This document shows, piece after piece, positions 1 to 64,000 of a stretch of DNA of 64,000 nt (positions are counted from its first letter, which is position 1; each line of letters opens with the position of its first letter). Source of the DNA: Sipunculus nudus (Eukaryota > Annelida > Sipuncula > Golfingiida > Sipunculidae); the NCBI GenBank assembly GCA_026874595.1, contig CM049311.1, positions 72,026,453 to 72,090,452 on the forward strand, written 5' to 3'. The notes under the pieces are model-generated. The model was given only the letters and a program-made list of their open reading frames with translations, ran no database searches and was not told the origin of the DNA. Position numbers and translations under genes: made by a program.

Positions 1-1902
1 GGAGCTTCAGTGTTGAAATTCATGAGGAAGAAAGACTTAACCTCTAGGTGCTAAGGCACAAAACCATTTGTTTTAATTTAAAGATTCCTTCAGTGTTATT
101 GATCGCTTTTTAGCCAACCTGTGAGCTTATGCGATGGTGCGGCGGCATCCGTTGTGCATCGTGTGTTGTGCGTCAGACGTCGTGCATCTTCTGTACGTTA
201 ACCATAGCTATCTCAAAAATGGCAGGAGCTAGCATCACCAAATTTGTTGCAAATAATCAGTCATCCAAAAAACTATATCGGATTTTGTTTATTTTTTTTC
301 TAACTGCATTTTCTTAGATTTTAAAGGGAAAAAGCTAAATAAGCTTTAAAAATCTTTTTCTCCGAAACTGTCCAGCCAAATTGTTCAATATTTCACAGAA
401 ATGATCCCTGGAACAATCTTTCTCAAGTTTGTTCGAATGGTTCCAGTTTGGAGATTTTTGGCCAAGTTACAGGAAGTTGAACTTTGTTAACTGTGCAAAA
501 AAGCATATTAAAATTTAAATCTCAGAAACGGCTTAAGCTATCATCACCAAATTTTATGCCAATGTTGGTCACATAGGTCATATCTGAATTTGTGGTATTG
601 GTTGCGCCACCTGAATCGGCCTTTTTTGTACGGGGTCATTAGTGCCTGTATCACACTGAGGGCTACAAAAAACTTCTTCTCTGAAACAATATGGCCAAAA
701 TGTTTAATATCTCACAGAAATGATCCTAGGGAAGTGCTTTCTGAAGTTTGTTCAAATGGTCTCTTTTGGCTAAGTTATGGGAAGCTGAATTTATATTTAG
801 AATTTTATATTTAATTTAGTCATATGTCATAACAGCCCATTTTAGCTCAGTGGCTACAAAGATCTTCTTCTCAAAAACAACTGGGCCAAATTCTTAAATC
901 TCACACATTAATTATCCTCGATGTTGATAATTCAAGTTTGTTCAAATGGTTTTGGTTCAGTGCTTTTTGGCTGAGTTACGGGAAGGTGAACTTAGCCAGT
1001 TTGCTGTATCTTCCTATATGAGTTATAAACTTGCGAAAGGTTTTTTGACTGATGCCACTGAAGCCAGTTTGTTAAATTTTTTTTCAAGAATAATCCCCAC
1101 AATATTTCTTATAATAATTGTCATTAATGGTTCCACATCAATGATTTTTGGCTGAATTATGGATTTGAATTGAGTCATTTTACCATATATGTTAGCTGTG
1201 TGATGCTGTTACATCTAGCCTGGCACCAATTTATCAGCATCTATTACATCATGCCACTAGACATTTAGATTTCAGGTTATATTTGGTTAATATTGACAAG
1301 AAAGTTTTTTTAAAAGCTTTTAAAAAATCTAGATTTATGATTTAAGTTATTCATCATACCAGGCAATGTTACAATTATGGATATTCAGCTCTCTGTGGCT
1401 ATATAAAGACAACTGTATGTGGATTATAAATTATTGGTATCCCTACTCAACTTAATTAAAGAATTTGCCATCAGTGATATATATCTGTATTTTAATTTTG
1501 CATTCAGTATGCATCTGTAATAATTTAACATATATTCCTGATTTCTTTTTTATAAAAAGTCAGCTGAAAAGCATTTTGTATTGGGAAAATAAATTTCAAA
1601 GTTATTTCAAGTAGGGACCACATTTGTGTACAGATGGCAGCACTTCGTTTACCGTTGGCAGATTGCCAGTGCCTTGATGTTGGCCAATAGCCAAAATGAT
1701 GTCAGCTCTATAAATAGTTTTGGCACAGTGCCAGGATTGGAAGAAGTGCAGCCAGGTATAGGTCAAGAGTTCACTCAGTGGAGTAGCTGCATTCTATTTA
1801 TAGCTTTGGCAGACTGCTCACTGCATCATATTTGGAACCAAAGTTCAGCCTGAATCTATTTATAGCTTTGGCAGACTGCCAACTGTGTCAGATTATGCAA
1901 TA

Positions 1903-1998
1903 GGTCAAGAGTTTACTCAGTGCAGCCAGGTACAGGTCAAAAGCTCACTCAGTCTAGCCAGGTGCAGGTCAAGAGTTCACTCAGTGCAGCAGCTTGAG
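1903..1998 (+). repeat. 32-bp tandem repeat, 3 copies, inside family A copy 1
   Basis: Units start at 1903, 1935 and 1967 and read GTCAAGAGTTTACTCAGTGC followed by a CAGCCAGG-type end, with a few substitutions. The same three-copy array occurs at 37743-37838 in copy 3, so it belongs to the element and is not a local expansion. Confidence 0.8.
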
Positions 1999-2411
1999 GC
2001 AGCAATTTGTCACAGGTCACTCGGGGGCAACTGCCTTACTCACCTAAGCCTTGTCAGCCCAGTGCATCAAACTCTAGGGAAGTTTGATGTATTGGACTGA
2101 TACCTGTCTATGCGTTTTTGATGGTATTCTCATTTACAAGACAGGTGGTGCCACCTACATTGACTTTTGCAGTGTATGTGCCTGCTTATTTCTACAAAGG
2201 AATTTGATACATCAGCCTAAAATTGGGTATGTTTATACATATCGGGTAGCTTTATAGTGTACAGGACTGGTGGCGCCACCTACAATAATTTTTGCACAGT
2301 GTATGTCCCTGCTTATTTCACAGGAGGGGTTTGACATATCAGTCTGACATTGGGCATATGTATATATCTCTTTGTTGTATATAAGACTGGTGGTGCCAGC
2401 TACAATCATTG

Positions 2412-3806
2412 TATCCGCCAAAACAGAGTTCCTCCATAACCACTGGGCAGAATTTTTTTAACATTCGGAATTATGATCGGTCAAATGTGAACTGCTGCAC
2501 CCTCATTTTTGGTTGACCTCTGACCTTTCCTCTCTGCCCAGCGTCCATTTGTGCATCTGTTTCCACACATAAACCCACATCTCTCCGGAACCGGTTGACC
2601 GATAAGGCTAAAGATTTTGCACAAATGTAGCCCTTGGAAAGCTTTATAACATACACAAAAAATGGTGGCGCCACCTGCAACCATTTTTGCACAGCGTCCA
2701 TCTGTTCATCTGTCTTTGGATAAAAACACTCATATCTCTGCATTGGTTGGACTTATCCACCTGAAATTTTGCATGTGTATACACCTTGGAGAGCTTTCTT
2801 GATTGTATGACAGGTGGCGCCACCTACATTCATATTTAAGCTGCAGACTTCAAAGCTCATATCTCAGGAACCATTTGACCAGTTGGGCCAAAATTTTGCA
2901 TGTGTATAGATTTCACATAGCTCTTTATCATATGCAAAACTGGTGGCTCCACCTGCAACCATTTTTGCACAGCGTCCATCTGTTCATCTGCCTTGGGGAA
3001 AAATCACTCATATCTCAGCAGTGGTTTGATTTTTCCACCTAAAATTTTGCAGCTTTATACATCCTTGACAGCTTTCTTGTTTTATGACAGATGGGGCCAC
3101 CTACATTCAAATTTACGCTACAGACATCCAAGCTCATATCTCAGGAAGCATTTGACCGATTTGGCAAAAATTTTGCATGTTTATAGATCTCACATAGGTC
3201 TTTATCATATGTAAACTGGTGGTGGCACCTGCAATCATTTTTGCACAGCATCCGTCTGTTTGCCATGGCATAAAATCACTCATATCTCGGCAGTGGTTTG
3301 ACATAGCTGACTAAAATTTTGCAGGTTTATACATCTTGGAAAGCTTACTGGATTTTGTGGCAGGTGGCGCACCTACATTTATGTATACGCTGCAGACATT
3401 CAGGCTTATATCTCAGGACTGGTTTGACATATCTCCCTGAAATTTTGCATGTGTATAGATCTCACATATCTCTTAATCATACCCAAAAGTGGTGGCGCCA
3501 CCTGCCACCATTTTTTGTACAGTGTCCGTCTGTTTTTTTTTCTGTGGGCTAAAATCACTCATATCTCACTAGTGGTTTGACTTATCTGCCTAAAATTTTG
3601 CATGTTTATACATCTTAGACAGCTCTCTGGATTTTGTGGTAGGTGGCACAACCTACATAAACATTTCGGCTGCAGACATCCAGGCTATTATGCAACACAC
3701 CTCACTCTATTTCCCCTTGCCACTCAATCCATGCCTCACTTCACCTTTCCTACTCTGATTTTGGCGGATACACGTAGTCGCTTGTTGACTACCCATATTC
3801 CAGTTT
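2412..3806 (+). mobile_element. Family G element nested in family A (Helentron/HINE-like)
   Basis: A 12-bp arm TATCCGCCAAAA (2412-2423) has its exact reverse complement TTTTGGCGGATA at 3759-3770. That arm is followed by a hairpin GTAGTC-7nt-GACTAC (3774-3792) and a tail CCATATTCCAGTTT. Family A copy 3 lacks this whole block: there, GCCACCTACAATAA runs straight into TTTTTGTGTTGTGTGCAC (about 38195), the sequence that follows the G tail in copy 1 (3804). Copy 3 is therefore an empty site and G inserted at a T-run. The interior is a dimeric tandem array of about 277 bp with 'catatctc', 'tttgac' and 'ttttgca' modules alternating with GGTGG..CCACC palindromes. Confidence 0.7.
2664..3640 (+). repeat. 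~277-bp higher-order tandem repeat inside family G
   Basis: GGTGG..CCACC modules recur in two alternating sub-types. The first is followed by TGCAACC (2664, 2942, about 3218, 3491) and the second by TACATT (2813, about 3087, 3361, 3640). Same-type spacing is 273-279 bp. Each dimer holds two 'catatctc' modules. Divergence between units is moderate, so the array is not very young. Confidence 0.75.
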
Positions 3807-3998
3807 TTGTGTTGTGTGCACTTATTTCATAATTGCAGCAGTGATGTTTGGTTAATTGTTTCTTGTTCTAAGTGTTTAGCACTTGCATTGATCATATACA
3901 TGTTACACATGTTCTTGAAAAGTAATGGTCCAGCATTGAAGCATTATACCTCGTGTAATCTCATTGCACAGGTTCGTATTAGGCCTGTAGGCCTTGTT

Positions 3999-4748
3999 GG
4001 CATAACCTGTGAAGCTCATGATTTTTGCCACTGATACCATGTCCCAAATTCAACTACTGCCTGATCTTTTAGCTTTAGATTCTGTAATTTAAAATCATGG
4101 TGCATATAAACTGATTAAGTACCCATTTGTAATATAAATTATCAAATAATTCTTTAAATGCATATAATTGTCAGTGTTTTAACAAGATAATTCATGCTGA
4201 CTATATCTGATGTGGTTTGTTTCATATTCTTCATTACTTCCCCCATTTGATGTACCCCTTAAATTTATACACGTTTAAAAAAGGGGTATGTGTGAACTGA
4301 ATATTGCATGAATGATTATTTCATAAATCTATCATATCTCCCGCCAGCAATAGAGTTCATGAATACCAAGTGTCATTTCTATAAGTGTTTATAGAATAAC
4401 AAAAATTTTATGGAACTGTTATTAGATTATAGGTGAATTATCACTGACATGTGCAAATGACATGATCAACAAAAAAATGTAAAAAAAAAGTTTAGTAAGA
4501 TGAAACTGCTGGTGCTTCTTTTAACAGGTATTTTATTTTGCCTTATAATGAAACCATATAATTCACCAAAAGAATAATGTATAAAGAATAATGAGGAAAA
4601 ACTTCTGTCACCCCTACCGGTAATGAACATTTTTAATTACCCAATTTATAGCCTTTCAATAGGCTGAAATATTAGATTCAGCTATTAAAGAATGACATTA
4701 AACCATTTGGAACTGTGTTCTAAAATGACTTTCTTTCTTTGTGAACAG
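3999..4748. other. Unique AT-rich sequence, no gene seen
   Basis: Between family A copy 1 and the putative microexon I see no long ORF, repeat end or RNA gene. The sequence is AT-rich and non-repetitive apart from short A-runs. Confidence 0.5.
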
Positions 4749-4763
4749 GGTTGAAGGAGTAAG
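4749..4763 (+). CDS. Putative 15-nt microexon of the host gene
   Basis: A pyrimidine stretch ctttctttctttgtgaacag precedes 15 nt that end AAG before the good donor GTTAGT. Two of the three phases hit a stop within the 15 nt. The only open phase takes one base to finish a codon, encodes V-E-G-V and leaves AG, which with the first G of the 148-nt exon at 11592 gives an Arg codon. That is exactly the phase the downstream exon needs. The function is unknown. Microexons are common in neuronal and cytoskeletal genes, but nothing here identifies this one. A 15-nt match can arise by chance, so the call is tentative. Confidence 0.3.
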
Positions 4764-4931
4764 GTTAGTGGATACGCATGCAGTCCAAGGATTTCTCTCT
4801 TTCATCCGTGCACCAAATTTAATATTTGCATGTTTACATTTATTCTTTTAAACTTTCATTTGATCAGTCATGGAATCATTCAAATGCACTAGTCATACAT
4901 GTATGCTGACAATAAATTGAAAGTATTAAAT

Positions 4932-4941
4932 TATATATATA

Positions 4942-4994
<53 letters not shown>
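4932..4994. repeat. (TA)n followed by (GT)n microsatellite
   Basis: An AT-dinucleotide run with one TTT interruption (4932-4978) passes directly into a GT run (4979-4994). Confidence 0.9.
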
Positions 4995-5091
4995 CGAAGG
5001 AAGAATGAGAATCTTGGAATATTTTTATATTATTTGGGTGGAGGAAACCGTGCCTCCATTTTTAAAAGCTGACTTATCTAATTCTTAACCC

Positions 5092-5455
5092 AAGTTATAT
5101 GTACATCTGCAGAGTTTCCATTTCGGTTTGGGACTACTCGACAGGGTGGTAGCACTTGCTTCCTATCATTTTTATTTTTGTATCCTGGTATCACCCAGGC
5201 CCAGTGTCTACCACACCTGCAGGTCCTGGGTGTGTAATTGTCCCCATTGCTGGGTCATAACACCGAGGAACCCCCAAAAGATGCAATTGTATGTGGGTGA
5301 TATAGGATGTGGGGCACAGCCTTCCCATTAAGCCTGCAGAACGCTCACCCTGGTTTGGGGCCGACAGTGAAAAACCTCACCACCTTGGCTGAGATTCAAA
5401 CCCATGATCTCCCGGCTTTGAGTCCTGCGCTCTACCCCTGAGCCACAGGAGCCGG
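5092..5455 (-). mobile_element. tRNA-derived SINE, copy 1 (minus strand)
   Basis: Read on the minus strand, the head has a pol III A box TGGCTCAGGGG (5435-5445 on +) followed about 33 bases on by a B box GGTTTGAATCT (5392-5402). These frame a tRNA-like segment that includes GTAGAGCGCAGGACT. The body runs down to AACTCTGCAGATGTACATA at the low-coordinate end. A second, more diverged copy at 19629-19876 has the same head, body and 3' end, so this is a dispersed family and not a tRNA gene. It carries no protein and would rely on a LINE for retrotransposition. I cannot name the SINE family. Confidence 0.78.
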
Positions 5456-5910
5456 TTAGGGTAAGGGTTAGAATATCCAGTATCTCAAAAATGAGAATTC
5501 TTATTTTTCCCTGGAATATAATGGGAATTCACATTTTTCCTGGGAAGAATGTGAAATATTTCATACCATGATTTGATTCTTGTTTTTTTGTTAGGGTAAG
5601 GGTTAGAATATCCAGTATCTCAAAAATGAGAATTCCCATTCTTCCTGGACAAAAAAGAATTCTCATTTTCCCCATCTCTAATTTTTTAAGTGATATCCTT
5701 TTTATAGATAAGGCAAAGTCATTTTGCATAATTTATTATTATAAATAGATTTTTATGTTATTAATGAAGGAACTTGATTTATATTTATAGGGAAGATCCA
5801 GAAGAACAGGAATCATTTTATACCATCTCTTGATTCTCATTTCTTCAGGAAAGAATGAAAATTCTCATTATTCCTGGGAGAATCTGGATCTTCCCAGATT
5901 TTCATTCTTC
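5456..5910. repeat. Degenerate ~135-bp tandem repeat ('tgagaattc..ttcctggga' units)
   Basis: The string GTTAGGGTAAGGGTTAGAAT and the bases after it occur at about 5457 and again at about 5592, each followed by 'ctcaaaaatgagaattc..ttcctgg'. Further diverged 'attctcatt..ttcctggga' units follow to about 5910, close to the (TA)n tract. Many units are locally palindromic (GAATTC, GAATGAGAATC). No coding potential is seen. Confidence 0.55.
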
Positions 5911-5914
5911 CCTT

Positions 5915-5916
<2 letters not shown>

Positions 5917-5996
<80 letters not shown>
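5917..5996. repeat. (TA)n microsatellite, about 40 repeats
   Basis: An uninterrupted TA run of about 80 bp. It yields Tyr-Ile open frames on both strands that are not genes. Confidence 0.95.
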
Positions 5997-6000
<4 letters not shown>

Positions 6001-6073
6001 TAAGCTTCCTCAGCTGCATGTTATTTTTGCCAGTATTGGGCTATAAATTGTTTGTTAGTTGCATTCATACTTA

Positions 6074-8383
6074 TTTAGCTCAGCTGACTGTAAGTCATCT
6101 GAGCTATAGTGATCACCCTTTGTCCGTCGTCCATCTGGACCTAGAAACTTGTAACTTGACATTGTGAAAGGTCCATGAAAAATCTCCTTGGAAACCAGAA
6201 ATTAGGTCTCTGTTACCCATATCCTTTGAGCTATGGGGCCCCAAAGTATCCCCAAGAATAGTCAAAAATTTCATACAAAAACTTCAATATATCATTAACT
6301 ACATCACTGAGTGTGATTATTTTTGGCATACATATTGATCATGAGATGTTCCATCAGTTCCTGCAGACTGGTGGCGCCACCTTTATCTATTGATTTTTTT
6401 ACCAATTTTTTTCTCTATTTTTGAGACCTTTAAAAATGTGAACATCTGTTAAAAGTGCACAAATCGTATTTGCATGGATATTGATCATTGAGTGTTTCAT
6501 CAGTTTCCGCAGACTGGTGGCACCATCTGTATATGTTAGGGTGTTTTTATGAATTTTTTTTCTAAATTTTTGAGACCTTTAAAGATATGAACATCTGTTA
6601 ACAAGGCACAAATCATAACAACTGGACCAAGAATCTTCATTCTTGACACCCAGGGAAACCCATGAAAAGTCTTGATGGAAACCTGAAATTAGGTTTCTGT
6701 TACCCATATCCTTTAAGCTGTATGGCTCCAAAATACCCCCCAGAATAATGATAAATTTGATACAAAAACTGCAGTATCTCAACAACTACAACACTGATGT
6801 TCATGATTTTTGGCATACATATTGATCATAAGGTGTTCCATCAGTTTCTGCAGACTGGGTGTGCCTCCTCTATTTTTTTTTTTTTTTTTCAAATATTTAC
6901 AAATTTTTTTCTCTATTTTTGAGACCTTTAAACATGTGAACATCTGTTAACAGTGCACAAATCGTAACAACTGGACCTAGAATCTTCATTCTTGACACAC
7001 AGGGAGACCCATGAAAAGTCTCCAAGGAAACCTGAAATTATGTCTCTGTTACCCATATCCTTTGAGCTATGGCACTCCAAAGTACAGCTCAGAATAATGG
7101 AAAAATTGATACATAAGCTGTCGTATCTGAACAACTAATGCAGAGATCACCATAATTGTTTGCATGGATATTGATCATTGAGTGTTTCATCAGTTTCTGC
7201 AGACTGGTGGCACCATTTGTATTTGTTAGGGTGTTTTTATGAATTTTTTTTTCTCAATTTTTGAGACCTTTAAAGATATGAACATCTGTTAATAGGGCAC
7301 AAATCATAACAACTGGTCCAAGAATCTTCATTCTTGACACACAGGGAGACCCATGAAAAGTCTCGATGGAAACCTGAAATTAGGTTTCTGTTATCCATAT
7401 CCTTTAAGCTGTATGGCTCCAAAATACCCCCCAGAATAATGATAAATTTGATACAAAAACTGCAGTATCTCAATAACTACAACACTGATGTTCATGATTT
7501 TTGGCATACATATTGATCATATGGTGTTCCATCAGTTTCTGCAGACTGGTGCGCCTCCTCTATTTATTTTTTTTTTTCAAATTTTTACGATTTTTTTTCT
7601 CTATTTTTTGAGATCTTTAAAGATGTTGTTATCTGTCAACAGGGTACAAATTATAATAACTGCCCTAGATTCTTCATTCTTGTAATGCAAGGAGGCCCAT
7701 GAAAAGTGGCACTCCGAAGTATCCCTCAGAATAATGGTAAATTTGATACAAAAGCTGAAGTATCTGAACAACTAATGCAGAGATCACCATGATTCTTTGC
7801 ATGGATATTTATTATAAGGTGTTCCATCAGTTTCTGCAGACTGGTGGTACAACCTATATTTTATTCAATTTTTTGAATTTTTTTCTCAATTTTTGAGACC
7901 TTTAAGGATGCTGTCATCTGTTAAAGTGGCACAAATTGTAACAACTTGACCTAGAATCTTCATTCTTGTCATGCAAGGAGGCCCATGAAAAGTGTCTGTG
8001 GAAACCTGAAATTGGGTCTCTGTTTCCCATATCCTTCAAGCTAAAGGACTCCGAAGTATCCCTCAGAAAAATGGAAAATTTTATACAAAAGCTGAAGTAT
8101 CTAAACAACTAATGCAGAGATCACAATGATTCTTTGCATGGATATTGACCATGTGTTTTTATTAGTTTCTGCAGACTGGTGGAGCCACCTGTATTTTTTT
8201 TTAAAGTTTACACATTTTTTCTCTATTTTTGAGATATATAAATACAGACACAATCTTGGCCTGTTGGTTAATCTGTTTGATGCTTCAGTTGAATGGTTAT
8301 ATACTACTATTCAGTGATAAAGTTTCCTTTTGCGAATCTCTTCCCAGTCAGCTGAGCCTCATGACGCATGGGTCACTTGTTTT
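6074..8383 (+). mobile_element. Family B element, copy 1 (Helentron/HINE-like, divergent subfamily)
   Basis: The 5' end TTTAGCTCAGCTGACTGTAA continues to TCATCTGAGCTATAG and folds as a near-perfect hairpin. The 3' end is TCAGCTGAGC (8348-8357, inverse of the 5' arm), then TGACGCATGGGTCA and CTTGTTT. The interior is a tandem array of units of about 340 bp, marked by GCAGACTGGTGG at 6363, 6509, 6850, 7199, 7541, 7836 and 8171. One unit is short (146 bp) and one is 295 bp. Minus-strand open frames of 60-70 codons recur once per unit. They are shadows of the repeat and resemble no protein I know. Confidence 0.72.
6363..8171 (+). repeat. ~340-bp tandem repeat, about 6 units, inside family B copy 1
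   Basis: The spacings between GCAGACTGG landmarks are 146, 341, 349, 342, 295 and 335 bp. Each full unit contains 'tgagacctttaaa', 'gaatcttcattcttg', 'cccatatcctt' and 'ttgatcat' modules in the same order. Confidence 0.85.
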
Positions 8384-9071
8384 TATGGGGACTAGCAGTT
8401 GTTTCGTGAAAGAGGACAGGAACATGTTAAACATGAATTTAAAATGTTAAAATCTCCAGATATTATAACGTACCTGATAGCAAGTTAGCTGACACCATTC
8501 ACTTGATATAGGTGTGTTCTTCCTGCCAGTTAAAGGGTTATAGCATTAGCAGCCATCATGAAAATCACAGCTTTTAGGTCAGACAAGTTCCAGTTATTGG
8601 TAAACATGCCAACCCTACCCCCACCCTCCCATTAAGTGCCCCTATCCATACCTTCATTTATAGGTCTGATTGAAGTCTTTTATATCTCTATAAGTGATAA
8701 ATATGTCAGTAAAATAAGAATTAGTGTGTAATAATGCTCTGATCATAAAGACAATTGACGTGATTATAATTTTAGTCCAACAGACTTAGAAGTGCATCAT
8801 TTGACTGTATGAACTATACTTACTTTCCCAGGAGGTGAGGCAAAACCCAACCCAGACAAAACCCGACATGGTCAAAACCCCTCAGACCAAACTCTAACCC
8901 AAAAAGTAATTATGTTACAGAAGGAATCAAAACTGGCTCTTCTTTGATACCATATCAAATGCAAGATTTCAAATATTCTGTTTTAATTCATGGCTCTCAA
9001 ACCAAGAAGAAGTCAGAAATTTTTATATTTTACTCATTTTTAAAATTCAGTACCTAAAATATCATTATTTC
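8384..9071. other. Unique AT-rich sequence with a C-rich AAACCC-type patch
   Basis: No gene seen. The stretch 8838-8898 is a low-complexity run of imperfect 'caaaaccc/caaaccc' motifs on an otherwise AT-rich background. A splice-acceptor-like ttactttcccag precedes it (about 8822-8833), but no donor follows in a suitable place. Confidence 0.4.
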
Positions 9072-9864
9072 TTTAGCGAACCTGTGAGCTCATGGATGGT
9101 GCGGCGTCATGTTTCTTGTGTTGTGCATCGCTGTACTTTAACCATTGTTATCTCAAAAACGGCTGAAGTTAGCATCACCAAATTTTTTGCAAATAATCGG
9201 TCATCTGAAAAACCCTATCGGATTTTATTTTTTTTCTAACTGCATTTTCTTAGATTTTATAGGGAAAGGGCTAAAAAAGCTTTAAAACATCTTCTTCTCC
9301 TAAACTGTCCAGCCAAATTGTCCAATATTTCACAGAAATGATCCCTTGAACAATCTTTCTCAAGTTTGTTGAATGGTTTCAGTTTGAAGATTTTAGGCCG
9401 AGTTACAGGAGGTTGAACTTAGTCATCTGTCCAAAAAAGCACAATAAAATTAAAATCTAAAAAAACAGCTAGAGCTATAATCACCAAATTTTATACCAAT
9501 GTTTGTCACATATGTCATATCTGAAATTGAGGTATTGGTGGCGCCACCTACATTGATGTCTTTTTTCAAGTGAAAGTGTAATTTTTAACTCTTCTAGCTT
9601 ATACACTGATTTATGGTGAAACTGTTAAGCTGATTGGTTTAAACTTTACAAGAATTTTTCTATGGTAGGGTTCTGCCAGTTTTATAAGAATAGATTGGGT
9701 AAATACAGCTTTAAAAAAGCATTGTAGCCAATTGAAAAAGGCTTTCTGTGTTTGAAAACAGATTTCACAACATGCTGAGTTTCATCAGCCAAGTCAAGAG
9801 GTCACTCAGTACAAACAGGTGGGGTCCAGACATCACCATGGCAACTGACCTGGCTCTGGCGGGT

Positions 9865-9927
9865 GTCTAGACAATGTGTCTAGATGTCTAGACACAGCCT
9901 CTAGATGTCTAGACACAAAGTCTAGAT
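9865..9927. repeat. 3 x 21-bp repeat, each carrying the palindrome GTCTAGAC
   Basis: Units begin at 9865, 9886 and 9907. Each starts GTCTAGAC and ends TCTAGAT or a close variant. GTCTAGAC is the palindromic Smad-binding element of the TGF-beta/BMP literature. Here it is spaced at two helical turns. It is present only in this copy of family A. Any regulatory role is inference. Confidence 0.7.
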
Positions 9928-10510
9928 GCAGAATTCCCAGATTATTGAAACTATATCTTTCAACTGTTTGAAAAAACTTGGTTTGCATTTTAAGCGAATC
10001 TGGTTTATCATCAGGTCACATGTGAACTGCTGCGCCCTCATTTTTGGTTGACCTCTGAACTTTCCTCGCTGCCCAGCGTCCATTTGTGCGTCTGTTTCCA
10101 CACATAAACCCACATCTTGGGAACCGGTTGACCGATCAGGCTAAAAATTTTGCACAAATGTAGCCCTTTCATAGCTTTATAACATACACTAAAATGGTGG
10201 CGCCACCTGCAACCATTTATGCACAGCATCCATCTGTTCATCTGCCTTGGGATAAAATCACTCATATCTCAGCAGTGGTTCAACTTATCCACCTGAAATT
10301 TTTCAGGTTTATACATCCTGGACAATTTTCTCAATTTTATGACAGGTGCACCACCTACATTCACGTTTACGCTGCAGACAACCATGCTTATATGCAACAC
10401 ACCTCACTCTATTTCCCTTGCCACTTAATCCATGCCTCACTTCACCCGTCCCACTCTGATTTCTGCAGATACACATAGTCACTTGTCGACTACCCATATT
10501 CTAGTTTTAA
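9923..10510 (+). mobile_element. Probable second family G copy, nested in family A copy 2
   Basis: From about 10016 this stretch parallels 2479 onward in G copy 1 (GTGAACTGCTGCGCCCTCAT). It ends with TAGTC-8nt-GACTA and CCCATATTCTAGTTT, the same hairpin-plus-tail as G copy 1. The 3' arm TTTCTGCAGATA is roughly mirrored by TAGATGCAGAA at 9923-9933. The interior array is contracted to about one dimer. Confidence 0.5.
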
Positions 10511-10678
10511 AATGTCCTAGTCTGAAACTTGCAGGTCTGAAACGTCCATTTTGCTGAAATCATAATGACTAAGGTAGATATGCAGGACTTAAGAGGATCA
10601 ATATTAAATTTTAAAAATAAACCTCCATTCATACTCCCAAACTTTGCACAGGTTCGCATTAGGCCTGTAGGCCTTGTT

Positions 10679-10879
10679 TAACTTTGAAATTTTAATTTCA
10701 GGTTGTCTAAAAGTGTCTCTCATCATTGTTTTTTTTTTCTGTTGGTAAATTTGTATGATTTAATATTAAATTGCTGCAACTACAATTCACACTGAAATAC
10801 CAATGTCATTTTTAGTAGGGGTCATGAATTATAATAGACATATGTGTCATAGTTCTTCCTTATGTGAGACACTTTATGC

Positions 10880-10936
<57 letters not shown>

Positions 10937-11591
10937 AGAAAAAATAAACATTAAATTTACTGACATTTCAAACAAATATTAATAGCTTAAAAAGACTAGT
11001 AGCCTTAGAATAACACCATTTATGGATTTTTTTTTCCTGAAACAATATATTTATATGCATGAAACTGGAGACAAGTGTTTCTTACATTTCTTAAATCAAT
11101 ATTGCCAAATCTTTTCTTCTTGTATACTGTTTGATATGAACACTGAAAGTCTTTCTTTGCCATATAAATTTTTCTTTAAGATAAAGCTTATACACAAAAA
11201 AAAATCAGATAATAACTGGAGATATTGCACCCTTTTAAATATATTGCATCCAAAAAGGGTATCGAAAAAAGGCGAGATGTAGTCCTTGTCCATTAGTAGT
11301 AGCCTGGGCTTCATGCTGTGGATCTGCTTCTGCCACCTGACATTCAGATACACTGATGCCAGTATTATTTATCTGATTTTCATGGTTATTGATTGTGTAA
11401 CATACAATGTGATGTAAAAACAGTATTACTGTTTGCTGTATGAACTCTTAAAAAAATTTAAAAATAATGGACAAAAAAATAAACCCTTAAAATTTTTTAA
11501 AAAATTATGGAAATGCAAGAAAAATGACTGATGAGAAACAGGTGCGTTTGCTTAATAAACTTACAAAGCTGACAAGCATTCTTTTTTGCAG
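10679..11591. other. AT-rich intronic-looking sequence with a (TA)n tract
   Basis: A TA microsatellite with one ACA interruption lies at 10880-10932. Short open frames of 85 codons on both strands (11022-11353) are AT-biased, overlap one another antisense and show no domain. Confidence 0.5.
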
Positions 11592-11739
11592 GTTTGAGGG
11601 ACCAGCTAGACAGAAGATGGTCACAGAGACGGTTCAACCAGACACTTTTTCACAGACCTCGCTTAATCGCAGCCTGGGTGTCCGCAGCCAGGGCAGCTTG
11701 TCCCGTGGGGACTCGGTGGATTCCAGAGATGGTGCTCAG
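11592..11739 (+). CDS. Internal coding exon (148 nt) of an unidentified plus-strand gene
   Basis: The pyrimidine-rich acceptor tcttttttgcag precedes the exon and CAG|GTAGGC closes it. In the preferred frame it enters in phase 2 and leaves in phase 0, giving 49 whole codons. The peptide starts FEGPARQKMVTETVQPDTF, continues through SLNRSLGVRSQGSLSRGDS and ends VDSRDGAQ. It is rich in Ser, Arg, Gln and Asp and has no Cys or Trp, as expected of a disordered linker with basophilic kinase sites. GC content is clearly above the flanks. A second frame is also open but would give a peptide loaded with Arg, Trp and Cys, so I prefer the first. I do not recognise the family. Its phases match the microexon at 4749 and the exon at 16454. 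Confidence 0.62.
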
Positions 11740-13768
11740 GTAGGCATCAGTCTTTCTGATGAATGTTAAATGTGTTATATGTTGTGTGTAACCCTGTGTT
11801 TTAGATGTCTGGATCCAATTGCTGGCTGTAATTAGGTTGGTCATGCCTGGTAAAAGACCTGTGGGGATGTTGAATATAAGAGCGATGATGATTTTGACCT
11901 GAGTTTCCAGATTGTCTGGTTGAGATTTGATTGCCAATGTGATAGCCATGGTGTAATCAGTCTGGGTGTAATTGTCTGCTTTTTAATCAGTGATGACTGA
12001 GTTTTCGACACAATGTATGATTGATTGTATAAGGTGCTGGCGACTTCTTTGATAGGCTGCAGGAATGTGTCATGGATGTCTGAAGTGAGCACGGTGTAAT
12101 TTAAAGTGAGATCAGAGGATTGCTTTTGACATATTTACATAAAGTTGACTTAATACATGTGTGGTTGATGCTTTTTACGTCTGGTTTCACCACTGATTTT
12201 AATTTGAACATTTGAGTTTGTGTTGCGAGGTGAACTAGAGGTGAAAAAGATGAAAGAATTGAGAAATAAAGGGAGATTGTGTTCAGTTTTGAGGTCAAAA
12301 GAGGATGCCATTACTTTGGTGCCAACATTTTTCAGATTGCCTTTCCTCATACATGGAATTATTCTAGCTGTTTTGATGGTTCACATTTAATAGTTCAGGT
12401 CTGATCACCATCTGAAGCTGATTAATCACATTGGCCAATGGTGGTGATATAATCGCTAATTCCTAACAGCTTCATTTTGGATGAATATCATAGTTTACTT
12501 ACTTCTGTATAATTAACAATTAACAAACATAAGTATAGGCCCTTTCAGATAAATGAAAAATAAAGAAGTTTTTCATCATAAAGACAGATTGCATGCCCCC
12601 CTTTTTTTAGTCCAGAAAAACCTTGACAAAATTTCATGGTGTATGTATAAGAACAAGCTTGAAATTAATAACCTGAACAGCAGCTTATTCTTTGGTAAAG
12701 CAAAAGTGGAAGATATGCAAAGGTAATGTCCAAAAATACAGAAAATAAAAAAAAAAAACATGCTACATTTCAATAATATATTGAGTGGTCTTGGAACAGG
12801 TTCACAGCATGAAGAGCCTTTAATGATATCCTTTGTGGTGACATGACATTATTAAGAAAAATATGTCTCTTCGATCAGATTGACAAAACCCTTAGTATAT
12901 CAGAATTGTCTGTTCATACACTTTCTTTTGCAACTGCCATTATCATATATTTCTCATTCAGCATTTGGTGCATGCATAATTATTCATTTTAACCTCTTCT
13001 TTCTTTATAATTGTGTTCTCATTTACATATTCCATGTGCAATATTTATGGGACCCATAAAATATTGCACAAGGAATATGGGTCCAGAGCCTAACTTTGGA
13101 TACAATGGAAACCTTTAAATGAAGTCAGCCTTTGTCGGAGCCAGTTGAGAAACTGTTATTTATTCATTTGAGCTGTCTTTGGCAACTTTGGTTTATAGGA
13201 ATTTAGTTTTTTACATGGTTTGTAAAGGCTGATATACTGATATGTAAGGATATGGAGTCCAGTTAAAGCTACTTTTATTTATTTTTGTGTCTTACATCTG
13301 TTTCGTCAAAATTGATATATCTGATATATCTGAGAAATTAAACAATGAAAATATCAGAAGTCTTTGGGGATCAGATGTTGCAGATGAATTTTCAGGCACC
13401 AAAAGTATGCCTGACAGGCATTGTCTGATTATGAATTTTCATGCAAATGCAAGACAAGCATTTTCTTCCATATTTGTCTCTGTAAACTTGTGTGTGAATG
13501 TTTTGGCCATTAAGGAACATGGCCACACAACCTCCTAAGTATGAAAAGACATTACTGAAGAAGCAGAAGGACAAAACACAAAAGAAGCTTTGCATCTTGG
13601 AATAAAAAAACATGTAAGTATGGATTCTTTATTGTCCCAAAACTGTTGATGAATACAAAATTTTCAGTGTAGACATTACAAAAGCCATGCTAAATTGAAT
13701 GAATAGAAGCTGGAAAGGATATACCGATAATCACTCCTGGATACCTGATGAGGATACAACAATGGATC
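11740..13768. other. Intron-like unique sequence, no gene seen
   Basis: Small open frames on both strands have AT-driven composition and no recognisable domain. A Lys-rich stretch around 13535-13605 (PKYEKTLLKKQKDK) stops before a good donor GTAAGT at about 13614, and no acceptor precedes it, so I do not call an exon. Confidence 0.45.
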
Positions 13769-13770
13769 TA

Positions 13771-15778
13771 CCGTAAAAGTCGTTGCAGAAGTCGCATCCT
13801 TATTACAAGTCGCACCCTGACTTTTATGATCCCCCTGGGGAATAGCCTTTCAAGTTTAGTTTCAGGAAAAGTCCATAATATAGGTCGCACCCAGACTTCG
13901 GAGGCGTCCCAACCACCTGATACATTTGGAATTTGAGTATCATTCCTTGCGATGCAAGACTACAACCAACGTCCCCATAGTACTTTTGTGGTTTATAAAC
14001 TAGATAAACCATTTAAACGTAAAAATAATTGGACAGCTTTAATACAATGCTTATATTTAAGGAATAACAACAGAATCTTAACATATAAAGTCGGGGTTCA
14101 ATTGTCAGGTAAGATTTGTACAGTGCCAAAGTCAGCTGCATCGGATAACATTTTGTGCTGTGAAACGATGTCCTTGTTGCCGTTTCTTACTAGGTTAAGT
14201 AACATTAGAATGCAAATATCAAGTTAAATGACTGTATTAATAAACTAAAAGAGTCTGAGGCAAAATACTTTTAAAATCGAGCAACTCTTTAAATTGTTAA
14301 AGATCGTCAAACGTAGAGTGGATTCATTAGACTATGATTAGTTTCCGTACGCGTGACGAGTCCCAATCCGACGCATTGGGCATGATTTGAACAGACTTAA
14401 GACAACTATAGGTGGAAAGAATAATTCAGTTTGAATTTATTCACCTAATTTCTTAAATGGGCTCTAAAACTGAATTTATTATCCCTTCAATTAAGTGTTA
14501 CAACTTACCATCTAGGCGCGGCACATGCACGGTATTACTGAAATCACTGAAATATATGTCAGTCAACAGGGGGATAATGAACGCTTTATTGACCGGTCAG
14601 TTAACGTAAAATAAACATAATTGAATTTACAGATATTATATTTACTGGGACTAATGATTTATTTTTCTTTGATAATATCTGGAAAACCCAATTTCCATCG
14701 TTATCAGTGATTATATTCAAGTGGCTTGGATGTATGGCAAACTCAGCCGTGTTGAACCAGATCCGTCACGACACCAAACGGGGCCGGTTCCCGTGGAATT
14801 TAGGTGCGTATATGGCACTTTAAGTAAATAAAATATATACCTATATGGTGTTTGTTATTTCATTGTATTGATTAATGTGTCTTCATTAAAAAAATCACGA
14901 ATACGTCAACGCACGATTGACCGTAATGCATGCGTGCCGCCATATTGTTGGGCATACGATCGTCCTGAAAGAGACACGGGTAACACTCGAAGCAAATCGT
15001 ATATTTGTAGCTCACGTGAAACGTTATAACATTGTTATCTAAAACGCTTGAAAACCACGAGATGGTGACAGTGACCTAATGGTTCTTAATATGAGAGTTT
15101 ATAATTGTGGATATCAGTCACGGAAGGCTTAGTTGACATGGGGATGTAAAGGTCATTGCACGGGTGACCCGTGGCTTGAACTTCCGCTACACGGCTTCAA
15201 AGGTCAGCTGGTATTCAGCGATCAACCGAGCAGGCAAAAGAATTCACGACGTATGTGTAGTGGATCAAGCTTGAATGTGACACAACTTTACATGCATAAA
15301 CGGATATGGAACCGCGAGTTTTTCATTATGGAAAGCATACCCATATAGTTAAACGGAAAGAAAATGTACATCAAAGAGCGGCAGACTGGCATATGCGTCA
15401 AATTGACTCATGATATAATAGTAACGCAGATTAGGAAGTGTCACTTGAATGGCGACTTGTCAGAACGAGTAGGTCTTGAACCGGGCAAATTTAAAATTTG
15501 CATTTAATGTTAATTAAATGAAAATTACGTCAGTTCACAAAATATAAAGCATAAGAGATGGTTAAAAGTGTAAATTATTGGGGAAAGACGTTTCACAAAG
15601 CACTGGTTAAAGGTATTGCCGATTATCGCTCAACTGACGTCGTTCCATGTACCGGGAAAGCTGACAGAAAAGGGATAAGTATGTATTACAAGTCGCACCC
15701 CGACTTTGCTAGAAAATTCTAGTTTTTAGAATTCGATTTCTTAGTACAAGTCGCGTTTTCTGCAACGACTTTTACGGT
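13771..15778. mobile_element. 2.0-kb TIR DNA transposon, TA target site (Tc1/mariner- or pogo-like), CpG-rich
   Basis: The ends are perfect inverted repeats: CCGTAAAAGTCGTTGCAGAA (13771-13790) and its reverse complement (15759-15778), flanked on both sides by TA. Inside the TIRs, subterminal motifs AAGTCGCA and ACAAGTCGCACCC recur at both ends (about 13790-13820, 13880 and 15690-15755). TA duplication with CCGTA-type ends points to the Tc1/mariner/pogo superfamily. No transposase frame is open, so this is a non-autonomous or decayed copy. CpG is frequent across 14300-15100 (for example CCGTACGCGTGACGAG), unlike the CpG-poor surroundings. Confidence 0.8.
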
Positions 15779-16453
15779 ACATTCAATTCTTCAGAGAACA
15801 GCAGAAGCAAATACTGAAGCATGTTTTTATATGGAAAAGAGATTACGACTTAGAAAGGATAATACCATTAGCACAAAGGATACATACAGGCAGAACAAGA
15901 TAATTATACAGAGGAGGATAAAATGATTGTATAGCAGATCATTAGCACCTCTCTTGAATTTTCATTACTGTGATTAATGGTAGCTCAACAAAAGTCAAAC
16001 TGAGTCTATATTGATTACCATCTGTCGTGGCTGTCATGGGTCGTGTATACATGCAGCCATTTGATAAAGAAGAAACAGATGTCCCATGTACATGCTGACT
16101 GTTACATAGTTATGAAACTTATGATATTATAAAATATATAATCATATTCAACAAAACAAAACAAATCAAGATGGGAAGAGAGATATTATCCAGAAAAGTT
16201 TGCTTTGTTGCACCAGAGAAAAAAAAAACTCACAAGTGTGGCTGCATTATGATGGGCAGATGAAAATCAGACGAAATAAGTAGCACTGAATTAAAAATTT
16301 ATGACTGTAGAAAACAGCAGAATTAATTTATGTTTTATGTGAATCATATGAAAAAAGAAATTTGAAAGTGGGGCCTATATACTTAAAGGTTACATTTTAT
16401 TTATTCATATATTTTGTGGGGGGGGGGGAAGTTTTTCTTTCAAATTTTTACAG
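15779..16453. other. Unique AT-rich sequence, no gene seen
   Basis: No repeats or ORFs of note. An 11-base G-run (16418-16428) lies about 25 bases upstream of the acceptor of the exon at 16454. G-runs in that position can act as intronic splicing enhancers. Confidence 0.4.
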
Positions 16454-16525
16454 GTATTAGTGGAGGGGGCTGGACCTGTTATTACAGACAACACATTTGA
16501 TCAAATACATGGTGGTGCCTGCTGT
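16454..16525 (+). CDS. Putative internal exon (72 nt) of the same unidentified gene
   Basis: The acceptor tttctttcaaatttttacag is strong and the donor is TGT|GTAAGA. Only phase 0 is open. It encodes 24 residues starting VLVEGAGPVITDNTF and ending DQIHGGACC. The other two phases stop within the exon. The 148-nt exon at 11592 leaves in phase 0, so the two join directly. If the donor is not used, the frame continues nine codons to TAA at 16553, which would give an alternative C-terminus (VRIKKLENN). Composition is balanced and protein-like. Family and function are not recognised. Confidence 0.5.
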
Positions 16526-17613
16526 GTAAGAATTAAAAAGTTAGAGAATAACTAATATGATTGAAAAATAAATAACCCTATATTATTATATATTCTCTAT
16601 TTATATTTTATTTGTTTGTAATAACATTAAAATAAAAAATCCTGTAATATGTTTCGGATCTAGATGTCCTTCAAGGGTCAACTCTCTTCTGCAAAATTGT
16701 GGGGATAAGGACTAGATCCATATTGTCTTCTTAGCTGAAGCACTTAACAATACATTATAGGGTAGCTATTGTTACATGCAGTATGATCCCTTTATTGGTG
16801 AGTCCTTATCCCCTGATGGCAGTTTAAAAGGATTGTATGTATGACATGTATGGATACACAAATGATGAGTAAACTTTGCTTGAATCGTTATTGATCTGAG
16901 CTTGGGGCAGCACAGGATGTAAACACTAAAGCGACAGTTTTACTCCAAGGGTAAAGAGGTCTTTTATTGATAATAGTCAGTAGTACTTCAGTGAATAGGG
17001 TAGTTGTAAACCTTATGTGTGCAGCCCTTTCATGTTCCCTGCTTACTATGCACTTGCAGTACTGCTTTGCAATGTCATATTGAAATAATAGCAGTCAACA
17101 TATACAACAGAGAATGTATGAAGAAACAACTAGGTTTTATCTAGGCTGCAGGAAACATAACAGTCACCTGCAATATTGTTGAAAGTGATTTAATTTTTCT
17201 GGCCTATCTGTATAAAATTTGTTCCTGTCAATTAAGGTTAATATTATAACATACACTTAATGACTGTTACCTAATTTTCCATGACTGTTATTTAATGAAA
17301 GATCTGTGTGGATATGGTGTAAGATGGTAGAGTTCTGATTAAAATGAAGTCTCATTATCTTTATTTTGTCTGTCTCCACTTAAATCAGTTAAAATGGATT
17401 CATCAATTATATGTGATATATTACTTTGACTTCTTGAGCACATAAATAATATGTGTGCATATTTATACTTGAGAAACATGTTCACTTTCTATTCCTGAAA
17501 TAAAAATCCTGTTAAAATTATCTAAAGGTAAATCACAGTTTGTAGGTATCTTAATCCAATATTGAGCAGTATTCATGGATATTCTTATTAGATTCCATCA
17601 TTTTGAACACCTT
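16526..17613. other. Unique AT-rich sequence, no gene seen
   Basis: No transposon ends, tandem repeats or convincing exons were found. Confidence 0.4.
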
Positions 17614-17748
17614 GTCTAGTATTAGTTGAATATTTGACAGTCAGATGGCTGGTATCCAGTCTGGTATTAGTGGGGTGTTTAACAATCAGATGGTTTGTGC
17701 CCTGTCGAATATGAGTGGGGTGTTTAACAATTTGGTGGATTTTCAGAT
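17614..17748 (+). repeat. 45-bp tandem repeat, 3 diverged copies
   Basis: Units begin GTCTAGTATTAGT (17614), GTCTGGTATTAGT (17659) and GTCGAATATGAGT (17704). Each continues with a 'tttgacagtcagatgg' or 'tttaacaatcagatgg' core. The spacing is exactly 45 bp with about 25% divergence. Confidence 0.75.
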
Positions 17749-18576
17749 AGTAAGTCAGAGAGATAATTAATTGAGGAACAGTTTAGTGGGTATTTGTTTA
17801 GTCAGGGGCATAGAATCAGAAATCCAGGTTGTTTGAAATTACTGACATATCAAATGTTGTGCTCCCTGTGATTAAGAACAGCTATTATAAATAGCATGGG
17901 TCCTGTTTATCTGTCTATAGTTCATCCAGCAACATGTGGTATTCAGCCAGGCATAAAAACAGGCCTTTACCAGGACTGGCTGGTGTTACGTTCCTAAGTT
18001 CAGAGCAATACATCTTACAGGGTACAGCTCCTACTAATGAGCAGAAGTGCTGGAGACATTGATTAGGGCTAAACCTAGTAACATTGGGAGGATTCATCAT
18101 GTATGTCCCTTTGTTCCGTTCTCGGAGCCTGGCTTGATTTCCTAGTGCTTCAGGGCTATTGGTCCTGAAAGCCATAAGGCACCATTTATTTTCCATTCCA
18201 AATCATAATTATGTCAAGATCAATGAAAATCATTGATACCACTATATTCTTTGTTGTCTGGACTTTTTTGCCACAAAATTTGGGTATTATTTCATTTCAG
18301 AGCATTTCTGCTTTGTTGAAGAACATAAAGAATGCTGTCATGCTGAAACGTGTTTTTACGCAAGACGAAGCATATCTTCCTGTGATGTATTGAAATGCCG
18401 CTTAAGGGGAAATAAAGGTCCTGTAGGGCTTAGCTCCTGAATGCGGCCTGTCAATTGTGTCACAAAAGGGGCCCAGAGAAAATACGAAGCCTTAATTTCA
18501 CTGTGATGTCAGATTAATTGTCTGTCATTGTGCTGTGACCTTGACATTCTTCCACCTTGTACCAGTTTCTCCTCAG

Positions 18577-18701
18577 AGCCAGATGAGTCAGACCTTGATA
18601 AGCTCCTGGCCATGGCGCTAAATCTCAGCAGTCAACTCCTTTTCAGGATCCCATTGCACATTATCTTGATTAAGACAAGGACCTATAGGCAAACTTTCTT
18701 T
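18577..18701 (+). CDS. Weak candidate exon with a UIM-like segment
   Basis: A good acceptor gtttctcctcag is followed by an open frame needing one base from upstream. It reads PDESDLDKLLAMALNLSSQL and runs to TTC TTT before GTAAGC. The stretch DKLLAMALNLSS resembles a ubiquitin-interacting motif (acidic start, L-x-A-x-A-L-x-L-S). The C-terminal half is basic and hydrophobic and looks less like a real exon. Its entry phase (1) does not follow from the exon at 16454, so another exon would have to lie between. Chance is a serious alternative. Confidence 0.2.
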
Positions 18702-19220
18702 GTAAGCCAGTAATTATTATGGTTTATTACTGCATACCTCATTGAAACTAATAGTTTATATTGCCCCTTTGAATCTTTGTATTTTCCTACCTTTGGGTAC
18801 AGGCAAATTTAAAAACCAATTTGATAACCATTGTGAATGACATGTCAGCAAAGATTAGTAACTTTGACTGACATATTTATATAATATGGTACATACAGCA
18901 CCCTCTGTCTCTTTCCAGCTAAACCAGGATGTTTTACAGTGGATAACTAGATCTGAGCACTTCCATAGATACAACAGAGGGGACTTGGCCATAACCACTG
19001 GATTTGACATGCTCCATGTTCTTAAACTATCTTACAAATGACATTCTTTTCATATTCATACATATATATCTCAGGGATAAGTTGTTTGTTAGAGGAAATA
19101 ATCAAGAAAACACTTCTAATCCAATGCTCAAATTGCTGGTCAAAGCTAAGTCTTTCAGTTTCATTTTACACAGTTGAAGTTGCAACTGAAATGAGAAGAG
19201 ACTGCCTGTCTTGTAAAAAG

Positions 19221-19540
19221 AATATCCTGAGTGTAAAGAGGACATTCTGAGTGTAAAGAGGACTTTCTGAGTGTAAAGAGGACATTCTGAGTGTAAAGAG
19301 GACATTCTGAGTGTAAAGAGAACATTCTGAGTGTAAAGAGGACATTCTGAGTGTAATGAGAACATTCTGAGTGTAAAGAGAACATTCTGAGTGTAAAGAG
19401 AACATTCTGAGTGTGAAGAGGACTTTCTGAGTGTAAAGAGGACATTCTGAGTGTAAAGAGAACATTCTGAGTGTAAAGAGAACATTCTGAGTGTAAAGAG
19501 AACATTCTGAGTGTAAAGAGGACATTCTTAGTGGGATGAG
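19221..19540. repeat. 20-bp minisatellite, 16 units in perfect register
   Basis: The unit GACATTCTGAGTGTAAAGAG repeats every 20 bp with no indels. Variation is mostly GAC/AAC at the start and CATT/CTTT. The first and last units are degenerate. The minus strand is open in all three frames, each with a 20-residue period (HSECSLYTQNVLFTLRM type), because three units make 20 codons. This is a property of the repeat and not evidence of a protein. Confidence 0.95.
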
Positions 19541-19628
19541 CATAGCTTACATTTTGTCTGCCATCTTGCATCTAGCATATTTTTTGTGTGTGGAGTAACC
19601 ATCTCAATATGGCAGATGCTGGCTTGAA

Positions 19629-19876
19629 TAAGTATATGTACATCTGCAGAATTCTATTTTTGTTTTGGAGTTTGGTGTGAGTTTGGTGGTAGCACATGAT
19701 TATATCCTTGTGTCAACCAGGCTTGGTGTTGGTCCTTGAAATCATCATGATTCCTGGTAGCGTTCACCCTCTGTGGGGCTGAAAAATCTCACCATTCCTC
19801 AAATGAGATTCAAATCATGATCTCCTAGCTCTAAGTCTATGTTCAGTGCTCTACCCCAGATCATAGAAGCCAGTGA
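19629..19876 (-). mobile_element. tRNA-derived SINE, copy 2 (minus strand, diverged)
   Basis: Collinear with the SINE at 5092-5455. It shares GTACATCTGCAGA at the low-coordinate end, 'ggtggtagcac', 'gttcaccct', 'gagattcaaa' (B box complement) and 'ctctacccc' near the A box. The A box region is more decayed and there are internal deletions. Confidence 0.7.
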
Positions 19877-19944
19877 TTTATGTACCTCTTTTATTTCGCA
19901 TCTTTTGACTCTCTTACTTTCTCCATTGTAAATTACTGGTCCCC

Positions 19945-20678
19945 TTTTTAGACCTCAGCCCTAAGGCTGATGGGCTATTGTTGTCACCCAAGCTGTCCGT
20001 CTGTCCGTACAGCGTCCGTTAACTTTCACCTTGTGAGTGGGATATCTTGAAAAGGATTCACCTTAGGAATTATATTTTTTCAGTGAAGATGTATATTGAC
20101 AAAATCGCAGTCAAGTTCGAAGATGGGTGACCTTGACCTATTTTTCTTTGTTTTAGAGCTGATTATAGAAAAAACATTTAGAAGCTTTTTTCTCAGGAAC
20201 CATTGGGTGGATTTTCACAATACTAACTATGATCATAGGGACTGATGGTCTGTAAATGCTGCACAAGTTTGGTGGCGCCACCTACAATTTCTGATTTTTA
20301 ATGAATTTTTCTTGGATTTTTAAACTTGGGCTTGTGAGCAGGATATCTCTAAAAGGATTCACAGTAGGAATTTTATTTTTTTGGTGAAGATGTATATCGA
20401 CAAAATCTCGGTCAGGTTCGAAGATGGGTGACCTTGACCTATTTTTCAAGGTCACAGAGCTTATAATAGAATAAAACTTAGAAGCTTATTTTTCAGGAAG
20501 CATTTGGTGGGTTGTTATGAATCATGGTTCATGACTCTCCATTTCAAATTTATAAATGAGACATGTATCGATATACATCCATGTGAGAACAGATATTTAG
20601 TACTTCTTACTGTTACCACCTCTAAACACTGTTCTTTTGGCTGAGGGCTTTTGTCAGCTTCTGCTGATATTCTAGTTT
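19945..20678 (+). mobile_element. Family C element (Helentron/HINE-like, 0.73 kb)
   Basis: It opens TTTTTAGACCTCAGCC. TCAGCC-CTAA-GGCTGA (19955-19970) is a perfect 6-bp hairpin. The 5' arm GACCTCAGCC is mirrored by GGCTGAGGGC (20639-20648, 9 of 10). The 3' hairpin TCAGC-TTCT-GCTGA (20654-20667) and tail TATTCTAGTTT follow. The interior is two copies of a unit of about 301 bp (landmark GTGAG at 20033 and 20334), each with TGACCTTGACC, plus one GGTGGCGCCACC palindrome (20271). No ORF. Confidence 0.78.
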
Positions 20679-23600
20679 AGTCAGTGCAGTGAAGGTGTAA
20701 TTATTAAAAATTCTTACTTGTTAGTTTAACCATTCCTGTCATGTTATGCATTCTACATGGACTGTAATAGCAAAGAAGTGAAATTAGCTCATACCCTTGG
20801 TAACATCACCATAACACCATATCAAAAGTAATATATTTTATGAAATTACTAAAAGGAAATGACAGATGATGACATAGGAAATGAAGATATATTAAAAAGG
20901 TAAGGCTTTCATAAAAGAACTGTTATATTATGTTACTAACATTAATACATTGCATAAAATGCATAAAGGTACAAGTGAATTAATTATGAATCACATTGTG
21001 ATTTATGTAAAACATACTTTAATGCAATTACTTAAGGAAAAGTAGTGAAAATACTGGGGAAAGCAAGAATTTGTTATGAACAGGTATATGTACCTAGTGA
21101 CAATAACAGAAACCCCGAAAATGGATTTTTCCAGAGGATCCAATTCTCCAGATAAAACAAATGTTCAGTAGAGGCATCTGGTGGTTAAATGTAGAACTAT
21201 TAGCCAATGAAGAATGCATCTATGTTTCACCACATACATGGATATGAATAATGGTTTTATAATGGTAGAGGAAATAAGGTGCACAGAGTTTGTCTAGTAC
21301 ATAAAGGTAGCCTGAGCAAGATGAAAGCTCATGTGTTTAAATTGTGCCCATTGATTAGGGAGAAGTGACCAAGTTCTGTACACTTAGTCATGATGTTGGC
21401 ATTATCTTGAGCTAACACTTCAAAAAGATGTAATTAATTTTTATCTTATACAAAAGTTACCACTGAAAGGCATTCATTTTTTAAATTTGATATGAATCTG
21501 CTCCATAATAGATGGTAAAATTGAACTTTTTATTCCCTTGTTAACCTACAATGTTTACAATAATTGATCTGCATGATCAGATTATGTGGCAGTTGTATTA
21601 AACTATTCACCTGAAAAGGAAAACATGTTAGGTAATGGACGTATTATATAACAGTACAATGAAAATAAAAGAAATTACAAGGTATAATCATCCTCTTCCC
21701 GGGCACATCTTTTTTCCACACGTAAATTGTAACCATCAATTCGTGCCATACTATGTTGTCGTAATAGTTAATAGTTTTTTTCCATGAATGACTGAATCGT
21801 GATCATTATTGAACCTTATGAACCAGCTGTTGCATATGTCAAGTTAGGAAAGTTCTTTCACCCTGTATCCATAAACAAAAAGCCTTCTTACATCAGAGTC
21901 ATTTTGTATCAATCTTTCGTGTGCAGCCCCATTGGATCTAGCAAAATTGAGTTAAAATATTACCAGCTTGTATCAAAAGATATTGTCTGTTCCCAGGAAT
22001 TTGACATGCTCAGGTTTAAGTTAACTGTACTATCAGTTTACCCTGTTTCATGTTATACCAGCTATTTATAATCAGTTCCTTTGTATGAATGTATTCGGTA
22101 TTATGAGAACCAATAGTATTTGATTATTTCATTCACTGTGGGATAACCTTGTCCTCATTATTCACCAGTTCTTTGTCCTGATTGATGTATCTCTAAGGCT
22201 CAAAATCAGTTTATCATCATATCAGGTCATATGGTGTATTTAACCATCATGCTTACTTGCATTATCCCTAGAGAGTGAGAGTATATAATAATACTTTGTG
22301 AATCCCCACAGTTTTGGAAGCAATTTTACTCAGTACTAAAAATGAGGGATTTTTATTTGCCGTTATTGCAATGATAAAGAAATGTGATATCCCCTGGGAG
22401 ACATAAAGCATGGATATTGCTCTGTAGAGAAAGATCATGTGGTCTCTGATGCTCAGAATATTATTACTATTTGATGTCATTCTTGTTTTTCCTCTGACCT
22501 GTTCATGGCTGAGCATTTTTCATCGTGAATTTCAAGTTAATGTCCTCAGCACAACTACCGGTATGTTTTGAAGTATTTCTGTATAAACATTGTCTGCCTT
22601 AATGTAGGCTCTGAGTAAAAAGCCTTTGTATGGGTTTATATTATATCACAGATAAGAATCACTGTTGTCAGTTGTGGAAGATTAATTTGTGGTTTACTGA
22701 TCTGTAGGATTTAATCACTTATTAAAGCATTTCTTTATATCTTATCACAGTTTTCACATTGCTTGAAGTTTCATTCCCAGGACTATAGTTTATGGTTGAA
22801 GCTTCCCTTTGCTTTGGTTCAAAGCATGAAGAACTATGATTCATTCAGAGATATGAAAATTGAACGACTCTTTGCAGAAAGTTGTGTTTTAGGCCACACA
22901 TTGATTAGATTACGGTTATCACTATTATGGAGGACTCAAGTCTTGCCTTGTGTCCACTTTTTTTATGGAACTCAGATTTAGACTTGAGGGTCCTGCACTC
23001 AGACTCAGAGGTAAAGAAGACTCAAAAGATCAGACCGAGTCCATCTCACATCCAGTAGAAGGAAAGTTCTGTCACATACAATACAGACATCTATACACAT
23101 GTGCAAACTATTAACAGAATATTGAAAAAAAGAGCCTATGTACCAGGCTTTAGCTCAGCATCAGGGGCATAATGTAATTTAACAATTTAAGGAAATGATG
23201 ATAATCTCAAATTTCCATTAGAATTTCTTTTTTAAAGGATATCTATTTTTTTACTCATACTTTGGTTCCAGATGACTGTAGGCCTCAAACAAAGTAAACT
23301 TGGACTAAGGCAACAAAAAATAAAAGGTATGGTTCTCAGGCGCCGCCCACTTCAATTTCAAACCCTCGCATCAAAAATTTTTATTTTGATTTTCAATAGA
23401 AACTTGCCAATTTTAAGCTCCATCCGTTTTCTTTGTTATGTAGTGCTTTTACTTGTTTAGAAAAATTTTATCAGTTATTATCATGCTTTTCCCTAATAAT
23501 TTGACATTTTTATCGATAACATACAAAAAAAAAAAAAAAAAAAACGCCCGCTAACATTTTGACTTTGACATGTTGAATGACATGTTTAACAAGAGGGCTG

Positions 23601-25213
23601 GATCATGGTTGACAGGACACCTACCAAGGCCAGGAGCAATATACATCACGTAATGAAAGTGACATTTTTCAGAGGCCTCTTGACTCAAGTTCCTTGGTAA
23701 TATGGATTTAATTACTTATCTGCCATCTTTATTTTAGAAATATTATTGGAGAAAAATGACAACTTCTATTTATAAAAAAATCAAGAATACAAGAATATTA
23801 ATTTTACATTTATATAAAATCTGTCAATTTAAATAATCAGTTCTTTTATATGTATTTCTTTTGTGTATTCTTTTTTATATACTTTTTTGTACGTGCGTGT
23901 GGTTGTACACAAGGTTTGGAATATATTTGTCAAAACAGTTATACAATAATGCAAACAATTAAATGCCTAAACAGGATCCAAAATTTTATTTTCTCCAATA
24001 AAATTGCAAATCCAAAAACAGTTTAGAAACTGAGCCATTGAAAGAATTTTTCAACCAGTACAGAATATTTGATATTTTGAAAGAACAGAATATTCCATCC
24101 ATGCACGTAAGCATTTAAAAATAAGATTTGTGTCACATTCAGTTACAGCTGTTACTTTGGTGTGCTTGAGATAATTTATTGATTACATTCCAGATGCTTT
24201 CCCAATTAATCTAAGTATGGTAAACATAAAAAAATATGCTCAGACATACAGGAGCCTGCCTCATGGCTACTTGTATATGAAATTCTTGTTAAGCATATCA
24301 GTAATAAGAGATCTGACACTGACAGGCAATATAAAAAAAAAAAACATAACCTCACGGCAATATGTTGCAGTAAGTTGAACCAAGACACAGATTGGAAATG
24401 GACAGTGTTTAAAGCAATTTTGGATGCAAAGTTCTGGTAAGCAACTTAAACTTTTAAACTATATGTTTGTTAATTATTTTTTTTTTGGGGGGGGGATGAA
24501 ATTGTGATCTTTCCATGTGAATTTTTATGTTATCAAACATTCTTTTATGTGATTTGTTTGAAAGTCCCGTCATTAACATTCTATATTTATTGTTTCAAAC
24601 TAAAAAAAATTGGGTATTTTGACGGTCAAAAGTGGTACTTTAACTGTACAACTGTCCTAAACTTATAAGTGCCTATAAAATGGAATGTAGACTTAGCAGT
24701 TTATATTTCTTCTAAAATTAAAGCAAATCCATGTCACTGGCCTCCCTGAGTTTGGTTGAAAGTATCAGTTTAGCACACTTAATAGAATTGCATCAGAGAA
24801 CTAGACAAAAAGCAATTAGCTGCTGTAGAGCAGTGACTGGACCACCTGGGTCTCTCATCATGTGGACTGACTCTTTCCCTTAGTAACAGGTGGGATTTAT
24901 CTATTATTAACACCTAGCTACCATGGCTCTTCCCAAGTGTCTTTTGTAAAGAAAGACCTAATGTTATACAGAATGAGAAATTTCTTAAACGGGGTGTACG
25001 TGTAATTAAAGGAAATGAGAGAGATAGCTTTATATTTCACCTATATATTGACACGTAGGATATCTGAATGCTTGTTTGAAAAAATGTAGAATATTCATAT
25101 GTCATGAGTTCCTTGTATTTGGACAACTTGAAAATATGTTTTTGTGATAGTATGAGATATATAGGGATAACCCTAAAGAGATAGAGTAGATGCAACCAGA
25201 GTAATTAGAAAAA
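20679..25213. other. Unique AT-rich sequence, no gene seen
   Basis: About 4.5 kb without recognisable transposon ends or convincing exons. It holds a poly-A tract (23524-23544) and a G-run (24487-24494). The 72-codon frame at 22763-22981 follows an acceptor-like tttcattcccag, but no good donor follows. A short segment at 23273-23294 has a strong acceptor (ttactcatactttggttccag) and a weak donor GTAAAC and could at most be a 22-nt microexon. Confidence 0.4.
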
Positions 25214-26523
25214 AAAGGATCTGTAAAGATGTAGAGGTAGATACAGTGAGAGCAAGTAGAGAGGAAGATCTGTTAAGATGTAGAGGTAGATACAGTGAGA
25301 GCAAGTAGAGAGGAAGATCTGTTAAGATGTAGAGGTAGATACAGTGGGAGCAAGTAGAGAAGAAGATCTGTTAAGATGTAGAGGTAGATACAGTGAGATC
25401 AAGTAGAGAAGAAGATCTGTTAAGATGAAAAGGAAGATACAGTGAGAGAAAGTAGAGAGGAAGATCTGTTAAGATGTAGAGGTAGATACAGTGAGAGCAA
25501 GTAGAGAGGAAGATCTGTTAAGATGTAGAGGTAGATACAGTGAGAGCAAGTAGAGAAGAAGATCTGTTAAGATGTAGAGGTAGATACAGTGAGAGCAAGT
25601 AGAGAGGAAGATCTGTAAAGATGTAGAGGTAGATACAGTGAGAGCAAGTAGAGAAGAAGATCTGTTAAGATGTAGAGGTAGATACAGTGAGTGCAAGTAG
25701 AGAGGAAGATCTGTTAAGATGTAGAGGTAGATACAGTGAGAGCAAGTAGAGAGGAAGATCTGTTAAGATGTAGAGGTAGATACAGTGGGAGCAAGTAGAG
25801 AAGAAGATCTGTTAAGATGTAGAGGTAGATACAGTGAGATCAAGTAGAGAAGAAGATCTGTTAAGATGAAAAGGAAGATACAGTGAGAGAAAGTAGAGAG
25901 GAAGATCTGTTAAGATGTAGAGGTAGATACAGTGAGAGCAAGTAGAGAGGAAGATCTGTTAAGATGTAGAGGTAGATACAGTGAGAGCAAGTAGAGAAGA
26001 AGATCTGTTAAGATGTAGAGGTAGATACAGTGAGAGCAAGTAGAGAGGAAGATCTGTAAAGATGTAGAGGTAGATACAGTGAGAGCAAGTAGAGAAGAAG
26101 ATCTGTTAAGATGTAGAGGTAGATACAGTGAGTGCAAGTAGAGAGGAAGATCTGTTAAGATGTAGAGGTAGATACAGTGAGAGCAAGTAGAGAGGAAGAT
26201 CTGTTAAGATATAGAGGTAGATACAGTGAGAGCAAGTAGAGAAGAAGATCTGTTAAGATGAAAATTAAGGTAGATACAGTGAGAGCAAGTAGAGAGGAAG
26301 ATCTGTTAAGATGTAGAGGTAGATACAGTGAGAGCAGGTAGAGAAGAAGATCTGTTAAGATGAAAATTAAGGTAGATACAGTGAGAGCAAGTAGAGAGGA
26401 AGATCTGTTAAGATGTAGAGGTAGATACAGTGAGAGCAAGTAGAGAGGAAGATCTGTTAAGATGAAAAGGTAGATACAGTGAGAGCAAGTAGAGAGGAAG
26501 ATCTGTTAAGATGTAGAGGTAGA
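25214..26523. repeat. 49-bp minisatellite (about 27 units) with 441-bp higher-order repeat
   Basis: The basic unit starts GGAAGATCTGTTAAGATGTA and ends CAAGTAGAGA (49 bp). A block of nine units (441 bp) from about 25263 to 25703 is repeated, apparently base for base, from about 25704 to 26144. Marker variants recur at the same place in both, such as 'cagtgggagc', 'gatcaag', 'gatgaaaaggaag' and 'gtgtgcaag'-like changes. Further on, a 52-bp variant with GATGAAAATTAAGG alternates with normal units at 101-bp spacing (26258, 26359). Minus-strand open frames rich in Leu, Ser and Tyr are repeat artefacts. Confidence 0.95.
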
Positions 26524-28369
26524 TGGAAATAGAATAAGTAGAGGTATGAGAATCTGTAAGAGTAAAAACCTTGTTTAGGAATCCTAAAGCAAAAAGGATA
26601 GTAAAAGTTAACTCTTGTTACACAGTGCAGGTAAATCAATACCAGCACCTAGGGCAAATGTAGGGCAAAATTATATTTATTTCCACCTGGACATAATAAT
26701 TCAATTTTTTATAACTTGGCAACAAGGAGGTTTGCCTTATCAACATTAAGTTTATTATTTGACTGTGTTCTAATGGCCAACCGCTCACATAACCTAAGTT
26801 GGGTACTATTCTTGTATATTTTTCTTAAAATGATAACCCTGTCATATAGCTTGCTTTTAAAAAATATTTTGTTTTCATAAGGTAAATTATTTTGAGACAG
26901 TTAAGTGCACCCAGGAGATATGAGTCTTATTTGAATTGTCCTTCTTTAGTCTAAACATTTCAAGAAATTTAAGATATTTGTCTTAATTCACCATTTGAAT
27001 TTCTGCTGTCCCCTGATAGTTTAGCCAGTGATTTAATAAGTATAATGGTTTCCTAGGATTTATAGTATATATAAATCAAGGGTTGTAAGATGTTTCTAGA
27101 ACTTTGTATTTCTGCAGTAAAATCCCAAGGTAATATGACCAGTGATTTGAATTAATAAGGATAATGGTCACAACGGATCAGGCTGCAGGAACTGTCTAAT
27201 TAATCCCACAATACATGCAAGCCTTAACATGATTGAGGTTAGGATCTGTTAATTAATACTGTTGAAGCCCATGCAAGAATTTTACTTCTAGGACCACCAC
27301 AGCTTCAGTGCATCAGCTATCTGCAGGATAGAATGTCTTCACTGAATATACAGTCCCTCAGTTGCTTGTTCTATCAAACAGCCTTTCATTCCTGTGGGTG
27401 TGAACTGAAGACTAAATTAGAGTCTTGTCTGACTTTTATTATTATGTATCAGTGGCATTAAGTGTTGGTGGCCTGACATGCTATCTCCCCGGGCGATTCT
27501 CTGACCTTGTTTATAAAACCCATAGGGATCATGCCAGACTTGGCACGATGTGATGCTTAACTCAAACATGCTTATCATAGCTGAACTCTGTTCTAACAAA
27601 AAGGTCAAGTTTAGCATGGTCAGTTTATACATTAAGAAAACACAACACTACAATATACAAATTTTATGATATTTCGGTTCAGAATCATTATCTGGGATTC
27701 TTACATCTTAACAGGCACTTAATTGCCTTCTGTTCTGTTGCTTTGGTACAAAGAACAGCAGGAAGGTATTTTACAGAAAGAATCCTTCATTCCCCCCCCC
27801 CCCCCCCCCCCCCCCCCCCCGCATTCTGCACTGTGGCTGCATCGACCATCATGTATACCCAGTCGTTTACAGTGCCAGAATAAGGGGTTCACATTCATCA
27901 TTGTAGCCATATTTATTCTAATTTGGTGGCAACTTAAAAATTATTTATTTTTTTAAAGGGTCCAGATAATGGAGGAAATTAAAACAATTTTTGGTGGTCT
28001 TGCAAGGTTTTTTGAAGTGGCCCCCTAGATAACAAGTCACATTGTTCTGTTAGTTTTATAGCATTACTTGTACCAAGAACTTGCATGCTCCCTTACTCAG
28101 AGTAACACAAGATCTAAAATTGTTAAAAAAAAAACCAATCTATGTTTCTTTGTTAAATGATCACCTCTGTGAGTATTGGGTTGTCCGTCAGTATTCACCT
28201 GACAGAAGATGGCCTGGCTTTGTTTCTGTGTTTGTTATTATTGGGTAGTTATTGGGATCCTTCAGCAAACTCACCCCATGATGATAAACATTACCCCACC
28301 CCATGAAGATGTAAAGCAAACCACTGGTACCTGACAATAGACCGAATTGTACCAAATTTATCATGGTTA
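26524..28369. other. Unique sequence with a 29-base C homopolymer
   Basis: No gene seen. Poly-C at 27792-27820 gives Pro or Gly runs in short frames that are not genes. C29 is an unusual length for a homopolymer and is likely polymorphic or imprecisely assembled. Confidence 0.5.
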
Positions 28370-28690
28370 GAAAAAAAATTCTTCAAGGTCAAATCAGCTG
28401 AATTTTATAGTTGTCTTGTGATCACAATCACTATTAAGTATGTGCATTTTTCCATCACATTTGACACACAAATGTTTTAACAGAGTTCTATGAATATTCT
28501 AGGTGTTGGTGAACTTAATGTTGATCTTCAAGGTAAAATTTATACAATTTTAGGATTATTGTGACCCCCATAACTTCTTCAAATTTGACAAACCAGTTCT
28601 TTCTGCCAAAATCAGAGAGGACTTTGAAAAGTGGTGACAGTGATCTTAATCTTCAAGGTAAAACCTCCTTAAATCTAGAATAATTGATTT
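28370..28690 (+). repeat. Family D tandem units (TCAAGGTCA-bearing), short array
   Basis: Three diverged units of about 126-144 bp are marked by TTCAAGGTCA (28382) and TTCAAGGTAA (about 28527 and 28653). They are similar to the longer array at 45739-46990. Confidence 0.55.
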
Positions 28691-29082
28691 GAGATAATGC
28701 ATATTTGACCCTTAATGTTTTGGGATTCTAGTTATATACCTGTTTTATTACCAAAAGCTCATGATTCCTTTAAATTTTGTCTTCATCAAAATGTATAAAA
28801 TCAGTTAACTCCACCAGTTATTATTTTCATATATAAACACATCATTTTAATATACATAATTAAATCTCTGTGAAATTCCACTTGGTGCCACCAGTGAAGT
28901 ATGTGTTGTTTAAGGTAGTCTTGCAATAATTTCCACAGGTCGCATGGTAACAGTTATTGGATGCTATAGACATCTAGTGAGAGTTTTGGAAACTACATTT
29001 TCATGGCCTTTCCTGCAGTGCATTAGCATGACCAGCTATAAAGATTGTCCAGTTTTCTTATTTTTTCACTCTTTTTTTACAG
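28691..29082. other. Unique AT-rich sequence leading into a strong splice acceptor
   Basis: No ORF or repeat. The last 33 bases (ttcttattttttcactc, then ttttttacag) make the most pyrimidine-rich acceptor I noticed in the window. Confidence 0.4.
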
Positions 29083-29169
29083 TTAAGTGAAAAGGATAAA
29101 TTTAATTTTGATTCATTTCATTCTGAAGGACAAGAGAAAAACTGGACCCAGATCCACTTCAGCAGATAG
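29083..29169 (+). CDS. Candidate 3'-terminal exon segment (28 codons and stop)
   Basis: After the strong acceptor ending at 29082, only phase 0 is open. It encodes LSEKDKFNFDSFHSEGQEK, then NWTQIHFSR and TAG (29167-29169). Entry phase 0 matches the exit phase of the exon at 16454, so the segment could end that transcript or an isoform. Composition is charged and protein-like. A CT-rich tract and AT-rich sequence follow, but no clear AATAAA with a downstream GT-rich element is close by. The family is not recognised. Confidence 0.28.
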   Translation, partial: LSEKDKFNFDSFHSEGQEKNWTQIHFSR

Positions 29170-29185
29170 TTATCACATCCAACCT

Positions 29186-29325
29186 GTCTCACTTTCTTTC
29201 TTTCTTTTATACTCTCTTTCTTTCATACTTTCTCTCTTTTTAATTTCTTCCTGTGGCTTCCCTTCTCTGCCTTTCCATCTCTCTTTGTCTCATTCCCTGT
29301 CTCTGTCTGCCTGGCTTTCTAATTT
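29186..29325. repeat. CT-rich low-complexity tract
   Basis: A pyrimidine-rich stretch of ttct/ctttct motifs, 140 bp, imperfect. Confidence 0.7.
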
Positions 29326-29399
29326 GGACATTTTTTTTCAAATTTTCATTCTGGTATATTGGTATCTTTTGTTTTTCTTGTCTGAAATAAGCAGAGTAA

Positions 29400-30261
29400 A
29401 GTAAATATGACTGAGTGCATTAGTTACTGTTTGTTTAAATGAAAACAGCTTCCCCTATAATATTCTGGTTCTTATAATATGATACCTGGTACAATGATAA
29501 AGAGACTCAACATAGAATAACAAAGTTACACCAAAATAGGACAAAACTGAAATGTTTATATGGAAGGATTTGAATAACATTTTAAGATTGCATGGTAATA
29601 TATACCATTTCTAAAATGATAATATATGGTAATGAAACAAATTATCATAGCGAAGCAAAATCTTAAGATATTTAAAGGTTGTTTTCCAAGTTAATTTATG
29701 ATTAAGCTAGATACAAGAAACATAAAACAAACATAATATGACCAATAATTTATTGAATAATTATCCTTTGCGTTCCTGTACAAGTATCAGGCAGAATTCT
29801 GAAGATACATGGAGTTTTTACATAAATTATTATATATTGGTCATCACAGAGACAGTTATTTGAAATGCCTTGTCCATGTAATCCTTATACATTTAATGAT
29901 ACTAAAATGATCAACTGTCAGCTGAGATTTATAAAGGGTTGTGGCAATGAGGTGCTTATTTGCTTACAGTAGAGGTAATTATTATGTTAGTGCCACCAGT
30001 TTGTGTCTCTGTTATCGGTTTTACTTAAAACTTAGGAACAGACTATGATGAAACCTTGTGGAAGGTTAGGGTTATCCGCAAGGAATAATATCTTGAGGTA
30101 TTCTTAATCAACTTGAAATATTCTTGTCTAAAGCTGGCTTATTTAAATTTTCACCTGCTATTTATGTGATTTATGTGGTTAATGAGGCTTATTCTACATA
30201 CACATTTATGAATTCTGGGTAAATTCTTTCAGGAAAACATTTTATGACATTTCTGTTATGG
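29400..30261. other. Unique AT-rich sequence, no gene seen
   Basis: Nothing beyond AT-rich intronic-looking DNA. Confidence 0.4.
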
Positions 30262-31512
30262 TAGTATGGGTCTGTTTATCCACAATGAGTTAGTAAACAT
30301 GGTACATTGGCCAGTGAAGCCGTGACAACCCGACTCAGTAGGCAATGATACTTGGGCTGGTATAAATCCTACTTGAATCGTGGTACAAGCAATATTAAGG
30401 GATGCATGGCAGTGGTCTTTCATCATGTTGCATCCATATTGTTGTAAACAGTCCATAATCTTAACATTATTCTTTCGAATGATGCATTAATGCGAAAGAA
30501 TACATGTGAACTCACAATAGAAATTGAGACCTGTTCTCTGTGGTAACAAGTCATTTCCTGTATTGTGTACAAGTTGGCTGCATGCACCCAGTAACCTGTG
30601 TGAGCCATGCTTGTATTCATGCGGTCAAAAATTCAACAAACATGCAGGTTTACCAATATGCTGAGTTGGAACTGAACTTTTCTCATTTGTTATTGGTGTT
30701 GTTTGAAGGTAAATTAAAAATGCAAATGATGAGTCTGATTTATGTCAATTGACAGTATATCTGTAAGCCATGAGGCATCAGAAATGTCAAAAATATTTGC
30801 ATCCTCATGTGGCCTTATTATGCGTTCTTTATACCTTGAAGTATAGGCACTCTGGCAGGCCAGTAATCTGGTTGTGATGTCAGAGGGCCTATGTTGCGGT
30901 AGGGCCAGTGCTGACAAACAGAAAAAAAATGTATCTTAAGATGTGGTTGCATATATGTTGAAGTTGAACAGGTGCAAAATGCCCTTTACAAATTTTGGAT
31001 CACTAGCCCCATTTTAGAGTGCCTGTACATCTAGCATCAAGGACTACCTTGTAATATTGTTCTATGAGGATGCACCTACCATGTGCAAGAAAATGTCCCA
31101 TTTTAACTCAGCATATTGGTAATTGATGTTTGTAGAATTTCTGACTGCATGAAAAACAGCATGTGTGGCTTGCACAGGTTACTGGATAATAGCCAACTGA
31201 TACGTGATACAGGAAATGACTTATTACCATAGAGACAGATTTTCGGTTTGGTTTGTGAGTTCACATTTATTTTTTGTGTTAATTCACTCTATTTTAAGAT
31301 TATAGACTGTTTACCATGATATCAATGCAACAGGATGGATGAACATTGCATGCAGTTCATTCTCTCACATGGCTTGTATTATAAGTCAAGTTTGGCTTAC
31401 CAGCCCAACATAAATGCATGCCTATGGAGTGTAATCATGGCTAATGGATCACCTGCCCTTGTTACATGTGTTTAGATGATTTTGGCAGCCTGACCCCTCA
31501 CCCCCCACATGT
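30262..31512. mobile_element. 1.25-kb fold-back: ~440-bp imperfect inverted arms around a ~360-bp spacer
   Basis: The left arm (about 30262-30706) matches the reverse complement of the right arm (about 31065-31512), centred near 30885. Anchors include GTGAACTCAC (30506) against GTGAGTTCAC (ends 31264), AAGTCATTTCCTGTAT against ATACAGGAAATGACTT, CCAGTAACCTGTG against CACAGGTTACTGG, ACCAATATGCTGAG against CTCAGCATATTGGT, TTGGGCTGGTA against TACCAGCCCAA, and AAACAGTCCATAATCTTAA against its near-complement at about 31292. Hand alignment of the central 160 bp suggests about 75-80% identity. TGTTAT occurs at both outer edges and may be a target duplication. There is no transposase. It could be an old long-TIR element or a hairpin-RNA locus. 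Confidence 0.8.
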
Positions 31513-33092
31513 TATACATACATGGATTAATACAAAATTAATGGCTTGTGCATGTGCAATGGGGTTTGGGGCTTATTTTTATAAATGGTCCAAGGGTTTA
31601 TGTTCACAGTTAATAGGTGACATATCATAATAGCTACTAGTCCCTTCAAGGATACTTTACCATTGCTGCACAAGTTGTTTGTCCCAATCAAGGGCAACTG
31701 TTGCTATTCATGAATATTAATAAAAACCTTCAGCGTGAATTTCTTAACAAAGGGAAAGTTCACTTGTACAGATGTTTCCTTAATGAGCCTCATTTGTTCT
31801 GGTGGGCAGGGCTGACCTGTTATTCAACCATTGAGTTGGTAAACCATGATACGCATCTCTGCTTGGATTTCATATAATTTTGTGCACTTACAGTTACATG
31901 CCACATGCCAAAGTATGATAAGAATTCTGATAATAATCTGGATAATATTATCCAGTATATATGCAGTCTTTGAGTGTATTTCTAGTTACAGATTAAAATT
32001 TACTGTAGTTGTAGGGTTCAGACACAGGAGATTGAAAGATTATAGCCAAATTTACAATATTATTGTTATAATTTGATATAAAGACTCTCTTCACTGGCTT
32101 CCTGTCTGGAAACAGGGCCATTTGCTTCACACATTTCACATTGTCAGTACAGCGGGATCCGTGGAGGTAATTTTCTAGATGAAGGCATTAAGTGCTGTCA
32201 CCCTGTTATACAGTCACCCAGATTTACACTGGGTGGTACATTACAGCAGGACATGCCTCATGTGGGTACTTTGGGGAGAAATATGGTGATGCTCTCATGG
32301 CAATATGTCTGTGTTTGGCAGTATAGGAGCAGTATGATTTCCCACAATAAGTCTGGTTGAGTCACAATAAAGTCAGGCTAACTCACAATAAAGTCGAATC
32401 ATCAGGTCCATCCTTGGCTTGCCAGGATCATAATAACTGGTTACCAGCCTGTGTGAATGCATATTTGTCATCATTGTTCTGTCTGTAAGTGACCACTGGA
32501 CCAGAGATTGTCTCCCAGTGCTGCTATAGGTGCACAAGCACTGTGTTTGACAGGAGAATATCAGCACACTGAAGCTACTCTGAGGACACAATCTGTATCC
32601 AGACATGGCAGTGACTTCATCACAATATACAACCTGCTTGGGTGGACACATTCATTCAGGGTTGTGATGGGATTATTATGTTGTTTATCCGGTATCAGGG
32701 ATGGACTTTTACCACATGACTAGCAGTGGATTGCTCTTGTCTGATACCATACTGATGCTGTTAGGTTAATCATTATCAGTTCAGTGATTTTCCTATCATT
32801 TGATATGCTTTGATTCTTTATCTTAAGATATTACCTATGACCTGCTTCAGACAGGTTTTCCTGTGAGACAAAATTAACTTATCTTCTTGTCTGGGTATTT
32901 ATTATATATAAAGATTTTCAATAAAGGCCGGTGTATGAAATAAGCCATTCCAAAGCCATTTTATGTAATAACCATGCCTTGGAAAGTATTGAGTCTTAGT
33001 AAAGATATGGAGAGCCTCTATAGCTTTTACATTTTGTGAAGGTTAGAACCATGATCTGCAGTGACACTGTATTTTATGACAATTAACAATTA
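31513..33092. other. Unique sequence, no gene seen
   Basis: Short overlapping frames at 32373-32723 on opposite strands have no recognisable domain. Three near-repeats of 'cacaataaagtc' occur around 32345-32395. Confidence 0.4.
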
Positions 33093-33380
33093 TTGCCTCC
33101 GCCTGGAGGGTATGTGTTCAGCCCCGTTCATGTGTTTGTGTGTTTGTTCACATCGTAACTCATGCAATCATGAACAGAATCTCATGAAATTTCAGACACA
33201 TGATCTGAATTCAGGAATGTCAGCAAGGAATATTCACAAATGTGCAGTGACTTACATACTAATGAACCTGGAAATCTGGACCAAATTTGTGAATGCAAAC
33301 ACGGTTTTGGGAGCATTCCACAATAGGGATGCCCACATGGTGGAGTCTGCTTTCATTCCATAGAATGCAGTTTTCTAGTT
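33093..33380 (+). mobile_element. Family F element (short Helentron/HINE-like, 0.29 kb)
   Basis: The 5' end TTGCCTCCGCCTGGAGGG forms a CCTCC-GCCT-GGAGG hairpin (33096-33109). The 5' arm CCTCCGCC is mirrored by the decayed GGTGGAGT (33339-33346, 6 of 8). A CATTC-CATA-GAATG hairpin (33354-33367) and tail CAGTTTTCTAGTT follow. The interior begins 'gtatgtgttcagcccgttcatgtg'-like, with no tandem array. The 3' tail is nearly that of family C. Confidence 0.62.
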
Positions 33381-33523
33381 AATATTTATAAAATAGACTT
33401 CATGGTTTAAGGTTTATATGCAGTAATTTACTTTCAAACCTTTCCTTTCATTCACAGCCCTTTTTTCATTTTTGAAGTTCAAGAAATCATTAGATCAATG
33501 TAAACTTTGGAAATGCCAATTAA

Positions 33524-34326
33524 CACTTTTGCTGCCTATGACGAGTGTACTCGTCATATTTTCTGATTCCCCCAGTGCCTATGACGGGTATACTCATCAT
33601 GAATTTATCAGCAATTTTCAGTAAGAAATCTCTTAAATTTATCAATAAACAGGTGCGCAGGTGAGTAGTAGTTCATTTATAAATTAGTTTCTTGTCATGA
33701 AATAGTAAAATTTGTAATTACTCAGGGCGCTTGATAACTCGAAAGCAAGAAAGGTTTTGGGAGCGTGAAAATATCCACGGCTCTCGTCCTTTACCGTGAA
33801 TAAGTTCATGACCCACTGTAGTGTAAAATTGATACCGTGTAGAAGTATTCCTTAGAATCAAACGAAAGCAAGGACCGCATAAAAATCTGTTAGTTTTATA
33901 TTTGGGCATATTTTGGCCACTTTCAGCAAACCCGCTGGTGAGACGGAGGTGTGACAGATCGCACCTTAGGTGTGAACTTGAGATAGCAAGGCGTGAAGTC
34001 ATTCAGGTTTATTGCCCCATGAGGACAGCCTATCCTCATATATATATATATATATATTTGTGCATGTGAGGGCGTATCTGTGTTTGTGTGCGCTTGTTTC
34101 CTTTGAAGTCCTGTCTGGCTCTAGGCCTGATTAGCTAATTAGGCCGAACAGGGTTATGACATCCTTCTCTGCATAACACCTCAGGCAGGTTTATGGCCCT
34201 TGGACCAGGTGGACTTCACACCCTCGTTATCAGCTTTTCACACCTATAGAACTTACTCACCCGGACCTCCCCGAGACTGTTCCAGGCCCTGGCTATGGGG
34301 GAATATTTGGCTGGGCAGCGAATGTG
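33524..34326. mobile_element. piggyBac-like non-autonomous element (0.8 kb, TTAA sites)
   Basis: Flanked by TTAA on both sides (33520-33523 and 34327-34330). Terminal repeats are CACTTTTGCTGCC and GGCAGCGAATGTG (11 of 13 matched). A subterminal hairpin ATGACGAG-TGTA-CTCGTCAT lies just inside (33538-33557), with a degenerate second copy at 33581-33600. TTAA duplication is the hallmark of piggyBac. A 94-codon minus-strand frame (33718-34002) is not a recognisable transposase. A short (TA)n tract lies at 34039-34057. Confidence 0.75.
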
Positions 34327-34330
34327 TTAA

Positions 34331-35353
34331 GTTTTTTTTAAGGATTTAAGGAGTGTCCATTCAGTTTTACTGGCATTTTAGATCAACCGAATTTTATTTC
34401 AGTTGTCAGCTTGACTTCCTTAGACTTACTGTTAGTCATTTTAACGGAGAAACTTTCTCTTTTTTTACCTTCTAGAGATTTTGTTAATTACATTAGTTTC
34501 ATATAAAAGAATGTCACATGCTGTTATCAAATCATAGATGACATTGAGTCTTGAGCTTTGAAAATTTACCGTATGGTTTCAAGTGGTGTTTTACACCCAT
34601 AGTCCTTTTCCTGTGAGAACCATAACATGGTGATTTATGTCAGGGAATGTCAAAAACATCTCCTCATTTCACACCATTACAGTCTGACAAATGGCCGTGG
34701 TGCTAAAACAATGTGGACTGAACACTTGTGAATATTTGTATTGTAGCCCAGATTGCCTGATTGTTTTAGTGTTAGGCCTTTTCTTGCTGGGTAGAGTCAA
34801 AACAAGCACTCTGGTTAATTTCCTGCAAACAAATCAGTGATATTATGTCTGCCCATGTTTGGTTTACTATGTACCATGCTCAGCCCCATCACATGACTTG
34901 AAGAGCACAGGTTTTTACATGGATAAACTGTGTAAGGGACAAGTGCCTTCATGACCATTGATCCCTGGATTCACATGAAATCACAGCTGAGTTACAGCCC
35001 AGCGTTTATACCTACTTTGAGCATATTGAATGCATATTTAGCATTTATAGTACCCCACCACAGGCCCTTGAGATCATCATAAACACTTGTTTAAATACCC
35101 AGTGCACACATGGGTATGGATATAAAGATCACGGAGGGCCTTCAGCATCCAAAAGAAGCTCATGTCTACTTGGTAGCTCTGACCTGATATATTTTACAAA
35201 CTTCTTGCATTTACATCAGTGTTTCTGACTGACTTGATCATTTGTAACTCATATATTTTGTTACACAGGCTCATTCAGGTGTGTCATTATATCCTATTAT
35301 TGGTAGCTAACCTAATAGGTCTTCTCAAGGTCGCCTCGGTAGCTCCTGGTAGA
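34331..35353. other. Unique sequence, no gene seen
   Basis: A pyrimidine-rich acceptor-like tctctttttttaccttctag (about 34475) is not followed by a convincing open exon. Confidence 0.4.
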
Positions 35354-35990
35354 TTTTTTAGCGAACCTGTGAGCTTCATTCGATGGTGCGGCTTCGTGTG
35401 TCGTGCGTCGTCTGTACGTTAACCATAGCTATCTCAAAAACGGCAGGAGCTAGCATCACCAATTTTTTTGCAAATATTCAGTCATCCAAAAAACTATATC
35501 GGATTTTGTTTATTTTTTTTCAAACTGCATTTTCTTAGATTTTATAGGGAAAAAGCTAAAAAAAACTTTAAAAATCTTCTTCTCTGAAACTGTCCAGCCA
35601 AATTGTCCAATATTTCACAGAAATGATCCCTGGAACAATCTTTCTCAAGTTTGTTCGAATGGTTCCAGTTTGGGGATTTTTGGCTGAGTTACAGGAGGTT
35701 GAACTTTGTTAACTGTGCTAAAAAGCATATTAAAATTTAAATCTCAGAAACGGCTGGAGCTATCATCACCAAATTTTATGCCAATGTTGGTCACATGAGT
35801 CATATCTGAAATTGAGGTATTGGTGGCACCACCTGCATCGGCCTTTTTTGTATTGGGTCATCAGTGCCCGTATCACACTGACAGCTACAAATAACTTCTT
35901 CTCTGAAACGAAATGGCCAAATTGTTTAATATCGCACAGAAATGATCCTAGGGTAGTGCTTTCTGAAGTTTGCTCAAATGGTCTCAGTTC

Positions 35991-36698
35991 AGTGACTTTT
36001 GGCTAAGTTATGGGAAGCTGAATTTAGTCATATGCCATAACAGCCCATTTTAGCTAAGTGGCTACAAAAATCTTCTTCTCAAAAACCACAGGGCCAAATT
36101 CTTAAATCTCACATATTAATTATCCTAAGATGTTGATAATTCAAGTTTGTTCAAATGGTCTCAGTTCAGTGACTTTTGGCTGAGTTATGGGAAGCTGAAT
36201 TTAGTCATATGCCATAACAGCCCATTTTAGCTAAGTGGCTACAAAAATCTTCTTCTCAAAAACCACAGGGCCAAATTCTTAAATCTCACATATTAATTAT
36301 CCTAAGATGTTGATAATTCAAGTTTGTTCAAATGGTCTCAGTTCAGTGACTTTTGGCTGAGTTATGGGGAGCTGAATTTAGTCATATGCCATAACAGCCA
36401 ATTTTAGCTAAGTGGCTACAAAAATCTTCTTCTCAACAACCACTGGGCCAAATTCTTAAATCTCACACATTAATTATCCTGAGATGTTGATAATTCAAGT
36501 TTGTTCAAATGGTCTCAGTTCAGTGACTTTTGGCTGAGTTATGGGAAGCTGAATTTAGTCATATGCCATAACAGCTCATGTTAGCTAAGTGGCTACAAAA
36601 ATCTTCTTCTCAAAAACCACTGGGCCAAATTCTTAAATCTCACACATTAATTATCCTTAGAAGTTGATAATTCAAGTTTGTTCAAATGGTTTTGAATC
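35991..36698 (+). repeat. 177-bp tandem repeat, 4 units, inside family A copy 3
   Basis: AGTGACTTTTGGCT landmarks fall at 35991, 36168, 36345, 36522 and (diverged) 36699, exactly 177 bp apart. The central units are nearly identical. Copy 1 has a single equivalent unit near 956, so the array expanded within copy 3. Confidence 0.9.
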
Positions 36699-37510
36699 AG
36701 TGATTTTTGGCTGAGTTATGGGAAGCTGAACTTTGCCATTTTGTTGTATTTTCCCATATGAGTTATAAACCTACAAAACGTTTTTCGACTGATGATGATA
36801 CTGAGGCCAGTTTGTTTAATATTTTGCAAGAATAATTCCCTGAATCATTCTTATAATAATTGTCTTTTATGGTTCCAAAAAATGAATTTGGCTGAATTAT
36901 AAAGATTGAATTGAGTCATTTTACCAAATATGTTAGCTGTGTGAAGCAGATACATCTAGCCTAGCACCAGTTTATCAGCATCCATTACATCATGCCTCTA
37001 GACATTTAGATTTCAGGTTATCTATGGAAAATATTGACAAGAATGTTTTTAAAAGCTTTTAAAAAAATGTAGATTTATGATATTACATATCATCTGTACA
37101 CTAACTCATAATTTCTCAGAAATAGCAGGTGCTACCATCCCCAAATGTTATGCAATTATCTGTCACATATCAAATGTTGATGGATTCATCTTATTTTTGC
37201 TATCTGAATTTACTTAGATTTTACAAGGAAAAAGCTGATAAAAACTTGTAAAAGTCTTCTTCTTGTAAACAGTCCAGCCAAATTGTCCAAATTTTACAGA
37301 AATGATCCCAGAGGCAAGCCCTCTCAAGTTTGTTCAAATGGTTTGTGTTGGATAAATTTTAGCAGAGTTACATAACAGGCCAAGATTGTGTACGTTTCTT
37401 GAATAGGTTGAGAAACTGACAACTGTTTCAGATTTGGCAAAAGATCAAGAGTTCATTCAGTGCAGCCAAATATAGGTCAACAGTTCAGTCAGTGCAGCCA
37501 AGCACAAGGC

Positions 37511-37600
37511 ATGTGATCATCTCATGGGCACCATGTGATCATCTCATGGGTAGCATGTGATCACCTCATGAGTATCATGTGATCACCTCATGGGTGTCAT
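37511..37600 (+). repeat. 22-bp tandem repeat, 4 units, with TGATCA palindromes
   Basis: The unit ATGTGATCATCTCATGGG and variants start at 37511, 37533, 37555 and 37577. Each holds TGATCA and a CTCATG motif. Confidence 0.85.
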
Positions 37601-37916
37601 GCCCCTCAGGGCTGCATATGGAGCCAATCTGTGAGCTTATGCAATTGTGTGGCTACTGTTTCAGATTTGGCAATAGGCAAAAGGTCAGCCTGGATTTATT
37701 TATAGCTTTGGCAGACTGCCAACTGTTTCAGATTATGCAACAGGTCAAGAGTTCACTCAGTGCAGCCAGGTACAGGTAAAAAATTCACTCAGTCTAGCCA
37801 GGTGCAGGTCAAGAGTTCACTCAGTGCAGTAGCCTGAGCCAGTAATTTGTCACAGTACACTCGGGGCAACAGTCTTTCTCACCTAAGCCTGGTCAGCCCC
37901 GTGCATCAGACTCAAG

Positions 37917-38036
37917 GTAAGTTTGATGTATTGGCCTGATATTCTGACCTGTCTATGTGTTTTTATGGCTTTCTCGGTAAGTTTGATGTATTGGCCTGAT
38001 ATTCTGACCTGTCTATGTGTTTTTATGGCTTTCTCG
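37917..38036 (+). repeat. Exact 60-bp tandem duplication
   Basis: Two identical 60-bp units begin GTAAGTTTGATGTATTGGCC and end in a CTTTCTCG string. Copy 1 has a single diverged equivalent near 2080-2130. Identity of the two units points to recent duplication or an assembly artefact. Confidence 0.9.
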
Positions 38037-38657
38037 TTCACAAGACAGGTGTCGCCATCTACAATGACTTTTGCAAAGTGTATTTGCCTGCTTAATTCTA
38101 CAGAAGAATTTGATTTATCAGCCTGAAATTGGGCATATGTGTACATGTCAAATAGCTTTGTTGTATACAAGACTGGTGGTGCCACCTACAATAATTTTTG
38201 TGTTGTGTGCACCCATGCCAGAATTTCAGCAGTGATGTTTGTGTATTGTTTCTTGTTCAAAATGTTTAGTACTTGCATTGTTCATATATATGAAAAGTAG
38301 TGGGTCAGCACTGAAGCGTTATACCTGGTGTATATCCATATGCACAGGTTCGCATTAGGCCTGTAGGCCTTGTTTAATTGTAGAGTATGGGTTAATTGAT
38401 TTGGAAATCTATCTGTGCATATAATAAGTGAAAAATTTACATTTTCTGGGTCAGCTTATCTGTCACATCATTACAATAACATTTTGATATTTAAAAAGTG
38501 TGCTGGATGACCTTGTAGAGAATAATAAGGTCACATCGAAACTGACTTATATATCATAAAAAAATATTTCTCAGTAAACCACAAGTGATAATAATAGATA
38601 TGTTATCAGTGGTGGCAATGTCACACCATGGGGTTGTTACTATTTACTTATTCATCC

Positions 38658-41266
38658 TTTTTAGCTCAGCTGACTATAAGTCATCTGAGCTATAGTCGTG
38701 GTCCATTGTCCGTCGTCCGTCCATCTGTCTGTCCCTCTGGATGTCCGTCCGTAAGACTGGCACGTTTCTACACCATTCGACCTACGAATCTGAAATTCGG
38801 CATGCAGTTAGATGTCCCCAAAATCTCCTACCATGCCAAAAATTGAGTCAATATGACTTCGTTCCTTTCGAGATATTAGGGAAAAACCTCAATTTTTTAT
38901 TAGAAATCTATTTTCACACTTCAGGACTGCCTTATATCAAAACCACTCATCTGGTTTTCTTCATTTTTACCATAAATATTCCTCTATATGGTTCCTATGT
39001 ACATGCCAGAAAATAAGTCAGTATTATTTAATTTAAAAAAGTTATGGGCCCAAACATAATGGACTTTGTAAAAAAATGAGGAAAGATATTTGGTCACTTA
39101 AGACCAAAAGTGTTATAGGTAGGAACTTTTTTTCAGTAATACTACTTTAAATAATCAAAATTTAATTGTATATCAAAAATTAGATCAAAATCTGTTAAAT
39201 TTTTTTAAATATTGGCAAAAATATAAAATTGGCACCTTAAATTTTGCCCAAGTTTGACCATGGCACGTTTTTTTCCTGTAACTGCTGTGGATTTAATTTT
39301 CAAAGCATGTTTTTGTTACCATTTTAACTGTTAAATCAAAAAATTTGAAACCAGTTGATCAAAAACTGTAGATTTTATTCACGTTTTCAAGCACCATTTC
39401 ACATATTGTTTACAACAAGCTAGTGTTATGCAGTTTACTAGAGCTCAGCTCCCCAGCTTCAGCTCTAAGTTCCTTAAATTTTGCATACAGTTAGATGTCC
39501 CCCAAATCCTCTACCATAGTAAAAGTTTGGTCACTAGGACCTAATTCCTTCGAGATATTGAGAAAAAACTTCATTTTTCCATTAAAATCCATTGTTACAC
39601 TTTAAGATTGCCTAATATCAAAACCACTGATCTGACTTTGATCATATATGATATACATATTTTTCTATACATTCGCTATGCATATGCCAGAAATGATGTC
39701 AGTATTGTGTAATTGTTTTAAGTTCTAGGCCCAAACATAATGCACTTTGTAAAAATTCAAGAAATATATTTACTCTCTTAACATGAAAATTGCTGAAGGT
39801 AGAGATTTTTTGCCAGGGATATAACATTATTTAATCAAGATTCAATTGTATTCCAAAAAATTAGTTCTGAATTTTTCAAATTTTTAAGTTATTAGCATAA
39901 ATATAAAATCAGTACCTTAAATTTTGCCCAACTTTGGCCATGGCATGTTTTTTCCCTGTAAGCACTGTTGATTAAATTTTCATATCTTGCACACGTAAGG
40001 ATTTTAGCTTCTAAATTCTGAAGTTATAAAAGGAATTGGTCAAAAACTAGCTTTTATGAAAGTTTTTATGAGATCATATTACACCTTGGCTGTACTGAAG
40101 CTCCTCTTTTATGTCCCCACATTGACCTTTCAGGCCAATTATGCATGCGTGAAGCGAGGCACTCTGCAGCCAGCCAGCTCTTGGGTGGCTTCAACTGGAT
40201 CTAACTGTCCAACCCCCTCCACTAGAATTTGTTTAGGCCATAAACATAACAATTAACTTTTTTTTAATTCTTGGTTTATGATAAAAACTTAAAAAAAATA
40301 AACGGAAAAGGAATTTATAGTTAATGAGTTACAGGGGATTACCTTGCAATTACTGATCATTAATGGATCTTCCATGGATGGCCAAAATTATATTTCAAAT
40401 TATACCATGCAGTCATCATTGGGTATTTTTCATTTTAACCATAAAAATGAAAAATAAATAATTAAAATAAATTGTTGTTTACTATTAGGGATTATATGAA
40501 GCAAGATAATGATAGACAAGGATGCAGTTGATTATATTAAATTAATCTAAATTTCCAGGTCTTTTCCAGGTGTTTAACTTGTTTGTTTATATTTATAACA
40601 AAATTAAAATAATAAATAAATATGTCAAAAATTTAAAATATTACTCAGACAAGTGCTCATTAAAGATTTTAATTTGTTTGACTTATAACTCATGGTTGTA
40701 TCAGTTGTTACATGATACTGGCTAAATAATCAAAATTTATATTGCTGGTCCTTTATTTCAGTTCATAAAATTAAACATTCCCAACTCCAGTTTGCTCTTG
40801 GTATAATATATTGGGTGTTTTGATCCTTGAATTAATTTTAACACATGTATTAGTTTTATAGCTGAGAATACTTTTTTTTTTCCTGATACCATTTGAAAAA
40901 AATATAAATATTCAAATTTTTCCTGTTAGTGCTGTGGATTTAATTTTCACAGCATGTACACATTAAAATTTCATCTGTTAAAATCTGAAAATTGAAACCA
41001 ATTGATCAAAAACTGTAGATTTCATTCAAGTTTCCAGGTACCATGATTTCATTGTTTACATCAGATCAGTATAAATGCAGTGTACTGGGCAGTTACATAA
41101 CACCTTCAGGTCTGACCTACTGCCACTGTGAGTGTCTGGGTCAGGCAGGGTCAGGCAGTAATTACAAGAGAGCCTCTCTTTCTCTCTCTCTCTGGCAGTC
41201 TATGTCTCTCTTTTTCTCTCTCTCTCTCTCTCTCCTCTGCTTTTTCTCTTTCTTTCTCCATCTTTC

Positions 41267-41307
<41 letters not shown>

Positions 41308-42675
41308 AATTGCCTCCCTTCCTCCCTCCATCCCATTCTGTTGACAGTTACTATAAACTAGATACATTAGCTATAAATGTTGATGCAATTTAGAAATGTG
41401 AATCAACTGAAGTATTCACAATAACATGTATGTTATACTGTAAATTTATAGTAACATTCTGAAACTTGGATTAAAATTATGTAATGAAAAAAAGGAATAA
41501 ATGCAAATATTGTTAATTTTTTCTTGGCTCAGTAGAATGGGGAAAAAATTATTTGCTTTGTTTCTCCATCTTTCTGTCTGTTTTAAATATTTAATGTTCA
41601 TGAATAAACTTTTTTTTTTATAAGCAATGTTGAATTAAATTTCATATCCTGTATGTATATGCAAGGGTGTTGTAACTCACCATCCCCTTCTTCATCCCAC
41701 TGAGGCTTTGCTCCTTGGCACTGTGAACAATACTTCTATGGCTATAGCATAAAATTTAATAATTAAAGAAAATATCTACAGAGAGACAGAGGCGTTGTAA
41801 CTCTGATCATAACACAACTGCCCCCCCCCCCCCCCATCAAGTCAGTGCACCTGTGGAATGGGGACGTTATGGCAACTGTATACATATCATAAAATTGATA
41901 ATAAAGGTTTACCAAATAAATTGGATCTCATCAGACAAATGTGTAAACTGTTGAACTATCAACAGCTCATCAAAAAGGTAACCAACGGAAAGCCAGGGTC
42001 AGGTCTCAAATATTATTTTCAACATTTTCTTCAATCATATGAACCAACCATGGCCCAGATTACCTCTTCCTCTCAAACATTATCTACATTTCATCATATT
42101 TTTAAGATTTTAACCTTCCTGGTGGTTCAGTACTGTTAATCATTTGTCCATAGGTACCTATGTACATGCCAGAAATTATGTCAATATTGTGTAATTTGTA
42201 GACGTGAGGGGCATCAAAATAATGCACCTTGTCAAGACCGATCTTGTCAAGATATTATGTCATACAGTCACAAATTCATAAATCCCCTCATCAGCATAGT
42301 TAATCATAACATTGTATCTGTCAAATTGAACTCGTGCAGTTTTCCATACACTATAGATCCTTCAACAAATAGCCTTATCATCATTATACCACTGCTAAGC
42401 ATACTGTCATTGGATTCATATTTGCTCAAATAAATTGCTTTTTTTTACCCCTCCCAAATAAATAAAAAATAAACCACTATATTTTACTCGATATTAATCC
42501 ATCAGTCAGGTTATTTCTTATATCATTTACCCACATATTACATTATATTCCTTTATAAAAGCCCAACATGACCATGATATTCTAAGCTTTATCTACTCAA
42601 TATAGTATCACAATGGTGATACATTTATAGTCCAATCATGTTCAGCTGAGCGCCGTGACCCATGGGTCCCTTGTT
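38658..42675 (+). mobile_element. Family B element, copy 2 (Helentron/HINE-like, 4.0 kb)
   Basis: The 5' hairpin starts TTTTTAGCTCAGCTGACT, then ATA, AGTCATCTGAGCTATAG (14-bp stem, one mismatch). The 3' end is TCAGCTGAGC (42642-42651), TGACCCATGGGTC (42656-42668), CCTTGTTT. A GTCCGTCC-rich tract (38705-38755) follows the 5' hairpin. The interior has three diverged tandem segments of about 1 kb ('agatgtcccc..ctaccat', 'attaaattttgccca' modules), a CT-rich tract (41174-41305) and poly-C (41821-41835). No transposase frame. Confidence 0.78.
41174..41305. repeat. (CT)n-rich tract within family B copy 2
   Basis: Imperfect CT/TTTC repeats. A matching CT tract followed by 'ccctccttcctccatcc' occurs in family B copy 4 (62061-62130), so it is part of the element. 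Confidence 0.85.
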
Positions 42676-44639
42676 TTACTTAGATTCTAGTTTCCAGTGA
42701 CTCAGAAGGGGTCAGTTTGTTAAGAGGTATATATCTATAAAAGTTTCTAATTTAAGGCATGTATCTTAAGATCAAGGGGAATTGCATTAATCTTTTGTTT
42801 GAATTATCATGATGAAAAGGAGGAAGAAACTAGTGATTACCCACAATGCATGTTTAGGTCACATGATAGAATGCATTTCATTTCTGAAGCAGATGAATAT
42901 TGGATGGGACATGGAAAACATCTGCACTGAACTAAGCTCAAGAATGTTCTGTATCAGATCTCGAGACTGATGTAGATTTTTGTTTTGCTAGTTCTAATGT
43001 AATTTTTAAAGAAATTTCCAACCAAAATTGGAAAAGACATGAGGCTCTACTAATGTAAATTACTTAAGGTTTATTATGCCATTCATAAATGAACTCTGTC
43101 ATAGCTTATATTGAGGTCACAGAAATAATATCTATTATCTGTGTGCAGAGAATAGACTAGATGGTTTATTGGCAGCTACAACATGTTCTGTTATGCATCA
43201 TTTACTGTGTCAGGACTTTGTATGGAACCAGAAAAAGAAGCACTGAGAGCAATCCATCAGTGTTTTCCACAGAAGTGTGTGAATGCTAATGTAAAACAGA
43301 TCTTGATTATTCTGGCCTGGTTGAACTGATTAAATATGGCACTGCATTCCTCAAACTAGACAGCTGCCAAGTTTGGTTTTTGTTTCTACTTCAATCACTT
43401 AATAAAGTTTTGTCAAACTGGGATCGCTGAAAACTTTATTGAAAGATGAAAGGAAATGAGTGCTGGTTATCACAAAGTTCCTCTCCAAGGAACCTATAGA
43501 TAACAGCAAAAGAATCAATATTTGAAAGCAATTCCTTCCGTTTATTAATTTCCTTACCTTGACAAAGAAAGCGTGAAAACTTACCACAATGATATCTGAT
43601 TATTCTCTGACCAAATCTGTCATAGAAAAACTAGGATGTCCCTCTGGCATTACTGTCAGAGCGGTCCAGAGAAAATATACTCAGTCATTTAGTCAGTGCA
43701 TTGAAAAAAAAACATGGCTCATTTATTTGGATGTTTCATGAATACTGCATGCTTATGATTCGGAAGTTCCTACAAAACTGTCTACTTACCTCAGGAACAT
43801 GTGATAAGTTAAAGCTGACATGGCTCATGGTCAAGATAAAACAGGATTATCACCTGGAATGTTAAAAGAAAAGACAGTTTTGTCTTCATTCAAGAATTTA
43901 CAAAAAAAAAAATGGAGCTGGCTAGAAAATAATCAGTGTCTGTTTTCAGTGAATGAAAACAAGAGTATGGGGTCTATACACCTATAGTTCTGATTGCTTC
44001 CACAAATGTAAGTGCTAAGTAATAAAAAATACTTTTGTTAAAACTCTTTAAGCATTAGATAAAACCTAAACTATACAAGTGTTGTTGTCAGTGTATGGTC
44101 AAGCACCCACAGTTTACTTGATAAACATATTATAGCCACTGTCTTAGGTTCCTAGAGATATGCCATGTTAAAGTCAGCATGTTCATTTGAGGTTTCACTT
44201 TCAGTAATGGTTAATGGGAATACCAACACTTGAAATGAGCTGTTTTTAGTATTGTCCCATATTCAGTTGTTGAGATCCTCCTGAAAGCATGATGGTATAG
44301 GCAAGTTCATTATCATAACTCTCTCCCCTTGTTCATCTTAATTGGTATGTTTGTTTGTATTTTGTTATGTAGTTCTGAACATATTTTGATGATTTTTGTG
44401 GAGATTTAGTAAACATTTAGTTAAGGCTCTGCCTAGGCAGGCCCTGTATAGTTATTAGGTTTTCTGTCAGACTATCACACTCTTATATGTGGATTATTTC
44501 AAGCCCCATACAAGATGTTGCATTGAAAATTTTACTGAAGATTATCACCCATAAGGGAATATGTGCTTTTGAAAATTAGGCCTGTCAAAATAGGCAACTA
44601 TTTTTAAATACTTTTACCTTTCACACATTAACTGCTATT
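42676..44639. other. Unique sequence with one perfect 11-bp stem hairpin
   Basis: No gene seen. AATAAAGTTTT (43401-43411) and AAAACTTTATT (43430-43440) form a hairpin with an 18-base loop and place an AATAAA hexamer on each strand. A CTGCCTAGGCAG palindrome lies near 44430. Confidence 0.4.
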
Positions 44640-45020
44640 ACAAATAGCAGCAACCTTTTACTTTCTTTTGTGCACATTATCTCAAGAACCATTGAAGTGA
44701 TTGCTGTGAAATGTTTACTAAACTTTGACACCCATTACAATTTCTTTTCTGCATTATCTCAAGAATGGTTCAAGTGATTGCGATGTTGCTAAAGATTTAT
44801 ACTCTTGATAGCAATTAGGTGCCCTTTTCAGCAATTGCCTTTACAATTTTGTCAAGGATTGACGCCCATGAGAGGATGTGTGCTACCAAAATCAGACTCA
44901 TCAACATCTTGAACAGGACTTTGTGGTGCCCTAATTTAGTACCTTTCGAGTCCCTGTCATTTCTAGTCAAAACATTTCTAAATCATTTGGACATGCATTT
45001 TTTTCTTTGCTCAGGCCAAA
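44640..45020. repeat. Diverged repeat segment ('attatctcaagaa..gtgattgc' units)
   Basis: Two units about 95-100 bp apart share 'gcacattatctcaagaacca' and 'gcattatctcaagaatggtt' followed by AAGTGATTGC. This resembles interior modules of the HINE-like families, but no ends were found. Confidence 0.4.
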
Positions 45021-45738
45021 AGCCCTAACCATTACATTGTTCTAGAGCCCATCTGTGAATCAGGTTAGTGAACCATGACTCTTGGTACTCAGAAACCCAG
45101 GGTAGATTCTGGTGGAGGAATGTAGGCTACTAATTCACATCTTTTTTATTTGAAATAATGCAGTGTGAAATGAATGAACCACATTTTCAGAGTAACATGT
45201 CGTTTAAACAGATACTTACACAAAAAGCTGATAATGCAAGGATACAGAAGTTTGACAGATTATTGCAATTCTTTTTTGTAGTGATGCAAAATTAGACCAC
45301 CAGCATATGTTCAATGCTCTGAGCCATTCAAAAGGTACTAATCAATCCAGTGTGCTTCATGAAATATGGTGGTTTTATTGTGTTTATGGAAATGTATCCC
45401 TGATCCAACAATTAATCTTTGTCCTGAGAATAATGGTGGTGTCACAGCTCACCATTCTAATCTAATCTTCACAAGATTCTCATTGATGCAGTTTTGCACC
45501 AGGTCAGATTAAACCCACACCATTTATTTGATCTGTCATAATAAACTCCTGGAAATTAAATTATTATGTGTCAACATGATCATCATATCTCTGTTTTTTG
45601 TCTGTTTCTGATTGGCTCTGAATGTAGTCCATGCTCAAGTGTACTGATTGGCTATATTTTAGTATTTAATAAAGTGTAGTTGTGAACAATAGCCAAGTGA
45701 GATATGCTAATCAAGTCAGTTAATTCTCAGAGAGAATT

Positions 45739-46990
45739 TGTTTTTTAGCTTATAGTCATATTGAGCTACAGTGGTGGGTCTATATGGTTGTCCAAACGTT
45801 ATCCTGCAATCCAGTTGTCTGTTAGTAAGACAAATTGTAACCTAGAAAATCCTTGCTTAACAGTGTTAAAGGCTGTTGAACAAAAAATCCACAGTGGGAT
45901 CACAAAATTAAATAATGTGCCTTTTTAACACATGTATCTCTGTCGTCCTACATTTTCAACACAATTATTCATCATGGATCTTCTGAGATGTTACTTGGAT
46001 GGGTTTGGAATCTGGTGACCTCAGTCTCCAAGAATTTTTTAACTAACGCATATTTTTACTTCAAATATTATATATACAACTGTTTTTTGTGCTCTCAGAG
46101 TACTTGTGACCTTTCCCTAGCTTCAAGGTAAAATCTGTGGAAATATTGCAATTTTTTAATCACCATTACTTGTATAGTAATGCATATTTTTTTCCTCATT
46201 CCAGGGAAGACATTGTTTTCAGTGCTGTACATTGTCTGTCATCTTTAGTCACTGTAGGATATCTTGTGAACATGATAACTTTTCCTTTCAAATTAAAAAC
46301 ACTGATGGTTCACCAAAATCTTGGATGAGTTCGAAACCAGGTGACCTTGACCTTCATCTTCAAGGTCAAATCTGCTGAAATGTTAAATATTTTAAGATAT
46401 CTTGTGAACGTGATAATTAACTTTAGAAGACTGCATATATTCCTCCAAAATTTAAAACACTGATTGTTTCTATGAAAATATCAGATGAGTTTCAAACCCA
46501 TCGAGCCTTGATCATCATTGAGGGCCAAATATGCTGAAATGTAAACTTTTTGTGAATCCCATAACTTTTGAAGTTTGTCACATTTTGGCCTCAAATTTGG
46601 TACACCAATGGTCCTTTCAACATTCTCGAAGGAGTTAGAAACCTGGTAACCTTGACCTTCATCTTCAAGGTCAGATCTGCTAAAATTCAAAATTATTTTA
46701 TATCACAAAACTTTATATGTATTTCATATTTTGTCCTCAAATGTGGTACACCAATTGTTCCCACAAAGTTCTTGAAGGAGTATGAAAGCTGGTGACCTTG
46801 ATTAAAATCTTCAAGGTCAAATCAGCCAAACTATAGTTATTGTCTTGGGAAAGTGACAACTTTTGAAGGGTTCAATATTTTCCTCCAAAATTTGAAACAC
46901 TGATTTTTCCTACCAAAATCTTGGATCAGTTTGAAACCTGGTGACCTCACAGGGTCAGATCTCTCACCTTGTCTTCATTGATATAACCTA
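45739..46990 (+). repeat. Family D tandem array with a family B-like 5' end
   Basis: TTTTTTAGCTTATAGTCATA, then TTGAGCTACAGTGG, resembles a family B 5' hairpin with an internal deletion. It leads into units of about 145-160 bp, each with a 'gtgaccttgaccttcatctt' region followed by TCAAGGTCA. TCAAGGTNA landmarks fall at 46123, 46360, 46665 and 46811, with a decayed one near 46521. No 3' hairpin end was found. Confidence 0.6.
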
Positions 46991-48810
46991 TACGCAAAAT
47001 GGGGGGGGGACACATCTGTTTTTGCAAGTGCGAAAACAAGCCATTCTAGTTAACTCCAGTTTTGGAATGGGACCCATAGGGAGACATATAAAACTGTTTT
47101 TTTTCAACAGTGAAGACAAAGCCATTTTAGTTATGTTGAGTATAGGAAAAGCAATCTCAGAATCACAGTAAATATTTTCCTTTTTTGTAATGCAATCTCT
47201 TAGACTCTCCTTTTGAAAAAGGAAACAGTTTGAAAGGGTTTACTGGTAAATGCAGTTTGTCATTTTATTTTATTCCAGTTAAATACAATTTAAAGAAACC
47301 ACAAACATGTGGAGGCTTGGAGCCTGTATGAGTTATGTTCATGTCTTGGTTAATTTTAAGGTGTCTGCTGCTGGTTTTACAGAAAAGAATAAAGAATTAA
47401 ACTGATCTGTCAGGGCCCCAGCTGCAGGCTTCCTCTCTAAGTGACTGAAATCTCTTACAGCTGTTAGTCTTCATTTCTTGACTTTTTTGGACACAAATCA
47501 CAGACAGCATGTCATAACTTGATTGAAATCCCAGGAACACCCAGGTGCACATTCTAGTCTTAAACATAGGGTTGCAGGTGCTTGGGTAGTCTCTCCTAAC
47601 AATATGGATAAATGTCTCATTTGTAAACTTAATGTATTAGTATATTTCCACTTAAATTTGCTAAGTTTTTTTAGATTTTTACAGATTTTTGTAAATTATG
47701 TAAATTAACAGTTAATCAGAGTATGAATCAACCAGTAATAAGGAGGATATATTATTTTGACTTTATGTTTGGTCAGGAGGAATAATATATTTAGGTAGAC
47801 AGATGTATTAAACATTTAAAAATATGGTTGGCAGAATAACTGAAGATTAATTAAAATGTTTCTTACTTTTGTCATAAAAATATATTACATTGTTTAAGAG
47901 GATGAATATTCTAGCTCTAAAGTGGAGACATTTAACCCTTTATTGTTTACATTCATTTAAGATTTTGAACAAATTCTGACACTCTTTACAGGCAAAACAA
48001 TACTCAGCTTTTTTTTCTTTACAAAAATTTCATGAGAGGGTTAAATTTGCTTAAACTTATTGGGAATCTAAACTCAAAACTGGATATAATTAGGTAATAT
48101 GTTTGATGCCAAATGAGGGTTTTCAAGGTGCCTGTCTGAAGTGCCCTTTCTAAGTGTATCCACTCGACAGGAATCAGTTAAAATCCTAAATAAATGATGA
48201 ATGAGGTATTAAATGAATTATTTTAGTCAAAGTCCTGAATTAACAATCATAAATTAAAGAATTTTAATTTGGCTTTTAGGTAATTACTTGCCTGAATCAT
48301 ATGATGACTCATTACAGAAAACATTGTGGCAATGTTCTATCAATGGGGGAAAGAAGAACTTGATTGATGCAGTTTGTCACAAGCCACATTTCTCTTGCAG
48401 AGGTGCATTTTCATTTACAAGACAAAGAGGACTTTAAAATACAAAGTATTTTTATTTATGCATCATGTAGCTTATCCTGGCTTATCACTTATGTTTTTAT
48501 GACAGAATATATTGTGTCATCATCTTCAGGACAGTATGATAAACATGTAAACACTGACCTGATTATTAAATAGTTGCTTGTGCAATACAAGACTCTGTGA
48601 TAGTCCAGATGCAGAACACAGCATCATGAATGTTCCCAAATTTTTAATCACTGATCATAAAAACTATTGTGAGTGACCTCAAATTGATGAGGTTACTTTT
48701 TGTGATTTCTGCCTCTCATTGCAAGAGTTAATATATTTCTTTTTTGTGATCTTTGCAATGCAGAAACTTACACATAGCATATCCATAAACACATTGATTA
48801 GTGTATCCCC
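46991..48810. other. Unique AT-rich sequence, no gene seen
   Basis: Two weak exon-like segments were noted: 47279-47325 (acceptor attttattttattccag, frame KYNLKKPQTCGGLEP, donor GTATGA) and 48401-48445 (acceptor catttctcttgcag, frame VHFHLQDKEDFKIQ, donor GTATTT). Neither is long enough to trust. Confidence 0.35.
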
Positions 48811-49485
48811 AGACAAAGTCAGGGGGCATATTACGGATATATTATGGTCCTGCCACCGCCGCTGTAGAAAAATCTTGTGAGCGAGATAGCTCATGAAATA
48901 TTACACAGATCTTTATCAAACTTGACATGTGCATAGATATTGCTTTTTATAAAAATGGGGTCATGACCTTTACTATGTTAATATTTGGTGAAAATCACAC
49001 AAAATCTTAAATTTCTCAAGAAAGCTTACAATTGGTTGGGTAAAAAAAATTCAAGTTTCCCTTATTCAGTCTTTGATATCCTTTGTCTTGTACAGGAGAC
49101 TGGTGGTGCCACCTATTATCTTGTTTTTGTGCCTTTTTAAACCCCATCATTTGCCACTTTCACAGCTGTGTAAGCTTTATAAGTGAAAAACTAGCAGAGT
49201 ACTTTCTTTCATATTATACACATGCATAGCTATGGGTTGTAAAATGAAGTCTATTTATGTTATATATAATTATATATTGCCCTCAGTATCAGAGTGGCCT
49301 TGACCTTGAATATTTCCATATTTGGTGAAAGAAAACATATTTCTTGTTGCATTTGTCAGAAATTCAAAATAAGGATATCAAATGATACATTGTTTAAAGA
49401 CTTTGTACACAAATTACCTTCACTTTTACCTTCAAGGTCAGATCTGCTAGCTAATATATAGGATTTTTGTGGACTCCAGGATAAA
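48811..49485 (+). repeat. Family E/D repeat, left part, interrupted by family B copy 3
   Basis: It begins near CAAAGTCAGGGGGCATATTA and runs through 'gtgagcgagatagctcatgaaatatt', one GGTGGTGCCACC (about 49103) and a TCAAGGTCA unit ('ttcaaggtcagatctgctag', about 49431). The last bases 'gtggactccaggataa' belong to a family D unit that resumes after 52661. Confidence 0.55.
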
Positions 49486-52400
49486 TTTTTAGCTCAGCTG
49501 ACTATAAGTCATCTGAGCTTATGTCATGGTCCATTGTCCGTCGTCCGTCCGTCTGTCTGTCTGTCCGTCCGTCCGTCCGTCTGTCTGTCCGTCCGTCTGG
49601 ATGTCCGTCCGTAAGACTGGCACGTTTCGACACCGTTGGACCTACGAATCTGAATTTCGGCATACAGTTAGATGTCCCCATAATCTCCTACCATGCCAAA
49701 AATTGGGTCAATAGGACTTCGTTCCTTTGAGATATTAAGGAAAAACCTCAATTTTTTATTAGAAATCTATTTTCACACTTCAGGACTGCCTAATATCAAA
49801 ACCACTCATCTGGTTTTCTTCATATTTACCATAAATATTCCTCTATATAGTTCCTATGTACATGCCAGATATTAAGTCAGTATTATATAATTTAAAAAAG
49901 TTATTGGCCCAAACATAATGCACTTTGTAAAAAAAATCAGGAAGATATTTTGTCACTTAAGACCCAAAGTGTTAAAGTTAGGGACTTTTTTCCAGTAATA
50001 CAACTTTAATTAATCAAAATTTAATTGTATACCAAAAATTAGATCAAAATCTGTTAAATTTTTTTAAATATTGGCAAAAATATAAAATTGGTACCTTAAA
50101 TTTTGCCCAACTTTGGCCATGGCACGTTTTTTTCCTGTAAGTACTGTGGATTTAATTTTCATACCATGTATACATAAGGATTTAATCTGTTAAAATCTGA
50201 AATTTGAAAATAAAAGCTCTAAAATTAGGCTAGTTATTGAATTTTTTTTGGAGGCTCTTGTTGTATTCCCTTACATTGTCAAGCAGTCCACTTTGATGAC
50301 TGTAGGTCATTCAGTGCACATCTCTATGCTCCCCAGGCTGTTGACATAATTTTAGATGTCCCCAAAATCTCCTACCATACCGAAAATTGGGTCATTAGGA
50401 CTTTGTTCCTTCGAGATATTAAGGAAAAAAACTCCGTTTTCCATAAAAAAAAGCCATTGTTACACTTCAAGGCTGCCTAATATCAAAACCACTGATCTGT
50501 TTTTGATCGTATTTAGTATTCACATTCTTTTATACATTTTCTATGAACATACCAAAAATTAGGTCAGTATTGAGTATTATTTTGAAGTTATGGGCCAAAA
50601 CATAATGCAATTTTTAAAAAAATCAGGAAATATATTTACTCACATGAGAATTGATGAACCTAGAGACCTTTTTTCAGGAATATAACTTTATTTAATCAAA
50701 ATTCAATTGTTTACCCAAAATTAGATCAGAATTTTGCAAATTTTTCAAGTTATTAGCATAAATAAAAAACAATACCTTAAATTTTGTCCAACTTTGGCAC
50801 TGTTGATTTAATTTTCCCAGCATATATGCATAAGGATTTAATCTTTTAAAATATGAACTTTCAAAAGAAATTGATTGGAATGAATAGCTTTTATTCATGT
50901 TTTCACACACCATGTCAAGTGTTGTTTACATCTAGCCCACCTAGTAGTACAGCCTTCACTTGCATTATGTAACCCACCCCAGGCAGCTTACCTTGGCCCA
51001 GCTTGGCCACTACTAGCAGGCTTCCCCTGGCCCTGCACTCATCCCCCCCCCCCCCCAGCTGGTGCATAAACTAGATGAATGTTATAATTTTTCTGTATTT
51101 TATTTTATTCTTGGACATGCTACATTTTAGATTTTGTATTGAACCACCAGGGTTACAATGATTAAAGTGTACATTTAATTGTGTCCACAAAGTGGTGTAT
51201 TGCTGTGAAAGTCTGGATGTTCATGAGATAAGTAATTCCTTACTTCAGAAGAGTAAAAACTTCACCAGGTGTGAAATTGACTATTAATTCCAGTAATTAA
51301 TTAAAACTGGGATAGTAATTAGCACAATGATATTGTTTGTCCCTCATTCAACCAACAGTGTGTATACTTTATTTGAAAAGATGTTTTATTTTGTCAAATT
51401 TACTTTTATTTTATTTTGGTAAATAAAATTAAGCATGTCCTGAAAACTCCAATATGCAAAACTTTTTAATAGTGATTCAAGGAATATTCTTGTAGATGCC
51501 ATGTTGTGGCATTATTTTCTTTTAAAATCAGTTAAAACATTTATGATTTAAAAATAATAAAATATATGTGTATGCATAATATGACCCAATGTTTTTTACT
51601 CTGTATATATAATGATTGCAACTTTTGCAACAGTTCTAATATTTTAACTTATATTTTCAGGTTTTTTAATTAAAAATTTATAAACCTGTAAATAAAAAAA
51701 TGATACAGATAAAAACTTCTTAATGGAAAAAGTGGATCTGCTTAAAACAATAGGATTATATATAAACTTAAATGCATTATTCTCTTGAAAGTGAAATAAA
51801 GGTATTAGTCCATTCTGTCCACTTGCCTGTCCATCTGTAAATTTTCGTATGCAACACAGTATCTCAAAACTTTTACTGTTTTTCTTCATGACAGTCTTGT
51901 CAGAGTATTAGTTTGCAATCATATATTTAGAACTTTACTATAACCAAGTAGGAGGGCCCCTTTCCTCTTAGCTTTTCATATTCTTATATAAATAAAAAAC
52001 ATTACAATAGAATATTTCTACATCCACCTTCGTGCTGCCCTCACTTTTCCCTTCTCCGAACCCCATCCCAAAGTCAGCCTCAGTAAGCAAGAACAAGATG
52101 AATCAGATATATTCATACTTTAATATTTTGTATAACTATTCGTCCATAGGTACCTATGTACATGCCAGAAATTATGTCAATATTGTGTAATATGTAGACA
52201 TAGTGGGCATCACAATAATGTACCTTGTCAAGACTAAAGAGATATTGTGTCATACAGTCACATATTCATAAATCACTTCATCAGCATAGTTAATCATAAC
52301 ATCTTATCTGTCAAATTGAACGCTTGCAGACTACCATACACTTTAGATCCTTCAACAAATAGCCTTAATATCTACTACTGCTTATTACTGCTGTCATTGC

Positions 52401-52661
52401 ATTCATATTTGCTCAAATATATCACAATTTTCAACCCCTCCTAAATAAATAAAAAATAAACCACTTTATTTGACTCTATTAATCCATCAGTCAGGTAATT
52501 TCATTTATCATTTACTCACATATTACATTACATTCCTTTATAATAGCCCAACATGTACATGATATTCATAAGCTTTATCGACTCGATATAGTATCACAGT
52601 GGAGAAACATTTATAGTCCAATCACGATCAGCTGAGCGCCGTGACCCATGGGTCCCTTGTT
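49486..52661 (+). mobile_element. Family B element, copy 3, inserted into a family D/E repeat
   Basis: TTTTTAGCTCAGCTGACT, ATA, AGTCATCTGAGCT at the 5' end. The 3' end is TCAGCTGAGC (52628-52637), TGACCCATGGGTC (52642-52654), CCTTGTT. It is collinear with copy 2: the first 500 bp and the last 500 bp are near-identical by eye. Family D sequence on the left (TCAAGGTCA unit at 49431) continues on the right ('gacacctggtgacc', 'ttcaaggtaaattctgcaaatatataggatttatgttaaccc' region), which fixes the element's boundaries. Poly-C lies at about 51043-51057. Confidence 0.8.
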
Positions 52662-53075
52662 AAGTACACTATTGTATTCAAAGTTTCTCCTTCAGATTTA
52701 ACGCACACATTGTTTCACCAAGCCCTCACACATATTTGACACCTGGTGACCGTGTCTATAACTTTCAAGGTAAATTCTGCAAATATATAGGATTTATGTT
52801 AACCCCAAACCTTTTTAAGTAATCTAGGGTGCTACTTATATATTTTTTCCTCATATTGGACAAAAATGTTTCCATCAATATCTCAGATTGCTTGGAAGAA
52901 AAGTGACCTTGACCTTAGTTTTTTAGGTCAAATCTGAAGAATCATAGGCTTTTTGTGAACTCCATAATTTTTTATAACTCCATATTTTTTTCTTAAAATT
53001 TCATACATGAATTGTTTCCACCTTGATGTCTGACAATTTCAAACATTTATGACCTTCAATCTTGTGGCCTTGTCA
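52662..53075 (+). repeat. Family D repeat, right part, after family B copy 3
   Basis: Units contain CTGGTGACC, TTCAAGGTAA (about 52767), AAGTGACCTTGACC (about 52900) and 'aggtcaaatctg'. They continue the array interrupted at 49485. Confidence 0.6.
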
Positions 53076-53339
53076 AGTGTCCGTACATGCTTCAGAAAAG
53101 CCTATTTTTAGGGGGGTGGGGTATGCCTTAAATGTCATGGAATACTTCTGCATCTCCAGTACCAGAAATTTTTGGTTTAATTTGCACACTAAATCTTTAA
53201 AATGGGTACAAAAATCTTATCCCCTGTGGGCACATACTATATGATAGGTCTGATATTAGTATAACGTCTGTCTTTGATTTACAGGTCATTTAATCATAAT
53301 AGATGTTATAATATGTAATGTAAATCTGTTGCCTTTCAG

Positions 53340-53387
53340 TTGTAAACCTACAAGCATGGTTGCATCCAAAACATATAGACATTGCCA
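53340..53387 (+). CDS. Weak candidate cassette exon (48 nt)
   Basis: The acceptor atctgttgcctttcag and donor CCA|GTGAGG flank 48 nt. With two bases finishing a codon, the frame reads VNLQAWLHPKHIDIA plus one base. A second frame (CKPTSMVASKTYRHC) is also open. Length divisible by three fits a cassette exon. Entry phase 2 does not follow directly from the exons at 11592 and 16454. No family recognised. Confidence 0.2.
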
Positions 53388-56300
53388 GTGAGGCTATATT
53401 ATAAATTACCCTTCACCTTTTGATGAGGTGTCGTTTCACGTAGGTTTCATTTTCATGATAAGTTTCCTTTCCCGAATATCGAAAATTTGAAAAGCTCATG
53501 AACAAAAGGCCAACCACAGGACTTACTGCGTATTTGCTCACAATAAACCATACAGGTAAATAGGACTTTATATCATAACCACTGTTGCTGAAAATTTCTA
53601 ATGATGCTCAACCGAATTATTCAGATGATCCTATTTTGAATCCTTAGGGATAGACACTCCTTCACTCAAGTTAAATCTTGATTGACAGTGATGTTTAGGT
53701 CGTTGTTTGCTTCAATATTTTTAAAGCAAATTTTCCTGACAGTGCTGCTCAAACATGTGCATGTAGTTAATAACAGAACAAATCGGAATATATTCACCGT
53801 CTTAGGAAAGACCAAAGCATATTTGGCATCTGTTGAGAACTATTTAATCTTGCAAGTGTTAGGGCTGTAAAAAATGAAAATGATTTAAGTTCCTCATTTT
53901 TTTAGCTGAAAATAGCCATCAGACAGGTTTGCTGATGTAGCACTGTTGTGGCAACAAAGGCTCAGTGTTCAGACAGCTTCGGCATTAGCTAAGCTCACCA
54001 CCTGGATGTCCTGGCCCTTGGGTTACTTTTAATTATTTGTATATTATCACACACAGATCCATACTTTGAAACCCTTAATATGATAGGAAGTGAATACCAA
54101 GTTCAAAGTGGTAAGAATCCCAATCCAGTTTATTAAGCTGATACTAATTAATTGCCTGCTGTGTGGAGAGGGGCTGCTCGATGAGTATAATCCGGCGCCC
54201 AGGTGGATGGTGGAGGAAACAAATCACCAGTCCATGGAGAAAGAGTCAAGAACATTGATCCTGGGAGCTGGGGAGCCAGCTAGACTTTCATTTTGCAGTT
54301 AAATTATTCATCCAAGACGGCAAGCTATCGGTACTTGCACTCACTTGGTATCTCATTTCTACACTTACGTGACCACCAACTATCTGCCTCAGATATACCA
54401 CATAAACCCATCAGATTGTGATATTTGCAACAGAGACTAATTTTCAAGGACTGTTGCTCATGAGCTTATTGAACTGCTAGGGCTGGAGACTGTATATAAC
54501 GGGTTAACAGGAGGCCCGTGTCACTGACTTGAGCTTGGGATATGAGCACTGGGCTGTGGAGAACAGACAGGAATTATAGTTGCCAGCTCATACATGTGAA
54601 CAGAAGCATACTTGTATGCCATGTGGTAACCTGGCTTCAGCTGTGGCAAAATATTTGAAAAGTCATTGATAGTAAGTAGATGCCTTATTATATATATATT
54701 ATATTTTCACTGACTTAAATGGTTCTTATAGATATCCAGTTTTAATTTATATTTGACTTTAAAGTGTACAAATAGAAATCAAAATTGTTAAAGAATGCTG
54801 CATTGCAGCCTTGCAGATAGTTTGAATCTGATAAATTCCTAATGATACCCATTCTACGTTAATTCTAATAGAAAAATTTATTTCTCAATAGTGGTTATTA
54901 ACATATTCCGGTGGATCAGCTGTTTATCAAAGTTGTTTTTTGCCTGATCATCTAATGTTAACCCAAGTGGATGATTTAAAAACAGCTAGAATATAATAAT
55001 AAGCAACATAGACCCATGTGTATTATGGAGAAACATGATCATGTGCCATATACATACTGTATGCTGGAAAACACATACCTGCAACATACATAAGTACATG
55101 CTGTAATGCAGACAGGTGTTTTTTGTTGAGACACAATATGTATACATAGTTACATTGTTTAAATGCAGTGTACTTACCATTGGTTGCATTAGACACATGG
55201 CACGTGCACAGTAACCTGCATTCATATAGACATCTGCACATATTATTTATTAATAGCATATTAATCCAATATTATATGTTAGATTTCCACATTATCTTTT
55301 CAGTTCATGAACTATACAATTTGTAGCATTCATTCCAGTGGTGGCACAGCTAATGTATATTCTTTTTTGGTTGAATATTAAAGGACATAAGCATCCACCC
55401 CTGCCATATATATTTCAGAATGATAGCTTTTTGTAATCATTTGTAGATATATCAAACCAGTGATTTGAGAGATTGCAATATAATTACCATAATGTTACAA
55501 CATAGACATCAGTCAAATCCAGTTGCCAGGTGACAAATTAATAATTGATAGTTTAATAATTTGATAGCTGGTAGTTTAATAAGAATGGAATCATTTCTTC
55601 ATTAGTCAGGCCAATAGTGCAGTGATGGTAGGTTTTATGGGGTTATGCATTTCAACAGAGACATCAGCTTAACCTATTGTTAGTCATCTCAGGTATATAT
55701 CAGTCAGATGTTATATGTGACGTGTTATTTGCAACTTGAATCATACAAAGTATCAATCCATACATTTAGAGGTTCAAGAGATTTTTATTGTGGTCCTATA
55801 GAAATGATCAGGCACACCTTTTGTCAGACAGCAGGTTGTATATATAGCATAACACATCAGGTAATAGTAAGACCTAATTATCATGTCTTAACAGCTAGCT
55901 GATTTACAGAATTAAGACCCAGTGCAAGATAAGATGATGGCTGCAAGTACTGTTCTATTTATAACAAATAAATATCATACACGGAAGCACTTTATAAAAA
56001 ATTGGTTTATTATAGGCTGGCGATATTTTGAGCAGGATCGTGAAGAAGTTCCCAAAAAATATACAAACCTGGCATGATAATGATCATTTGGATCATGAAC
56101 GAGCCTGAAGCTCTTTGCAACATACTGTAGATTCAGAATTGTTCATTGGGTTTATATTTTTGTGGAATTTGTGGATGACTTTTATCCATGAAATTAAAAA
56201 CCCAATGATCATTAAGTCTGAAAGTCAAATTTTTGAAAGTCTGTCGTCCCTGTGTGCGCAATGAGTTATGACATTGTGATTGCCTGCTGCCACTGTCCAT

Positions 56301-59300
56301 GCTATGAGTGGTATTGGTCAATAAAACGCACTGAAAGCGATATGTAGCCTATAAATTAAAAAAAAATAAAATAAATTTTATTTTGTTAGGAAAGATATTT
56401 AGTTTTTCCTTGGGTTCTGTAAAATAATCCAGATTTCAGCAGTGTCAGACTTAAAACTTGTACCAGTGTTGGTCTGAAAGTGCATCTGCACTATCTTACA
56501 CTGGTTGCTGTGGACTTGCTCTCTCTCTCTCATATTACCTCGCTAAACATCGTAGTTAAAGGTCATTTTGCACTGCTCATCTTATTCAGTTGTTTGTTAG
56601 AGTAATGTCATTTTTTAAATTTAATAACAACAGTAGACACTTATCTTTTTTTATAAATCATGTTGGATGGCGGTAATGACAGGCTTAGCTGACTTGCAGC
56701 TGGTTTCTGGCGCAAGTACAGTGTGATGGTGGGAACAAACAGATAACTGTACCCTGTCAACAAGGCAACACCACCCTATAGCTGTATCCCGTTAATGACT
56801 GGCTAACAATAAGAGCTAAAAAGTGCTGCAGAAATAATCTAGTTAGTCCCTGGGCTGGGTGATGAGTCACAGTCAGCTGAGCACAATTTTAAGCGAGGGC
56901 CCAGTTTAAATGTGGCCTCGTTCCAGAGGTGCACTGTTCCCCACTGGCGGGAAAACGGTGTTTCTTCTGAACGAATGACATACCAATCTCTCATTAATCT
57001 AGTGATGTATGTCTTCATTTGATGGACTCAGGTTAAATTATCCCTGAGAAATCTATCAAGATTTATCGAAATATTTTCACCCACGTTTAGATAAGTCAAA
57101 CAATATTTCAGTTGTTGTGTCATTGAGCCAACACCACTTGCATTGGGACTGCATGGACCTGACATTTGATTTAATGAGTCTTAAAGTTGTAAACTTTCAG
57201 TGCATTTTTACTGAACAATAACTGATATTTAGCTTATTCAGGTCTGTTCACAAATGAATTTTGATAAAATGTATAACCAGGAATGATTAATCCATGAAAG
57301 TGTTAACCCAACAAATAGAGTTTAAGATCAAAACCACGAAATTTTAAACCCACAATATTTTCTGAATCCATAGTATAAAGTGTTATATTTTTTTCAATAA
57401 AGTGTTGTTTTTTTTCAATAAAGTAACTTATCTGATATGTGATGTTTATTAATTAAAGATAATCCCTCGAACCTTTTATGAAAATAAGCCAGAAAATGCT
57501 GAATCCATGGTATACACAGACCGTTTGTTATGCTTATAAGTGTCTGTGTGTTTATAATATATGTGATGGGCCACAAAAATAAACCATATTAATTCAACGA
57601 GGACATCTGGTGGCAAGTTACATGAACAAGAGTTTTGTAAATTGGGTTTTGCAAGTAGTGAGCATTCAACCTATTACATATGAGAACATGCAACCCTTCG
57701 ATTACATCATTTTTCAACATGTACATTGTTTACTAACAACCTGCAGATCATTAACAATGGAGCTCATACATCCAAAACGGAGGCATTATAAGAACCTAAT
57801 TTCTTAGCAGGAATTACCTTCATTTCATCATTATGTACCCAGAGTAAGCCAGAAATCACCGACATAAATTCTACAGATAAGACAGGTGAGGAGCTTACTT
57901 TAACTTCCTATAGTCAATATGTTGTGACTCATTTTATGACCCACTGTCTTCTGGTGGTGACTGGTTCCCTACTCAAAACTGGCCCGTTGGAGAATTGAGT
58001 GAACATGAAGATGGATGGTCACTTGGTGACCAACCTGAGGCCAGGTGATTCCTTATTTGGTGCAGCTTTCAGCAGCTCTGGATAATTAGGGAATAAACCA
58101 GTCTAGTCTGTTGATCAAATGATGGTGATGCTGTCGTCCAGTCTGGTTTTCAGACAGTGAAGTCAATTTTGTTACTGCATGTGTGTCCATAGAATATTTG
58201 TCTATGTCTATATACTAACTGTCCATTACAAAAAGTATCAGCGGATGATTTGGTGCCCATTTTTCTTGAAACAAAAACTCTCTCAGGGTACAACCTCGAT
58301 CAGTAAAACAGTTTTCATTTAATACCTGTTTTGTTTAAGAACCCATTGACTTGCTACCAGTTTATAGTTTTCTGACTGTATTGTTATCATCTCCGTATTG
58401 TACCACCCTGTCACCAAGCCTTTATTGTATTGAATCTCCAAAATAAAACTCAAGTTTCAATTTAGGATTTGTCTGGGTTGTGTGTCCAGTGCAGACTCCT
58501 GTCACAAAAACTTTATTTTTATCTCTCTACAATAAACTCCAGTGTCATTGTGCCTTGACTGTTCTCCAACACGGGACTCTTGAGTGATCTTCTGAATGAT
58601 CTCCTAAGTAGGCCTGTTTGTCATGACAACTTACTGCTATTATCTCCAAACTGTACTTTCAAGCCACCCAAACACTTAACTGTTTCTCTCTAATATGACT
58701 CCTATGTCATTAAAATTTTTGGATATATGATTTTGTCATGCCCTAATAGTTAGGATATGAAGAGTATAAAATTTTGCCTTCATTGTGTCTCCGAAATAAA
58801 ACTGATGTTCCACTAACAATTTTTGTTTATCTCTTCAAAATAAGACACTGTGTCACTTAAAACTTTAGCCTTCATCATAAATTAAGTATTTTAGAGGCTG
58901 TAAGGTGAGTTATATAGAAATTAAACATGAAGTACCTTTGGGGTGAAGTGTAATACAGGGAATTACAAAGCCTGTGTGACTGTAAAAAAAGGTCAAAAAA
59001 TAATTTATTGACATGGTTTCCATTTTGTCTTCTCATGAGCAGATTATCTGGTAGTCTACAAATGTGATTACCCAAATACTGCTATAGTCTGTATCACAGT
59101 GGACTTGTCTTTTGGGAAAACCTGGAATTGACCTTTTCTAATATTTATTGATTCACTGAACTGTCTGTGACCAACAGGCAGGGACCTTATTAAGACCATT
59201 AGAAGTGACATTGACTTTTGTTCCACATGTAAACTGTCAAGTATTTTAAGCCAGGCAAGTGTCTTGTCTGTTCTTACGGTACATACTGACAGTGCATTTA

Positions 59301-61418
59301 TTTGGGAAAACAGGTGGAAATACAAAATGTAAGTACATAACAGTTAAGTATCCCTGCTTTTAGGCTGTTGAACAAATTTAGTTGAACAGACTGTCAGTTT
59401 CCAGATAATGAAATGATTACTTCAAACCCACCATCCACTGATTATTTTTTCAGTAGAACTTGCTGTCATGCACATGGAGTTACACAGTTTGAATACTTTA
59501 AACTTTCTCCTAATATTTATTATGAAAATAGTAAATAGCATATTAAATCCCCCAAAACACTTCACACAAATCTGTGACCACTGTCTGTATATTTTAAGAG
59601 CTTGCATCAATGTAACTGCCAATTTATGGTCTCAGTTAATGCCAAAGCTAAGCAGATGAACACAACTTTATACATATATGTATAATTTAAGAGCATATCT
59701 TCATGCTTTGTATCAGGTACATGTGTATATAGTAACCACTGACTGCTTTTCATCAGTTCCAGAGAGCAGGCAAATTCAGTACTGTCTAAGACCATTCATA
59801 ATAATTATTTTTTAGTTTATGTACATATTTTTTCACTAATGGAAGAGCTTTTGGGTGCTTCAGATTTCAAGGGACTATGTACCTGGTATATCCATAAATT
59901 GACCCTCTGTCTCCCAGACTCCGCAAGTTTCTTTATTCCTTGAAATTTTGATACATTGTCATATCATTTATTGTTTAAACATATGTAAGTAAGAATATTG
60001 ACCCCTCACCAGATTTCTCACAATGCAATCAATCCAGTCTGTATAATCTACAGTATTTTTCCCCTGCAAATTGCAATTACCACCTGTGATTGATATATAG
60101 AGTGGCATAATAAAATTCATGGTTCAGGAAAAAATGTAAACATTTCAGACATGGATAAAGTATATATACCAAAAACAGTATTATATAGCTGAACGCAAAA
60201 GCACAAATCATAAGAATATTTATGCTGTTTTAAGAAAATACTTATCTAAAGTGAAGCATCTTTTTCAGATATATGGCAGGCAAAGTATATACTTATATTA
60301 AAATTTGCATAATATAATACTGCATTTTGTTTGATCTGCTTGAAGTGTAGATCTGCTATTAAAACTACAAAGTCATGGACACCTTTATTCCTGTGCAAGT
60401 GACCTCAATACACCCAACCATTATCAGAGAAAGCAAGTTTAAGGACTTCTGTCCTTTAAAGTATCTAAAGTGGCCATTGAACAAGTGATCACGTACAGTT
60501 AAAGCATTGCATCATTAATAACCATGGAAGCAGCAGACATTCCCCTAATTGTATTAACAAAGGTTATAAATCATATTGTGTTCTACTCAAGTTTTGCCCT
60601 TATGAAGATTGTTAACAATTTATAAAATAATCAAATTAGTAAGCACTCCAAGGAAGTTGTTTTTTCATTACACATAGTTTTTGTATGCTTAATATCCTAG
60701 ATTGTATAAGCAACATTTTATTAAACAACTGCCAGGAAGTGTGCATGGGATTGAAATAATTGATTGTCAATAGAAATGAATAATTCAGATAATTGATAAG
60801 TGTAATCAGATACCAATTAACCTTGTCAACATACACCCTACAGTAAATGGATCCCTCCTGTGGTTCCACTGGTATAAGAGGACTGTACAAATATTGGCTA
60901 TCCTGATGTCCCCCATGCCATCCATACCAAAAGAGAACCCTAATGGCTAATTCCCACAGAGGACAGGGATCTCTGCTGACCCCAAACTTGGCTGTTTGAA
61001 ATAGTGTAAATCTTTATAATAATATGTGTAAACTAACCATGTAAGAGTATAGAATAACCTGACACTCTTCGTTACAGATTTGTTATACTCCTGGTGAGAT
61101 TCTCACAAGATTTTGTGTCGTTGTTTATAAGATCCACTGACAGTTATGCCAACTGAATATTATCAGTTGCTGTACTTTTTATTGATGTCAGAGATTTGAA
61201 ACTTAGCATTGCTGACTGGTGAGTGGTCCCTGAGGCCAATGGTTCAGACAGAAATTTACTGTCCTGTCCAAGGGAAAGATTCAATATCATACAGTAGAGA
61301 ATCACAGGATGTATTTAATCTCCTGTGGCTACATGTTTACTAGCTCATGTCAGGAGCATACACTTCTCCTTTTTGCTTTAAAATTAAACTACCCCAGGTT
61401 GTGCCATTAAAGCCTGAA
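53388..61418. other. About 8 kb of unique sequence, no convincing gene
   Basis: Two blocks stand out by higher GC. One is 54150-54295 (open as EGLLDEYNPAPRWMVEETNH and on to a stop, but without a usable donor and with a poor acceptor). The other is 56860-57000 (TGATGAGTCACAGTCAGCTG, then CACTGGCGGGAAAACGG), which holds AP-1-like TGAGTCA and E2F-like GGCGGGAA motifs. They could be conserved regulatory elements. The rest is AT-rich, with short antisense-overlapping frames only. Confidence 0.4.
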
Positions 61419-62611
61419 TTTTTAGCTTAGCTGACTATAATTCATCTGAGCTACAGTCAGTTGGTCCATTGTCCATCCAGCTGATAACAGGGCTGTTTTT
61501 AAAACTGTTAGACCTTTGAATTCAAAATGCAACAAAGAGTTAGATGTCCCCAAGTTCTCCTACCAAACCTGAACCTGGGTCACTGTGACTTCGTTCCTTC
61601 AAGAAATTAAGGAAAAAACCTCCATTTTCCAGTAAAAACCTTTTGTTACAAAACTGCCGTCTATGATAACACTGTTGTTAATCTATTTATATTTGATATA
61701 AAAGTTCCTGCATATATTTCATATACTGCATGTATATGCCAGAAATTAGATCAATATTGCGTAATTCTATGAAGTTGTGGGCCCAATCACCATACCCCCC
61801 CCCCTCACCACACCATTGCCATTGAGCCCTTGCACCTGTGGACTGGCCCATTAGTTTTATAGCAACTATATTAAGGATTTATTAAATGAGAAAAAAAAAT
61901 TAGTCTTATAAAAATTTTAAGATCTAATTAAAACATATTTTTATATTCTTGCCTCAGCAGAATGGGACATAACGTGAACAGCTCTGTCTGTCCATCTCTG
62001 TTAATCATTAGATATATAATAATATGAATCAACTTTTTTCCTATAAGCACTGTTGAATTTTCCCCTCTCTCTCTTTCTATTTATTTCTTTCTTTTTTTCT
62101 CTCTTTCTCTCTCTCCCGTCCTCCCTTCCTCCATCCAGACTTATTAATACATTAACGCATTTGTTGTTGGTCAAATGTATCCTTTCATTTAACTCTTAGG
62201 CACATGTTCTTTTTCCTTGTTGCATTATTCAATGGTTTCAGTCCACAGTTTTCATGTATTACACAATACAATATTTATTTATCTGAAAAAGTTTATGCTC
62301 ATTAGAAAATGGAATTTTTTACAGCATTGTATTTCAGTGAATTAATAAAATTCTTTATTATTATACTTTAGCTAATCTCCACTTTCTTCCTTATTCTATC
62401 TTTGACAGGTGTTCATACATTCCCATGGTTATTTTATGCACATATTACACATATAGGTGAACTACTGATACTTCTAGAAATATTTGGTCATGAAAGACTC
62501 CTGCATCTTTGATATAGTCCATCAAAGTGCACAGTAATTGTTCAGCGAATATATATTTAATATGTGATTATCACCAGTTAGCAGGGCCATTTCTTTTTAA
62601 TTTTTCGATTA

Positions 62612-62678
<67 letters not shown>

Positions 62679-63041
62679 AGAATATTTTGAATTTGCTAAA
62701 ATTTTCCCAAATTCAGCTGAAGTTGTTATATATTGAACCTTATCATCCCAAGGTCTAGCTATCTTCAGAGTGGTATTGCCCTAACTATAAGTATTATAGG
62801 AACTTCTATTTAGGAATTTCTGGGCAAAACTTCACGCTTTCTTAAACATTTACTTTATGCAGATTTTGAAGATACTTTTACACTTTTTATGAAGAACATT
62901 AAGTGGTCTTAATTGATAAGTAGGTAATTGTTACAGTGAATGTTATCATGAGTTATATTGAACACCATGCCCAGATATATTGAAGCTTCTGACTTCTGAC
63001 TGAACAATCACTTTAGATTTTAGACCAATGAATCCCTTGTT
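61419..63041 (+). mobile_element. Family B element, copy 4 (Helentron/HINE-like, diverged)
   Basis: It starts TTTTTAGCTTAGCTGACTAT, then TTCATCTGAGCTACAG. The interior shares 'agatgtcccc..ctcctacca', the CT tract (62061-62130) and poly-C (61795-61804) with copies 2 and 3. The 3' end is decayed: GACCAATGAATCCCTTGTT (63023-63041) matches the family's GACCCATGGGTCCCTTGTT at 16 of 19 positions. A (TA)n tract sits at 62615-62672. Confidence 0.65.
62615..62672. repeat. (TA)n microsatellite within family B copy 4
   Basis: An uninterrupted AT dinucleotide run of 58 bp. Confidence 0.93.
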
Positions 63042-64000
63042 AATTTTATCAGCAGAAAAACACTTGGTAACCTGCAACTCTAATCATGCTCCTCTTAATC
63101 TGTTTATTGAGCTGCCAGTCATACAAAAATGCAATTTTCTCTGTGAGCAATATGGTTTGATTCCTTGTTATATATAGCACTGGCCTAGCCTGTTGGCTTG
63201 TACTTTTGTACTGGATTCTGGCCAGAGGTGAAGGGTGCAAGACAATGATTGAATTGTATTGGGGCCAGTCTAGTACATGGGCAGATGATACATTTAATTT
63301 ATCAGTGTCTATGGCTGAATCGTCTGTTAGAGCTGAGGCTTTTATTTGTATATTGACTCTCTGAGAAGATCACCTTTTTTCTATTTTAACTTTTGTCTCC
63401 CATTTCATCTCAATTAAATGGATTTTTATCATCTTTCTCTGAAGTATCAATGCATTATTTTGGTTAACCATGAAAATCAAGTTGCAGTATGATCATAAAA
63501 CTAAAAAAAAAAAAAATTGTGAATTTTCATATAAGAGACTATGTTTACTGGGGATACCCACATTTGTTACATGTTACCATAATGTGGCTTAGAAGTATCC
63601 AGAATTATTTTTTACATTTTAAATTTCTTCCAGTAATTATAAAAAAGATGTGAGAGACATTGGTGGTTGAGGACTTAATTCATATATAAAATATCTGAAG
63701 ATGCATTGACTAATTTTGCAGTTACAGTACAGGTGCCTTCTTCATAAATAGCCACACATTTGGGCCACATTTGAAACATCTTCAATTTGCATAAGTGTTG
63801 TGTAGTGTATCATGTATAAAGGTATTAGCCATTGATGTTTTTATATAAATGCCATCAGTTTAATGTAGATTTATATGGTTACATTAGGAATGAGTGAATT
63901 GCCTGCAAAATAAAACAAAACAGTAATTGTATGTCACATTTCTTGCAAAACAGTCACTTGTATATGCATAGAAATTCTTTTCAGATGGAAAATTATTAAA
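63042..64000. other. Unique AT-rich sequence to the window edge, no gene seen
   Basis: Short minus-strand frame at 63049-63240 without recognisable domain. A poly-A tract lies near 63504. Confidence 0.4.

Follow-up and report, generated by a model that had tools for sequence, protein, structure and literature searches.

Two abundant repeat families of Sipunculus nudus share their ends with Helentrons of the same genome

Helentrons are mobile DNA of a known rolling-circle class, and HINEs are their gene-less relatives. The HINE end plan comprises a subterminal inverted repeat whose partner is set back from the 3′ end, a 3′ palindrome, internal tandem repeats and insertion into T runs without detected duplication. 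For Cg_HINE of the oyster Crassostrea gigas, the authors report, in the excerpts consulted, that they were unable to relate the elements to autonomous Helentrons (PMC7492417). Excerpts from two other papers give the rule that 11 bp of identical subterminal inverted repeats (subTIRs) define a family (PMC4067079), and record that Helitrons with a tegument-like domain occur in molluscs too (PMC9741609).

Here we analyzed five repeat families (A, B, C, F and G) in 64,000 nucleotides of the Sipunculus nudus genome, the whole of which we call the window. We consider it very likely that these families are non-autonomous Helentron-type rolling-circle elements, that is HINEs. Their end plan is the published HINE plan and to that extent known already; new is that two very abundant HINE families, A and B, are tied to Helentron parents in one genome. 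The features of the window are as follows.

109..3998, + strand: family A copy 1; A5 and A3 with 1 mismatch each; holds G copy 1 at 2410-3805
2410..3805, + strand: family G copy 1; 14-bp arms; inserted in A copy 1
6074..8381, + strand: family B, core type 1; B5 with 1 mismatch, B3 with 5; tandem array of 342-bp repeats
9072..10678, + strand: family A copy 2; A5 and A3 exact; 5′-decayed G piece inside at 10005-10507
10005..10507, + strand: family G, a piece within A copy 2; G3 with 6 mismatches of 48
19949..20677, + strand: family C, only window copy; 8-bp arms, hairpin CAGC-TTCT-GCTG, CTAGTT tail, palindromic 5′ arm
20271..20282, no strand assigned: example of the palindrome GGTGGCGCCACC, common to A, B, C and G
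33092..33380, + strand: family F, only window copy; 5′ palindrome CCTCC-GCCT-GGAGG, TTCTAGTT tail, imperfect arms; weakest case
35357..38374, + strand: family A copy 3; A5 and A3 exact; empty site for G near 38190
38660..42675, + strand: family B, core type 2; B5 and B3 exact
49488..52661, + strand: family B, core type 2; B5 and B3 exact; sits in a CTTCAAGGTCA array
61421..63041, + strand: family B, decayed copy; B5 with 2 mismatches, 3′ end reduced to a CCCTTGTT tail, 3′ arm lost

An earlier note on this DNA had ascribed one end architecture to all five families. Checks of positions and arms bore this out for A, B and G, less firmly for C and least for F. The arm pairs it quoted for A, B and C were located in place, those of G proved longer than given (14 bp, TGTATCCGCCAAAA / TTTTGGCGGATACA, intact in one of two window copies), and the F pair matches at only 6 of 8 positions by hand count. 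A subterminal inverted repeat with a set-back 3′ partner is thus present in A (11 bp), B (10 bp), G (14 bp) and C (8 bp), while F falls short of it. The A arms are perfect in two of three window copies, copy 1 carrying one altered base per arm; when its 5′ region was used as a query, 19 of 43 other genome rows started at window positions 105-110 and none before 105. The B arms are present in three of four copies, the fourth missing its 3′ arm. A 3′ palindrome or stem-loop is present by sequence in all five families, followed by one of two tails: in A and B the hairpin directly abuts CTTGTT, and in C, F and G 4-8 nt separate it from CTAGTT. Folding energies of the 3′ ends were unremarkable (z -1.54 for A, 0.43 for B, -2.28 for C, -1.51 for F and -0.75 for G), the hairpins of all five folding no better than shuffles. 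The same analysis returned strong 5′ palindromes in B (z -5.83) and C (z -4.33), a weak one in F (z -1.66) and none in A or G. Central tandem repeat units measure 177 bp in A, 342 bp in B type 1 and 272 bp in G; C holds two 180-bp repeats, and a GTCC-type microsatellite lies at 49536-49612 within the B copy at 49488-52661.

Two scans compared this geometry with chance. The first sought exact arms of at least 8 (or at least 10), a hairpin stem of 5 and a tail; because of the stem and exact-arm requirements it was blind to B and F. With arms of at least 8 it found six structures on the + strand (four real family copies and two accidental) and none on the - strand, against a mean of 1.15 and a maximum of 5 in 60 shuffles; with arms of at least 10 it found three, against a mean of 0.18 and a maximum of 1. 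The second scan, which also required a palindromic 5′ arm, found four 3′ ends (three of B, one of C) and none on the - strand, against a mean of 0.9 and a maximum of 3 (n = 40); the partner printed for one B end is accidental. By these counts, the geometry of C and F alone is not beyond chance. C and F could alternatively be ordinary sequence in which a short inverted pair and a hairpin happen to lie together. This would agree with the shuffle yield per window, with their being single copies and with the imperfect F arms, but C combines a strong 5′ palindrome, its two repeats and the shared palindrome GGTGGCGCCACC, and we regard such an origin as unlikely. Their structure instead suggests that C and F are HINEs. 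As a general account of A, B and G, chance was rejected: the case for A and B is secured by their repetition, that for G by the length of its arms and a complete 1.39-kb copy on another contig.

The families had also been described as unrelated and without similarity. This holds for the arms only and is otherwise too strong, as central repeats are common to A and G, and the palindrome GGTGGCGCCACC to A, B, C and G. B, in turn, places the same ends around two different cores. A literature search on GGTGGCGCCACC found nothing related.

Comparison of filled and empty sites, which the earlier note had proposed, revealed no target duplication at the sites tested (G in A; A in B). The joined flanks of G in A copy 1 align across the empty site in A copy 3, and G sits in a T run. 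A inserted in B shows a T|T junction; for another A insertion, in a B type 1 core, the empty site was compared by the left flank only. Around the B copy at 49488-52661, the CTTCAAGGTCA array aligns across the insertion with a score of 128; the best of 200 shuffles scored 67. T-run insertion without detected duplication is therefore established for A and G, and approximately for B. Together with the complete copy elsewhere, the filled/empty pair supports G as a HINE. Inverted repeats, high copy number and lack of coding could also describe MITE-like elements of a cut-and-paste transposon; given undupli­cated target sites, asymmetric ends and Helentron partners, this is barely conceivable, and we rejected it; for A and B it is already contradicted.

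Genome-wide, exact 3′ ends numbered 3,625 for A (1833+1792), 2,792 for B (1440+1352) and 59+67 for G, with none in the reversed-sequence control for any of the three, placing A and B in the thousands of copies. Searches of viral contigs with three end or core patterns gave no matches for any of them, Rfam gave none over gathering scores, and Pfam, run on 9 of 17 window frames of at least 100 aa and one exon frame, gave nothing over cut-off.

An unexpected lead is that A and B elements keep a coherent insertion strand over about 100 kb, in each family by itself as well as from one to the other; the SINE control for this coherence failed, its 27-letter pattern having only 2 exact matches. One tentative and rather doubtful idea is that the local chromosome sets the direction of Helentron insertion: T runs exposed on one strand would receive the single-stranded intermediates. 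The simplest candidate for that strand is the non-template strand of transcribed genes, and neighbouring elements, whatever their family, would then share one orientation. Among the titles that a literature search listed, none concerned a Helitron orientation bias in relation to introns or the transcribed strand. If confirmed with a gene map, strand coherence would allow a direct test of the sites and the strand that rolling-circle transposons choose for insertion.

The search for a Rep/helicase frame flanked by matching ends, also proposed earlier, yielded partners for A and B and none for C, F or G. A B-type Helentron at C17:35625477-35640364 (contiguous pieces L043-L045) has an open frame of 2342 codons. 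It starts with B5 (3/32 mismatches), and a second B5 (2 mismatches) lies 724 bp further in, so that its exact start is ambiguous; B3 (4/34 mismatches) follows about 1 kb past the frame. Its protein matches Herpes_teg_N (47.4 bits), DUF6570, Helitron_like_N and PIF1 over the Pfam cut-off; the C-terminal endonuclease (EN) match is weak (Exo_endo_phos, E 2.5e-4, 21.3 bits versus a curated cut-off of 24.5), and another Helentron of the same genome has an endonuclease over cut-off. Piecewise, the identity of its first 1.6 kb to the B type 1 core is roughly 66-89%, the central repeats of the copy at 6074-8381 corresponding to this 5′ region. The A-type Helentron, at C11:50955505-50972075, is broken and has A5 exact and A3 with 1 mismatch. 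After A5 comes the 5′ half of A, then N-terminal Helentron sequence, a Rep match of 88.7 bits and an EN sharing 42% identity with the C17 one, and finally the 3′ half of A with A3. Neither A5 nor B5 lies between Rep and A3, and PIF1 had no match in the three longest frames of this element. Beyond these two, 18 more 3′ flanks of Rep or EN matches were read: a B end was present in 11 and an A end in 2, while 2 had a different end built on the same plan and 3 had no known end, one of these last following the 2420-codon open frame of L046. No flank supplied a partner for C, F or G: L063 has one G3 copy after its coding region, but beyond a B end. On C1, a G 3′ end close to an endonuclease match was rejected as the end of a G parent, being that of a complete non-autonomous G.

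Helentrons with matching ends thus directly establish A and B as HINEs, as the earlier assignment to Helitron2/Helentron non-autonomous elements had it, and membership is probable for C, F and G. Two families out of five have gene-carrying parents with matching ends in this genome, so the design common to the ends is a known one. Canonical Helitron1 features (5′ TC, 3′ CTRR, insertion between A and T) are not those of A and B, which end in CTTGTT, or of A and G, which sit in T runs. It is improbable that only A and B derive from Helentrons while C, F and G are of the Helitron1 type: their hairpin followed by CTAG resembles the canonical 3′ end in the excerpts of PMC4067079, but in all three the 5′ arm recurs inverted, set back from the 3′ end, G lies in a T run rather than between A and T, and two Helentrons with endonuclease (L051, L052) also end in a hairpin and CTAGTT.

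Since the arms differ, the earlier note had offered two alternatives, a transposase reading structure or several autonomous lineages. The second is supported: A and B each have their own Helentrons, related lineages about 52% identical near Rep (48-53% between the A and B elements tested), and a third Helentron group carries other ends. The group with most top-ranked Rep matches includes C11:50385293 and C13:66180677. Several autonomous lineages account for the different arms, and structure-reading is not needed; as a necessity it was rejected. One transposase lineage moving all five families by hairpin structure rather than arm sequence would explain why geometry is kept while arms differ, and in L061, which looks like a chimera, the 3′ part of a B-like coding region is followed by an A 3′ end, indicating that reassortment between coding parts and ends can occur. 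Protein lineages within B, however, retain the same 10-bp arms with EN only 46-48% identical, which argues that arm sequence matters, and we judge such a single lineage very unlikely. Different arms accompany different but related Helentron lineages.

The ends common to Helentrons and to A and B suggest that both families arose by internal deletion from two related Helentron lineages, keeping the parental ends and part of the non-coding repeats. A related full-length element would supply the Helentron protein (Rep nickase, PIF1-like helicase and endonuclease), which would recognize the ends; one strand would be copied as a single strand or circle, copying would stop at the 3′ hairpin, and the copied strand would be joined into a T run without target duplication. 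Helentron proteins presumably continue to act in this way.

Compared with known systems, as far as the excerpts describe them, FoHeli, a Helitron2-like element of Fusarium, shares asymmetric terminal inverted repeats, hairpins and a 3′ repeat that lies about 20-40 bp from the end, but has no endonuclease, and its termini and target differ (PMC5148889). The C17 Helentron, by its Herpes_teg_N match, is a further instance of Helentrons with a tegument-like deubiquitinase domain (PMC9741609). HINE-Mo families and DINE-1/Helentrons resemble those described here in their subTIRs, 3′ palindrome and variable-length T runs, in several families with different subTIRs per genome and in a Rep-helicase-endonuclease partner, but differ in sequence; under the 11-bp rule A and G qualify as families, B (10 bp) and C (8 bp) falling just short (PMC4067079). 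Cg_HINE has in common with the present families subterminal inverted repeats, a complementary repeat beside the 5′ one, a GTCC-type microsatellite, central tandem repeats, a 3′ palindrome, T-rich sites without duplication and the same ends around different cores. In these excerpts we found no mention of the GGTGGCGCCACC palindrome of A, B, C and G; unlike Cg_HINE, A and G have no 5′ palindrome, and A and B have autonomous partners (PMC7492417).

The Rep/helicase reading frame that the earlier note suggested seeking between family ends was found for B. Searching the genome of S. nudus (1.4265 Gb, 153 contigs) with PF14214 gave 143 matches, several of them within frames of more than 2,200 codons, and the Helentron at C17:35625477-35640364 (loci L043-L045) carries a B 5' end, an open frame of 2,342 codons and a B 3' end. 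Herpes_teg_N, DUF6570, Helitron_like_N and PIF1 scored over the Pfam cut-off in this element and Exo_endo_phos below it; in a different Helentron of the same genome, Rep, PIF1 and Exo_endo_phos all exceeded the cut-off. The Herpes_teg_N domain of the B-type protein (L043-L044) is known from Helentrons, according to the available text of PMC9741609. Non-autonomous B copies have two cores between the same ends (types 1 and 2), and the C17 element shares its central repeats with type 1.

For A, a coding partner was recovered in part: Rep and endonuclease lie between A ends at C11:50955505-50972075, in a broken reading frame. This element comprises an exact A 5' end, the 5' half of A, nested B and A pieces, a Helentron N-terminus, Rep, an endonuclease (42% identical over 300 aa to that of the C17 element), the 3' half of A, containing a nested G, and the A 3' end. 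Neither an A nor a B 5' end was seen between its Rep and its A 3' end. Another, near-identical Helentron group, with open frames of more than 2,200 codons and long 3' tandem arrays, was observed at C11:50385293 and C13:66180677.

Complementarily, we surveyed the flanks 3' of 10 Rep matches, picked for long frames and variety, and of 8 endonuclease matches, picked for low identity to the C17 element.

Ends found in the 3' flanks of Helentron coding matches
L049, L050, L054, L055: B type 1 end
L047, L048, L057, L058, L059, L062, L063: B type 2 end
L056, L061: A end
L051, L052: further end, GCGGGGGCATTC + GTGTCG-TTC-CGACAC + AT + CTAGTT

Three of the 18 flanks (L046, L053, L060) held no known end. 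Exact A ends occur 3,625 times in the genome (one per ~394 kb) and exact B ends 2,792 times (one per ~511 kb); given the genome-wide end density, ~0.07 exact B type 2 ends would be expected on the coding strand of 71.5 kb of flank, and four were seen (L047, L057, L062, L063). L051 and L052 represent a third group of Helentrons, which has an arm of its own and the tail CTAGTT, of the class found in C, F and G. At L057 (465-510, reverse strand), a B 3' end abuts a B-like 5' start, resembling head-to-tail rolling-circle copies.

The note had left two options, a transposase reading structure more than sequence or several autonomous lineages, and the second was supported: A and B ends sit on different Helentrons, and L051 and L052 add a third end. 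A tree built from 16 Rep regions placed the A element next to its B counterparts (support 0.90) and united B types 1 and 2 in a clade (0.99). The Rep of the A element was 48-53% identical to those of four B elements and 34-39% identical to those of the nine other Helentrons matched. Between type 1 and type 2 partners, the endonucleases were 46-48% identical in their longest matches and the arms were the same. Since B elements keep their arms constant despite this protein divergence, and A has different ones, recognition seems to involve arm sequence, with several lineages present. Locus L061 (C5:47838000-47840200), whose B-like coding 3' region stops at 393 and whose A sequence runs from 449 up to an A end, is apparently a chimera of a B type 2 Helentron (3' region) and A (3' half and end), which counts against a strict rule of one end per lineage.

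Comparing filled with empty sites, as the note had advised, showed no duplication beyond T-run ambiguity for G in A and for A in B. G sits inside A copy 1, the corresponding site is empty in A copy 3, and the joined flanks align straight through, the only ambiguity being a T run. At L005, an A element has inserted into a B element between two T residues, and the junction shows neither duplication nor loss; at L008, where the left flank is covered, the T run in which an A element begins belongs to a B type 1 repeat. The B copy at 49488 lies within an array that aligns across the insertion (score 128, against at most 67 in 200 shuffles), the array being too diverged to exclude duplication of a few bases. 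When the window's first 2,000 bases served as query, no other matching row started before query position 105, and 19 of the 43 such rows started at 105-110. On C1, a complete G copy retains both termini and is as long as G copy 1 in the window.

The description of the families as unrelated held in part. A and G share central repeats, and the cores of A, B, C and G share a palindrome, GGTGGCGCCACC; flanks beyond it in C had no significant similarity to A, B or G copies. Three overlapping 12-letter words occurred in four of six element groups, all of them GGTGGCGCCACC with its neighbours; among 20 non-element controls, no word reached four groups and two had one word in three.

Occurrences of the palindrome
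Window 2269, 2664, 2813, 3491, 6370, 9537, 10196, 20271 and others: GGTGGCGCCACC

Counted together with the following T, it has 8 exact copies in the window, 15 if one mismatch is allowed, against an expected 0.00014 for the 12-mer. Across ~290 kb of loci selected around such elements, GGTGGCGCCACC occurred 37 times and its reversed control never. We take it as a putative protein site that has been conserved, or as a remnant of the cores' common descent.

Besides the Helentron parents linked to A and B, the interest lies in strand. The window is intron-like, with at least one plausible exon by eye (11594-11740, + strand, no Pfam match), and all 11 copies in it are, like the exon, in + orientation. 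Across the whole genome, element strands are balanced. Over 0-28 Mb of contig C1, nested or duplicated copies included, strand was coherent over ~100 kb, both among copies of one family (A or B) and between the two. For the first 100 listed A copies (to 25.5 Mb), 71 of 99 neighbour pairs agreed (shuffle mean 50.0; none of 20,000 shuffles as high): 13/13 below 20 kb, 23/27 at 20-100 kb, 22/35 at 100-300 kb and 13/24 beyond. Among the listed B copies, 60 of 99 pairs agreed (P 0.026): 13/15, 21/28, 13/25 and 13/31, respectively. Listed B copies matched the nearest A within 100 kb in 41 of 53 cases (circular shifts averaged 26.8; 0/99 reached 41), and for six of seven G copies below 27 Mb the closest A or B among those listed had, by eye, the same strand. 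Outside elements, runs of at least five in the window number 157 for T and 120 for A, an excess too mild to account for the coherence; flank skew around seven A copies was mixed, five being T-rich.

Other elements were observed in the window.

45743-47000: decayed B-like 5' end, then a CTTCAAGGTCA-rich array
~13775-15780: element with long terminal inverted repeats TACCGTAAAAGTCGTTGCAGAA (by eye)
~33522-34336: TTAA plus ends CACTTTTGCTGCC / GGCAGCGAATGTG (by eye), presumably piggyBac-like
30403-30667 and 31105-31354: inverted repeat of ~250-265 bp, 75% identity
~5180-5455 and 19650-19880, - strand: tRNA-like SINE copies (by eye)

In addition, the window has 13 occurrences of TCAAGGTCA or TGACCTTGA, where ~0.8 would be expected; TCAAGGTCA resembles a nuclear-receptor site.

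The common end architecture claimed for all five families was clear in A, B and G and weaker in C, with perfect arms of 11 bp in A (two of three window copies), 10 bp in B (three of four), 14 bp in G (copy 1) and 8 bp in C; the arms quoted for F match, by hand, at only 6 of 8 positions. By hand count, the 3' arm stops 21 (A), 24 (B), 31 (C), 34 (F) and 33 nt (G) short of the end of the element. A structural scan of the window found six hits with arms of at least 8, two of them accidental (shuffle mean 1.15, maximum 5), and three with arms of at least 10 (mean 0.18, maximum 1); a second scan, restricted to palindromic 5' arms, found four (mean 0.9, maximum 3). Judged against these shuffles, geometry therefore leaves the single-copy C and F unproven. 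In the available text of PMC4067079, PMC7492417 and PMC5148889, HINEs, Helentrons and Helitron2 are described with the identical plan of subterminal repeats, 3' palindrome and tandem repeats, with T-rich targets left unmodified, and one genome may hold several families with different repeats. The families are of this known kind, an assignment that is well supported for A and B.
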